A DNA stretch of 64,000 nucleotides. It comes from Cephalotus follicularis. Taxonomy: Eukaryota > Streptophyta > Magnoliopsida > Oxalidales > Cephalotaceae. The notes beneath the pieces are model-generated. The model made no database searches and was not told the DNA's origin. It saw nothing but the letters and a program-made list of their open reading frames with translations. The stretch is from NCBI GenBank assembly GCA_001972305.1, contig BDDD01000557.1, forward strand, positions 124,001-188,000, written 5' to 3'. Made by a program: the position numbers and the translations under genes. This document shows positions 1 to 64,000 of this stretch, in pieces (the first letter of the stretch is position 1; the number at the start of each line of letters is the position of its first letter).

Positions 1-172
1 ATAGCTTAAGGATACATCAACTTGAAGATAAAATATTTTCTTGGAAAGAGGAAGATCACAACTGAAAACAAGACAATAGGAGAAGTGGGAAGCAACCGAA
101 CAGATCTCGAGAAGATCTGAGATCCAAGTTGACCAAAAGAACTAGGGCAGAGGAAGAGATCCGTAGCCACCA
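1..172. other. Unassigned flank left of element G1
   Basis: AT-rich DNA with no convincing reading frame or repeat. It ends where the LTR of element G1 begins (TG at 173). The five bases before the LTR are cacca; the partner target-site duplication cannot be looked for because the far end of G1 is missing. Confidence 0.4.
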
Positions 173-285
173 TGTAATGACCATAATTTTTATTGAAGAT
201 ATTATTTATGGAAATATGTTTACCTTATGTCTTGTGTGTTGTTGTGCATGTTGTTTTGTGTTTGGTATTATGTGTTATGATGAAA

Positions 286-656
286 GCATCGATTGCAAGG
301 AATAAAGCGTCGATAGATTAGTATAAAGCACCAACGGTTACATTAAGCGTCGAAGGAGGCCTCAAAGCATCGACTGACCGGACAAGGCAAAATGGCTTAA
401 GCGTCGATGGTTCCACATGAGCGACGACGCTTTGGTAGTAAACCGATGACGCTTGGGTAGCAAATAACAGAGCTTTAAACTAGTGCGTTTTCGTCTTGGC
501 AACACTCTCAACCGATGACGCTTCGCTTGAAAGCGGAAACGCTTTGTGTAAACTGGCGACGCTTCAATTTCAAGCGTTAGTGCTTAACCTGTGTATCAGT
601 CGAAGAACCTTTGACAAAGCTTGTAAGCGGCGACGCTTGATGCAAAGCGCCGACGC
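286..656 (+). repeat. Phased GTCGAC box array in G1 5' LTR
   Basis: About 15 ten-base boxes related to GCGTCGACGC, such as gcatcgattg, gcgtcgatag, gcgccaacgg and gcggcgacgc. Most are separated by 9-12 unrelated bases, so box starts recur every 19-22 bp. Spacers tend to begin tt and end aaa, extending the palindrome. Confidence 0.85.
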
Positions 657-897
657 TTTGGACTGCAGATCAGCTGCAAAATCTAACTTCTGTCTTTTTG
701 CGAATCAATTACACTAATTAGGGGACACGTGTCAAGCCAGAGAGTGATGACACAAGATATTTTAATGTTAGGAATGAGGAAAAGGACAAGTGTCATTATA
801 TTGGAGAGAGAGTGTGTGTGTCATAACGAAGAGATGACATCATATGGGAAGGTGGCATGGTGACTCATTATGCAAGCTTGCACCCCAAGTTTCTCTC

Positions 898-899
<2 letters not shown>

Positions 900-942
<43 letters not shown>
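900..942 (+). repeat. (AC)n microsatellite
   Basis: About 21 uninterrupted AC units inside the G1 5' LTR. The matching place in the 3' LTR has CT and TA tracts instead (8044-8120). Confidence 0.98.
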
Positions 943-944
<2 letters not shown>

Positions 945-2182
945 GTATATATGTTAGTAGCTTTGGCCTGACAAGAGGTTGTTTTTTGCTGAGTTTGCTA
1001 GGATTAATTCAGCTAAGAGAAGAAGAGAAGGAGATTAAAGCAAAGTAAGGAAAATTTCTACCCCTTTTATGCTAAAGTTTTCTTCTGATATTTCTGGAAA
1101 TTATGCAGCAGAATGTTTTAATCATATCTTCTTCGTTTCTTAATGAAAATTTGAATGGTTGAATGTTTTGGAAACCTTAAGATGTTTTCTAAAACTGTTA
1201 TGTTTTGTATATTTCGAATTTCTGTCAATTTCTTGACGAAACTCTATATTTAAAATTACTGCTCGTATTCTGCTGTCATATGGAACCTGCAACTTTAAAA
1301 ATGCATTAAGCTTCGTTTCTCAATGAAAAATTATGAACCTTATCTTTCTGAAATATTTGAGACGTCTACTATAACTTTACTGTTTTATGTTTTCTTTGAA
1401 AATGAATGTTTCTATATGTAATTTAAGTTTTACAAATGTTATACGATACTGTTTTTATGAATACCTTGAGCTGATCACTCAAAATATTGAGAAATGATTT
1501 TACGAAATGAGAAAAGGTAATGAACTGAGATGAACAACTCTTGGACTGAGATCCAAAGAGGAATAATGGAGCGGAGAGTGCTCGTAGACATGCATGTGAA
1601 TGATAGTAATCGGGGAGTTCACAAGGCCCCGGTGAAGAATGGTTCAGTTGGGTTCTTTAAGTTTATATAACCCCTAAGTTATTTATGAAATGTTTCTGAT
1701 TCATTAGATATGATCAGAAGATGAATGTGATGAAGTATTTATTTTAAACCCTTACTGAGCTATTTTGATGCTCATTCCTTTCAATGTTTTTGTTTTCAAA
1801 TAAATTTTCAGGAAATGATTGAATGTGAAAATTCGAGCTTTTGAGGGAGCTCATAAAAGAAGCTTTGGAAAGGAATTATGTTTTGTATAAACTGCTTTTC
1901 ATGTAACAAGTAAATGTTTTCCGCAGTGTAATGTGTTATGTATTTATATATGTAAGATGTTGACAATGAACATTATGGTTTATGATGTTCTCAAATAAGA
2001 ATATAATGTTAGGAGTTAGTATTGAATGTGATGAGACATATTTGAGATTATGAGCATTTAATGATAAATGTAGCAATAAGTAGGATTATTAAAGTGGTTA
2101 ACGATTACACCCCATGTAACGCACTAGATCCTCGAGGCTCGCATTGAGCTTTAGTAAACTCGGATCGGGGGCGTTACAAGAA

Positions 2183-2193
2183 TGGTATCAGAG
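2183..2193 (+). promoter_or_regulatory. G1 primer-binding site (initiator tRNA-Met)
   Basis: TGGTATCAGAG, four bases after the 5' LTR, is complementary to the 3' end of plant initiator tRNA-Met. This is the usual primer for minus-strand synthesis in these elements. Confidence 0.9.
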
Positions 2194-2252
2194 AATTGAA
2201 TATTGCTATATTTTGAGGATATAAATTGTGTATTTGCTAACCTGATTTTCAG

Positions 2253-2640
2253 ATGTCAACAACGAGTGAATCTTACAACTCGGATGCTAGTACGAGATTC
2301 TCCCGTTGTGGATCATCTGAAACAGTGGAATGGCAAGTACAAGTTTTAATGGCTAGGAACCAGGAGCTTCGAGAAGAAAAAGAAAATTTGAGACAGATTA
2401 TAGCAAACAACCGAGAGGAATTCTATATACATATATCATATGGAAGAAGAGTATAATCAGGAATTAGAAAGAAAAGATGAAATTCTTAGGGAAATTAAGT
2501 CAGGACTGAGGATCCTTTTAAGGTATGTTTGGGGAATCAACTGGATAATTATGCGAGGAGTTAGAGAAAACTTGTGGATGATGATAAGGCGTATTCAAGA
2601 GGAGTTTCTTGATGTTGATGATTCTAGCAATGAAGATTAG
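2253..2640 (+). CDS. G1 leader reading frames upstream of gag
   Basis: Two short overlapping reading frames (67 and 66 residues) lie between the primer site and gag. The first has a Ser/Thr-rich start (MSTTSESYNSD) and then a charged heptad-like stretch rich in Glu, Arg and Leu (around QVLMARNQELREEKENLRQI), suggesting a coiled coil. The second is also charged, ending in an acidic tail (DVDDSSNED). I do not recognise a family. A separate coding region ahead of gag is not standard for Tekay elements as I know them. It may be an accessory gene or a chance open stretch, and I give it no function. Confidence 0.35.
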
Positions 2641-2851
2641 AGAGACAAGGAAGAAACTTTGTATGATATGTATAATTGTAGAAATGTAAGATATGTATAA
2701 TTGTATAAATGTAAGATATGTATAAAAGAAATGTAAGATAAATAAAAGTGTTAGTTCTTTGTAAGATCTGGAGTATTAGAATTTAATTGTTTTGCCTAAC
2801 ATATGAGTAGAATTGTCTAAGATTAAGAACTAACTTGTGAATGCTAACTAG

Positions 2852-3850
2852 ATGGCTAACGTAAGAAGGAATCGTGGTCAAAGAAGAAATGGGAATGCAC
2901 AAGACGATGGAGAAAATAATTCTCTAACCGCGGTGTTGAATCAATTAACTCATGTTATTGCTAATAACAACAATAATAACCACCAAGAGCCTTTGCCAGC
3001 AAGGCCAACCCTTAAGAAATTCGCAAGACAAAATCCAAAGACTTTCTCGGGAACGGTTGATCCTATGGAAGCCGAGACGTGGATCTAAGGGATTAAGAAG
3101 ATTTTCAGAGCATTAAATTACATTGACCGTCAGAAGGTAGAATTTTCAATCTACAAGTTAGAGGGAGAAGCCTATCAATGGTGGAACATGATCGAGAGAA
3201 CGAAAGCCCATTGGGAGTTAGAAGCAATAACATGGGAAGAGTTTAAGAAAATATTTATGGGTAAATATTTTCCTCAAGCAATGAAGGACAAGATGGAGGA
3301 GGACTTCCTCCATTTGGAGCAAGGTGAGTCGGTAACCGTAGCCCAATTTGAGGCAAACTTTGCTAGATTGTCTCGAGATGCGGCTCACATTGTTTCAACG
3401 GAAGAGCGAAGGGCAAACAGGTTTTTCCAGGGCCTGAAACCGCACATTCGAAGGCTATTAATAGCACAAGACCTACAAACCTACGAAACAGCATTGAAGT
3501 GTGCGTTGAGAATAGAGATGGACAATAAAAAACATCAATAGAAACAGGCAAAGCAGGGACAAGGAAAGAGGAAGGACGGAGAATCCTCTGACAACAAAAA
3601 TAAGAAAGCGAAGTTTGACCTTAAAACTTGTCAGCAATGTGGGAAGGTTCATCATGGAAAGTGTTTACAAGGAACGAGAGCTTGCTATAAGTGTGGAAAG
3701 CAAGGACATCAAGCAAGGGAGTGTCAACCAGGGCAAAATCAAGCTCAACGACCAATCAAATGCTATAATTGTGGTCAGAAAGGGCACATGTTGAACCAAT
3801 GCACCCGAACAAAGATGGGAGGACAAGGAGAGGGTGGAGCACAGCAAAGA
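2852..3850 (+). pseudogene. G1 gag (capsid/nucleocapsid)
   Basis: It opens with the basic MANVRRNRGQRRNG. The retrotransposon gag domain follows, including YQWWNMIERTKAHWELEAITWEEF and the FMGKYFPQAMKDKMEEDFLHL region typical of plant Ty3 capsids. The C-terminal part (3620-3810) is nucleocapsid with two clear CCHC knuckles, [14 protein letters not shown] and [14 protein letters not shown], preceded by a Cys-rich [12 protein letters not shown] segment. Gag would form the particle and bind element RNA. It is an old, broken copy. Confidence 0.88.
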
Positions 3851-3899
3851 GCACCGGCTAGGACATATGCTATGACAGCTATTGAGGTGGAGAATCCTA

Positions 3900-6800
3900 A
3901 TGACGTGGTGACAGGTACTTTTTCCGTATGCTCTAAAACTGCTCATATATTGTTTGATACGGGTGCGACGCATTCATTTGTGTCCTTATCTTTTGTGAAT
4001 CATTTAAGTACATCACAAGATTTGGAGATAAGTTTAGCAGTTGAAACACCAAATGGAAATACCCTGATGGCTGACAAAGTAAATAAGTCTTATGAACTAG
4101 AACTTTGTGATAGGAAGTTACTAGTAGACCTATTACCTCTAGCAATCCTGAATTTCGACGTGATACTAGGCATGGATTGGCTCTCAGCAAATCATGCTAG
4201 TGTCGACTGTTTCAAGAAGGAAGTTAGGTTTGCTATACCTAATCAACTCGAGTTTATTTTCCGAAGCACGAGTGTTAGTAAACCATTAAGCTTCATTTCA
4301 ATAATTCAAGCGAAACGATTGTTGAAAAGCTGTTGCGAAGGTTATCTCGCATATGTAGTGGACACCAAGGAAGAGAAGATGAGGATAGAAGATGTTCATA
4401 TTGTTAAGGAGTTTACGGACGTATTTCCTGAAGATCTACCTGGCTTACCACCGGATCGAGAAGTAGAAATTGCAATTGACATAGTCCCTGGAACGACTCC
4501 TATTTCGAAGAGTCCTTACCGAATGGTGCCAACTGAGTTGAAGGAGTTGAAGAATCAGTTGCAAGAGCTTTTAGATAAAGGATTTATCCGACCTAGTATA
4601 TCACCATGGGGTGCATCGGTGTTGTTCGTAAAGAAGAAAGACGAGACAAAGATACTTTGTATCAATTATCGAGAACTGAATCAAGTTACCATCAAGAACA
4701 AGTATCCACTGCCAAGGATCGACGATTTATTTTATCAGCTCAAGAACGCTCGATATTTCTCGAAGATTGATCTTCGATCGGGTTACCATCAAGTGAAGGT
4801 TAAGAAAGATGATATACCGAAAACTGCTTTCCGGACAAGATATGGACATTACGAGTTTTTGGTAATGTCATTTGGATTAACGAATGTTCCAACTGTATTC
4901 ATGGATTTAATGAATAGGATATTCAGTGAATTTTTGGATTAGTTTATGATAGTTTTCATTGATGAAATTTTGGTATACTCAAAGAGTTGAGAGCAGCATG
5001 AAGATCACTTGACTAGCGTGTTACAAACACCGAGGAAGGAACGACTTTACGCTAAGTTCAGTAAATGCCAATTTTGGATGGAGGAGGTATCCTTTTTGGG
5101 TCACGTGATCACATGGGAAGGTATTTCTGTAGACCCAACTAAAACAGAGGCGATAAGAGAGTGGCAGATACCAACAACGGTAGTCGAGATATGAAGTTTC
5201 TTGGGATTGGCGGGCTACTATAGAAGGTTTGTCAAAAATTTCTCTCGCATTGCGAACCCTCTTACGAGGTTGACATAGAAGAATGTTAAATTCGAATGGT
5301 CTGACCAATACGAACGAAGTTTCTTGGAATTAAAGGAGAGATTGATGAATGCACCGATATTAGCCTTGCCATCTGGATCAAAAGGTTTTGTGGTGTATAG
5401 CGATGCGTCTCGCAAAGGGCTTGGTTGCGTGTTGATGCAACAAGGGAAGGTGATTGCTTATGCTTCTAGAGAACTTAAAGCGCATGAACAGAATTATCCT
5501 ACTCATGATCTCGAATTGGCTGCAGTCATCTTTGCACTGTAGATTTGGAGGCACTATTTATATGGAGAGAAGTGTGAAATTTTCACCGATCACAAAAGCC
5601 TCAAATATATTTTCACCCAAAAGGAGTTAAATATGAGGCAAAGGATATGGCTTGAACTCTTTAAGGATTATGATTGCACCATTCAGTACTATCCGGGGAA
5701 AGCAAATGTCATGGCGGACGCCCTGAGTCGAAAGAGTACGGGAAATTTGGCAATGATTACGACACATGAGGAATTAATAAGAGATTTCCAAAGGTTGAAC
5801 TTGGAAGTTAGAAAACAAGGAGAATGAGCTTCTTTATCTCAAATCATAGCTCAACCAGCTCTAGTTGAAAGAATAAAGCAATGTCAGTTTGACGATTTGG
5901 AGCTCAAGAAGATAGCGGAGGGAGTGCGTAATGGAAAAGCTTCACATTTTAACTTAGGAGTCGATGGTATTTTGAGATTCGATTCAAGATTGTGTGTCCC
6001 ATCTAATGCGGATTTGAAGAATGAAGTATTGGCGGAAGCACATAGTTCGAATTTTTCAGTCCACCCTGGAAGTACAAAGATGTATAGGGATTTACGAGAC
6101 CTGTATTGGTGGAATAATATGAAAAGAGAAATTGCGGACTTTGTGTCAAGGTGTCTTATTTGCCAACAGGTTAAGGCTGAACATCAGTTTCCAAAAGGGA
6201 CTCTACAACCGCTTCCCATACCCGAGTGGAAGTGGGAGCATATCAGCATGGACTTCGCAACTGGACTTCCAAGAACAGCTAAAGGGAATAACGTAATATG
6301 GGTGATTCTGGATCGTTTAACGAAAACTACTCATTTTCTACCGGTTAAGGACAGTCATTCATTGTGTCAATTGGCGAGGATTTATGAACAAGAGATTATT
6401 AGATTACATAGCGTACATGTATCGATTGTTTCAGATCGAGACCCCCGTTTCACATCAAGATTTTGGAAGAGTCTACAAAATGCTTTGGGCACAAGATTAA
6501 ATTTTATTACGGCATACCACCCGCAGATCGATGGGCAATCAGAACGGATTATCCAAATATTGGAAGACATGCGAAGAGCCTGTGTTATAGATTTTCAAAG
6601 GAGTTGGGAGTAGCATGTCACTATGATTGAATTTTCCTATAATAATAGTTTCCAAGCTAGCATTCAGATGGCACCTTTCGAAGCACTTTACGGACGAAGG
6701 TGTCGAATGCCTATCTGTTGGGAGGAAGGAGGAGAACGGAAACTATTGGGACCGGAAATGGTACAAGTAACTATGGAAAAGGTAAAGCTGATTCAGAAAT

Positions 6801-7285
6801 GCCTCTTAACAACCAAAAGTAGACAAAAGAGCTATGCAGATAAGAGACGCAGGGAGTTGAAGTTTGAAATGGGAGATTTTGTATTTCTAAAGGCATCGCC
6901 ATGGAGAGGGGTAATGAGATTTGACAAGAAGGGAAAGCTTAGTCCTCGGTACATTGGACCATTCGAGATTCTAGAAAGAATTGGGGAAGTTGCGTATAGG
7001 CTTGCATTGCCACAAAATCTCTCTCACGTTCACAATGTGTTCCATTTATCTCTACTCCGAAAATATATGGCAAACCCATCTCATATTCTAAGTGTTGAAT
7101 CGATACAAGTGCATGAAGATTTGTCTTACAACGAGCAGCTGGTGGAAATCCTGGATTATAAAGAACAAATTCTATGGACCAAGACAATTCCTTTAGTAAA
7201 AGTGCTGGGGAGGAATCATGGAGTCGATGAAGCCACTTGGGAATTGGAAGAGACAATGAGACAAGAATACCCTTATCTTTTTTAA
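3900..7285 (+). pseudogene. G1 pol: PR-RT-RH-INT-chromodomain
   Basis: Domains in order. Protease is at about 3930-4230 ([21 protein letters not shown]). Reverse transcriptase is at about 4480-5000 ([32 protein letters not shown]). RNase H is at about 5330-5760 ([21 protein letters not shown] at its end). Integrase is at about 5990-6700, with an HHCC zinc finger (VHPGSTKMYRDL...CLICQQVKAEH) and a DDE core (HISMDFATGLPR, VSDRDPRFTSRFWK). The chromodomain is at about 7090-7285 (LVKVLGRNHGVDEATWE). Integrase chromodomains are known to steer chromoviruses to heterochromatin. The gene is broken at several points. Confidence 0.9.
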
Positions 7286-7323
7286 GGCTGCTGTGTAACA
7301 AATTTTGAGGACAAAATTTTTGT

Positions 7324-7336
7324 AAGGAGGGTAGAA
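7324..7336 (+). promoter_or_regulatory. G1 polypurine tract
   Basis: AAGGAGGGTAGAA lies immediately before the 3' LTR (TG at 7337). It follows the common plant Ty3 motif TTTTGAGGACAAAATTTTTG. This is the expected plus-strand priming site. Confidence 0.85.
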
Positions 7337-7449
7337 TGTAATGACCATAATTTTCATTGAAGATATTATTTATGGAAATATGTTTACCTTATGTCTTGTG
7401 TGTTGTGGTGCATGTTGTTTTGTGTTTGGTATTATGTGTTATGATGAAA

Positions 7450-7808
7450 GCGTCGACCACAAGGAATAAAGCGTCGACAAATTAGTATAAAGCGCCAACG
7501 GTTACAGTAAGCGTCGAAGGAGGCCTCAAAGCGTCGACTGACCGGACAAGACAAAATGGCTTAAGCGTCGACGGTTCCACATGAGCGGCAACGCTTTGGT
7601 AGTAAACTGATGACGCTTGGGTAGAAAATAACGGAGCTTTAAACCAGTGCGTTTTCGTCTTGGCAACACTCTCAACCGACGACGCTTCGCACGAAAGCGG
7701 CAACGCTTTGTGTAAACTGGCGACGCTTCAATTTCAAAACCTATGTATCAGTCGAAGAACCTTTGACAAAGCTTGTAAGCGGTGACACTTGATGCAAAGC
7801 GCCGGCGC
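7450..7808 (+). repeat. Phased GTCGAC box array in G1 3' LTR
   Basis: Counterpart of 286-656 with the same phase. Several boxes keep CG where the 5' LTR has CA or TG, for example gcgtcgactg against gcatcgactg, so this copy shows the original box better. Confidence 0.85.
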
Positions 7809-8040
7809 TTTGGACTGCAGATCAGCTGCAAAATCTAACTTCTGTCTCTTTGCGAATTAATTACACTAATTAGGAGACACGTGTCAAGCCATAGAGTGAT
7901 GACACCAAATATTTTAATGTTAGGAATGAGGAAAAGGACAAGTGTCATTATATTTGAGAGAGTGTGTGTGTGTCATAATGGAGAGATGAAATCACATGGC
8001 AAGGTGGCATGGTGACTCATTATGCAAGCTTGCACCCCAA

Positions 8041-8043
<3 letters not shown>

Positions 8044-8096
<53 letters not shown>

Positions 8097-8120
8097 TATA
8101 TATATATATATATATATTAT
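8044..8120 (+). repeat. (CT)n(TA)n microsatellite
   Basis: About 22 CT units followed by an imperfect TA tract in the G1 3' LTR, at the position where the 5' LTR has an AC tract. Confidence 0.97.
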
Positions 8121-8405
8121 GTTAGTAGCTTTGGCCTGAGAAGAGGTTGTTTTTTGCTGAGTTTGCTAGGATTAATTCAGCTAAGAGAGAAAGAGAAGGA
8201 GATTAAAGCAAAGTAAGTTTTCTTCTGATATTTCTGGAAATTATGCAGCAAAATATTTTAATCATATCTTCTTCGTTTCTTGATAAAAATTTGAATGGTT
8301 GAATGTTTTGGAAACCTTAAGATGTTTTCTAAAACTGTTATGTTTTGTTATATTTCGAATTTCTATCAATTTCCTGATGAAACTCTATGTTTAAAATTAC
8401 TGCTC

Positions 8406-8465
<60 letters not shown>
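8406..8465 (+). repeat. (TA)n(TG)n microsatellite
   Basis: A second compound microsatellite in the G1 3' LTR. It heads the second copy of the duplicated LTR segment. Confidence 0.97.
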
Positions 8466-8466
<1 letters not shown>

Positions 8467-9600
8467 TGTAGCTTTGGCCTGAGAAGAGGTTGTTTTTTGC
8501 TGAGTTTGCTAGGATTAATTCAGCTAAGAGAAGAAGAGAAGGAGATTAAAGCAAAGTGAGGAAAATTTCTACCCCTTTTATGCTAAAGTTTTCTTCTGAT
8601 ATTTCTGGAAAATTATGCAGTAGAATGTTTTAATCATGTCTTCTTCGTTTCTTGATGAAAATTTGAATGGTTAAATGTTTTGGAAACCTTAAGATGTTTT
8701 CTAAAACTGTTATGTTTTGTATATTTCAAATTTCTGTCAATTTCTTGACGAAACTCTATGTTTAAAATTACTGCTCGTATTCTGCTATCATATGGAACCT
8801 GCAACTTTAAAAATTCATTACAGCTTCGTTTCTCAATGAAAAATTACGAACCTTATCTTTCTAAAATATTTGAGACGTCTACTATAACTTTACTTTTTTA
8901 TGTTTTCTTTGCAAATGAATGTTTATATATGTAATTTAAGTTTTACAAATGTTATACGATACTGTTTTTATGAATACCTTGAGCTGATCACTCAAAATAT
9001 TGAGAAATGATTTCACGAAATGAGAAAAGTTAATGAACTGAGATGAACAACTCTTGGACTGAGATCCAAAGAGGGATAATGGAGCGGAGAGTGCTCGTAG
9101 ACATGCATGTGAATGATAGTAATCGGGGAGTTCACAAGTCCCCGGTGAAGAATGAATCAGTTGAGTTCTTTAAGTTTATATAACCTCTCAGTTATTTATG
9201 AAATGTTTATGATTCATTGGATATGATCAGGAGATGAATATGATGAAGTATTTATTTTAAACCCTTACTGAGCTATTTTGATGCTCATTCCTTTCAATGT
9301 TTTTGTTTTCAAATAAATTTTCAGGAAATGATTGAATGTGAAAATTCGAGCTTTTGAGGGAGCTCATAAAAGAAGCTTTGGAAAGGAATTATGTTTTGTA
9401 TAAACTTCTTTTCATGTAACAAGTAAATGTTTTCCGCAGTGTAATGTGTTATGTATTTATAGATGTAAGATGTTGACAATGAACATTATGGTTTATGATG
9501 TTCTCAAATAAGAATATAAAGTTAGGAGTTAGTATTGAATGTGATGAGACATATTTGAGATTATGAGCATTTAATGATAAATGTAGCAATAAGTAGGATT

Positions 9601-9786
9601 GTGAAAGCTTATGCAAGATATGAAAGTTTTTTTTAAAGCTTATGCAACGAACCCTAATTAAACTATATTAGAAGTTTGTTAGACAAAAACCAAAACGGGA
9701 ATATAAACACAAGCAAATAATATGAATCAGTCAAACAAATTAAAACGAATTTAAAACTTGCTTTCTCGGCAACAGTGCCAAAAACT
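9601..9786 (-). mobile_element. X element: stub of interior with tRNA-Asp-type primer site
   Basis: Read on the minus strand, this stub follows the end of the X LTR (gtgaaca). The stub opens agtttttggcactgttgccgag, which resembles the tRNA-Asp primer motif TGGCGCCGTTGCCGGGGA of Athila/Tat-group elements (9765-9780). About 190 bp of leader is left before the truncated G1 LTR. Confidence 0.65.
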
Positions 9787-9983
9787 TGTTCACGCGTTTA
9801 GAATGTTTTAAAATTTAAACCGCAAGTGAACGGTTGTACAGTAACGGGTCGAACGCTAGGAAACACCCTAAATTAATTTTAATCTATCAAACCTAGGGGA
9901 AGTATGAAAAATTGAGGTCCAATTATGAAAACTACTCCTAAAACATGTAAAACAAACTAATTAATTTGAAATAGGAACTGAAG

Positions 9984-10044
9984 GCGTCGACGCTTTGTCA
10001 CTAGGCGTCGTCGTGAATACTGGGAATAATGAAAGCGTCGATGC
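9984..10044 (-). repeat. GTCGAC boxes near the 3' side of the split X LTR
   Basis: gcgtcgacgc, then gcgtcgtcg 21 bp later, then gcgtcgatgc just before the G2 insertion point. The next box lies just beyond G2, at 17816. Confidence 0.75.
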
Positions 10045-11179
10045 TTAAGTTGTCACACCCCGCCTTTAAATTCCATTACATTTAGACAACATATGTGGTG
10101 ATATCAGGAATAAGTATAATAATTCAGCATTCTAATTAACAAATCAACAATATAAGCGGAAGCATTTAAAACTGGATTACAACGTCATCCGCACGCAACC
10201 CATACTACGTGCGTATACAATCCATCAAATTATCCTTATACATAAGGAAAGGTAAAACAACAACGGAGTGCGAACCGTTCATTACAAATACAAATCATAA
10301 GGATAACAACCTTAAGCAGAATAGAAACTCTCCAAAAGCTTCAGCAGCACTCCACGAACGCCCTTGCTTAATCTGAAATTGTAGGGGGTTAGCCGTTGTC
10401 CTCACTTGGCTAAGTAGGAAGATAAAGCATGTAATTGAATCTATAAATGTAAATATACATGACAGTTTAAATGAAATGACATATATATATATATTCCAAT
10501 ATATACGCAATCATGCCAAATGGCCATAGACAGTACAATGCAAGAATACCGCACAAGGGTACAATCAATTAGTTTAGTGGTTTGGGTGTCACATATCGCA
10601 ACTCCTAGCACCAACTGTGCACCACTTATCTATCACCCTTCACTCCGAAGATGATAGATCAGGTCAGTTACTACCGGCATTAGCGGGTAGTTTAACAATC
10701 AAGATCTGTATTGCAGACAGTTTGCGTGGATACTCTAGCCAACTCCTGGCACATAGGACCACCTCCGTAGCCAGTGATGTCTCCTATCACTCGACTAACG
10801 ACAATAGCATAGACAAACAGTTCAATCAATTCAATGACAATATTACATATATCTATAATATGCAATATAACGGTAGTTTTCATTTTTAGGAAACATAATA
10901 ATTCAGTCAGTGGTTCTCTTGGAGAACAAAACGATACAGTACCTCTTGTAGAGGAATATAGCAATTGTATACAATAAGATTTTCTATATGAAATCCGTTG
11001 TTAAAAATCATTAATTATGCTCAAAGCATTAAGTTGGTAAAATCCTTGGATATATATATAACAGTAGTAATTTCATTAAATAATAGTAACAATAGTTACA
11101 TTATAGCAGATCAAGGATAATTGCAACCATAATCAAGTCAATCAATCAATCTGAACATTTCTATAATTACTGTTCTAAA

Positions 11180-11326
11180 GCGTCGACAGTTTCTGTGTAA
11201 GCGTCGACGGTTGTTATCTAAGCGTTGACACTACACGCAAGATCAAAGCTTAAGCGTCGACATTCTAAGCCTTAACAGGAGTTTCCCAAACCAAAGCGTC
11301 GACGTTCTTAACTTAAGCGTCGGCAA
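11180..11326 (-). repeat. Phased GTCGAC box array 1, G2 3' LTR
   Basis: gcgtcgacag, gcgtcgacgg and gcgttgacac follow at 21-bp steps. Later boxes gcgtcgacat and gcgtcgacgt are 42 bp (2 x 21) apart, and gcgtcggcaa comes 21 bp after that. Confidence 0.85.
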
Positions 11327-12275
11327 TTCTGGCATTCTTACGAATTCCAGGTGCAATCATCAAAAAAGGGGATGCACAAAATCAACCCAAACTCAGTTCA
11401 ATTCAACATGCAATCAAGTATTGACCATCACTACACATTATACATGTTATATGTTCAAAAACATGTCAAAAACCCCTACCCCAATCGCTATCCCGAAATC
11501 AATTGGAATTGATTTCTCTCTTTATGTCCAATGTTCTTCACCCTTCTTCAATATTCCAAAATTGCAGAATTAATCTACATAATTGCATGTTTACAGGTTT
11601 TAGATACGAATCCAGTGCGTTAAGCTAGTTATCTAACCATGACAACATCAAGGAATTGAATCAGAAGCTTATCATTAGTTCTATGTCTCATCTCCATGTA
11701 CAATTTTAATAAATCACGTTCTAACTCCTAGGTTTCCTCTATAATTGTTTGTTAACAGAGAATATGTATAGCTAATCATCAAAAATGATACATCCCTACA
11801 ACCTTAACTATATCAAGGAACTCGGATTAGTAACTTACCAACTTCCAGGTGATGATCCAATTTCAATTCTTTTGAACTTTAAGCTCCTTCAACCTCTAGC
11901 AATCTTCCAACAATTGTCCAGGTTGTCTCTCAATCTCTCAGTGTTTTCTAACACTCTCATCCAATCTCTCACAGTTGGTATAAAAAGGTCAAAAGCGTGT
12001 CCTTCATTTTGCCAGATTCCTCCAACCGTCAAGCACATTTCTCTCTCCCTCATGCATGCACTCTTCCTTTTGTTCTTTTCTTTGTTTTCTGGCAGGTTGC
12101 AGGTTGCAGGCTTTTAGGTCACATGCAAGGCTTTATCCTTGCATGTTACCTAGCTGGTGAAGGCTTTTTTATTGCATGGCTAACACGTCTATGGACACAT
12201 GCCCATGTAACCATTATTTAAACTCTGTCATTCCATTCCAACTGACACATATCTTTGCGCTAGAACACGTCTAAA

Positions 12276-12428
12276 GCGTCGTCGGTTTTATCGTGGGCGT
12301 CAACACTTATACGCCTTTAAGCGTCGATGCTGGGCGTTTAAAGGTCTACGGTTTGGCGCCTTAACTCAGCCTTCAACTGTGCGTTCTGTGCACGTGTCTG
12401 GGCTTAAAGCGTCAACGGTATGACTTTA
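12276..12428 (-). repeat. Phased GTCGAC box array 2, G2 3' LTR
   Basis: gcgtcgtcgg and gcgtcaacac are 21 bp apart; gcgtcgatgc, aggtctacgg and gcgtcaacgg follow. This lies near the outer end of the same LTR, almost 1 kb from array 1. Confidence 0.8.
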
Positions 12429-12583
12429 GGCGTAGCACCATAAGTTTATTTCTTTAGTTTTCCCTCTAAGAATTTTATTCCAACTTCGTTCTATTTTAAA
12501 AGGTAACCATCATAACATCTCAAAAAGTACATTTTATTCATCGTTGGGTACAAAATACATGAATGGAAATTGCGGTTATTACA

Positions 12584-12602
12584 TTCCCCCCTCCTTAAAG
12601 AA
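12584..12602 (-). promoter_or_regulatory. G2 polypurine tract
   Basis: On the minus strand a purine run (ctttaaggaggggggaa) follows the TTTGAGGACGAATTTTC motif and ends exactly at the 3' LTR. Confidence 0.85.
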
Positions 12603-12624
12603 AATTCGTCCTCAAATTTAGCCT

Positions 12625-15600
12625 TTACATTCCGAACAAGTGGGGAAATGTCTCTATCATTTCATCCTCACGCTCCCACGTAGCTTCCTCTGCTCCGTGA
12701 AAACGCCACAGTACTTTTACCATAGGAATAGTCTTATTCCTCAGCACCTTCTCCATTCGATCCACTATCCTCGTCGGCCTCTCTTCATAAGACAATCTAG
12801 GACTGATGAATCCAGGGTCGTAGCTCAATATGTGAGATGGATCGGGTACGTATTTCCATAACATGGAAACATGAAATATGTTATGCACATCCGACAGACT
12901 AGGAGGTAGTGCAATCTGATATGCTACATCCCCCACTCTTTCCAGTATCTCATAAGGTCCAATATACCTCAGAGCCAACTTCCCTTTGAGGCCAAAACGG
13001 TGTATCCCTTTCGAAGGCGAGATCTTCAGGAAAACATGATCCCCCTTCTCAAACTCTAGCTTCCTCCTCTTGCTATCGGCGTAACTCTTCTGCCGACTTT
13101 GTGCAGCTAGCAGTCTCTTCTTGATGATTTCCACTTTATTGGTCGTCTCTTGAACCAAGTCCGGTCCCAGTACTTGTCTCTCACCTACCTCGTCCCAACA
13201 AATAGGTGATCTGCACTTTCTCCCATACAAATCTTCATCGGGAGCCATTCCAATGCTGGTGTGAAAACTGTTGTTGTAGGAGAACTCAATCAACGCCAGA
13301 TGATCCTCCCAACTCCCAACAAAATCAATCATGCAAGCCCGTAGCATATCCTCCAGAGTATGAATAGTATGCTTGGACTGTTCGTCAGTCTGTGGGTGGA
13401 ATGCAGTGCTAAAGTTCAAGGTTGTTCCCATTGCTGCTTGGAACTTCTTCCAGAACCTTGAAGTAAATCTAGCATCACGGTCACAAACAATACTGACCGG
13501 CACCCTATGCAATCTCACTATCTCCCAGATATACAATCGAGAAAGCTTCTCCATAGAATACGTCATATTCATCGGAAGGAAGTGAGCAGACTTAGTGAGT
13601 CTGTCCACTACTACCCACACTGCTTCATGCTGATTCTGTGACCTCGGTAATCCTGATACGAAGTCCATGGTCACATGCTCCCATTTCCATTCAACCACTG
13701 GTAACGATTGTAGCAGTCCCGCAGGTCTCTGATGTTCAGCCTTCACTCTCTGGCAGGTCAAACATCTCGCTACATATTCAGCAATCTCTCTTTTCATACC
13801 ACTCCACCAGTAGTTCTTTTTCAGGTTGTGCCACATCTTGGAACTTCCCGGGTGAACACTGTATTTTGACTTGTGGGCTTGTTGCAGTAGCTCATTCTTG
13901 ATGCTCTCGTCATCCGGAACACATATCCTTCCTCGGAACCTCAGTATGCCATCAGTATGAATGGAGAACTCAGAATCAGAGTCTAGGTTCTCAAGAATAC
14001 TCCATAACTCAAAATCACTGTACTGAGCAGTCAGAATACGTTCCAGAAGTTCCGGTTGTGCTCTCAGGTTTGCCACAATAACTCCACGGGAAACCACGAA
14101 CGGATTCTATCTCTGAAATTCCTCCAATAGCTTCTAATGTGAGAGAATTGCTCCAGCAATCATTTCCTTATGGCTCAGTGCATCAGCCACTACATTCGCC
14201 TTTCCCGGCTGGTATTGAATGTTGCAGTTGTAATCGTTAAAGAATTCCACCTATCGTCTCTGTCTCATGTTGAGCTCCTTCTGGGAAAACAAATATTTTA
14301 AACTCTTATGGTCAGTAAAGATCTCAAATTGAGCACCATAGAGGTAGTGCCTCCATTTCTGCAAAGCAAACACTATGGCTGCCAACTCAAGATCGTGTAC
14401 GGGATAATTTTCCTTGTACGGCTTTAACTACCTTGACGCGTATGCAATCACCCTACCATGTTGCATAAGAACGCATCCCAACCCCGTCCTAGAACCATCA
14501 GTATAGACAGTAAAACCCTCATTGCCTTCCGGTAACGCCAACACCGGAGCCGAAATCAACCGACTCTTCAACTCTTGGAAACTTGCCTCGCAAGCATCAT
14601 CCCACACAAAACTTGACTTCTTCTGAGTCAACTGTGTCAAAGGTGCAGCAAGCTTTGAAAACCCTTTGATGAACCTTCGGTAGTAACCAGCCAATCCCAA
14701 GAAACTACGAACCTCAGTAACGTTTCTCGGTTGGGGCCAATCAACAATACTCTCTATCTTCGAAGGATCCACTGACAATCCTTCACTCAACACAATGTGA
14801 CCTAGGAAGGTCACATGATCCAGCCAAAATTCGCACTTGCTGAATTTGGCGTATAATTGTTCCTTCCGTAGTGTCTGCAATACAATTCTCAAGTGCTGCA
14901 TATGTTCCTCAATGCTCTTCGAATAAATCAGGATGTTGTCTAGGAATATAATGACAAACTGGTCAAGATAGGGTTGGAACACTTTGTTCATCAGACACAT
15001 AAAGGCTGCAGGAGCATTTGTCAAACCAAACGGCAGTATCAGGAATTCGTAATGCCCATATCTGGTTCGAAATGCGGTCTTCTCCACATCACCCTCTCTG
15101 ATCCTCAACTGATGATAACCTGTTCTCAGGTCAAGTTTGGAGAATACAGTAGAGCCTTGCAATTGGTCGAACAACTCCTCAATATGTGGCAGAGGATACT
15201 TGTTCTTCACCGTTACTTGATTTAGTAGCCTATAATCAATGCATAACCGCAACGATCCATCCTTCTTATTCACAAACAGAAACGGTGCTCCCCAAGGTGA
15301 TACACTCGGCCTGATGAAGCCCTTATCAAGGTAATCCTGTAATTGAATCTTCAACTCCTTTAGTTCAGCAGGAGCCATTCGGTACGGTGCTTTAGATATA
15401 GGAGTAGTTCCAGGCAATAGTTCAATGCTGAACTCTATATCTCTCTCCGGTGGCAACGATGTGAGTTCATCTGAAAATACATCAGGAAATTCATATACAA
15501 CAGGCACTTGTTCAATACTAGGCGTACCTTTCGTATGATCAATCACATACGCCAAATAGCCCTCGCATCCTTGCTTGAGATACTTCTGTGCTCGAGTATA

Positions 15601-15993
15601 TGAAATGATCAGAGCAGAAACATTCTTCTCCCCGATAAACTTGCACTCAGTCCCATCTTGAAGGTAAAATGTCATCATCTTATTGTAGCAATCAACACAA
15701 GCATGATGAGCATACAACCAGTCTATTCCCAAGATTACATCGAAATCCCGGATAGGTAATACTATCAAGTCAGCAGATAACTGAATCCCAGCTACCATGA
15801 TCTCACAATCTTTCATTACAGTGTCAGATAGAAGACAAGTACCTGTAGGAGTACTCACCTCCAATACATAAGGCAGTCTAGAAGTAACACCATGCAAGTT
15901 GCAAGCAAATTCAGATGCAATAAATGAATGTGTCGCACCAGGGTCAATCAATACATGAGCTAGTATGCCAGATATATAGATAGTACCTCCCAC
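12625..15993 (-). pseudogene. G2 pol: PR-RT-RH-INT-chromodomain
   Basis: On the minus strand. Protease is at about 15640-15990 ([24 protein letters not shown]). Reverse transcriptase is at about 14870-15420 ([37 protein letters not shown]). RNase H is at about 14200-14600 ([16 protein letters not shown]). Integrase is at about 13200-13990, with zinc finger (VHPGSSKMWHNL...CLTCQRVKAEH) and catalytic segments (VTMDFVSGLPRS, VCDRDARFTSRFWK). The chromodomain is at 12630-12830 (MVKVLWRFHGAEEATWE). Two long stretches are still open, so it has few breaks compared with G1. It is closely related to G1 pol but clearly a different family. Confidence 0.9.
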
Positions 15994-16059
15994 AACAGTA
16001 GTAGATTATGGCACATTATCTTTAGATAAGGTGTAGACCCTACCTTTCACAATCCCTTT

Positions 16060-16222
16060 CCCGGTATCCTTCGCGGTTGAGCAGCCGCAACACTACCACT
16101 TGCACCAGCACTTCCCTGTTGGCCACGTGCTTGATCCCTCATCATAGGACAACTGTTCAGCATATGTTCTTGTGAACCACACCTCAAGCATTTCCCCATC
16201 TTTTTCCAGCACTCAGTCTCAT
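16060..16222 (-). pseudogene. G2 gag remnant (nucleocapsid knuckle)
   Basis: Only the C-terminal end of gag remains, with one CCHC knuckle, CLRCGSQEHMLNSC, and a Gln/Ala/Gly-rich tail leading into protease. The rest of gag is missing; at about 16222 the sequence passes straight into the middle of the 5' LTR. Confidence 0.8.
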
Positions 16223-16388
16223 TTTATGCTCAAAGCATTAAGTTGGTAAAATCCTTGGATATATATATAACAGTAGTAATTTCATTAAATAATAGTAACA
16301 ATAGTTACATTATAGCAGATCAAGGATAATTGCAACCACAATCAAGTCAATCAATCAATCTGAAAATTTCTATAATTACTGTTCTAAA

Positions 16389-16535
16389 GCGTCGACAGTT
16401 TCTGTGTAAGCGTCGACGGTTGTTATCTAAGAGTTGATACTACACGCATGATCAAAGCTTAAGCGTCGACATTCTAAGCCTTAACAGGCGTTTCCCATAC
16501 CAAAGCGTCGACGTTCTTAACTTAAGCGTCGGCAA
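16389..16535 (-). repeat. Phased GTCGAC box array 1, G2 5' LTR
   Basis: Counterpart of 11180-11326 with the same 21-bp steps. Confidence 0.85.
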
Positions 16536-17487
16536 TTCTGGCGTTCTTACGAATTCCAGGTGCAATCATCAAAATAGGGGATGCACAAAATCAACCCAAA
16601 CTCAGTTCAATTCAACATGCAATCAAGTATTGACCATCACTACACATTATACATGTTATATGTTCAAAAACATGTCAAAAACCCCTACCTCAATCGCTAT
16701 CCCGAAATCAATTGGAATTGATTTCTCTCTTTATGTCCAATGTTCTTCACCCTCCTTCAATCTTCCAAAATTGTAGAATTAATCTACATAATTGCATGTT
16801 TACAGGTTTTAGATACGAATCCAGTGCGTTAAGCTAGTTATCTAACCATGACAACATCAAGGAATTGAATCAGAAGCTTATCATTAGTTCTATGTCTCAT
16901 CTCTCATGTACAATTTTAATAAATCACATTCTAACTTCCAGGTTTCCTCTATAATTGTTTGTTAACAAAGAATATGTATAGCTAATCATAAAAAATGATA
17001 CATCCCTACAACCTTAACTATATCAAGGAACTCGGATTAGTAACTTACCAACTTCCAGGTGATGATCCAAGTTCAATTCTTCTGAACTTTAAGCTCCTTC
17101 AACCTCTAGCAATCTTCCAACAATTGTCTAGGTTGTCTCTCAATCACTCAGTGTTTTCTAACACTCTCATCCAATCTCTCACAGTTGGTATAAAAAGGTC
17201 AAAAGTGTGTCCTTCATTTCGCCAGATTCCTCCAACCTTCAAGCACATTTCTCTCTCCCTCATACATGCACTCTTCCTTTTGTTCTTTTCTTCGTTTTCT
17301 GGCAGGTTGCATGTTGCAGGCTTTTAGGTCAGATGCAAGGCTTTATCCTTGCATGTTACCCAACTGGTGAAGGCTTTTTTTTTTTGCATGGCCAACACGT
17401 CTATGGACACATGCCCATGTTACCATCATTTAAACTTTGTCATTCCATTCCAACTGACACATATCTTTGCGCCAGAACACGTCTAAA

Positions 17488-17651
17488 GCGTCGCCGGTTT
17501 TATCGTGGGCGTCGACGCTTATACGCCTTTAAGCGTCGATGCTGGGCGTTTAAAGGTCGACGGTTTGGCGCCTTAACTCAGCCTTCAACTGTGCGTTCTG
17601 TGTACGTGTTTGGGCTTAAAGCGTCGACGGTATGACTTTAGGCGTCGGCGG
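17488..17651 (-). repeat. Phased GTCGAC box array 2, G2 5' LTR
   Basis: Counterpart of 12276-12428, less worn: gcgtcgccgg, gcgtcgacgc, gcgtcgatgc, aggtcgacgg, then gcgtcgacgg with gcgtcggcgg 21 bp after it. Confidence 0.85.
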
Positions 17652-17982
17652 TTTAGCACCATAAATTTATTTCTTTAGTTTTCCCTCTAAGAATTTTATT
17701 CCAACTTCGTTCTATTCAAAAAGGTAACCAACATAACATGTCAAAAAGTACATTTTATTCATCGTTGGGTACAAAATATATGAATGGAAATTGCGGTTAT
17801 TACATAAGTATTGGGCGTCGACGGTTATGCTACTGGTTGGAAAATATCATAATTTAAAGCATACAAATTGAAAACTAGTCTAAGCAAACAAATAAACTAA
17901 CTGAATTATATAAGAGAAAAAGCGGTTTCGTGGTATAGAAACTCACCATAGATTATATTGAACAATTCACTTACTTGATTGC

Positions 17983-18498
17983 TCAAACCTTGATAACAAT
18001 AACTAAATCTTTTCTAGAAAGTTTGGCAAGGACATCCATGCTAGCATGGCCTAACCTTCTATGCCAAAGCCATTTATCATTTGTATTTGCATTAAAACAA
18101 ACATCTTTTGAAAACATTTCTTTTAAATAAACTACATACACATTGCCTTGTCTATGACCAACAAACTTTACAATATTGGTGCTAGAATCCATAATGTGAC
18201 AAAGTGAGGACTCAAAATTAACTTTGTATCCTTTATCACATAATTGACTCACACTAAGTAAGTTATGCTTAAGGCCTACAACATAAGACACATTTTCAAT
18301 TAAGGTAGAGAAATTGTTACCAATTGAACCAATGCCACAAATCTTGGCCTTGTTGTTATCCCCGAAGGTGACCTTTCCTCCATCAACTTCTTTAAGATCG
18401 ATGAAGAGGCTTTTGTCACCCATCATGTGCTTAGAGCACCCGCTATCCACATACCACGGTTGCTCCTCGTTGTGGTTTGCCCGCAAGCATTGTTCCAC
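17983..18498 (-). pseudogene. Copia A protease and GAG-pre-integrase segment
   Basis: It carries the Copia protease motif WYVDSGCSKHMMGDKSLF and then LLSVSQLCDKGYKVNF. The GAG-pre-integrase finger motif WLWHRRLGHASMDVLAKLSRKDLV follows, where the element is cut off. These are the usual markers of the Sirevirus side of Copia. The last few residues of the open stretch belong to the flanking X LTR. Confidence 0.85.
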
Positions 18499-20233
18499 CT
18501 ACAAAAACATTAAAGGAATTTGATCTTGGTACCCATTGTTTATTGGGTCCTTTAATGTTACTTTTAACACTAATAGTTCCCTTGGGAACCCATACTTGTC
18601 TAAAAGTAATTGCATCATAATAAGGTGATGGTCTAGTGTGTGAGTGATGTGAATGTGCAATTCTTCTAAAACATTTATTTCTAGTATGTCCCAATTTATT
18701 ACAATAGGTGCAATGAGGTCTTTTTCTAGCCTTTTTCAATTTAGCCTTAACCTCTAAAGGGGCATAACATATTCCGGTCTTATCTAGGTATGACCTTTGA
18801 CTACCTAGCATTTCTTCTAACTTTTTACTACCTAATGTGAATTTATTAAAAGACTTCTGTAAATTCACATTCTTTTCTCTTAGGGTCTCTACTTCCTTTT
18901 CTAAGGTAGTGTCATTAGGTGAAGTAGGTTTAGCTATGTCATTTTCCTTTTTAGCTAATTCATGTTCTAACATAGCAATGTCTCTTTTCAAATGCTCATT
19001 TTCAATAACTAGTAATTCCCTTTCCTTTTCTATACTAGTCATATTTTTCTTAAGTGAAGAGCATTGTGAACATTTTTTCTTAAACTCTACAAGCAATTCA
19101 TCAAATGCAAATTGCAATTCACCAAAGGTGTAAAAGTCACCTACCTCATTTTCGCTATCCTCGTCATCGTCACTCAATGCCATAAAGCATAGGTTTGCCA
19201 CTTGCTCGGTGACTTCTTCATCGGATGATTCATCATCACTTAGGTGCCAAGCCTTGAGCGCTTTCTTCTTGAATAGCTTCTTTTTCTTCAATTGTGGGCA
19301 ATCAACTTTGATGTGCCCCGGTTTGTTGCATTCGAAGCATGTAGGAGGATCCATTTTGCTTCCCTCTCCTTTGTTGAAGTTTTTCTTTTGGAATCTTCTT
19401 GCTTTGTTCATCTTTGCAAATTTTGTGAACCGTTTTGCAAAGAGAACATAATCCTCTTCTTCTAGCTCCTCCTCACTTGATACTTCTTCCTTGTGAGTTC
19501 TCTTGAGGGCAATGTCTTTTCTTCTTTCCTCTTGTGGCTTTGTCTCCACAAGTTTTGTCGATTTCTTGTTCAACTTAACCTCATGAGTCATGAGGGAACC
19601 AAGCAATTCTTCAATCTCCATAGTCTTCAAATCTTTAGATTCTTCGATTGCCGTCACTTTGGGTTCCCATTCATCGTTGAGGCACCCTAGCAATTTCCTC
19701 ACTAATTCATCCTATCCAAATACCTTACCAAGACCAAGCAAACCATTAGTAATATCAAGCAACCGACTATACAAATTCTTAATAGATTCATTCGGTTGCA
19801 TTTTGAACAATTCATAATCTCTATTTAGCAAGGCAAGTTTGGCATTCTTAACTTGCTCGGTACCCTCGTGGGTGAGAATGAGCAATTTCCACACCTCATG
19901 TGCGGAAGTACATCTCCTAACGAGATTATATTCGGTCTTGTCTAAGGCTACAAGTAATATGTTCAAGGCCTTGTTATCTATAGTTAATTTTCTAAAGTCC
20001 TCTTTATCCCATTCGTCTTCCGGTTTGGAAACGAGTTCATTTTTGTCATTGAGCTTCATAAGGGTGTGAGGACCATTTTTAACACTAAGCCAATTCCTAA
20101 AGTCTCTAGACTTAAGGTATATCTCCATACGGCTTTTCCAATAAGGAAAATCGTCACCACTAAAGAATGGGACCTTAAATTCGGAGACGTCGTCATTGTG
20201 TCGGGATTGGTTGTTCATGCTAGTAGAGGCCAT
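18443..20233 (-). pseudogene. Copia A gag
   Basis: The N-terminal part (19712-20233) has the UBN2-type Copia gag fold markers FPYWKSRMEIYLKSRDF and HEVWKLLILTHEGTEQVKNAK. The middle has the KVTAIEE...LLGSLMTHE segment. A nucleocapsid knuckle CFECNKPGHIKVDC follows, then a long acidic and coiled-coil-like region and a second CCHC motif (CTYCNKLGHTRNKC). Copies B and C have 3-4 copies of this second knuckle; Copia A has one. The copy is broken. Confidence 0.88.
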
Positions 20234-20276
20234 TGATCTAAACTCAAGATGTTAATCTTAATAAAGAGTTAACCCT

Positions 20277-20287
20277 CTCTGATACCA
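20277..20287 (-). promoter_or_regulatory. Copia A primer-binding site
   Basis: CTCTGATACCA on the plus strand is TGGTATCAGAG on the coding strand, complementary to initiator tRNA-Met. It sits next to the 5' LTR edge at 20290. Confidence 0.9.
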
Positions 20288-20289
20288 AT

Positions 20290-21557
20290 TGTTGGAAGTC
20301 TAGAGGGGGGGTTAATAGACTTATAAAAATTTATCTAGCAAATATACCACCAATAAAATTAATTACTCAAACACACAAAGCGGAAAGTAAAGAGTTTAGG
20401 GTTTAGAGATTGCAAACGAATATATAGTGGTTCGGTAAACCGCCTACGTCCCCTCCCCAAGGCCTCCCCTTGAGTATTCACTAGGTATGCCCCAATCCGG
20501 GCTTGGAACTCCAACCGAGCTCCAACACTTTCGCTCCAACCAAGCGAATTACAAATGTGCTCCAACCGAGCAATACAAGAGACAACCTCTCTTGTATGAG
20601 TGAAATAAGTTTTTAAGTGTTTACAAATTCGTATTGAATTTGTTTACAATGAAACACAACTCTAAACAAAGCTTGTAATAAATGTGGAATGTAAAGAACA
20701 AGGCTTTGTAATGTAAATGATTTGCTTTGAAATGATCTCTTTTGATTGTGTGAATGCTTGGTATTGTTCTTGAGATAGCTTGATAGAATGTGTAACTTGA
20801 AAGCTTGATCACTTGTGCAAGATGTCCAATTTTCCTCTTATAGTTGAGCCTCTAACGGATCTATTTTTAACTGTCTGATACAAATCCAGTCGGCTGGATT
20901 CTGACGGCAGTCAGCTGGTTTGATTGCGCGTTTATTTTAATATAGCCGTTGGGAGTGGGCAGTCGGCTGTATCATGTAGGCAGTCGGCTGGATGTCTGGG
21001 CAGTCGACTGATGCCCTGCTTCAGTCGGGTGTTGAGGCTAATTTGGAAGTTACAAAACCTACTGCCAGATTTTGCACAATTGAAGACAGTTGGCTGGACC
21101 CCTGTGGCAGTCGACTGGACCCCCTGGCAGTAGACTGTTCCCCTGCTATAGTCGGCTGGATTGGGTGTGAAATGATACAAAAGCTTCTGCCTGAAATGTA
21201 CCTCATGGCAGTCGACTAATGCCCTGTGACAGTAGACTGGAATTGCCTGGCAGTCGACTGGATTTGCCCGGCAGTCGACTGGTGTGCTATTTCTGCAGAT
21301 TCTGGGTTTTGGTTGAAGATGCAGTCGACTAACAACCTTTGGGAGTCGACTCCTAGCCTTGGCAGTCGACTGGATTTGGTCTCCAGTCGGCTGGAATTGC
21401 CTGTATCTGCATAAACACTCTTGGCACAACTTTGGACAAAGAATCAAGTGAGTAAATACATTTACAACTTAAAGAATTATGCATCCAAGTAATTTACGTT
21501 TGTTAATCATCAAAATAACATGTGGTAAACATTTAATCGGGGTGGCAAAGGCCAACA
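20290..21557 (-). repeat. Copia A 5' LTR
   Basis: On the plus strand it runs from TGTTGGAAGTCTAGAGGGGG to GGCCAACA, about 1.27 kb, the form of Sirevirus LTRs (C-rich tract and CTTCCAACA before the primer site). tatagtggttcgg (20420-20435) is shared with the other Sirevirus-like LTRs in the window. The box array fills 20887-21393. Confidence 0.88.
20887..21393 (-). repeat. Phased CAGTCGACTG box array in Copia A LTR
   Basis: About 18-20 boxes of the palindrome CAGTCGACTG or its variants CAGTCGGCTG and CAGTAGACTG. Almost all steps are 20 or 21 bp; one run is cagtcgacta, cagtagactg, cagtcgactg, cagtcgactg at 21 bp each. The core GTCGAC is shared with the other arrays but the arms are CA/TG in place of GC/GC. 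Spacers are Gly-codon-like and C/G-rich but not conserved. Confidence 0.9.
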
Positions 21558-21725
21558 CAATGGCAGCTAGGTCGATACGGAGTGCGACTGTGATGACAAA
21601 TCATATGAGTAGTCATGTTAGGTCTATATGGAGTGTGGCAGCCTCGAAAAATCGTATGAGTAGACATGCTAGGTCTATGGAGAGTGTGTTCGGTGTGACA
21701 AACAGTATGAGCAGACTCTATTGAC
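21558..21725 (-). repeat. Minisatellite of X LTR (about 50-57 bp unit)
   Basis: Three to four degenerate units built from gtctactcatacg...cgtatagacctagcat (reverse strand), the same array as 58242-58416 in the solo X LTR. Confidence 0.75.
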
Positions 21726-22109
21726 CACATTGAAAACCATTCATTCAATAACGTTCTTATTCACCGACAAGATGTTTGTGGATTTTAATCAGACAGACAA
21801 AGTGTGTGTGAAGGCATGTAATTGAAGAACATATCAAAACTTCAAGAACTTTTATTAATGGAGTTGAAACAATATAATCTAATGGCTTGTTCTAACCTTA
21901 AAAACCTTTAAAAGTTAGCTACTAAACATTATAAATAAACTAAAAACTGAATTGAAGAATAAGAGAGAGCCAGAGGGTGGCTACACACTGTTTATGGCTG
22001 GCCTCTACACATATATATACCTACAAACTGATTAAAAACAGAAATAAAATAACCTAGTTACAAAACTCGGAAAAATTCTGAAAGTTTCCAATTTTGCTAC
22101 TGTCGTAAG

Positions 22110-22531
22110 CGTCGACGCTTAAGTATTGGACGTCGACACGTTCCCTGCTCCCTTGATGCTTTGAATGTTAAAGGCGCTAAGCGTCGACTCGTATCTTGCA
22201 TTATTAAGCTATTTTGAGTGTTAAGCGTCGACGCTTACAAGCAAGGCGTCGACGCTTAACTCGTGAAGGCAGGAGACGCTGACGCTTTTCTTATTGCACG
22301 TTAACGTTTAAGTTATTGTTTGATTTGTGCATTTTTGGCTTTGATGACTTGATCATGGCGTTGACACATAAACATTGAATTTCCAGCACGTTGACGCCAA
22401 ATGGATTGGTGTTGACGAAGATCATGAAACTGCAAACTTGTTCCAGCTTAAGTGCAAAGCGTCGACGCTTTCTTTGAAACCGTCAGCGCTTAAGAGTTCG
22501 GCGTCGACGGTTAAAGTTTAGGCGTCGACGC
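22110..22531 (-). repeat. Phased GTCGAC box array in the split X LTR
   Basis: It includes four box pairs at exactly 21 bp: 22110, the pair in ttaagcgtcgacgcttacaag, and the pairs near 22460 and 22501. It holds several perfect AAGCGTCGACGCTT palindromes, the cleanest in the window. Confidence 0.9.
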
Positions 22532-22745
22532 TTTGCTCTATTTTCTGCAGAATTTTGTCATTCTTCAAACTTTAATCTTCTTTTCTTCAATTCTTACTAA
22601 TTTGACTTGTATTTATGCACTTTGATCTTTTTGTCCTTGTACCTGAAAATCAAATAAACACAACTAAAGTAGTCCATTCCGAGCATAAAAATATAACAAA
22701 TAATTCCTTAAAAACAAATACATCAAATGATTTTTGTGTTAAAGA

Positions 22746-24545
22746 AAAATTATCTTTATTGAATGGGTTGAAAATTTGTATATAATTTACTGTAGCATTT
22801 CTTTGTTGCAGGACAGACAAATACATCTCTATTATTTTTGAGGAACGTAATCAGTTCCTCTTTTTCCAACTCTCTCAGTTGAGAACCCGCATAAATCAAG
22901 AAATGGTGTGTATCACACCTCTGGGTTGTTACTCCTCTCCCTGCTTTGGAGCTTCTTCTATGCGCTCCTTATCCACATACTTCCTCAGATGACCCTTGCA
23001 GGTCAGGTCTTCTATCTGATTGTTAAATGCCTACACTCCTCCGTATCATGCTCATGATCACGGTGGTATCGGTAATACTTGATCGAGTCCCTCTTGTCTG
23101 CCGGGGATCTCAACGGAGTTGGCCATTGAATTAGAACTGTTTCCTTCTCCACTGCAAGGAATCTAGTTCGCGTCTCTAAGAGAGGGGTGGAACTATTGTA
23201 ATTGGGGATTCATGATCCCCTTTTTGGTGAGTTCTCCCTCTTGGAGAGTCTGTGCCTCAAGTCACCTTTCATTAGCTCTAGCCCCCCTTTCCTCTTCTCC
23301 TTTCTAGCCTCCAGACCTTCCTTTGCATTTACATACTTTTATGCTCTTCTAAGGAGGTCTGTCATATCTAAGGCATGCTTCTTCATCAGGGAGAAAGTGA
23401 AATCTGAGTTGTCTCTCAACCCGCTGTTCAAAGCTATCAGAGCAAAGGAATGTTCCATGTCCTTTACCATTAGAGACTCCTTGTTGAACCGGGTCAGGTA
23501 ATCTCTAAGGGATTCATCTTTCCCTTGCACCACACTGATCAAATGAATAGAGTTCTTTCTCTGGGTGGTGCTGTTAAGGAATTTTATGACAAATATCGCA
23601 TAGAATTGTTCGAAGTTAGCCACTGACTTCGGGGGCAACGTGGAGTACCACGTCTGAGTTGTACCCGTAAAGGTCGCTGGAAGTCCTCGGCAAAGGACTA
23701 ATTCTAAAGCTTGATGCACCAGCTTGATCTGGGTGTAAAACCTCACATGCTGTATTGGGTCAGAGGACCCGTTATATTCTCTGAACGTCAGGAACCTGAA
23801 CCCTCTCGGCTTAGGCTCCCTTAGTATCTCTGGAGCGAAGGGAGTGCAGTTTAGGTTTCGCACTTCTGGAAAATATCCTTTCTTCTGCTCGGCTCCTCTG
23901 AGTCGTTTCTCCATATCTTCAAACCTTCTATTTATGGTCTACTCAATGTCTTCTCGGTCCCTAGTTTTGCTAGAGACATGCAATGGCCCTGCGGTTAGTT
24001 TTACCGAGTAGTCTGACCTGCTCCTCGACTTTGATTCAGCTATGCGAGATACGTAGGAATGTGCATAGGACTCCTCCTCATCTGTGTAGGAGGCTGAGTA
24101 GTCTTTCTCCATTGGATCTTGGTCTGGTAGGTCCTACTGGGGATCATAATTATAATCCTTTGCATTGGAGAACTCTGCTCTCAGAGATATATCAATCTCT
24201 GACCACCTTGGAGGGCGCATTGCACCCTTTTGCGGGTTTCATCTAGTCTCTACTCTTAGAGATGGATCAATCTCTGACCATCTTAGAGGGCACTTGGCCT
24301 CCCTTTGCGGGTTTCGCCTAGCCTCTTGGTGAGGCTGTTGTTGTTCTGGGGCTGGTCGGCTTGGTCCAGCATGATTTTGGCTGGCCAAATTGTTTCCCAG
24401 CAAAGTAGTGAGCCTTCCCATCTCTTGGGGGAGCTGGTTAAATTGCTCACTGGTGAGAGGAGCTTGACCGGGAGCGGCGATAGGATTAGTTTAATTCAGA
24501 GGCATTGTTGAATCCATGTACGTCGCGTTCCCCACAGATGACGCC
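22746..24545 (-). pseudogene. Tat-lineage Ty3 gag and leader, fragment
   Basis: On the minus strand, a Pro/Gln-rich N-terminal part (around 24240-24420) leads into the capsid domain at 23339-23914. Markers include PRGFRFLTFREYNGSSDPIQHVRFYTQ, LPATFTGTTQTWYSTLPPKSV and DESLRDYLTRFNKE, as in Tat/Ogre elements. Upstream, at 24524-24545, the leader reads gatggcgtcatctgtgggga, the Tat-type primer region. The fragment is broken and is cut at 22746 by the X LTR, so pol of this copy is not in the window. Confidence 0.82.
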
Positions 24546-24549
24546 ATCT

Positions 24550-25330
24550 GTTGTTTGAAAAATCAACTTCACAACAGTCCTCCACGTGTGGAGGTTTAAT
24601 TTATTGGGAAAAGCATAGGATTCATCAAAAAATGCACCGGATCTTGGTTCTTTGGTCTTCCCTACACACAAAGAAAACAAACTATTGAAAGTCTAAGAGT
24701 TTTGACTCCCGGGGACCCTCCGATGCTTAAGTCAGTTCATTTGCAGGGAAAATAATGTGAGTGTATGGTGAGTTTGTCNNNNNNNNNNNNNNNNNNNNNN
24801 NNNNNNNNNNNNNNNNNNNNNNNNNNNNNNNNNNNNNNNNNNNNNNNNNNNNNNNNNNNNNNNNNNNNNNNNNNNNNNNNNNNNNNNNNNNNNNNNNNNN
24901 NNNNNNNNNNNNNNNNNNNNNNNNNNNNNNNNNNNNNNNNNNNNNNNNNNNNNNNNNNNNNNNNNNNNNNNNNNNNNNNNNNNNNNNNNNNNNNNNNNNN
25001 NNNNNNNNNNNNNNNNNNNNNNNNNNNNNNNNNNNNNNNNNNNNNNNNNNNNNNNNNNNNNNNNNNNNNNNNNNNNNNNNNNNNNNNNNNNNNNNCCAAT
25101 AATTTGTCTTTGGGTATTTATAGATTTACCTGGTGGTAATTGTCCCTGTACTACTCATCATTATGAAGGAGGTTACTAGTCCCTGGAAATGATATGAATT
25201 CTATGCCGTTTCCCCAGCTTTGATTGGATGAATTATTTCCCCATAATTACCACGATCTTGGGAGTTTTGCCCAGGTATTTATGACTCCAAGTGACATATG
25301 TCAATGCCTTATTTGTCTAGAAAATTTTCC
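24550..25330 (-). repeat. Tat-lineage LTR with assembly gap
   Basis: Next to the Tat leader lies a region with gactcccggggaccctccgatg, a phrase typical of Tat LTRs in my experience. It passes into the run of N. Sequence after the gap looks like its continuation, but the outer edge is not visible. Confidence 0.55.
24779..25095. other. Assembly gap (317 N)
   Basis: A run of undetermined bases inside the Tat LTR region. Reading frames through it are meaningless. Confidence 1.
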
Positions 25331-25659
25331 ATATCATAATTATTTTTAAATTTTTGAGTTTATGAATTGTGATTATAGATTTTTTATTTAAGTTCATCAT
25401 GCATAAAGAAATTATCTCAATAGATTATTGAAATTATGTTTTTGGGCATAAATTTTTCCTATTTTCCAGTGGCTATAAGTTATGCTTTAATATTAAGAAC
25501 AAACTGTTTTTTTATGTGTTAATCTTCTATAAGTCTAGTTACGGCTTGCAAATTTGCAGTTGTCAATTTTTTTTTTTGAATATTGTTGGTCATGTATTTT
25601 GTTTCCACGATTTTCATCAACTCTTTCATTTGGTGTTTTGATCATCTTGACCTAGAGCA
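25331..25659. other. AT-rich stretch without recognised feature
   Basis: No reading frame or repeat that I can assign. It may be worn Tat interior or LTR, as recognisable Tat protease sequence starts just after it. Confidence 0.4.
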
Positions 25660-26500
25660 TTTGACTATCGTTATATACTATTTTTGGAGATTGCATCCCT
25701 GAAAGAAAGTGTATCAATTCCACATCTAAGAAGGAAATTATCAACCACTAGTGGAGTAGACTAGCTTTAGGGAGATCACGCTATTATGAGAGAATGTTAC
25801 ATTACTTCCCGAAAACCTCCTCAGAGTGTGATGCCAGTTGAAACTCTTGAGGTCATAGATCAAGAGTATCAAAGGTGGGAGCCAGTTGAAGAGTTAGATT
25901 AATTGAATTTCAAAAAAGAAGAAGAAACTAATATGATAAGGGTAGGAAAAAATCTCAATGCAGTAGACCGGGAAAAGCTAAATAATTTTCTTGGGCAAAA
26001 CCAAGTCGTCTTCGCCTTGTTTACCAAAGACATTTCTAGAATAGAACACGATGATATGATGCATAGGCTAGGGGTAAAATCTCGAATATCACCCTGTTAG
26101 ACAAAAGAAGAGAACGTTTGCTATTGCACTACAGGAGGCCATTATCAAAGTAGTTTCAAAGCTTCTAGACACCAACCCAATCAAAGAAGTCGATTTATAC
26201 TGAATGGATGGCAATGTAGTTATAGTAAAAAAGGCGAACAGAAAAGAAAGAATTTGTGTTGATTTTACTGAGTTGAAGAAGGCTTGTCCCAAAGACAAAA
26301 ATCCTTGCCAAAAAGTGATCAACTAGTCAATGCAACCTCAGAATATCAGTTGCTAAGCTTCATGTATGCCTTTTAGGTCTACAACCAAATACCTATGTAC
26401 CTCCTCGATCAAGAGAAGACCTCCTTCGTTTTTGACCATGGGACTTACTGCTACAATGTTACGTCGTTTGACCTCAAACATGCTAGGGCTTTTGGAAACA
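25660..26500 (+). pseudogene. Tat-lineage pol fragment (protease end to RT)
   Basis: Plus-strand protein remains include a protease tail (RECYITS), the linker before RT (REKLNNFLGQNQVVFALFTKD...MMHRLGV), the RT start (VCVDFT-like VDFTELKKACPKDKNPC) and a later RT piece (YLLDQEKTSFVFDHGTYCYNV). These are characteristic of Tat elements. It is a very worn fossil. Its strand is opposite to the Tat gag at 22746-24545, so they come from two copies or from a rearrangement. Confidence 0.75.
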
Positions 26501-26531
26501 TATGGTCCTTTTCCCATTGATACCACTCGGT

Positions 26532-27010
26532 GAGAAAACACTCACACGTTGTGATATCAAATTATCGCTTTGATCCACCAACGAAAATAAATAAATTATA
26601 GGAATAAGGATAAGTAGAAGATTCAGTAATAACTAGAAAATACCAAATTTACGTGGTTCGACAAAATTTTATCTACGTATATGGAGAGAATACACATGTT
26701 CTTGTTACTACGAGAGAATAATACTCCGTACAAGAAAATAGTGCTCAAGATTTATACCTGACTCGAGTCCCGTGTTTAAGCACTCCTTGTACACCCTCTC
26801 TTAAATCCCAAGAACATTCTCAACACAAGCTATTGTGTTTCTTTGCTGGTTGGTGTTCCTTTATATATGCATAGACTTTTGCAAAACAATAAAGTTGCTT
26901 CCAAAATTTGCTCATCAACCAGACAAAAACAAGGAACAAATAAGGAAACATGTTTTCACTTAATCATGGTTGGGTGTCCCACATGCTGAGGAACCGTAAC
27001 AAATTTCCAC
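26532..27010 (-). repeat. Copia (Tork-like) LTR fragment
   Basis: tgataccac at 26521 resembles an initiator-Met primer site read in reverse, and TG of an LTR follows at 26532. tttacgtggttcgac (26652 on) matches the conserved segment of Copia LTRs in the minus direction. The far edge is not clear. Confidence 0.5.
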
Positions 27011-27199
27011 CTCTCGAATCATGTGGACTCCATCGTGAACCGAAACCATTGGCCTTTATACATACCAACTACACATAACTCGACTCAAAAAATTGGTTTT
27101 GTCTTTACCTGATTCAAAAAAACACTGCCAATGCGTATGTGTAATCACCAACCCGTTGACTACATAGTCAATGCAAAATAGGAATCTCGAGCTATCCCC

Positions 27200-28184
27200 T
27201 CTGAAACAATTTTCTTACCTCCATTGTTTGCATAATAAACCATTTGCCAGTGTCTTTGCACCAACTATGAAGGAGACCTTGTGTAACATCTTATTACCTG
27301 TAGCCGGCTTCCAATTATCCATCGAGATATTGAGAACATGAATTATTGTACTCCCTTCCAAACGATACAATTTCTCGCACTTCCTTCCTTTTGCCAGTTG
27401 CATGTAGTCGCATGTGATTTTGACAACTCTACCATGAAGTGTAGTCGTATACAGTTCCTAGAGTCCAACTGGCTGAGTGAAACATAATTCTCACATACCT
27501 TTGTGACCTACGTCACATCACCCAAAGTGTGCACCACTCCATCAAACATTTTTATTTTAACTGTTCCCGTCCCGACCATGTCACATGTGGACCCATCGCC
27601 CAAGGATACAACACCATCCTTGCATTTTTGGAATGTGTCAAAATAATCATGCTTGGAGCAAACATGAAAAAAACACCTGGAATCAATAAAACACTCATTT
27701 TCATGAGAAGAAGTGCTTTTACTTTGGAGAAGGTGATGAGTTCATCTCCATGGTTAATATCCATAAAACACTACTGTCGTAATAATTTGTCAGTACCCTT
27801 CACTCGTTGAGGACAATTTTAGTTGATGTGTCCATATTCCTTGTAGTGATGACATTGCACGCCCTTACACTGTCCTTGGATTTAGACCTGGTTCTATTAA
27901 ATCCCCTATTGGTCGACCTTCCTTTCCAATCAGCTACCAAGACACTATCTCAATGATCTCCATTCCTAAAGGTCAATTCTCTAGCAATTTTCAACTTACT
28001 TTGAAGATTGACCGTAACAACCTCCACCAAGATCGAATCCCGTCCATATATCATTGTGTCCCTGAAATGGTTGAATGAATGTGCCAAATAGCATAACAAC
28101 AACAAGGTGTGGTCCTCATATTCTATGGGAAGCAGTTTGACAACAAGAAGTTTAAACGATTCTGCACGAAAATGAGCATAATAT
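27200..28184 (-). pseudogene. Tork-like Copia gag to GAG-pre-integrase remnant
   Basis: On the minus strand the gag part (27950-28184) has LLLLCYLAHSFNHFRDTMIYGRDS, close to the Tork phrase LLCSLP.SY.HF..TLLYGR. Zinc-knuckle and protease remains follow, then KMFDGVVHTLGDV, the pre-integrase barrel phrase, and KGRKCEKLYRLEGST. It is a worn fossil. It separates the RT piece of the Tat element from its integrase piece, so it probably landed in that element. Confidence 0.7.
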
Positions 28185-28440
28185 AAAAGTTCCCCTTGGT
28201 TACCCGCAGGAAAATGGGAAAACTGAGGTAACAAACATAACCATTCTTCAAGCTCTAAAGAAAGGATAGACAAATCAAAGGGGTTGTGGGAAGAAAAGTT
28301 ACCAACCATTCTATGGGGTTATTGGACAACTCGATCAGCAAATGAGGAAACACCTTTTAGCCTGGCATACGTGACCGAAGAAGTTTTTGAAATACGAATT
28401 GCATCTCCAAGAACTGAGCAATACAAGGAGGGGAAAATAT
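28185..28440 (+). pseudogene. Tat-lineage integrase fragment
   Basis: YPQENGKTEVTNITILQALKK, LWEEKLPTILWGYWTTRSANEETPFSLAY is the end of the integrase core of Tat elements (compare HPQANGQAEVTNRTILQGLKK). It has the same strand as 25660-26500 and probably the same fossil copy. Confidence 0.8.
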
Positions 28441-28754
28441 TAAAGTTTACAATGTATTCACTTTTCTCTCTTAAATGTATTCTTTCTTTTCATACTATTA
28501 TTTATTAAAAATGTAATGAGTATGGATGATGGCACATGAGGAGGAGATATGCATGGAGCATGGAGGAACCATTGAAGATTCCAAGAGCCATGATGTTGGA
28601 TTATCTTTGTTATAGTGTAGTTGCAAACCCTAGATTTAATATTAAGTTATAAACATAAGAAGCATAAAATAATGCATTGACATAGCTTTCTAGTTGCAAT
28701 ATATGAATTTTTTCTAAAATGTCAACTTGTTGCAATACATGTAATGTCCTCATT
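28441..28754. other. Unassigned stretch left of Copia B
   Basis: AT-rich, no clear coding signal. It ends with the target-site copy atagt (28755-28759) of Copia B. Confidence 0.4.
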
Positions 28755-28759
28755 ATAGT

Positions 28760-30041
28760 TGTTGACATTTATGTCTCAATCCGAATTTTGATGATAACAT
28801 ATTTTCATCTAACATCGTTTCTTTTTGTGCAAGAAAAGTTAACATCGCAAAACAAATCAACGTTGTAAAAACAGGATAAAGCGTCGACGGTATGTAGGGA
28901 AGCGTCAGTGCTTAAGGGGAAAACCGACGAAGGTTCTGGTCAAAGCGTCAGCGGTTTGGTACAGAGGAAGCTGAACATTTAACAAAATGTTCAAAGCGTC
29001 GACGGTATAAAGGAAACGTCAGCGCTTAGCAAACTAACGAAGGAATAACACAAAGCGCCAACAGTTGAACATTCAAAGTGAAGATCAGAAATGCTCAAAG
29101 CGTTGATGGTCACAGAGAAACTTTTAGCGCTTAACACCAAGTCACCAGCGCTTAAGGAGCAAATGTCGGAGGTCTAGTACAGAAACAAATAAATTCATTT
29201 GAAGGACCCAAAGTGACGATACTGTGAAGAAAGCGTCAACGCTTTCACCCAAACTATCAACATCAAACTCAAAGCTTCAGTGGTTTAAGCAGGGAATTTC
29301 AAATTCAAACGCATAACGGTCACCTAAGCATCGACGCTTAGAACAACTCCGTCGATGCTTTTCCCGTGGGAAGCAATCAATGAACAAGCTTTTCAATGCC
29401 GTTTTTAAGACGACAAGTCCCAAGGCAACTCCAACAGATCTATAACCTCTACAAAGGCTACAAACTGAAGAAAACTATAAATAGAAGGCTGAAACAAGAT
29501 CAAAGTAGAACAACAAAAAGGATAACAACAACAAGAACAAGAATTGCAATCAAAATCAGTTCAAGAGTCTTTCTATCATTATCAAAGCTTTATTCTCTTA
29601 TTGTTGTGAGCAAATTTCTAAGTTGTTATCTGAGAATTTACCAAGCTATATTCAACCTTTAGAGAGGTTTTATCAAACTCAAAAACCATTGTAATTCCTT
29701 GATTGAAAAAGGGGAGTGAACCCTAAAGTTGTAAGTGATTGAGGTCAATCACAAAGAAGTGTAAAGAGACACCGAATAGCTCCTGCAAATATATTCGGAG
29801 AATAGTGGAAACTCAACGAGGTCCTTGGGAAAAGTGGACGTAGGCAAGAGTTTGGCCGAACCACTATAAAAACCGTGTTTGCACTCTCTTACCCTTTCTC
29901 TTTACTTTTTGCATATGTTTCCTAGCAATTTTCTACTTTGTTCTTTAGCTTGTTGAATTTTTAACTTAAGTGGCTTAAGTTAAAAAGTTCAAAAATATTA
30001 CAAATACTACAATTCACCCCCCCTCCCCTTGTAGTATTTCA
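28760..30041 (+). repeat. Copia B 5' LTR
   Basis: It starts TGTTGACATTTATGTCTC and ends TTGTAGTATTTCA before attggtatcagag. It contains a box array, a likely TATA box (ctataaatag near 29475) and the conserved ggacgtaggcaagag...gaaccactata segment. Confidence 0.92.
28881..29358 (+). repeat. Phased GTCGAC box array in Copia B 5' LTR
   Basis: Pairs of boxes 20-21 bp apart, often a GCGTCGACGG form followed by a GCGTCAGCGC form. Examples are 28881 with gcgtcagtgc 21 bp on, and gcatcgacgc with ccgtcgatgc at the 3' edge. The array lies upstream of the likely TATA box, so within U3. Confidence 0.87.
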
Positions 30042-30043
30042 AT

Positions 30044-30054
30044 TGGTATCAGAG
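30044..30054 (+). promoter_or_regulatory. Copia B primer-binding site
   Basis: TGGTATCAGAG, complementary to initiator tRNA-Met, three bases after the LTR. Confidence 0.92.
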
Positions 30055-30098
30055 AGGTATGCTTATAATTCCTAATTGTAGAGCCTTAAAGATCTGCA

Positions 30099-31463
30099 AT
30101 GGCAATGAACTTGAACTCTGGAGAAAGTCAAAATATCTCCAAGCCACCATATTTTGATGGCAATAACTATATCCATTGGAAGGCTAAGATGATAATTTTC
30201 ATCCAATCCTTAGATTATACTTTATGGGGCCTCATTGTTGACGGTCCAAACCCCCCCACCATAAGAAATGAAAACAGTGAGATCATTGCAAAACCTAGAA
30301 GTAGTTATAACGATGAAGATAGGAAGAGAGTTCAATCGAACGCTAAGGTAAAACACATCATTATTTGTGCTATAAATTATAGCGACTTCAAAAGAGTTTC
30401 GTCTTGCATTTCGGCTAAGGAAATGTGGGATAGACTTGAGGTTACCTATGAAGGTACCAATCAAGTCAAAGAAGCTAAGATTAGTATGTTATTTCATGAA
30501 TATGAAATGTTAACCATGAACGAAAATGAAGATATTAAATCCATGTTCACTAGATTTACCAATATTACAAATGCTTTGCAATCTTTGGATAAAATCTATT
30601 CTAACAGTGAAATGGTAAGGAAAATTCTTAGGTGCTTACCAAGGGCGTGGATGCCTAAAGTGACGGCAATTGAGGAAGCGAAAGACCTTAACACCATTTC
30701 TTTGGAGGATCTCCTAGGGTCTCTAATGACCCATGAGCTATCGATGTTAAAGAAGGATGATGATGAAGAGAAAGAGAAAAGGAAGAAAAAGGTTGTTGCC
30801 TTGAAATCATCAACAATTGAAGATTCTGAAGATGATAGTGATGAAGAGCTTGCTCTTATCACAAGGAAGTTCAAGAAGTTCCTTGCAAGCAAGAAGAAGT
30901 TTGGTGGTAAACCAAACAAGAAAATTCATCAAAGAGGAGAGTCAAGCAAGCTTGAGGAGGTTATATGCTTTGAATGCAACAAACCTGGGCACTACAAAAG
31001 CGATTGCCTGCGACTCAAAAAGAAGGAGCATTTGAAGAAAAAGAAAGCAATGCTAGCTACTTGGGATGATAGAGATGAATCAAGCTCGGACGAAGAATCA
31101 AATGAAGAAGTTGCTCAATTGGCGTTGATGGCCATTGAGGAAGAAGAAGAAGACAACGATGAGGTAAGTTACGTTGAACTTGTAATTATAGTTGAAAAAT
31201 ATAGTTCTATTATCGCCTCCTTAAAGAAAAAGGTCAAAAGTTTAACAAATGAAAATGATCAATTGAAAACAAGTACTCTAACCAAGGAAGAAAATTCAAA
31301 AGAAGTTGAAATTGATTTTTTAGAAAATGAAATAGATTTCTTAGAAAAAGAAAATAAAAATCTCAAAATAGAGATAGATGCTTTAAAGAAAAGTTTCTCA
31401 AAGTTTTCTAATAGTAGTGAGAAATTGGAAAACCTTTTAGGGATGCACTGGCCTAGGATATAA
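30099..31463 (+). pseudogene. Copia B gag
   Basis: 454-residue open stretch starting MAMNLNSGESQNISKPPYFDG. The UBN2-type gag domain has YIHWKAKMIIFIQSLDYTLW and AKEMWDRLEVTYEGTNQVKEAK. KVTAIEEAKDL...LLGSLMTHEL follows, then a Lys-rich region, the knuckle CFECNKPGHYKSDC (about residues 289-302) and an acidic, coiled-coil-like C-terminus. It matches Copia A and Copia C in order. It is the best preserved gag in the window, though the element as a whole is broken. Confidence 0.9.
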
Positions 31464-31544
31464 GGAAATGAATAATGTTAAGCTTTATCAAAACTTTTTT
31501 TAAAGAAAGAAAAAGATAGAATTGAAAAAGTTTCTATTGAGAAG

Positions 31545-31905
31545 AAAAATGTATATATTTCTTGTAACTATTGTGGTAAATATGGACATGTATCATCATC
31601 TTATTATTATAAGAGAAATTTCATGTATAAGAAAAATGTAAATATTTATTCTAACCATTGTGGAAAACATGAACATGTATCATCATCTTGTTATTATAAG
31701 AGAAATGTCATGTATAAGAGAAATGCAGATGTTACTTGTAATTATTGTAGTAAACGATGTCATATTTATTCTCCGTGTTTTTACAAGAAAAATGTATTTG
31801 TTAAACTTAAGAAAATTTGGTTTCCTAAAGGAACCATTGTTACTAACCCCAAAGGACCCAAAGTTTGTTGGGTACCTCAAGCAAAATTTTGAACTTATTT
31901 TTTGT
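31545..31905 (+). pseudogene. Copia B repeated CCHC segment and protease entry
   Basis: After the standard gag knuckle come three more knuckle-like repeats with a period of about 30-33 residues, related to CNYCGKYGHVSSSCYYKRN. Each is followed by a Lys-rich linker (MYKKN). The last runs into the conserved WFPKGTI..NPKGPKVCWVP phrase ahead of protease. Some copies have lost part of the metal-binding pattern. Copia C has four. Confidence 0.75.
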
Positions 31906-31909
31906 AGAT

Positions 31910-34900
31910 ATGCTTGAAGGCTTTATCCAAGAAGACACAATGGTATTTGGATAGTAGATGCTCAAGCATATGACCGGAGGCAAAAGCTTATTTGTCAATT
32001 TCGAATCAAAGTAAGGAGGAGATGTCACATTTGGAGACAATGCGAAAGGAAAGATCATGGGATTTGGCTTCATAGGTAACTATCAAACCTCGATTCATAA
32101 TGTCTTATATGTACATGGACTCAAACACAATCTATTGAGTATAAGTCAATTATGTGACAAGGATTGTAGAGTGTGTTTTGAAAAAGACTTTTGCAAAGTA
32201 ATTGACATAAAAAATAACCAAACTAAGTTTATTGGATATAGACATGGAAATGTGTACATTGTAGACATAAATGATTTAAAAAATGTAAAATTTCTTGTAT
32301 CCATAAATGATGATAGTTGGTTATGGCATAGGAGGCTAGGTCATGTTGGTATGTCAACCATTTCGAAGCTTTTAAAGCATGATCTAGTTAAGGGCCTTCC
32401 CAAAATCAATTTTGAAAAAGATAAAATATGTGACACTTGTCAATACGGGAAGCAAACTATAGCATCTTTTAAAAGCAAATATATAGTCTCTACAACTAGG
32501 CCATTACAACTATTGCATATTGATTTATTTGGTCCTATTGATGTAAGAAGTCTAGGCAGTAAATCATATGCTATGGTTATTGTTGATGATTATTCTAGAT
32601 TTACTTGGACAGTTTTTCTTGCTCATAAAAATGAAGTGTTTAAAGAATTTTCAAACTTTTGTAAAATTTTTCAAAAGAAAAATACACTTCTATTTTAACA
32701 ATTTGAAGTGATCATGAAAAAGAATTTGAAAATCATCTTTTCGAAAACTTTTGTAACGAAAATGGTTTTATTCATGAGTTCTCTACACCTAGAACACCTC
32801 AACAAAATGGGGTTGTTGAAAGGAAGAATAGAACTCTACAAGAAATGTGTAGAACTATGTTAAATGAAAACAATTTGCCAAAATATTTTTGGGCGGAAAC
32901 CATAAATACTTCTTATTACGTTTTAAATCAAATATCAATAAGGTCAATTCTCAAAAAGACTCCATATGAATTATGGAGGGGGAGAAAGCCTAACATTAGC
33001 CACTTTCATGCCTTCGGATGCAAGTGCTTCATCCACAACAATGGAAAAGATCTTCTTGGTAAGTTCGACTCCAAAATCGATGAATGTATATTTCTTGGTT
33101 ACTCAACTACTAGTAGAGCTTTTAGGTGTTTTAATAAAAGAACTTTACTTGTTGAAGAATCTATGCATGTAATTTTTGATGAATCTAGCCCAAAACTTCC
33201 AAAAGAAGTTATTAATGTTGACTCTATAGATTTCATTGAAAATGGAGTTGAGAAGCTAAGCATTGACAATAGCAAAAAAGAGGAGCCTTCACAAGGAGAA
33301 ACCTCTCAAGAAAGCTACCGAGAAGCTCTTCAAAACAAGACTTTGAAGGTAGTAAGAAGACATCCTCATTAGGCTATCATAGGTAATCCTAGACTAGGTG
33401 TATCTACTAGGTCTTCTATTAATCATAACTACATTGCTTTTGTTTCTCAAATAGAGCCTAGGAAAATAGAGGAAGCCGAAAAAGATGAAAATTGGATCAT
33501 AGCTATGCAAGAAGAATTGAACCAATTCGAACGTAATAAAGTATGGAACTTAGTACCTAGGCCTAATAATCATAACATAATTGGTACTAAATGACTATAT
33601 AGAAGTAAAATGGATGATCAAGGGATAGTTATTAGGAACAAGGCTAGATTAGTTGCTAAAGGTTATCCCCAAGAAGAGGGAAATGATTTTGATGAGTCGT
33701 ATGCCCCTGTAGCTAGATTAGAGTCCATTTGCATCTTACTTGCATATGTATCATATAAATACTTATCTCTTTTTTCAAATGGATGTAAAAAGTACTTTTT
33801 TAAATAGTTTGATAAAGGAGGAAGTTTATGTAGAACAACCTTCCGGTTTTGAAGATCTACATTTTCCAAACCATGTTTTTAAACTTTCAAAAGCATTATA
33901 TGGTTTGAAACAAGTTCCTATAGCTTGGTATGAAAAGCTACGTGGATATTTACTTGAAAATGATTTTAAAAGAAGATCTATAGATATAACCCTTTTTACA
34001 AAAACTCATAACGATGATATTCTCATTGTACAAATATATGTTGATGATATCATTTTTGGATATACTAATGAAAGTTTGTGCAAGAATTTTGCTAAGATCA
34101 TGCAGGATGAGTTCGAGATGAGCATAATGGGAGAGCTTAACTTTTTCCTTGGACTACAAGTAAAACAACTTAAGGATTCCATCTTCATCAACCAATCCAA
34201 ATACGTCAAGGATTTACTAAAAAGATTTGGAATAGAGAATGCAAAGAAGAGCAAAACTGCAATGAGCACATCTGCAAGGTTTGACAAAGACGAGTAAGGT
34301 AAACTTATTGACCAAAAACTCTACAGGAATATGATTGGTACCTTGCTTTATTTGACTGCTAGTATGCCGGATATACTATTTAATATATGTTTGTGTGCTC
34401 GCCTTCAAGCTTGTCCTAAAGAATCACACTTGCATGCGGTTAAACGGATTTTAAATATTTAGCATATACACTGACCTAAGGATTATGGTATCTTAGAAAT
34501 TTATCTTTTGACTTGCATACATACTCCAATGCTGATTTTGGAGGTTATAAGGTAGATAGAAAAAGTACTAGTGGCACATGTCAATTCCTAGGAAATATGC
34601 TCATTTCTTGGTTTAGCAAGAAAAAAATTCGATAGCTCTTTCCACTACCGAAGCTGAGTATATTGTGGCAAGAAGTTGTGCACAAGTCACGTGGATGAAA
34701 CAACAACTCTTAGTCTACGACTTTAAATTTGAAAAAGTGCCTATAAGATATGATAACACTAGTGAAATATGCTTAGGAAAAAATCTTGTACATCATTCTA
34801 GGACTAAACACATAGATATAAGATATTACTTTATAAGGGATCACATAGAAAAGGGAGATGTGGAACTAATTTTCGTACCTACTAAAGACCAAATTGCAGA

Positions 34901-34976
34901 CATATTCACCAAACCCCTTGATGAGCAAACATTTTCTAAATTTAGATTGGAATTATGTTTATGTGATATTGAATAA
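31910..34976 (+). pseudogene. Copia B pol: PR-INT-RT-RH
   Basis: Protease markers lie near 31945-32050. GAG-pre-integrase is at about 32310-32400 (WLWHRRLGHVGMSTISKLLKHDLVKG). Integrase is at about 32480-33200 (LHIDLFGPIDVRS, VIVDDYSRFTWTVF, NLPKYFWAETINTSYYVLNQ). Reverse transcriptase is at about 33460-34290 (DESYAPVARLESI, KLSKALYGLKQ, VQIYVDDIIFG). RNase H is at about 34530-34960 (SRTKHIDIRYYFIRDHIEKGDV). Integrase before RT defines Ty1/Copia. Several breaks. Confidence 0.9.
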
Positions 34977-35088
34977 ATTAAATGATTGATATGTTGTGTG
35001 TTATTTCTTGATATGTTTATATGTTTGATCATGCATAATTTACATTCATAGAATCGCTTAATTAGAAAATCGGCATAAAAAGAGTAAA

Positions 35089-35216
35089 GCGCTGACGCCT
35101 AGATTAAAAGCGTTAGCTGTTTGCACTACGATTCTAGGGCTAATATTGTGTAAAGCGACGTCGCTTTACGAAAAGTGTCAACGCTTTAGACGCGTTTTAT
35201 AATAAAAAGCGTTGAC
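35089..35216 (+). repeat. GTCGAC-type boxes between pol and the 3' gene of Copia B
   Basis: gcgctgacgc and gcgttagctg are 21 bp apart; gcgacgtcgc and gtgtcaacgc are 20 bp apart; gcgttgactg follows. Unlike the other arrays it is outside an LTR, directly upstream of the extra reading frame. Confidence 0.75.
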
Positions 35217-35332
35217 TGTTGGTCATTTCCTACGAATCCCTAACTTTTCAAAACCCTTCTCTGGCGATTTTAAGTCAAATCAAAGCCGAAAATCACTTCT
35301 AAACCTTTCATAATCACCAAACATGCTCTAAA

Positions 35333-36575
35333 ATGCCTAGAACTAAGAATGCTGAGATTGGGGAAGGCTCAAAAATGAAGAAAAAGCATAGGAAGAAAGA
35401 GGAGAGCAAGAGATGTTGGGAATCAATCTTCACAGGAGGAAACACGTCAAGTAGTAAGGTATCCCGAAGCTTATTTCGAACGAAAGATTCTAGTAGGTAA
35501 AATCCTTGATTTTGACTTTTCCGTAAATGAGGGTTTTCCCTTTGTAAAGTGGTTAAATGCCCAAGAACTAGGACCCCTATTCAAAATTAATCTTCCTCAT
35601 TACCCTGATTTAATGAAGGAATTTTATGTCAATATTCTTCCTAGTTCGGAGGTAGACTTGTTCACTAGGGTAAAAAATAGGAACATTGAATTGAGTTTTA
35701 CTACCCTAGCTTCTATTTTGGAGATTCCTTATGATGGCACTAGGGCTTGGTGTCAAAGATATCGGGCAGTAGATGGTGTGTTTAACAAGGAAGAATGTGT
35801 GCGTTTGCTGTTTGGAGAGAACGCACAAGTTTTGTAAAAGATACTCTCTAGAAATATTAGTCTTAATCATAGATTTTTGCATCGTGCCATTGCAACACAT
35901 GTCTTGCATAAAACCGGTGGCTTTGATGAAGTGACCCATATGGAAGCATTCACAATGTTCATATCATTACTGGTCGTAGGATATGTGTGCCCAAGTTGAT
36001 TCTAAACCATATGCAAGTGACGCATGCTAGAGAGAATGCTAGGCTGCCATATAGCAATATCATAACCAAAATCCTAATCCATTTCAATATGGACCCGAAT
36101 GGAGAAGTCCACCATGCACTTCAAAGTGCTGACAAATTAGGAAAAGAAACCCTAGGAAAGATGGGGTTCAAGAAACACAAGAGGCTTGGTACATAGGTTC
36201 CCATAAATGAAAATTCAGATAGGGTAATTGGTGAAGGAGAAGAAGAGGGAGGAGAAGAGGTACAAGGAGAAGAAGAACGAGCTCCACAAGCTAACCCCGC
36301 TCCTAATGTTAATGTGCCTAATAGCCAATTTGATCAAATTATGCAAGCTATTAGAGGCCTAGAGATGGGAACTCAAAGGATTGAGCGAATGCAAAAGAGG
36401 ATTGAAAGAAAGCTCGTTCAGAAAGGAGTTATTGGAGACGAAGGCATCACATCCTCCTCAAGCCAAGAAGATTAACCAAATCAAGGAGAAAAGGAAGAAG
36501 GCACCGATGTCTTGGACGATGTTGGAAATGGAGATGGTGATAACAATGAGGATGATCACATGGACGATTGAGTTG
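35333..36575 (+). pseudogene. Copia B 3' gene region (envelope-like position; plant transposon-protein domain)
   Basis: Starting near MPRTKNAEIGEGSK. The 35560-35840 part reads YPDLMKEFYVNILPSSEVD...ELSFTTLASILEIPYDGTRAW, which resembles the YPDLVREFYANL...LA.ILGIP pattern of the 'putative plant transposon protein' domain. That domain is often found downstream of pol in Sireviruses. A later part (35870-36190) keeps HRAIATHVLHKTGG and LPYSNIITKILIHF. The tail is acidic (Glu/Gly-rich) and then coiled-coil-like. I see no clear membrane segment, so an envelope function is not supported. It is broken. Confidence 0.6.
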
Positions 36576-36589
36576 CTGCATTATCACAT

Positions 36590-37634
36590 TGAAATACCAA
36601 TATGGCAACTCTTAAGAAATAAATAAAATTGTTTGCGGAATTAACAAATTAAGAACTATGAAGCTAAACAAACATACAAGAACAAATAAAACAAATATAA
36701 TTAAAGAGAGAAGGGTTAGAGAGTGTACAAATGAATTTATAGTGGTTCGGCAAATCCGTGCCTATGTCCACTTTCTCAAGAACACCTTGAGATTCCACTA
36801 GAGACCACTAGCAACCTTTGATTTCGGCTTGCGGGTGCAAATCAAAGAAAAACCACTTTACAAATGATCGACCCCCTTTGATAATCCTCCTAAGGGTTCA
36901 CTTCCCTTGATTATCTCACGAAGGCATCACTCCTTTCTTTTACAATGAAAGACTTAAAGGATTGGTTTGTGTTTACAAATAACCTCTTAAAGGTTGGATA
37001 TGAAAGTGATAGCTAGTTACAAGCTTTGGATGTGAAAATGTAAACTATATCTTGATGTTCTTCTCCTTATAGATGTGCAAGTTGAGCTTTTTGAGATTGG
37101 ATGTTCAAAGTCCTCTTTAATCTTGTTTCTTGGCCTCTATATATAGCTTTTTTCAGTTTATGGCCGTTGTAAAAATAATATAGCCGTTGGAGAAGTCTTG
37201 AAAGTTGTTGCATAAAAGTCGGCTCTTCAAAACGTGATCATTAACATTTCTGCTGCGCAAAGCGTCGACGGTGTCTCTTAAAGCGTCGGTGCTTATGTTA
37301 CCGTTACGCGTTGTATTTGAATTTTCTTGCTCTGTCTGCTGGCGCTTTGATTTTGGTATCGACTCTTTGGTATAAAGCGCTGACGCTTTTCCTTGAGCGT
37401 CGCCGCTTTGTGTTCTTCAATTGATTTTGTAAGTCACTGTTTTTAACCGCAGATACACGCTCCTCAAGCGTTGACGCCTTGGTCCAAACCGCTGACGCTT
37501 TGCTCAAAACTGTCGGCGCTTTGTCCTGTTTCTGCACTTCTTTATTTTGTTTATCTTTTACTTGCACAGAAAGTAACAAAGTTAAATGCAAATTTGTAAT
37601 CATTAAAACTTAGGATTGAGACTAAAAGTCAACA
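36590..37634 (-). mobile_element. Solo LTR of a Sirevirus-like Copia, nested in Copia B
   Basis: TG...CA on the plus strand, flanked on both sides by cacat (36585-36589, 37635-37639). On the minus strand it matches Copia LTRs: gtcaatcc-like start, box array, then ggacataggcacgg...gaaccactata. It is about 1.05 kb with no internal domain, the product expected from recombination between two LTRs. Confidence 0.88.
37262..37519 (-). repeat. Phased GTCGAC box array in nested solo LTR
   Basis: gcgtcgacgg and gcgtcggtgc are 21 bp apart; gcgctgacgc and gcgtcgccgc 20 bp; gcgttgacgc, ccgctgacgc and ctgtcggcgc 21 bp each. Confidence 0.85.
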
Positions 37635-37639
37635 CACAT

Positions 37640-38117
37640 CATCATTTTTGCATCTTCTTTATGTTTTGTAATTTGAAAAACTTGGATGATTTGTATTTGT
37701 TTGATGTTTTGTAAACAATGGATGTTTGGATGTTTTGAATGTGTTAAACTTTGAAATCGTTGGATGTATTGATTGAATGATTTGTTTTTACAATGATTTG
37801 AATGTCTCACACTTATTTGATATAATTTACTCTTACCTTTTTGATGTTATGCAAAAAATGGGGAGAATAGTAACTAAGTTGAAAAACGATACATAACCTT
37901 TGTCATACTAAGGGGGAGTATGCAAAGCAACCATTGTCATATTAAGGGTAGTATATTTGACTAAGGGGGAGTATAAATTTCAACTTACTTGAGTTCGTAT
38001 TTTATTCAATAAATGCACATATCGAATAATTTTAACTTACGAATTGTTATACTTTGATTGTTTTCAACTTATAATCATATTGTAGCAAATTTTTGTCATC
38101 ATAAAAAATAGGGAGAT
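37640..38117 (+). other. Copia B region before 3' LTR
   Basis: AT-rich, with repeated phrases of the type ggatgttt and ctaagggggagtat (twice, 37910-37975), the G-rich motif that commonly precedes the 3' LTR of Copia elements. It ends in the polypurine tract aaaaaatagggagat next to the LTR at 38118. Confidence 0.65.
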
Positions 38118-39670
38118 TGTTGACATTTATGTCTCAATCCGAATTTTGATGATAACATATTTGCATCTAACATCGTTTCTTTTTATGCAAGAAAAGTTAA
38201 CATCGCAAAACAAATCAAAGTTTTAAAAACAGGACAAAGCGTCGACGGTATGTAGGGAAGCGTCAGCGCTTAAGGGGCAAATCAATGAAGGTTCTGGTCA
38301 AAGCATCAGCGGTTTGGTACAGAGGTAGTTGAACATTTAACAAAATGTTCAAAGCATCGACGGTATGAAGGAAGCGTCAGCGCTTAGCAAACTGACAAAG
38401 GAATAACACCAAGCACCAACAGTTGAACATTCAAAGTGAAGATCAGAAATGCTCAAAGCGTTAACGGTCACAGAGAAACCGTCAGGGCTTAACACCAAGG
38501 CTCTAGCGCTTAAGGAGCAAATGTCAGCGGTCTAGTACAGACCAAATAAATTCATTTGATGGACCCAAACAGACGATGCTCTGAAGAAAGCGTCAGCGCT
38601 TTCACCCAAATTGTCGTCATCAAACTCAAAGCTTCAGTGGTTTAAGTAGGGAATTTCAAATTCAAATGCATAATGGTCACCTAAGCGGTGACGCTTAGAA
38701 CAACTATGTCGATGCTTTGGGCGTGGAAAGCAATCAATGAACAAGCTTTTCAACGCCGTTTTTAAGACGACAAGTCCCAAGGCAACTCCAATAGAACTAT
38801 AACCTCTACAACGGCTACAAACTGAAGAAAACTATAAATAGAGGGTTGAAATAAGATCAAAGTAGAACAACATGAAGGATAACAACAACAAGAAGAAGAA
38901 TTGCAATCAAAATTAGCTCAAGAGTCTTTCTATCATTATCAAAGCTTTATTCTCTTATTGTTGTGAGCAAATTTCTAAGTTGTTATCTGAGAATTTACCC
39001 AGTTATATTCAACCTTTAGAGAGGTTTTATCAAACACAAAAACCATTGTAATTCCTTGATTGAAAAAGGGAAGTGAACCCTAAAGTTGTAAGTGATTGAG
39101 GTCAATCACAAAGAAGTGTAAATGTGCACTGAATAGCTCCTGGAAATATATTCGGAGAATAGTGGAAACTCAAGGAGGTCCTTGGAAAAAGTGGACGTAG
39201 GCAAGAGTTTGGCCAAACCACTATAAAAACCATGTTTGCACTCTCTTACCCTTTCTCTTTACTTTTTGCATATGTTTCTTAGCAATTTTCTACTTTGTTC
39301 TTTAGCTTGTTGAATTGTTATCTTAAGTGCCTTAAGTTAAAAAATTCAAAAATATTACAAATACTACAATTCACACATCCCCCAAAAAAGTGTAAATGTG
39401 CACCGAATAGCTCCTGAAAATATATTCGAAGAATAGTGGAAACTCAAGGAGGTCCTTGGGAAAAGTGGACGTAGGCAAAAGTTTAACCGAACCACTATAA
39501 AAACTATGTTTGCACTCTCTTACCGTTTCTCTTTACTTTTTGCATATGTTTCTTAGCAATTTTCTACTTTGTTCTTTGGCTCGTTGAATTGATATCTTGA
39601 GTGGCTTAAGTTAAAAAGTTTAAAAATATTACAAATACTACAATTCCCAACCCCCCCCCCTAGTATTTCA
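38118..39670 (+). repeat. Copia B 3' LTR with duplicated tail
   Basis: It matches the 5' LTR throughout. After the usual C-rich end (about 39380) the last 270-280 bp, from gtgtaaatgtgcaccgaatagctcc to the C-run and tagtatttca, occur again (about 39391-39670). Only the second copy reaches the TSD. Confidence 0.88.
38239..38715 (+). repeat. Phased GTCGAC box array in Copia B 3' LTR
   Basis: Counterpart of 28881-29358 with the same phase. It includes gcgttaacgg and ccgtcagggc at 21 bp. Confidence 0.85.
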
Positions 39671-40709
39671 ATAGTGGAATGAAAAATATAATCACAATGA
39701 CCTCATTATGGAGAATATATATATAATCGTTAGGTGGATTCTAGGAAAGGACAATCTGCCTATATCATTTTTGGTAGGTTGAGATGTGAATCTCAATAAT
39801 ACTCAAGCTAATATGAGTCCTTGGGAAGGTAAAGCAGATGCAGAAACTATGCACAATCTTTCAAATTCTGCCATTAGAGTTTATGATATGTTGAATGAAG
39901 ACGTGTTGAATCCAATCGAGAAGACAAACTTTGTTGGATGAAATCACAATATGGTATTTTTGGTTCATCGTGGTATGGTGATAAAAATAAGTTTAAAGGG
40001 GGTGGCTTTTGATGGTATAAAAAAAAGGAATAGATGGTTGCCTCCCATGATTTTTTGTTTCATGTGGAAATTAATACATGAAAGTTTTCATATGGAAGGT
40101 AATATATGGAATCTTGGCATTCTGAGTACCTCAAAGTGTAACTGTTGTGTTAGTCTCAAAATGAAAACCCTTCTCATCTGTTCATGCACAGTGATTTGGT
40201 GAAGCATGTATGGTTTTACTTTGGTAGTTGTTTGAATGTTCCTATGAGAAATAGTTTGTAGAGTTGGATTGGACAGTGTAGTCCTACAAATGAGTTGGGT
40301 TTTGTCAGTATTATCATTTTTATCTGTGCATGCTGGGAACTTTCTATTAATTGGAACAATGAGGTGTTTGAGAGAAAAAAAAAATGTCTGCAGCAGATGT
40401 GATTTGGAAAGTTTAGATTTTACGTCTTCTACAACAGTACACCTCATCTTGCAACCTGGGTTTTCATGATATTGTGTGCTTACAAAGTTTGCAATTGCCA
40501 GTCATCCAAGCCCAAGTGAGACGTGGTAGATGGATAAGATGGAGTAAACTTATTGAACAATCTGTTACATTAAACACTGATGGTTTAGTCGTGGATCATA
40601 ATATGACGAGTGTAGGCATTGTCAGAGCATCTCCGGGTTTGGGCTTTTTCTGCTTTTTTTTATATGGTACTGATACTTGTGTTGGGTTTTCAAGCCATTA
40701 ATGAACTTG

Positions 40710-41925
40710 AAAATTTTATTATGATGATAAAAAAAATGTTAAAAAGAAATGACTAAATTAATAATGGACTTATATGTATACACTTAGTAACAAAAGGTAG
40801 AAAAAGATTATAAAACTGCACTGTTATGATATAAATCGTTACAATCGACGTTATTGCAAATAAAGTTGACATGTTGGATTTTATTTGTGACTTGTGCAAG
40901 AAGAAAAGATGAATGTGACGACATCCAAATTAATACAGTTGACGTTCAAACAAGTCAAGTCAAGTAGTTTTAGCCATATCAGCCGACGTGTAGAAATAAT
41001 TTTTTGGCCGAGAGTTTTTGAGATTAATGGCGACGCTTTTGATCAGTTAAGGCGATGTGTTGGGAAAAATCAAGAATAAGTCGACATGCAGAACAATTAA
41101 GGCGATGTTATGGAAAAATTCAAGAACAAGGCGACGTTCAGAAAAATAACGATAATGTTTTTAAGATCAAAGCTAAAGACGTATCTAAGGCTTGTCAACA
41201 ATAAGTGACGCGTCAGAATTTAGTCAACGTTTTAGTCTATAAAGTTGATGCCCTGTAGTTGATTTTGAGCTAACGGTTAGTTGACAAAGAGCAATAATCA
41301 TGGGATTTTTGTCTATGTTCCTAATGGCTACAAGATTGATTTTTCAGCTATAAAAAGGTATCCCTAAAAGTATTCTAATATCAAGCAACAAAGAAAAATA
41401 TCTGATCAAAATATTCAAGAATTTTATCAAGTTTTTCTCTCAAAATAACATAATCACTCAAAAGAGTTTATGTTTATATACTTGACCTATTGTGAGGTCT
41501 TCTACATTGTAAAAAGCTACTTAAACTTCTGTAATTGTTATCAAGAGTGGTGTGTTCTTGAAAGCCACTAGGTGTGAGGTTGCTTAGTGATTGGGTAAAT
41601 CACTGAAGTGTAATATGTTTCGATTTACACCCGAAACTCAAATCAAGGTATTTATTAGGGAGGAATACTAGAAGGGGAAGCCTTAGGCAGTAGACGTAGG
41701 CAAAGAGATTAGCCGAATCACTATAATTCGTGTTTGCATCTCTCTATTCTTAATCTCTTTTAATTTTATGTTTGTGTGGATGATAAATGCTTGATTAATC
41801 TTGTTCTTATACTTGTTTAAATTCATGGTACTTATTCATCACCTTTGTTTAAATTTGTTAAAATAAAAAAAAGTACACATATCTATTGAATATACAATTC
41901 ATCATTCCTCTTGTGTATTATCTCA
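40710..41925 (+). mobile_element. Solo LTR of a Sirevirus-like Copia, nested in the LINE
   Basis: It interrupts the LINE RNase H reading and is flanked by acttg on both sides (40705-40709, 41926-41930). Internal marks are ctataaaaagg (41349), gtagacgtaggcaaagag...ccgaatcactata and an end in tgtgtattatctca. It is worn, and the starting TG is blurred, so it is an old insertion. Confidence 0.75.
40846..41275 (+). repeat. Degenerate GTCGAC-type boxes in the LINE-nested LTR
   Basis: Scattered cgacgttattgc, gttgacgttc, cgacgctttt, gtcgacatgc, ggcgacgttc and gtcaacgttt. The 21-bp phase is mostly lost, as expected of an old copy. Confidence 0.5.
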
Positions 41926-42365
41926 ACTTGGTATAGGTTTTGGCCTTAAAGAGGGCCTATGGATAGCTGGGCAAGCTCAGGTTAATATTTTGAAACTATT
42001 GATTGATTTTGTTGCTGACAGATTGGATGCGCCTTGGCACTTGACCTATATTATTAGGGATATCAAGAGTTCATTACCTCAGCAAGTTCAACTTGCACAT
42101 GTTGTATCATCAAGCTAACAGGGTTGCGGATGTGTTTGCAGCTTATGCTCATCAGCACATAGATTGTATCTATTTTCAAAACGTGATGGATTTTTCTGCT
42201 AAGATTTAGCAGGTCTATATGGATGACAAAATGGCTTGGCCACTTTCAGGGGTTAAGGTGTCTTTTTTTTATATGTTTTTTAATGTATTGTTTTTTATAG
42301 AGTGATCAATTATATTTTATTATGGTTAAGCTCACAATCGTACTTCCAATTATGCTTTTGGACCC

Positions 42366-43067
42366 AAAACGATGTTGTCCCACTTAAGTTAGCCCAACGC
42401 CAAACAAGGCCATTTTGGCACTCGGTTGACTTAATTTCCTTACAAAAACATAGACCATATTTTTTTACTATTGGAATTTAATTTACATATTTGATGTAAT
42501 TAAAGATATCCGGTTGACTTGAAAATTGACATGCATGATCTACATATATATAACATCAAATCTAACGGCTGAATTTACAAAATATAAACAAAAAAGTCAA
42601 AATTTTTGATTTTTGGGGTGTTCGGCACACTGTCACGTTTTGCAATATGCCTTACTAGGCTGACCCTGTAGGTCTACATCAAAACATATTGTTACATACT
42701 TATCATGGTAGGTGTATCTCGCTCCGAGGCTAAAGCCTCCTCACCTTACGAATATGAACACCCAAAGTTATATTTGACCACGGGGCGGTGTGCCAAAAAA
42801 CTTAAAATCCAAATTTTTAATATATTATTTATATTTTGTAAATCTAACTTGTGATTTTATGTTTTATATATGTAAATTATGCATGTCAGTTTTCAAATCA
42901 ATCGAATATCTCAAACTACTTCAAATATGTAAATTAAATTCTAACAGTCTATCTTTTGTAATAAAAAAATTAAGTCAGTCTAGCACCATAACGACATCAT
43001 TTAGTGATGAATGACTAAAAAAAATTGAAACAATGTCGTCCCACTTAAGTATGGGACATCATTGTTT
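42366..43067. mobile_element. Fold-back (long inverted repeat) element
   Basis: Two arms of about 260-280 bp (42366-42630 and 42788-43067) are reverse complements with moderate divergence. Examples are ttacatatttgatgtaatt against aaactacttcaaatatgtaa, and catgcatgatctacatatata against tatatatgtaaattatgcatg. A 157-bp centre has no repeat. The outer ends share acttaagtgggac-type sequence. No reading frame. It fits a non-autonomous DNA transposon of MITE/fold-back type. The superfamily cannot be told, as no clean target duplication is visible. Confidence 0.75.
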
Positions 43068-43081
43068 GACCGGCATATGCA

Positions 43082-43083
<2 letters not shown>

Positions 43084-43117
<34 letters not shown>
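43084..43117. repeat. (AT)n microsatellite
   Basis: Seventeen uninterrupted AT units between the fold-back element and the mitochondrial insert. Confidence 0.98.
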
Positions 43118-43119
<2 letters not shown>

Positions 43120-43369
43120 GGCATCAATCTAAAGAGAGTTTGGTGGCTTTCCCTTTACACGGTCAATTTACTTAGCACTTGCGTTAAGGTAGTTTACTTG
43201 CTTACTTGTTAAGGAGAAGCTTGCATTCTAGAAACGGTAGCTTTCGCGCCCTTCCTGCCTGCAACAATTGATATGAATGGCCATGACAACTCTTCAAATC
43301 AAATCCTATTTAGTCTGATTAGATATGTCATTGAAAAAATCCATTATGTCTCTTTTTTGTTTTATTTTC

Positions 43370-43530
43370 GGATTCAGAGGATGAGCCGGCCGATCCTAAC
43401 ATCATTTATGAGGAGTCCTCCTCAGATAAAGATGTCTCCGATGCTCGGCAAGAACAACTTTTTCTATGGTGAGTTTTTTAGCAGGCTCAGTCAAGAGGGG
43501 CAAAAGCAAAAGAGAGATGCTTTCTATCAG
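43370..43530 (+). other. Unrecognised open segment in NUMT
   Basis: Reads EDEPADPNIIYEESSSDKDV then SDARQEQLF, acidic and uncommon in composition. It may be the end of a mitochondrial gene or an open reading frame upstream of the nad1 exon. I do not recognise it. Confidence 0.3.
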
Positions 43531-43639
43531 TAAAAAGCAGATACCGCCCCTACTTCAATTAAAACATGCTCCCACGGTCTGTTTACTGAGGAATCAAAAG
43601 GGAGGACCTGGGGGCCAAAGCATGATGGGTGGGGGTATT

Positions 43640-43687
43640 GAGCCGTAAACGCGGTGGGGGGTGACAGAGAACGTGCTCGTACGGTTC
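43640..43687 (+). ncRNA. Group II intron domain V-like hairpin (3' half of nad1 trans-intron)
   Basis: gagccgt ... acggttc, the paired ends of group II domain V, lies about 55 bp before exon b. In plant mitochondria nad1 exon a is trans-spliced to exon b, and the 3' half-intron lies just upstream of exon b as here. The loop region is longer than the usual 34-nt domain V. Confidence 0.6.
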
Positions 43688-43739
43688 ATAAAAGGGTATG
43701 ATCAACTCGTTGATTGTTGGAAACTTTCACTCCTCTATA

Positions 43740-43821
43740 TTTAAAATATGCCTTTCTAGGAGCATTACAATTTGTAGCTCAAATGGTCTCTTATGAAGTA
43801 ACTATTGGTCTTATTCTTATT
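43740..43821 (+). pseudogene. nad1: nad1 exon b (mitochondrial NADH dehydrogenase subunit 1)
   Basis: 82 bp encoding [26 protein letters not shown], matching the membrane segment [26 protein letters not shown] of plant NAD1, a core proton-pumping subunit of complex I. The exon ends exactly at a group II intron start (gtgcgcc, 43822). Differences from the conserved exon at 43762-43781 are G-to-A and C-to-T transitions, as expected of a nuclear copy decaying after transfer. Alone in the nucleus it cannot be expressed as a complex I subunit. Confidence 0.85.
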
Positions 43822-44948
43822 GTGCGCCTTGTGAGTGCGTTTGGATTCGTGAAGGCAATCGCTCGGATGTTTCTCTAACCTAACACGAGAACGGACCGGA
43901 GGGAACCACAACATAGGGAATTTTCGCGTCTTATCGCAAAGCTCATTTTTAGTTGTGGGTCATAAAGCAGGCTTCGGGCGAGAAGCTTTATCTGATCAAG
44001 GTCGGGGCACAAGGGTCCTGATATTATCTACGTGCGAAGAACCTCAGAGGTGATTGCAATGACCAGAAATCTCACTCATCGGCCTAAACGACAAGCAAAT
44101 ACTCAAACGTGAGAGCATGGGATGACCCAATGAATGGACGAGCTCCAAGGTACGCAGTCACGCCGGGGCTTACGCTCCAAGGAGGGAGGAGAGAGGAGGG
44201 CAAGAACCATGGTTTCAGAGAAGTGGCAGTTCAAATCTTATCTGAATTGCGAGAATAACTGACTAAGCCGTGCCATAAGTAAGGGGAATTGTCAAACTCC
44301 TAACAGGACGATTTTAGGTTGTTTAAAGAGGTTGGGTGACAGATCGGCCTTAGGAGTACTCCGGGATATGAACCAGGGCAACAAACGTCAAGCATAAGAC
44401 GATGCCACCCATTTTCATTTCATGGAATTCCCCGGCAGAGGAAGGGCTGTAGGTGATGGCGCGTTTTTCTTCTTATCTAGAGATGGGCACTGAAATCGTT
44501 CCTATTGGGTCATGTGTGGGACCTAGTATAGATCAATAAAGGCGGGCCGCGAGACCTGTTCTCATAATAGGCGGCAAAGCTGAATAGGAAAGGGGTTGAG
44601 CTAACTGATGAGTGAGAGCCTTTTTCTAAAGGCCAAACTCTCATTTGAAGCTAACATGGCTGGCTATATACAAGTATAGACAAATCAAGATGAGATGGGA
44701 CGAATGATCAGAGGCCACAGTGGGACCACCATAGGAAAGCCCACCCCTGCTAGCTAACATCGAAATCTATTCTCGGACAGTAGAAGTCTCTATGTGAATC
44801 TCTTCCCGACGAGGCCAGGATGAATCGGGCCACCACTTGGGTTGAGAATGGCTTAGCCCATATGCATCATTTGATGAAAGCACTCCAGTCCATTCGCCTC
44901 CTCGACGCTTTCCCTCGCTCAAATAAACTCGAGCATTTGCGATTCTGA

Positions 44949-45125
44949 TTTGGTTCCAGTTCTGAACCGGCCGGAATCACAAAGCCAAGAAATTTGAACC
45001 AGAACCAGACTGCATTTTTTGGTTCCGGTTCATTTTTTTTTGCGGTTCCGATTCTACATTAGCAGTTTCGGTTTCAGTTGTTTGTTTCCGGTTCTGGCTA
45101 ACCGCGGTTCTATTCCGGTTCCAGC
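44949..45125 (-). repeat. Subterminal GGTTCC repeats of hAT
   Basis: About ten copies of ggttcc or ggttcngg in irregular spacing, on both sides of short T-runs. Subterminal repeats of hATs are transposase binding sites in known elements such as Ac. Confidence 0.65.
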
Positions 45126-45446
45126 TTCCAAAATTGTTACTGAAGTACCGTTCGATGTCTGTTTTCTGCAAACAAATAGTCATTGAAAAGCTTATGAAGC
45201 CCATTTTTCACAAATACGACAATAATGATCCAACATGTAATTTTGACATGATTATAAAATGATAAACTCATTGTTGAGCCTGCGGTAATTAGATTGAGAT
45301 GAAAACACAAACTCATGAGAGACAAGAATGTACATTTTTCTATTCATACTTCATGATGCACAAAAATGTTAATTTTTTATTTTATTTTGCCATTCACAAT
45401 TTATACTCATGCAGGCCAAGAGTGTAATTTTTTTTCATTTTATTCT

Positions 45447-47610
45447 TCATCTGAGTTTGTATCCTCTTCTTATAAGAACTCGATGTAGGCATCTTGCGAT
45501 ATCCAATCTTTGAGGCAAACACACAATTCCAAGGATTTTGCACTCAAAGAAGTTTTTCAATGATCCAGTACGCAACCTACAGCTGAGAATGCAGTCTGCG
45601 ATGCAACCGTTGAAACTAGCAATGTTAACAGATCGCGTGCCATGGTTGAAAGAACTAGATATTGTTGAGTACGTGACTTCCACCAATCTAGCATATCTAT
45701 TTCATTTGCTTCTTCATTGGTCATGTAATGGGATGGGGCTATCTCATTTAGATATCGTTGAAGTTCATTATTCCTGGCGTTGCTAGAACTCCATTGCGAA
45801 CTTGAAGAAGAAGATGAGCTACCGAATGCTGACCGCATAAGGGAAGAGAGGCTTTTACTCTTACCCTTATCCAATGAAGAGGCATGCACTTGTAGTTGCT
45901 GTGTTTGGTAGTTGGTCTTTAGAACATATATGTTGAACATTTGTTGCAAATTTTTCAGTATTGACTCACTGTTATGTTCAACAAACTGGACATTCTACGA
46001 CAAAGCATCTTTGATTAATTGCAGTGTGTGCATTAGCCCCTGAATGTTTTTTTTTGGATCAACAACTACAGGTAGCATAATGTTCTCGAAATACTGTAGG
46101 AATTTTTTGAGCATGAATTTGCACATCAATTTAAACCGATCGTCATCCTTGTACTTTTCAAAAATATTGCATATCCCATAAAGCTCAAAAACTACAAGGT
46201 TAGTTGTCACGTAATACTGTCCAGAAAATAACTTTTTCAGGTCATTGAATTTACTAAAAAAATTTACAACCATGAAGCAATTATCCTAATCTTGTTCAGT
46301 GCAGTAGTATTCCTACGCGTTAGAAGAACAAAATGCAGACAAAGGGTGCCTATATTCATATGCCAGTTTACACATTTCATAAGTTGAATTCCATCTATGT
46401 TGCACATTTATTATAAGTGTTTTATATTTTAAACCATGTTCATGAAAAATCCTTCTAAATTCTTGATTTCTTATACTAAAGTTTTTTATGTGCAGTATAA
46501 AGTTCCTAATGCTGTCAATAACATGTTGTACAGAATTTAAAACGTCCTTAACAATAAGATTGATTATATGACAGACACACCTAATATGAAACGATGCACA
46601 TCCAAAATTGGATTAAATTTAGCCTTTAGTAATGGTATAGTCTGCGTGTTGTTTGTGGCATTATCAAAACTAATACAAATTTTTTTATTGAAAATAGCAT
46701 ACTCCCTTGTTACTTGTTCTATTGCTTGGGCAATATCACCACTAGTGTGAGGGTGCTCAAAGGGACAAAATAAAAGAATTCTTTTCTGCAAATGCCATTT
46801 ACTGTCAACATAATGTGAAGTAACACAGATATATGGAGATCCGTTGGTACTGGTCCATGCATCATATGTCAATGCAACAGTATGCACATCTTTGAATGAT
46901 TCAATTAATTGACGCTTTTCTCGTGTAAATTTTAGCTCACAGTCTTGCTTGAAAGTTTGGCTAGAAATCATACGAGCACATGGATTTACTCTGGTTGTTA
47001 CTCAATCCTGAAATATTGGATGATCAACTGCACTAAACGGTAATTCCATGCATATGATAAAATTAACTAGTTTTTCCCAGTGTGAAGCATTTGAGAATTA
47101 AAGGTGTTAGACCCGGCACCAGTACCAGTGTTATCGTCTTCAACATCCATAACAATTCCATGTTCCGATAAACAAGAAATTAAATGTTTCCTATAGGTAC
47201 CTGTACCATCATTTTTAATATAAGCATAATGTTTTAAATTACATAATTTGCACCATAATCGTGTTTTACCATCGATTTTCCGAAGCTCCATATATTTCCA
47301 CACAATGAGGAAGCTCTTTTTTTTTACCCCGGGGACTAGTAACGACAACTGGTTTGTTTACTTGTTCTTGCGGATCGGTCATTCCAACTACAACAGCATC
47401 GGACGATCTCTCATCATCGTTTGCAAGGTTGTGTCACGTCGAGCGTTGAAAAAACGATCGAAGTTATCATCGTTCATTCCCTGCATAGAAAAATAATCAT
47501 CAAGTGGCTGGCTGAATTCAGGATCGTAAGGTTGATGTTGTGTCTCTATCCATTGAACTTCGCCATGTTGGTATAGGTCACCAAGTTCTTGTTCAAAACA
47601 TTGTCACAGT
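45447..47610 (-). pseudogene. hAT transposase, decayed
   Basis: On the minus strand. A lead-in (about 47480-47590) reads HGEVQWIETQHQPYDPEFSQPLDDYF. The BED finger is at 47067-47348 (VWKYMELRKIDGKTRLWCKLCNLKHYAYIKNDGTGTYRKHLISC; Cys-Cys-His-Cys pattern). The catalytic part is at 46564-46971 (VALTYDAWTSTNGSPYICVTSHYVDSKWHLQKRILLF; SFDNATNN). The C-terminal hAT dimerisation region is at 45500-45760 (MARDLLTLLVSTVASQTAFSAVGCVLDHG). The frame is interrupted by several stops and shifts, for example between the catalytic part and the C-terminus (about 46270-46560). It would cut and paste hAT DNA if whole; this copy is dead. Confidence 0.82.
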
Positions 47611-47984
47611 GCAGGTGCCGATCGGATACTAGATGCCAAGTTTTTCTCGGCGGTGAACGGTGTGATGCAGAAGTAGCAGAACTATGTCTTGCAGGTGTTA
47701 AATTGGATGCAAAACTTCGTCTTGCTGGTGCTAATCATGCTGCAGAATTTCAGCATGGTAGTGTTGACATGTTTAATTTAATTGCAGTTATGATATATCT
47801 AGTATGAAGACTTGATGAATTGAACATTAGATTTTTAAAGAATTACAATGAATAATTTAGTAAATTTCAATTTGAGAAAAATAGATAATATGTGATTCTA
47901 TGATGAAAGAAAATTTTAAAGTATGATAAGAGAGAGTTATTTATTTTGATATGAATATATTACTATTAGAAGATGAATGTTTTA

Positions 47985-48103
47985 GTTATAAGGGGATATG
48001 ATTTTTGTTAAGAGGCGACTCGATGTTCTAAGATTCAGTACTTCTGGCATTCTGAGTATGACATGTGAATTTTGAGGATGAAATTCTTTTGAGTGGGGAG
48101 AAT
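47985..48103 (+). pseudogene. Ty3 element tail with polypurine tract
   Basis: gaattttgaggatgaaattc, then ttttgagtggggagaat, is the typical end of a plant Ty3 interior. An LTR start follows at 48104. The rest of the element lies beyond or was lost to the left, where hAT sequence begins. Confidence 0.7.
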
Positions 48104-48649
48104 TGTAACGATGTGCTCAATTTGTTTTTTATAGTGTTTTCTTAAAGTCTTGATCAGTTGTTTGTAATGTACAGTTGGTAATTTTTACTAGATCATGCAT
48201 CACTCATCTAGTGATGTTCACACATGTGATTTTAATTACTTTTAATGTTGCATTTTTAATATTTTATTTTATTACGGATTTTTTAATGAGTTTGGACGTG
48301 ATTTTGAGTTTTATTACGGATTTTTTTAATGAGTTTGAACGCAATTTTTGACAGATGATGTTTTAAAAGTGTTGATTGATAAATAAATAAGTGAATTTTA
48401 AACTTTGGAAATTTTTTATAAGTTATTGAATGAAAATAAAATCAAGTAGCGTTTTCAATTCGTAAATTACAGGTTGTTATCGGGTTAATATCTAAAATTA
48501 ATCCGGGTAAAGGATCCCCTCTTCTTTTTTAGTGAGTAGTCAACGGTGAACCGTTAATATCCACTACACATTATTGTTATAAATGGAAATCATGATTTAA
48601 TCTCCATCACACAAAAATTTAGTCAAATCTCTCTCTTTCTCTATATATA
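48104..48649 (+). repeat. Ty3 LTR fragment
   Basis: It starts TGTAACGATGTGCTC. It contains a twofold repeat of about 45 bp (tttattacggattttttaatgagtttg...). It is cut at 48650 by the LTR of G3. Confidence 0.7.
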
Positions 48650-49498
48650 TGTAACGACTCGAATTTATCTATTTTATTTTATTATATGTCTGGTACTATA
48701 TGTACCATATTTGTATTTATTTGAATTGGAGTATTTTATACTCATCATAATTATTAATGATATGCATACCTATTTCTTTTATTATTCGGGTTCGTTATGT
48801 CTAATTTTTGAGAATGTGAGGCCACTTTTATTGTGGACCACATACTTATGCTTTGAAGCTAGACCACATAACTCTTATCCCACAAAATCTCCCTCCTTAC
48901 CTGTACACTACCCCTCATCCTCTCATTATTTATCTTGTTTCTTTACTTATTCTATACTAGTATAAACACACGCACACACCACTTAATCTACTCTTTACTA
49001 AAGGCAAAAACAAAACACATACAAACACTTTCACTCCCTCTCTTCGCCAAATCTACTAGAAATTAAAGGGAAGATTTTGAGCTCATCTCCTTGCATCAAC
49101 AACACAATCTACACTTTCCATTGAAGCTTGCTTAACTGGTGGATTTTAGACTTGAGTATAACCTCTATTTTCTGGTTAAATCTCTCAACAATAAGTTTGA
49201 AGCATTTTGGTAGAGTTTCTCTACCTAAAATGCTACTAATTATGCATAATATAAGTTGTTTAAACTGATTTGTAGACTTATTTGGTAGTTAAAATTGTTG
49301 ATAGTGTTTTAAGGGTTTTGATTGGATTTTGACCTAGAATGATTCTAGGGTTAAATCAATCAATTCAATTGGTTTTAAACTGTTATAAAGACCCTAAATA
49401 CTTGTATAAACTCTTAAAACTGGAAGAAAATGATTTATCAAAGAATTGATTGAAAATGGACTTTGAAAACTAAACCAGGAATGTTATTGTCTGTCTAA

Positions 49499-49785
49499 GC
49501 GCTGGAGCTTTACCCAGAAGCGTCACTGCTTCGTACAATTTATACGTGAAATCAAATGAAAACCGATCAAAGTGCTGACATTTTCATATAAAGCGTCATT
49601 GCTTAACCAGGGTTCATCCCAGTGCTAAGCGTTGTTGACAAGCTAAGCGCTGTTGACAAAGCATTGACCTCTTTCACACAAACAATGCATCGTCGCTTTA
49701 GGCCAACTGTCGTCGCTTAGCATATCCACTGAAGAATTGAAATAAGGCTCTATAGCGTCGCCGCTCACAATTTAAGCGCCGTTGC
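49499..49785 (+). repeat. Phased GTCGAC-type boxes in G3 LTR
   Basis: Pairs at 21 bp: gcgctggagc and gcgtcactgc; gtgctgacat and gcgtcattgc; gcgtcgccgc and gcgccgttgc. gcatcgtcgc and ctgtcgtcgc are 20 bp apart. The boxes are worn but the spacing is kept. Confidence 0.75.
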
Positions 49786-50354
49786 TTAAGCCCTTGTTTT
49801 CTACTATTTAAACTATTTTCAATTTGTTTTCAAAATAACTGCTTAACCGGATCGATCTTGAGATCTCTCAAGCTTTTTGAACTGTTTTCTCTCTGGTTGG
49901 GCAGGTCATGATCTTCTGGTAGATCAATTGATTTGTACAACACTATGAATTGACATGATTGACCACCAGATTGACTGACCAAATAGAATTGTTGGACTCA
50001 CTAATTTGGGACTACAGTCCAACGATCGACCGACCCTTCATATTGCACGATTATGCAGTCGCGTTGATTGACACTTGATTGATTTGATTGTGACCATAGG
50101 TGTGTTAGCGATCTCTATTTGGGCTAGTCAAAAGATGGTTAATGTCCATTGTTGCCCTTGCTGGACCTTCGCCACTTATTGGCTTTTACTATTGATTTGT
50201 ATAGATTGATTGTTCATTCCTATTAGAGCTACCTCATGACCCTAGTCATGTATGAGACGATCGTTATATACCAAAGGTTCTCCTTGATTGGATCATCACC
50301 AGCTTTCGGGTGACACTATTACTTAAACCGCCTACGGGTAGAACTACCTCCATT

Positions 50355-50512
50355 GGCACTTACAATTGTGAATACGCTTAAATGGCACTTACCGTTGCGT
50401 ACACGATGGCACTTACCATTGAGGATGCAGTTGGGTAGCACTTACCACCAAGTATGCGCACAAATGACACTTACCACTGTATATGTGCTCAATCGGCACT
50501 TACCACTGAGTA
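50355..50512 (+). repeat. Minisatellite, about 29-bp unit, six copies
   Basis: ggcacttaccattgagtatgcgctcaaat-type units in tandem, 24-30 bp each. Unlike the box arrays the whole unit is conserved. Confidence 0.85.
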
Positions 50513-51376
50513 GTAGTAGGTTTAATCTATTGATCTAAGTCTACTAGGCTGGTCTAGCCATCCTCTCTACAGGACTACCTTCCAAGGGTTAGATTACCAC
50601 TTGATATTGACTTGATTTGACTTGTACAAGATTTGAGGTCACAAGCTCTATAGGATTTACTTTATTTGATGGAAGTGTGCTCGTACTCTACTATTGATTG
50701 TTTGTTAGATGATTGATAGGACTGATAATTAGATCCCACTCCTATACGTCAGTACGGGATGACTGTATGAGAATGGTAGATCACAAATGGTAGTCATGCA
50801 TTTTACATGCCATGCATCATTATTGTACACTTGATATTTGACACTGTTCACTTATGTATTTATATGATACTACATACCTGTACATAACATAATCTGCACA
50901 TGGGGATGTATCTCCTTGGCCCTATGACTAACCTATCCTTCAGAATGGGGACTTTACTTTGTTATAGTTAACATCGTAGGGACCAATGGTCATGGAGATT
51001 ACAAGTTCTACCTTTCTGTAAAAGACTTGAAGATTGTAATGCTTTATTTCTTTTAACATGTATTGAACCTGGACTGTATTTGTATTAATATCATACTGAA
51101 ACTCATGCTTGTAATAATTAGTATGGTTTACTATTATTACTTTTGAAGCTTGATGAATTACATGTGTTGTAATAAAATTTTAAATTATCCAGCTTTTTAA
51201 TACACTACCTAGGCCCGACTACTCTATTTGACTATAAATCATCGTAGGTGACACTTTGTGCCATATTTTGTATTAGAGAGACATTGTCAGCCTGCTAGGT
51301 TATGTATTAAATTGTGGTGATAGTTTCAGTCGATGTTCTTGCTATGAATCTAACTTATCTCCTTGTAAGATAGATA

Positions 51377-53876
51377 ATGGATGGCAGAGGAAGACGTGGC
51401 CGCAGAGGCAGATGAAATGCTCAAGCTCTTCTTGTGTAAGATGAATTCGTACATGAGAATGCTTTTTTGGAGTACGACCCTAATGCTCCACCTCAAGGAG
51501 CTGATCCTGAAGTATGGAGACAAGTATGCAATACCATGGCACAGATGAGGAATCAAATAGGATGCAAAGCTGGCAGGGCATAACGTAGGCCACGGAGAGA
51601 CAGCCCTTTGAATTAGTTCTAAAGTTTCAACCACAAGTCTTTTTAGGACTTCCAGATCCTTGTATGCAGAATCTTGGCTTTTCCAGCTAGAGAAGATCTT
51701 CCAGGTCTTAGAATGTGATGACGATCAGAAGTTAGTCTTATCTGTGTATATGCTACAAGGTGAAGCTGAACATTGGTGGGCTATGATTGACGCTAACTGG
51801 ACTATGAATGGTACAATTCTTTCCTGGACTGCTTTTCTGGTAGAGTTGAATTCTCGATACTTCCCACAACATGAGAAAGATAAGAGGGAGATTGAGTTTG
51901 CTAACCTGGTACAAAGGACCATGTCAGTTACTAAATATGAGTCCATATTTATGCAACTATCCCGTTCTGCTCCATGTCTTGTGGAATGACAAGAACGGAG
52001 CACGAAGAAGTTTCTACGCGGACTAAGGATTGATCTGAGGAGGCAGTTGACTCATCTTGGTTTGACTCCTGTTATGGAGATTGCTACTCGAGCTAGGTAG
52101 TTTGAGGATATTGCAGAGGATAGCAGACAGATGAGGAACAGAGCTAACACCCGTCCAACACCTTCTTCTTGAAAGGGTGGCGGTAGTGGTAGTGACAGTG
52201 GCAAGTGGCAAAAGACTGATAGCAGTCCTTCTAGTGGTGGGAATCGGTCTCGGTTCTCAAGGAGGAGAGGCCAGTCACAGCGTTTCTGTTGGAGTAATAG
52301 ATCTAGATGACCCAGTTAGAGTAATCCTTCCAGATTCTCCAATACAAGTAACCAGGTTCCCCTACTCTTTTCATACATTGCAATAGGTTTAACCACACTT
52401 CAGACAATTACCGATGGTTCTTAGCTCTTTGTATGGCTTGCGGAGTCAACGATCATTTTACCAGAGACTTTCCACATGGTGGTTTTTGTAGGAGATCAAC
52501 GCAGGCTTCATAGCCTTAGGCACCACAGGGGCAGACATATCAGGGACAGTATGATGGTACACCGCCGACTTCACGTGGGACTGATCAGACCAAGGGGAGG
52601 TAGGTCACAAGTTCTACCCCGACCTTACAGGCCAGAGTATTCACCATGGATTTAGGTGCTGCAACTAGGTCTAACTTAGTGATTGGAGGTATTCTCTAAC
52701 TTTTTCAGCTTTCAGTACGGGTTCTTATAGATCTGGGCTCATCCTATTCATACATTGCATCACATATTGTCCATATCTTGGGTTTGAGACCTGATTGTTT
52801 ACCTTGCCTCATGGAGGTTAGTACACTTCTCGGTGAGTCCTCGACCACCGATTGAGTGTGTAGAGACTGTTTATTAGAGATTGACGGTCATCGCTTGCGA
52901 GCAGACCTTACTATTCTCTCCATGCATGACCTTGATGCGATTATTGGGATGTATTGGCTATCTGCATACTATGCTCAAGTCGATTGTTACCAGAAGGTGG
53001 TGACCTTCTATTTACCTGGTCAATTACCTTTCCAGTTCATTTGGACCTTGAAGCCACATCCTACATCAGTGATTACAGTACTACATGCAGACAGACTACT
53101 GAGACATGGTTGCCAGGGATACATAGCAAATGTGATCGATACCGATAGATGGCTCGGTAGTGGTATGTGAGTTCGGAGATGTTTTTCCTCAGGACTTGAC
53201 ATCATTACCACCCGACCGAGAGATGGAGTTTGTTATGGACATTTTACCATGAACAGCTCCAATTTTCAAAGCAAATTACCTATGGCACCAATCGAACTGA
53301 AGGAACTAAAGGAACAGTTATAAGATCTTCTTGACAAAGGCTTCATTAGACCAAGTGTTTCACCTTGGGGGAAGGACCAGTTCTATTTGTCAAGAAGAAA
53401 GATAGATCGCTTCGGATATGCATCGACTACTGGCAGCTTAACAGGGTTACAGTGAAGAACAGGTATCCTCTGTCGCATATTGATGAGTTGTTTGACCAGT
53501 TGCGATGTGCGAAAGTGTTTTCTAAACTAGATTTGAGATCAAGTTATCACCAGCTGAGAGTCAGACATAATGATATTGCGAAGACTGCCTTCATGTCCAG
53601 ATACGACCACTATGACTTTCTAGTTATGCCTCTCAGTGTGACTAATGCACTTGTCGCCTTTATGGACTTGATGAATCGAGTATTCAGACCTTACTTGGAT
53701 CAATTTATTGTACTCTTCATTGATGACATATTGGTCTATTCTAAGACCAAGGAGGAGCATGCCCAGCACCTTTATTCAGTGTTGTAGAATTTGAGAGATC
53801 CTCACTTGTATGCCAATTTCAACAAGTGTGAATTCTGGCTATCGAAGGTTGTTTTTCTTGGGCATATCATATCCAG
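51377..53876 (+). pseudogene. G3 gag and partial pol
   Basis: Gag starts MDGRGRRGRRGR (51377). The capsid domain is at 51640-51990 (FQLEKIFQVLECDDDQKLVLSVYMLQGEAEHWW, YFPQHEKDKREIEF). Protease is at about 52720-53010 (IDLGSSYSYIA; DLDAIIGMYWLSAYYAQVDC). RT is at about 53320-53876 ([50 protein letters not shown]), ending in mid-domain. Sequence order and wording fit Tekay-like chromoviruses. Broken at many points. Confidence 0.82.
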
Positions 53877-53878
53877 TA

Positions 53879-54430
53879 TGTTACAAATAAGTGTGTGCCC
53901 CACACACAATCGATATAGTTTTAATCATAATTTCTTGTATGAACATGCTTATTTATTCATTCAGCAATAAAATATGACATTTTCTTTATCATAACGAGTG
54001 TATTTATTACTGTTTATCTTATATGATAATTAATTATCATAAAGCCCATAGAATGAAAGCAAAGAAAATATAATTATGATGAGATCATGATAGTGAGATA
54101 TGATATTATCATAAATGCTTTATTCTTAAACATTTCTACTCATATGATCACTATAATAGGCATTAGTAAATCCGGACAGATTAGCACATACGATGTTTCA
54201 CTCAATTGGTAGTATGACTAATCTCACAGTTATTAGTGTAGTGGGCACTAGAGCATATATGTGGGTGCTTATTGAAGAATAAGTTCATTGAATTGACTCC
54301 GAATAAGAACACCTAAATGGAGTTATCAATGATTGTCAATTAGGAGTTCTTTGTTACAGTTGTGCATGTACTCCTTGATGGAAACGGATAAACTGAATCC
54401 GGGGCCATAAATGGACAATGGTGCAAAGGG
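53879..54430 (+). mobile_element. Element E, first part (LTR-like, unclassified)
   Basis: It starts TGTTACAAATAAGTGTGTGCCCCACACAC where G3 stops. No coding signal. It contains ggcattagtaaatccggacag and attgactccgaataagaacacct, phrases I associate with a widespread plant LTR family whose name I cannot give. It seems to continue at 56357. Confidence 0.45.
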
Positions 54431-55134
54431 TGTAGAATAAAACAAAATATACAATCATGGCAGCGGAAGAACACCCAATAAAACAAAACCAATCCATTAT
54501 GGCACGTCCACATACCACATGGATCACCACAACATCAACAAAATTGAATTGGTGTCACCATAGCAAACTATGGTGACACACAAGCATGGCAAGAAGAGAA
54601 GAACCAAGAATTATACCAGCGGGTGAAGGCTCCTTCTTTCATTGCCGCTACACGCTTGAGTATATTCCCCTTTGATGTTCTCCAAGTCTCAGGAACAACA
54701 AGCAATCCAACCAGCAAAGATAAAGTGTATTAACTCTCACTCTCTCTCACTTAGCTTAAGAAAGGTAAATTGATATTGACCAACGAAGTCAATGATCAAT
54801 CCAACCTAGATAAGCTCTTGCTTGGTGTATCATAGATGAACAGAACACACTCAGTCTGCAGAGAGAAATTCGAGCTCCTTTTGCCCAGCAAAAATCACCC
54901 TAGATCATCTTTCACATTTTCTGCAGAAATCCTTATCACTAGCCTCCAATTTCTCTCTCTCAATCTCCCATTCAATTAGGATCATGGCCTTCACTCCCTG
55001 GGAGTCCGAAGCCATGATTCACATGTTTCTAAAACGTGCAAGAACAGGAGGTGGATGCTGGATATCAGAGAGAAATCGTGCCCACGAAGTGAGCTCGTGC
55101 ACAGGTTGCACGTTCTGCTTAAAGACGTCGACGC

Positions 55135-55252
55135 CTTCCAAAGGACATCGACGCCCATGCAATGTGGCACAAAACACATCGACACTTTCTAAAAGACATC
55201 GACGTCTTTAAAAGAATTAGGCATCGACGTCTTTCTAAAAGACATCGACGCC
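55135..55252 (-). repeat. Phased TCGACG box array in element F
   Basis: gacgtcgacgcc, gacatcgacgcc, acatcgacac, gacatcgacgtc, gcatcgacgtc and gacatcgacgcc, with steps of 20, 20 and 21 bp between neighbours and 25 bp in one case. The box arms differ from GCGTCGACGC but the tcgac core and phase agree. Confidence 0.8.
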
Positions 55253-55769
55253 TTTGTCTGGACAGTGAAGCATTAAGAGTTTAACTCTTTTAGTGTTCTC
55301 ATCTACCCTTCAAATATTGGTTAAGTAAGATCAAGCATATGTGTTTCCACAAAATGCAAAATCCACACAACCGATATTTTACACGAGGACTTAATATGTC
55401 CAACATATTAAAGATCTAATCATTATAAGGCAGAGACCCTTTAAAATCTTGGTTAAAACGAGAGATGTTCATAAATTACCGAAATACCCCTAGGGTTCAG
55501 TTTAGCCATTCTAACTGATCCCAAACCATTTAAATGCTCTCAGAATAATATCTAATATTATCCAGATGGAAAATTAATCTAATTAATTTTCCCACACCTC
55601 ATAAACCCAGATTTTCTAAGTCGTCGGTTCGCGTGCACTATAATCCCTTGTCATGCTTGGCCCCGATTGAGGTCTAGGGTAAGGATATGTGTCAACCCTA
55701 GATAGTACCTCAATGGCTAAAATATTTGATCATTACTAGGACCTTTGGTAAACTCTCCGGAAATCTAAT

Positions 55770-56071
55770 NNNNNNNNNNNNNNNNNNNNNNNNNNNNNNN
55801 NNNNNNNNNNNNNNNNNNNNNNNNNNNNNNNNNNNNNNNNNNNNNNNNNNNNNNNNNNNNNNNNNNNNNNNNNNNNNNNNNNNNNNNNNNNNNNNNNNNN
55901 NNNNNNNNNNNNNNNNNNNNNNNNNNNNNNNNNNNNNNNNNNNNNNNNNNNNNNNNNNNNNNNNNNNNNNNNNNNNNNNNNNNNNNNNNNNNNNNNNNNN
56001 NNNNNNNNNNNNNNNNNNNNNNNNNNNNNNNNNNNNNNNNNNNNNNNNNNNNNNNNNNNNNNNNNNNNNNN
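55770..56071. other. Assembly gap (302 N)
   Basis: A run of undetermined bases inside element F. Confidence 1.
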
Positions 56072-56356
56072 GGTTCACTAATGCCCACAAAGTGAACCTA
56101 TGACTTGGAACAAATTTGACATAAGGAATAAGGTAACCAGTCTCACAGCCTCCATGCCAGGCATCCAACCTTATGTCAGGGCATCACTAGTATAAGTAGG
56201 TAATTAATAAACTACTTCAATTATGTGATAAAATACAAGTGATATAGCCATAACAAATTTAGCACGCATCATATATAAGGAATAAGATTGTTCCATACAT
56301 GGTAAGATATAATATGACAACCCATCTAATGGCTTGTCGGGTCACTATATCTAACA

Positions 56357-56716
56357 CTCCTTAGACCTAAGACACCATAGTTGTCTTGTGCATATGATAT
56401 TATATTTTGATATGATTCTAAATAATTCTTCAAGTTATTATAAGATGAAATATTGGATATGATGGATTATGTATGGAGACATGCGAGTGGTCAATAAGGA
56501 ATTCACCACTCTGATTGATAGAGGGAGAATATTCTAGGTAGCCCGATTAATTCACAATTTAGGAAATATTTGATCAAAGTGGATGTAAAGTTGGAAAAGG
56601 AGTTTTCTAATTTCATTGTGGAATTGTGATATTAATGGCGATGTACATATAATTAAATTATCGGGTTTGACAGAAATATTCATACCCTAGATTTAATTAG
56701 AATAATGTATAGTGGA
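56357..56716 (+). mobile_element. Element E, second part
   Basis: Begins ctccttagacctaagacaccatagttgtcttgtgc, which continues the style of 53879-54430. No reading frame. It ends at the TG of the G4 LTR. Confidence 0.4.
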
Positions 56717-57560
56717 TGTAACACCCCGCGCCCGCAGGGCGGACATGTGGCATTACTCTCAATCCAATATACAATACAATGGTCGGGACTAGCAATATAA
56801 AAATACGGAAAACTTTAAAACTTTGCAATACATATCATCTGCGGAAGATACAATACACTGATCCATACATAGGATGCAATACAATACAAATCCTTTACAA
56901 TACAAGTCTTTTACAATACATTATCAATCTTTCAATACAATATTTCAATGCAATACATTCCAATTTCCACTACCATGTCTCACAACCAGCTCCGCGGTAC
57001 CCAAGCAGTCATGCGATCAATCAAGTCTTCAGTCCTTCTGTTCACTGCTACATGCTGCCCTACCTATGTCGCACACAAAGGTACAACACAGCCCCACCCC
57101 GAAGGATGGGGTTAGCCACACTGGCTAAGCAGAAACCTCATGCAGTATGTATGCATGTACAATGTGTAATATCGGTGACAATCTATACAATATCAATGTA
57201 CGGTGTACAATATCAATGCATGACATGGAAAATGCATGTGTACAGTTGGCGATCAAACTACCCGTATGACAATGGCCTAGAACAGAGCATATGGATAGGA
57301 TCTATAACTATCAATCAATCAATCAATCAATAGCAGACATTCGATGGTGGTGTATGTTTAGCATAAAAATGTGTTGTTTCTAATGCGTTATTTGAGATAT
57401 TTTTAAGCTTGGAATAGACTACTTTGGTTGTGTTATATTGATTTTCAGGTACAAGTGCAAAATGACCAAAGTGCAAGAATACTACCTAAAAGTGTGCAAA
57501 TTGAAACTTTAAAGTGTAAAGATTGAAGAATGGACAAATTCGGCAGAAAAAGATCCAAAC

Positions 57561-57848
57561 GCGTCGATGTCTATAATAAACATCGATGTCTTTTCTGGAT
57601 TTCAACAATAGCGTCGACGTCTTTTGTTAGAAGTCGACGTCTTTTCTGGGCAATACAAAGAGCTATGAAGGAGGGATCGACGTCTTTCAAACAAGGGATC
57701 GACGTCTTTGTGCAAGATCAAGCTGTAACTTTTGGGCCAAAAGGGATCGACGTCTTTAGTCACGAGGATCGACGTCTTTCACACGCATCTCAGCAAGACG
57801 CGACTTTTACAAGAAGACATCGACGCCTTTCGAAAGAAGTCGACGCCT
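57561..57848 (+). repeat. Phased GTCGACGTC box array in solo X LTR
   Basis: gcgtcgatgtc, acatcgatgtc, gcgtcgacgtc, gatcgacgtcttt and agtcgacgcc, mostly in pairs with steps of 19-22 bp. The arms differ from those of the other X copy (GCGTCGACGC), so the arms changed within one family while the core and spacing stayed. Confidence 0.85.
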
Positions 57849-58241
57849 TCCTCTGCAGCAGAAATAGAAAGATTAGATTTTTGCCAGATTTTGTAACTAG
57901 GATTACTTTATTTTCGTTTTTGATCAGTTTTGAAGTATATAAACAACATATGGCCGGCCAAATCAGGTATGTAGAGTAGTAGAGAGGTTGTAAAAACCCT
58001 AATTTCTTTCATCAATTTAGTTTTCTTTCACAATGTTTAGTAGCTAAACTTTTTAAGGTTTTGGGGAAGAACAAAGCCTAGATTGTTATTGTTTCAATTC
58101 CATCAATAAAAATCCTTGAATATTTGATTTGTTCTTCAATATTTCTGCCTTCGCACACATTTTGTCTGTCTGATTAAAATCTACAAACATCTTGTCAGTG
58201 AAGCTGAAAGTTGGTGAATAAATGGTGCTTAAATCAATGGA

Positions 58242-58416
58242 GTCTACTCATAAGTCTACTCATACGATTTGTCGCAAAGAACACACTTCGTATAGACCTA
58301 GCATGTCTACTCATACGTCTTGCCGCCGTTATCATGCCGTACTTCGTATAGACCTAGCATGTCTACTCATACGTCTTGTCATCACCGCCACACTCCGTAT
58401 AGACCTAGCTGCCGCT
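58242..58416 (+). repeat. Minisatellite of X LTR (51-56 bp unit)
   Basis: Three units of gtctactcatacg...cgtatagacctagcat plus a short partial unit. Also seen reversed at 21558-21725. Confidence 0.85.
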
Positions 58417-59088
58417 GATTATCAAGGTATGATCGTTCAACTTCATGGAATTGTTCAATACAATCTACGGTGAGTTTCTAAACCCCAAAACCGCATTTTA
58501 ATTATATCTTTTCTTAGCTTTTATTCATTAGTTTGATAGTTTATCTTGAAATTGGTATACTTCGCCTAGGTTGGATAGATTATAACTAGTCTACGTTTCC
58601 CTGTGTTCGACCCGTTACTGCATGATCCGTGCACTTGCGGCAATAAATTTTAAAACATTCTTTTTACAGTGAACAGTGTATAAAACACCCAATCAATCAA
58701 TCAATATGCTATAGAGCATGCGACCGGTGTCAATACAATGTCAATAAGTTATCAATGATCAATCCCACGGAAGGTAGTCCTTCAAAAACGGTGGGAGATC
58801 TATCTACGGTTCTCAGATTGATCAGGTCTGGAACGCATAGATCTTCCAGCCTATGGCTGGGCCAATACAATCTTGATGAGCTACAACTGAGGGATCTACT
58901 GATGCCATCAGGGATCTACGGCCCTCAGCGAGCGTCAATCGTCAATCAATCGTGCTCGTCAGCACATGCTCGTTAGCAAGACAATACAATAAAAGAAACG
59001 ATCGACGGAATAGGTGGACAAAGTCAACCTAACATGCCGACGTAAACCACAAGGTCGCTCTATAGGATCCATACAATACAATACAATC

Positions 59089-60254
59089 TGTTGACATTTA
59101 TGTCTTAATCCTAGTTTTGATGATAAAATATTTGTGTTTAACCAAGTTTCTTTATGTGCAAGAAAAACATGGAATGCGCAAAACAGCAAGAAAAATTGCA
59201 GAAACAGGATAAAGCGTCGACGCTCAGAAATAAAGCGTCAGCGCTTTGTGCAACAGTCGAGACAATGAACAAAGCGTCAAACGTTGAAGCGTTCGGAGGA
59301 GAGGAACAAATGTTCAAACCATCGATGCCTAATTAGAAGCGTCTGTGCTTCAATTCAGAGCGTTAGCGCTTTGAGACCTCAAGTCAGCGCTTAGAAACAG
59401 AGACTTCTTGGATCCAATCAATTTGACAAAAGCGGCAACGCTCAACACTAAGCGTCAGCGCTTTGAGGCAACAGTCGAGTCCTACATCCAGAACGCCTGC
59501 GCTTTGACTCGACAAATTCAAATTAAAATACCTAACGGTCATATAAGCGGCGACGCTTTGATGGAAACAGTCGATGCTTTGCACGGCTGAAAATAATTCT
59601 GACAGAGTTTTAATGCGCCGTTTTTTATACAACAAGTTTCAAGACATACCCAACGGATCTCTGAGGCAAGAAAGATATATATACAAAGGTTTTTTGAAGA
59701 GAGATAAGAAGAAGAACACAAGTGACATCAAATACAAAGATCATTCAAGAAAACATACTACAAGCATTCAAAATCAAGAAGTTCTATCAAAAAGCTCTTA
59801 TCTAGTATCTTATCAAATATTTGTTCCCAATTAGATTGAGTGATTTCATCTTGTAAAATCTAACCTCTGAGAGGTTTAGAACAAAACTTCATTCTATTTA
59901 CTTTGATTGTAATAGGGGAGTGAACCCTAAAAGAAATTGGGGAGTGAACCCAAAGAGAGTTGTAAGTGATTGAGGTCAATCACAAATGTGTACCGAATAG
60001 CACCCGGAATTGTATTCGGAGACTAGTGGAAACTCAAGGAGATCCTTGGGAAAAGTGGAGGTAGGCAAGAGTTACGCCGAACCACTCTAAAACCGTGTTT
60101 GCAAATTCTCTAACCCTCTCTCTTTAAATTTGTTTACTTAGTTATTGTTAATTGCACATATATATTGTTCATTGCTTTTTAACTTAAAATTGCAAAAAGT
60201 TAATTAATTTTTTAGAAACTACAATACATCCCCCCCCCCCTTGTAGTTTATTCA
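59089..60254 (+). repeat. Copia C 5' LTR
   Basis: TGTTGACATTTATGTCTTAATCC to CCTTGTAGTTTATTCA. Same plan as Copia B LTR: box array, TATA-like atatatacaaagg (about 59680), ggaggtaggcaagag...gaaccactcta, C-run. Confidence 0.92.
59214..59577 (+). repeat. Phased GTCGAC box array in Copia C LTR
   Basis: gcgtcgacgc and gcgtcagcgc are 21 bp apart; gcgttagcgc and aagtcagcgc 21; gcggcaacgc and gcgtcagcgc 20; gcggcgacgc and cagtcgatgc 21. Confidence 0.87.
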
Positions 60255-60256
60255 AT

Positions 60257-60267
60257 TGGTATCAGAG
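60257..60267 (+). promoter_or_regulatory. Copia C primer-binding site
   Basis: TGGTATCAGAG, initiator tRNA-Met type, two bases after the LTR end. Confidence 0.92.
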
Positions 60268-60313
60268 CGGTAGGCTTATAATTCTTAAGTGCTAGAGCCT
60301 TTAACGATCTAGG

Positions 60314-61660
60314 ATGACAATGAACTCAAATGTAGGAGAGAGCCAAAATATCTCAAAACCCCCTTTCTTCCATGGCAGTAACTATGGCCATTGGAAGGCT
60401 AAAATGACCATTTTCATTCAATCCCTTGACTATAACTTATGGGACCTTATAGTTGATGGTCCAAATCTCCCCACTGTCACTCTTAAAAACGGGGATGTTG
60501 TTCCTAAGCCTAGAAATCTTGATGATGATAATGATAGAAAAAGGGTTCAAATAAATGCTAAGGCTAAACACATTATTATTTGTGCTATAAACTCAAATGG
60601 CTTCAATAGGATTTCGTCTTGCATTTCCGCCAAGGAAATGTGGGATAGACTTGAGGTCACCTATGAAGGGACAAATCAAGTTAAAGAAGCTAAGATTAGT
60701 ATGATAGTCCATGAATATGAAATGTTCACCATGAATGAGAATGAAGACATTGAATCCATGTTCTTTAGATTTACAAATATCATTAATGCATTACAAGCTT
60801 TAGATAAAACATATTCTAACAGTGAAATGGTGAGAAAATTCTTAGGTGCTTACTAAGGTCTTGGATGTCGAAGGTCACCGCAATTGAAGAAGCAAAGAAT
60901 CTCAACGTCCTTCCATTAGAAGATCTTCTTGGGTCATTAATGACTCATGAACTCTCAATGCAAAAGAAGGGTGATGATGAAGAAAAAGAGAAGAAGAAGA
61001 AGATAGTTGCTTTAAAATCGTCCCTAATCGAAGATTCCGAGGACGATGATGATGAAGAGCTAGCCCTTATCACACGAAAGTTCAAGAAATTCCTTGCTAG
61101 CAAGAAGAAGTTTGGTGCAAAGCCAAACAATAAAATCCACCAAAAGGAGAGTCAAGCAAGCTAGAAGAGATCATATGCTTCAAGTACAACAAACCGGGGC
61201 ACTACAAAAGCAATTGCCCTCGGCTCAAAAAGAAGGATCTCTTGAAGAAAAAGAAGAAAGCTATGATCGCAACATGGAATGATAGTGATGAGTCTAGCTC
61301 GGATGAAGACTCAAATGAAGAAGCGGCGCAAATAGCTTTGATGGCCTTAGAGGAAGAAGAAGAGGAAGAAGGCGATGAGGTAACATACGATGAACTTGTC
61401 TTAATAGTAGAAAAATATAGCTCTATGATTGCATACCTAAAGAAAAAAATCAAGACACTAGTAAATTAAAATGATGAAATCAATTAATTTGGCCAAGGAA
61501 GAAAACTCAAACGAAATTGAAGTAGATCTACTAAAAAATGAAGTAGCATATCTAGAAAAGGAGAATATAAATCTTAAGGAAGAAATAGAAGCATTAAAGA
61601 AAACTTTCTCAAAGTTCTCTAATAGTAGTGAGAAGCTTGAAAATCTTCTTGGCATGCAAA
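60314..61660 (+). pseudogene. Copia C gag
   Basis: Starts MTMNSNVGESQNISKPPFFHG. The UBN2-type domain has YGHWKAKMTIFIQSLDYNLW and AKEMWDRLEVTYEGTNQVKEAK. KVTAIEEAKNL...LLGSLMTHEL, a Lys-rich region, a knuckle at about 61170-61215 (NKPGHYKSNCP) and an acidic, coiled-coil-like tail follow. Strongly similar to Copia B gag. Broken. Confidence 0.88.
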
Positions 61661-61800
61661 GGTGTGTCTTTGATAAGGCCGAACTAGGATATGAGGAGAT
61701 GAATAACGTTAAGCTTTATCAAACATTTTTTGAAAGGAAAGAAAGAATAGAAAAAGAAAAGGTTGAAAAGGTTCAAATTAAAAAGAAAATTGTAAAAACC

Positions 61801-62115
61801 TTGTGTGACTATTGTGGTAAAAATGGACATACATCGTTTACTTGCTTTCATAAAAAGAATGCCATGTTTAAGAAAAATTTGAATAATTCATGTATTTTTT
61901 GTGGTAAACATGGACACACATATTCACAATGCTATCATAAGAAAAATGCCATATATAAGAAAAAGATAAATGTCTCGTGTACTCATTGTGGTAAGTACGG
62001 TCATGCATTTTCATCTTGCTTTTATAAAAGAAAAAATATGTATAAAAGAAGAATAATTGTTTCTTGTAACAATTGTGGTAAAAATGGCCATACCTCTATC
62101 TCATGCTTTTATAAA
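61801..62115 (+). pseudogene. Copia C four-fold CCHC knuckle repeat
   Basis: Four consecutive knuckles: CDYCGKNGHTSFTC, CIFCGKHGHTYSQC, CTHCGKYGHAFSSC and CNNCGKNGHTSISC. Each is followed by a basic linker (FHKKNAMFKKN and the like), with a period of about 30-31 residues. All four keep C-x2-C-x4-H-x4-C. Copia A has one such motif here and Copia B three. Confidence 0.88.
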
Positions 62116-62119
62116 GAAA

Positions 62120-64000
62120 ATATATTAAACGATTTGAATTTCTCTAGAGTAAAAAAGAGTTGGGTTCTAAAAGGAACCATTTTGACTAACCCAAAGGACC
62201 CAAGGTTTGTTGGGTACCTCAAACAAATATTTGAAAATTGTGTTTGTAGGTGTGCTTGAAGGCATTATCCAAGAAGACACAATGGTACTTGGATAGTGGA
62301 TGCTCCAAGCATATGACGGGCGACAAGAGTCTCTTCGTCAAATACGAATCAAAGGAAGGAGGAGATGTAACATTTGGAGACAATGCAAAAGGGAAAATCA
62401 AAGGTTTTGGCTCCATAGGTAACAATAAAACCTCCATTCATAATGTTTTATTTGTTGATATACTTAAGCACAATCTCTTGAGCATAAGCCAATTATGTGA
62501 CAAGAATTGTAGAGTCATTTTTGAAAAAGACTCATGTAAAGTGATAGATATAAACAATGATCAAAAAAAATTTATAGGACATAGACATGGGAATGTGTAT
62601 GTGGTAGATATAGATGACTTAATTAATATTAAATGTTTAGTATCTATAAATGAAGATAGTTGGCTATGACATAGAAGATTAGGTCATGTAGGTATGTCAA
62701 CCATATCAAAGCTTTTAAAACATGAAATAGTTAAAGGTCTTCCTAAGATTAGCTTTGAAAAGGATAAAGTTTGTGACGCTTGTCAATACGGAAAACAAAC
62801 TAGAGCATCATTTAAAAGCAAAGACATTGTATCAACAACTAGGCCATTGCAACTTTTGCATATAGACTTATTTGGTCCAATAGATATTAGAAGCCTAGGT
62901 TGAAAATCATATGCCATGGTCATAATAGACGATTATTCTAGATATACATGGACTATTTTCCTAGCCCATAAAAATGAATCTTTTAAAGAATTTTCAAATT
63001 TTTGTAAAACCGTTCAAAATGAAAAGGATACTTCTATATCTAAGATTAGAAGTGATCATGGAAAAGAATTTGAAAATCATTTGTTTGAAAATTTTTGTAA
63101 TGAAAATGGTTTTATACATGAGTTCTCCACTCCTAGAACACCTCAACAAAATGGGGTCGTTGAAAGGAAAATTAGAACGTTACAAGAAATGTGTAGAACA
63201 CTTTTAAACGAAAATAATTTACCAAAATATTTTTGGGCGGAAGCGATAAATACTTCGTGCTATATCTTAAATCGCATATCAATAAGGCCAATTCTCAAAA
63301 AGACTCCATATGAATTATGGAGGGGGAGAAAGCCGAACATTAGTTACTTTCATACCTTCAGATGCAAGTGCTTCATCCACAATAATGGAAAAGAGCATCT
63401 TGGGAAATTCGACGCCAAAGTCGACGAAAGTATTTTTTTTGGTTATTCTTCTAGTAGTAGGGCTTATAGATGCTTCAACAAAAGAACTTTACTAGTTGAA
63501 GAATCAATGCATGTTATATTTGATGAAACTAACCCTAAACTTCCAAAAGAAGTTAATGATGATGATTGTGTAGATTTTATTGAAAATGAAGTTAACAAGC
63601 TAAATCTAGATGAAACCAAAAAGGAGGAATCAACTATAGAAGAAACTCCTCAAGAAAGCTATCAAGAAGCTCTCCACGACAAAACCTTGAAGGTGGTAAG
63701 AGGATACCCTCATGAAGCAATAATAGGTAATCCTAGATTAGGAGTATCTACTAGATCTAGTGTTAATCATAATTATATTGCATTCTTGTCACAGATAGAA
63801 CCTAAAAATATAAATGAGGCCGAAAAAGACGAAAATTGGATTAATTCTATGCAAGAGGCATTAAATCAATTCGAAAGAAATAAAGTATGGAATCTAGTTC
63901 CTAGGCCTAGTAACCAAAACATAATCGGCACAAAATGGGTATTTCGTAACAATGTAGATGACCAAGGAATTGTAATTAGAAATAAAGCTAGGCTAGTTGC
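62120..64000 (+). pseudogene. Copia C pol (PR-INT-RT start)
   Basis: SWVLKGTI..NPKDPRFVGYL leads to protease (WYLDSGCSKHMTGDKSLF, about 62280-62335). The pre-integrase segment has LLSISQLCDKNCRVIFEKD and HRRLGHVGMSTISKLLKHEIVKGLP. Integrase is at about 62840-63500 (LHIDLFGPIDIRSLG, TPRTPQQNGVVERK, LLNENNLPKYFWAEAINTSCYILN). The RT lead-in from about 63790 (EKDENWINSMQEALNQFERNKVW) runs to the window edge. Broken at several points. Confidence 0.88.

Follow-up and report, generated by a model that had tools for sequence, protein, structure and literature searches.

Helically phased arrays of palindromic boxes in Gypsy and Copia LTRs of Cephalotus follicularis and a candidate VANC-like binding protein

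LTRs of both Ty3/Gypsy and Copia elements in a 64,000-nucleotide stretch of the C. follicularis genome (hereafter the window) carry arrays of a 16-bp palindromic box, and neighbouring boxes lie about two helical turns apart with unrelated spacers in between. We propose, with a probability of roughly 0.45, that these are operator arrays for a VANC-like PF20167 protein encoded at the env position of Sirevirus-like elements, which would de-silence or activate the elements and would be used in trans by Gypsy families.

Results

Box arrays and box sequence

The earlier note on this DNA had listed 16 box arrays, and clustered boxes were indeed found in all of them (16/16; Table 1). GTCGAC occurs 46 times in the 64-kb window compared to 4.8 expected, matches to AAAGCGTCGACGCTTT at 12 or more of 16 positions number 83 versus 1.5 (maximum 4) in 10 Markov shuffles, and 10-bp perfect palindromes with a central CG number 24 versus 7.25 (maximum 11) in 20 shuffles, where all three counts take in both LTR copies of an element. 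At a match of at least 10/16, 15 of the listed arrays hold 4 to 14 GCG-type boxes each, the background of such matches being about 80 per 64 kb, and the remaining one holds 17 CAG-type boxes. One array is additional to the 16, that of E10 (9981-10040 plus 17815). It is split by the insertion at 10051-17804 with the TSD TAAGT at 10046-10050 and 17805-17809, and when its flanks are rejoined the box centres lie 21, 30 and 21 bp apart.

Table 1. Position of box arrays, LTRs and the env-position ORF in the window.
Feature	Position	Strand	Remarks
E1 5' LTR, Tekay-like Ty3/Gypsy	173..2178	+	box array 286-656; LTR pair by self-BLAST; TGTAATGACC...GCGTTACA, then TGGTATCAGAG
E1 3' LTR (aligned part; end truncated)	7337..9607	+	array 7450-7808, 14 boxes
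E10, left part of Athila-like LTR array, interrupted by E2	9981..10050	-	
E2 3' LTR, Tekay-like	10051..12583	-	clusters 12276-12428 (near LTR start) and 11180-11326; self-BLAST
E2 5' LTR, truncated	16219..17804	-	clusters 17488-17651 and 16389-16535
E10, right part of interrupted array	17805..17830	-	box centre 17820
E3 array, 17 CAGTCGACTG-type boxes, Sirevirus-like Copia LTR	20887..21393	-	
E4 array, 11 GCGTCGACGC boxes, Athila-like LTR fragment	22110..22531	-	
E5 5' LTR, Sirevirus-like Copia	28760..30041	+	box array 28881-29358; self-BLAST
E5 internal cluster, 5 boxes	35089..35216	+	centres 119-239 bp upstream of env-position ORF
E5 env-position ORF, PF20167 (Transposase_32) family	35333..36571	+	copy broken by frameshifts and stops
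8-box array in presumed nested solo Sirevirus-like LTR, inside E5	37262..37519	-	
E5 3' LTR	38118..39670	+	array 38239-38715, 12 boxes; contains 274-bp tandem duplication
E7 array, 9 boxes, Gypsy element	49499..49785	+	LTR start about 48651, by eye
E8 array, 6 ATCGACGCC/ATCGACGTC-type boxes, unclassified LTR-like sequence	55122..55252	-	
E9 array, 10 ATCGACGTC-type boxes, in E4 LTR homologue	57561..57848	+	
E6 array, 11 boxes, 5' LTR of second Sirevirus-like element	59214..59577	+	

A 10-bp box with a spacer of roughly 11 bp had been described. However, the conserved information spans 16 bp, in 82 GCG-type boxes picked by the 16-bp consensus and likewise in 58 sites picked by TCGA alone, which leaves a spacer of about 5 bp. 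The box sequence varies by family with arms of GCG, CAG and GAC type, and the consensus types across the arrays are AAAGCGTCGACGCTTT, GGCAGTCGACTGGA, AAGACATCGACGCCTT or AAGGGATCGACGTCTT. The array at 20887-21393 has CAGTCGACTG, those at 55 and 57 kb have ATCGACGCC or ATCGACGTC, and several Sirevirus-like boxes are centred on TCAG or CTGA. The consensus is a dyad; single boxes are often imperfect and many have one strong half-site only. A general left-to-right polarity of the half-sites was rejected. Only E1 and E6 show it clearly, and E5 and the nested LTR do so less strongly; across eight arrays the mean rho is -0.20 (p 0.067), which shrinks to -0.08 (p 0.31) once E6 and the nested LTR are taken out. 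For the half-site patterns of close box pairs no simple rule was found.

Spacing and helical phase

Spacing was analyzed in a non-redundant set of 12 arrays with 115 boxes. Gaps between neighbours fall at 19-22 bp in 61 of 103 cases, whereas 2000 random placements gave a mean of 15.6 and a maximum of 28. The base-match autocorrelation, which is independent of any box definition, peaks at lag 21 (z 6.3) when pooled over these arrays, the next-best lags being 20 and 112 (z 2.3). In single arrays the top lag is 20-22 in 11/16, with the strongest lag-21 signal in E3 (z 5.0) and a weak one in E7 (z 1.5). Sites picked by the central TCGA alone show 17/48 neighbour gaps at 19-22 bp. With a single generic consensus 47-90% of the 12-60 bp gaps fall in this range in settings with more than 6 gaps, and 2/6 and 1/1 in the two strictest 10-mer settings. 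Five control palindromes at three thresholds gave 0 to 3 such gaps each (highest 3/8), and when 1423 six-mers were ranked by their 19-22 bp neighbours the top five were all box-derived.

The recurrence every 20-21 bp that had been counted by hand stands for neighbouring boxes, but a strict 21-bp unit is not supported. Over all pairs a period of 21 is non-significant at 0.082 (null 0.059, p 0.29) and a period of 10.5 significant at 0.382 versus a null of -0.007, with a second peak near 22.75 bp in the same scan. Boxes are also often 31, 50-54 or 71-73 bp apart, odd-turn gaps are as frequent as even-turn gaps, and the longer gaps fit a period of 10.3-10.5 bp, odd turns included, with modest support. 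The phasing seems to follow the helical turn and not 21 bp alone. Neighbour gaps and period both support the suggestion of two-turn phasing on one face of the DNA. The arrays would be rows of roughly dyad-symmetric 16-bp sites along one helix face, which a sequence-specific DNA-binding protein may bind as dimers in cooperation with their neighbours.

Spacers, copying and hairpins

As had been noted, the spacers are not conserved: flanks and spacers compared between arrays are 0.25 identical, no more than random sequence. Within the window this excludes one satellite with conserved spacers copied between families, the outcome that had been named as speaking against the first reading. A wider neutral origin, with functionless boxes arising by tandem duplication or copying of one satellite between elements, is very improbable. 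It is favoured by short tandem stretches of 20-22 bp found by TRF in E1, E2, E3 and E8, and by a greater similarity of adjacent than of distant spacers in E3 (0.39 vs 0.28) and the two E2 clusters (0.44 and 0.50 vs 0.33 and 0.29; few pairs). However, besides the random identity between arrays, the cores of adjacent boxes are overall hardly more alike than those of distant ones (0.679 vs 0.663). Once inserted, the arrays undergo mutation at their CpG sites, with transition fractions of 0.14 in E1, 0.23 in E5 and 0.05 in E2 compared to 0.11-0.14 at CpG sites outside arrays, yet boxes are kept in several families, which suggests selection on active copies.

Palindromes could also act at the RNA level, where hairpins or duplex RNA would feed small-RNA silencing as proposed for the maize Sirevirus palindromes. 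These form clusters in the LTR cis-region, are small-RNA hotspots and share their motif with another superfamily, Helitron (Bousios et al., 2016, as related in PMC10760457 and PMC5311732). Four folded arrays here beat their shuffles (z -2.4 for E1, -5.6 for E4, -3.4 for E9 and -4.8 for E5), but any palindrome array yields such folding energy. We regard the RNA-level function as unlikely. Many boxes have a single strong half-site, and with odd numbers of turns between boxes no rarer than even ones, a 21-nt register is lacking. Moreover, the arms do not covary within boxes, with 4.957 of 8 positions paired versus 4.996 when right arms were shuffled (p 0.75; p 0.43 with G-U pairs counted). The consensus-based box choice could mask covariation, but it is equally lacking among sites picked by TCGA only (3.086 of 6 vs 3.029, p 0.29). 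Selection on RNA hairpins is thus unsupported, and if the boxes do act as operators, hairpins could still form incidentally. Since spacers are unrelated and arms lack covariation, we read the arrays as phased DNA sites and not as one satellite or conserved RNA hairpins.

Elements, LTR position and CpG content

In agreement with the first reading the arrays are found in diverse LTRs of both Gypsy and Copia, namely Tekay-like, Athila-like and Sirevirus-like ones. Boxes are present in the Gypsy elements E1, E2 and E7, which have pol or gag matches, and also in E4, E9 and E10, which are Athila-like. The pol of E2 matches Chromo weakly (E 0.0043). Most arrays lie in LTRs as claimed, but the one at 35089-35216 is internal to its element, upstream of an ORF. 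That the families 'share nothing else' was too strong, as self-BLAST relates the families at 29 and 59 kb (77-82% identity between E5 and E6 over aligned pieces) and those at 22 and 57 kb. In the latter pair, E4 and E9, the LTRs are homologous and the arrays differ and are poorly alignable.

E5 shows the Sirevirus traits of multiple PPT copies (PPT-like AAGGGGGAG at 37911 and 37964; CCCCCCCTCCCC at 30017), a polyC signal at the LTR end, Copia gag and pol and an env-position ORF, with domain matches to Retrotran_gag_2, RVT_2 and, in the ORF, PF20167. E3 has a polyC signal, a PBS-like end and Copia gag and Pol_BBD matches. The presumed nested solo LTR inside E5 (about 36560-37640) was read by eye and had no BLAST match at the cut-off used. 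Viral contigs searched with two box patterns gave 8 loci, which are chance matches since none holds an array, and searched with E5 RT and E2 pol they gave no relatives.

In 5 of 10 LTRs the array ends 81-108 bp before a TATA motif (81 bp in E4 and E9, 91 bp in E6, 105 bp in the presumed nested LTR and 108 bp in the 3' LTR of E5). In the 3' LTR of E1 a TATA-like run comes 271 bp after the end of the array, the E7 array lies downstream of the first TATA-like site, and in E3 no TATA[AT]A was found over 450 bp, the sole candidate being a looser match seen by eye.

The arrays are richer in CpG-context sites than the rest of the LTR in E1 (76 in 363 aligned bp vs 38 in 1548), E5 (69 in 495 vs 29 in 763) and E2 (74 in 337 vs 32 in 1241). 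This would suit a CpG-dense promoter chromatin, a methylation or nucleosome-positioning landscape set by full boxes with 3 CpG each that recur every two turns, and not the sites of one protein. Such an explanation is improbable, as 16 bp of specific sequence including the A/T arms are conserved where CpG spacing alone needs none, and the array of E3, with no more than 19 CpG in 507 bp, nevertheless gives the strongest lag-21 signal of any single array.

The env-position protein

A structure was predicted for the PF20167 protein through its full-length relative P0144, and in a PDB structure search VANC21 was its closest, though only tentative, match; the other entries of the first VIA list were long-helix matches. 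A first structure model (12 sequences) had a pLDDT of 48.9, too poor for reading alone. A PDB sequence search with the ORF family gave 0 matches at E up to 1 and two irrelevant ones at E up to 10. DUF1985 had no match in 58 family members at E up to 10, a search in which HMMER filters limit sensitivity. The transmembrane segment of a retroviral-type envelope is absent from the PF20167 relatives by a hydropathy rule, which is not a dedicated predictor: 0/25 full-length relatives reach a Kyte-Doolittle 19-residue score of 1.6.

Discussion

The likeliest binder of the boxes would be the accessory-gene product, a putative VANC-like nuclear protein (PF20167, 'Transposase_32') at the env position of Sirevirus-like elements. 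It may de-silence or activate the LTR promoter from arrays that mostly occupy the LTR stretch running from the 5' end to the TATA box. In one element, further sites just upstream of its own gene may let it do the same there. Gypsy families that lack the accessory gene would have acquired matching arrays for the benefit of using the protein in trans.

Alternatively, the arrays could be enhancers to which a homodimeric plant transcription factor binds cooperatively to drive the LTR promoter, the families having converged on them just as heat-responsive elements such as ONSEN converged on heat-shock factor sites. This is possible, though we find it doubtful. The same phasing and dyad shape are expected of a host factor, arrays stand upstream of TATA in the 5 LTRs mentioned, and elements lacking an accessory ORF, such as E1, are covered. 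Stress-related factors proposed for the RM boxes in their 2010 description (PMC2829016) also count for it. However, arm types that differ by family fit poorly with a single conserved factor, as do the different box versions in the homologous LTRs of E4 and E9 and the internal E5 cluster upstream of the VANC-like ORF. VOZ, TGA-bZIP, DOF and LOB-domain factors, which we take to be conceivable host binders, were considered and none is claimed. The Tnt1 BII and Tto1 LTR motifs, short U3 repeats that recruit host factors, resemble the arrays here. To our knowledge they have few copies in one family each and no two-turn phasing, unlike these arrays. Tnt1 box I is mentioned in PMC2829016.

The system had been thought undescribed, but the RM boxes of Sireviruses (Bousios et al., 2010, PMC2829016) are the closest precedent. 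They are palindromic and CpG-rich, occupy the upper LTR half in high copy a short way upstream of the TATA box, and recur upstream of the env-position gene. All these traits are found in E5, and some of them in E6 and E3. There are at least 8 palindromic copies in E5 (12), E6 (11), E3 (17) and the presumed nested LTR (8), placed before the TATA box at the distances given above in E5, the nested LTR and E6; extra copies upstream of the env-position gene are seen in E5 only (5 boxes; ORF start 35333). The Vitis RM box (CGGTCGACCG) has the GTCGAC core as here (same source). The CGG-CCG core signature of RM boxes is absent from our arrays and, according to that text, also from Tnd-1. RM boxes were Sirevirus-specific among the Copia elements tested there, whereas here Gypsy LTRs of the Tekay-like and Athila-like kinds have similar boxes too. 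Neither box spacing nor helical phase is mentioned in sections 9, 11 and 19 of that description.

VANC proteins of Arabidopsis are anti-silencing, a role that is only putative for the retrotransposon protein, and are marked by DUF1985, for which the PF20167 family gave no match. VANDALs are DNA transposons, unlike the LTR elements here, where arrays are common to several superfamilies. According to PMC5735166 and PMC10398659, the short VANC motifs stand in dense non-coding arrays, also upstream of genes, and arrays and motifs diverge quickly between relatives, as here. The VANDAL binder is an element-encoded DNA-binding protein, for which we have a candidate, and the VANC21 motif YAGTATTAY is non-palindromic and in one orientation, unlike the boxes (same sources).

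The first reading as a whole is partly supported, and among the host, silencing and anti-silencing factors that it named the evidence leans, short of proof, towards anti-silencing. More specifically, the env gene of some Sirevirus-like elements might encode a VANC-like anti-silencing protein, with phased arrays acquired independently by free-riding Tekay-like and Athila-like Gypsy families, a scenario that we put forward tentatively and consider rather unlikely in full. LTR retrotransposons would in that case share across superfamilies the VANDAL-type anti-silencing so far known from Arabidopsis VANDALs. The titles and abstract starts listed in our literature search mention neither helical phasing of LTR boxes nor a VANC-like Sirevirus protein.

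Helical phasing and the use in Gypsy LTRs go beyond the RM boxes as described in PMC2829016. Should the arrays prove to be operators of an element-encoded protein, the role of the Sirevirus env-position gene and that of the palindromic boxes near it would have one answer, testable by a single binding assay. Competing retrotransposon families would then converge on one cis-code, and a new protein class would find, and possibly open, silenced DNA via phased arrays. Under a host factor too, the cross-family face-of-helix phasing would provide a concrete probe for its purification.

Elements of the window

The window is plant DNA densely filled with LTR retrotransposons. Among the 120 matches listed for one gag protein, the first 60 were 52-89% identical and every visible organism name was Cephalotus follicularis, part of the names being incomplete; for another ORF 12/12 relatives carried the name of this species. 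The DNA is thus very probably from Cephalotus. Self-BLAST of the window gave three LTR pairs (see table). By their Pfam domains the elements E1, E2 and E7 are Gypsy and E3, E5 and E6 are Copia, with E6 (59 kb) related to E5. The finer classes were called by reading the sequence and not from a tree. On this basis E1 and E2 appear Tekay-like, judging from the SH3_Tf2-1 domain, the LTR and PPT ends and, in E2, a weak chromodomain. E4, E9 and E10 appear Athila-like: E10 has a junction of the TTGGC type, typical of such elements, its LTR end resembles that of E9 by eye, and E4 aligns with E9.

Features of the window and box versions of the elements
Feature	Position	Description
E1 LTR pair	from 172 and from 7336	self-BLAST
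E1, 5' LTR to gag interval	2241-2637	two short overlapping ORFs; charged-residue-rich, coiled-coil-like by eye
E2 insertion	10046-17809	perfect 5-bp TSD TAAGT; 5' side without LTR end and gag (lost)
E2 LTR pair	11008-12584 and 16219-17805	self-BLAST
E3 boxes	20887-21393	GGCAGTCGACTGGA
E4 boxes	22110-22531	TAAGCGTCGACGCTTA
Minus-strand Gypsy gag	23339-23938	
75-bp tandem repeat	24173-24326	near this gag, adjoining the E4 LTR fragment
E5 LTR pair	28759-30017 and 38117-39374	self-BLAST
E5 boxes	28881-29358 and 38239-38715	AAAGCGTCGACGGTAT and GAAGCGTCAGCGCTTA, both present
E5 and E6 gag region	31542-31795 (E5), 61803-62125 (E6)	87-bp tandem repeats; unit codes for a zinc-knuckle-like motif (by eye), so knuckle number in gag may vary
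E5 3' LTR end	39109-39656	274-bp tandem duplication, 93% matches; single match in 5' LTR
Without recognised LTR features	43360-44930	organelle-derived appearance by eye only
hAT transposase remnant	45557-47001, minus strand	Dimer_Tnp_hAT at 45557-45994; ORF 46564-47001 without a match in Pfam
E8 boxes	55122-55252	AAGACATCGACGCCTT
E9 boxes	57561-57848	AAGGGATCGACGTCTT

Box enrichment and box sequence

GTCGAC occurs 46 times in the window where 4.8 are expected, and 83 sites match AAAGCGTCGACGCTTT at 12 or more of 16 positions compared with 1.5 in shuffles. All 16 arrays of the earlier note were recovered. In 82 GCG-type boxes, picked by the same 16-bp consensus and without those of E3, E8 and E9, the columns of a 16-bp stretch are rich in information and those around it are poor. 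Since this set was chosen by consensus, the analysis was repeated with 58 sites picked by the central TCGA alone. Here both arms are informative to position 8 (0.14-1.03 bits per column, +5 and +6 being the poorest); columns farther out hold 0.01-0.12 bits. The box versions differ by family.

Spacing and helical phase

All array results come from this one 64-kb window. Spacing was measured on a single LTR copy per element (the 5' LTRs of E1 and E5 and the 3' LTR of E2 were dropped, E10 was excluded). The resulting set of 12 arrays holds 115 boxes, with 103 gaps between neighbours. The 20-21-bp step reported earlier holds, as 61/103 gaps measure 19-22 bp (38 of 21 bp, 18 of 20 bp), whereas random box placement gave a mean of 15.6 and a maximum of 28 over 2000 trials. 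A test free of any box definition gave z 6.3 at lag 21 and at most 2.3 at all other lags; in single arrays the top lag was 20-22 in 11/16, with only a slight signal in E7. A single generic consensus showed the same excess wherever more than 6 gaps were available, and control palindromes gave 0 to 3 gaps of 19-22 bp.

Two turns are thus the preferred step, but the idea of a strict 21-bp repeat does not extend to the longer gaps, which cluster near 31, 42, 51 and 72 bp. Against a null model of jitter of up to 5 bases, the 38 gaps of 27-110 bp have a 10.5-bp component of 0.29 (p 0.004; 0.006 to 0.011 with some arrays dropped) and a best period of 10.3 (p 0.008 to 0.034), and 27/38 lie on the same face where about half are expected. 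This is modest evidence for helical phasing of the long gaps. Together, the gap statistics indicate that the boxes tend to stay on one DNA face. An all-pairs period scan gave a second peak near 22.75 bp, outside the helical model.

History and position of the arrays

As the earlier note had it, spacers are not conserved between arrays: four-base box flanks are identical at 0.25 compared with 0.251 for random sequence, while core identity is 0.54 between and 0.66-0.68 within arrays. E4 and E9 belong to one LTR family, and their alignment has 81 and 67 identical columns per 100 before the array, 44, 32, 33 and 28 inside it and 73, 46, 74, 82, 62 and 71 after it. With 422 bp in E4 and 288 bp in E9, the two arrays differ in length and consist of different boxes. 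The insertion of E2 splits the array of an older Athila-like LTR (E10). When the E10 flanks are rejoined the box centres lie 21, 30 and 21 bp apart, showing that the phase is older than this insertion.

Comparing the LTR copies of one element, CpG-context density is 3.7 to 8.5 times higher in arrays than in the rest of the LTR. CpG transitions per array CpG site amount to 0.14 (E1), 0.23 (E5) and 0.05 (E2), with 0.11-0.14 outside arrays and 0.03-0.08 for other substitutions, and array CpG sites therefore decay about like other CpG sites.

Read in LTR sense, 8/10 LTRs have 94-180 bp between their presumed start and the array, the starts of E3, E4 and E9 being approximate. The array ends 81-108 bp upstream of a TATA motif in E4, E9, E5, E6 and a presumed nested LTR, and 271 bp before it in E1. 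For E2 there is a looser TATA match by eye and a second box cluster farther downstream, in E3 no TATA[AT]A was found within 450 bp, and E7 and E8 depart from the pattern.

Known palindromes and candidate binders

The earlier note knew of no description of the box system. Palindromic, CpG-rich RM boxes have been described upstream of TATA in Sirevirus LTRs and in the region before env (PMC2829016). According to other reports, maize palindromes attract small RNAs, one palindrome is common to Copia and Helitron elements (PMC10760457), and VANC targets are motif arrays that diverge fast (PMC5735166, PMC10398659). As far as our searches reach, with many relevant papers lying beyond them, helical phasing of the boxes is new; within the same literature, so are the occurrence of such boxes in Gypsy LTRs beside the Copia ones of a single genome and the predicted VANC21-like fold of the env-position protein.

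RNA hairpins were considered as the selected feature. RNA folding beat shuffles in 4/4 arrays tried (z -2.4 to -5.6), as any palindrome array would. Selected hairpins should show covariation between their arms, and this is absent within boxes: 4.957 of 8 positions are paired compared with 4.996 when right arms are shuffled within arrays (p 0.75; p 0.43 with G-U pairs), and TCGA-only sites give 3.086 of 6 compared with 3.029 (p 0.29). Hairpins as the selected feature are therefore not supported.

That the arrays are protein operators, whichever protein binds them, is well supported (probability about 0.8). A host factor is a somewhat less likely binder than an element-encoded protein; it would explain the E1 arrays directly and would leave the changes of box version unexplained. 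For a VANC-like protein encoded by the elements, which we tentatively put at a little short of even odds, action in trans on E1 has to be assumed, because the interval from pol to the 3' LTR of E1 is too short for an ORF of the env-position type. Such a protein would account for box versions that vary from family to family and inside a single family, and for boxes upstream of its own env-position gene, and different families might converge on the boxes by free-riding.
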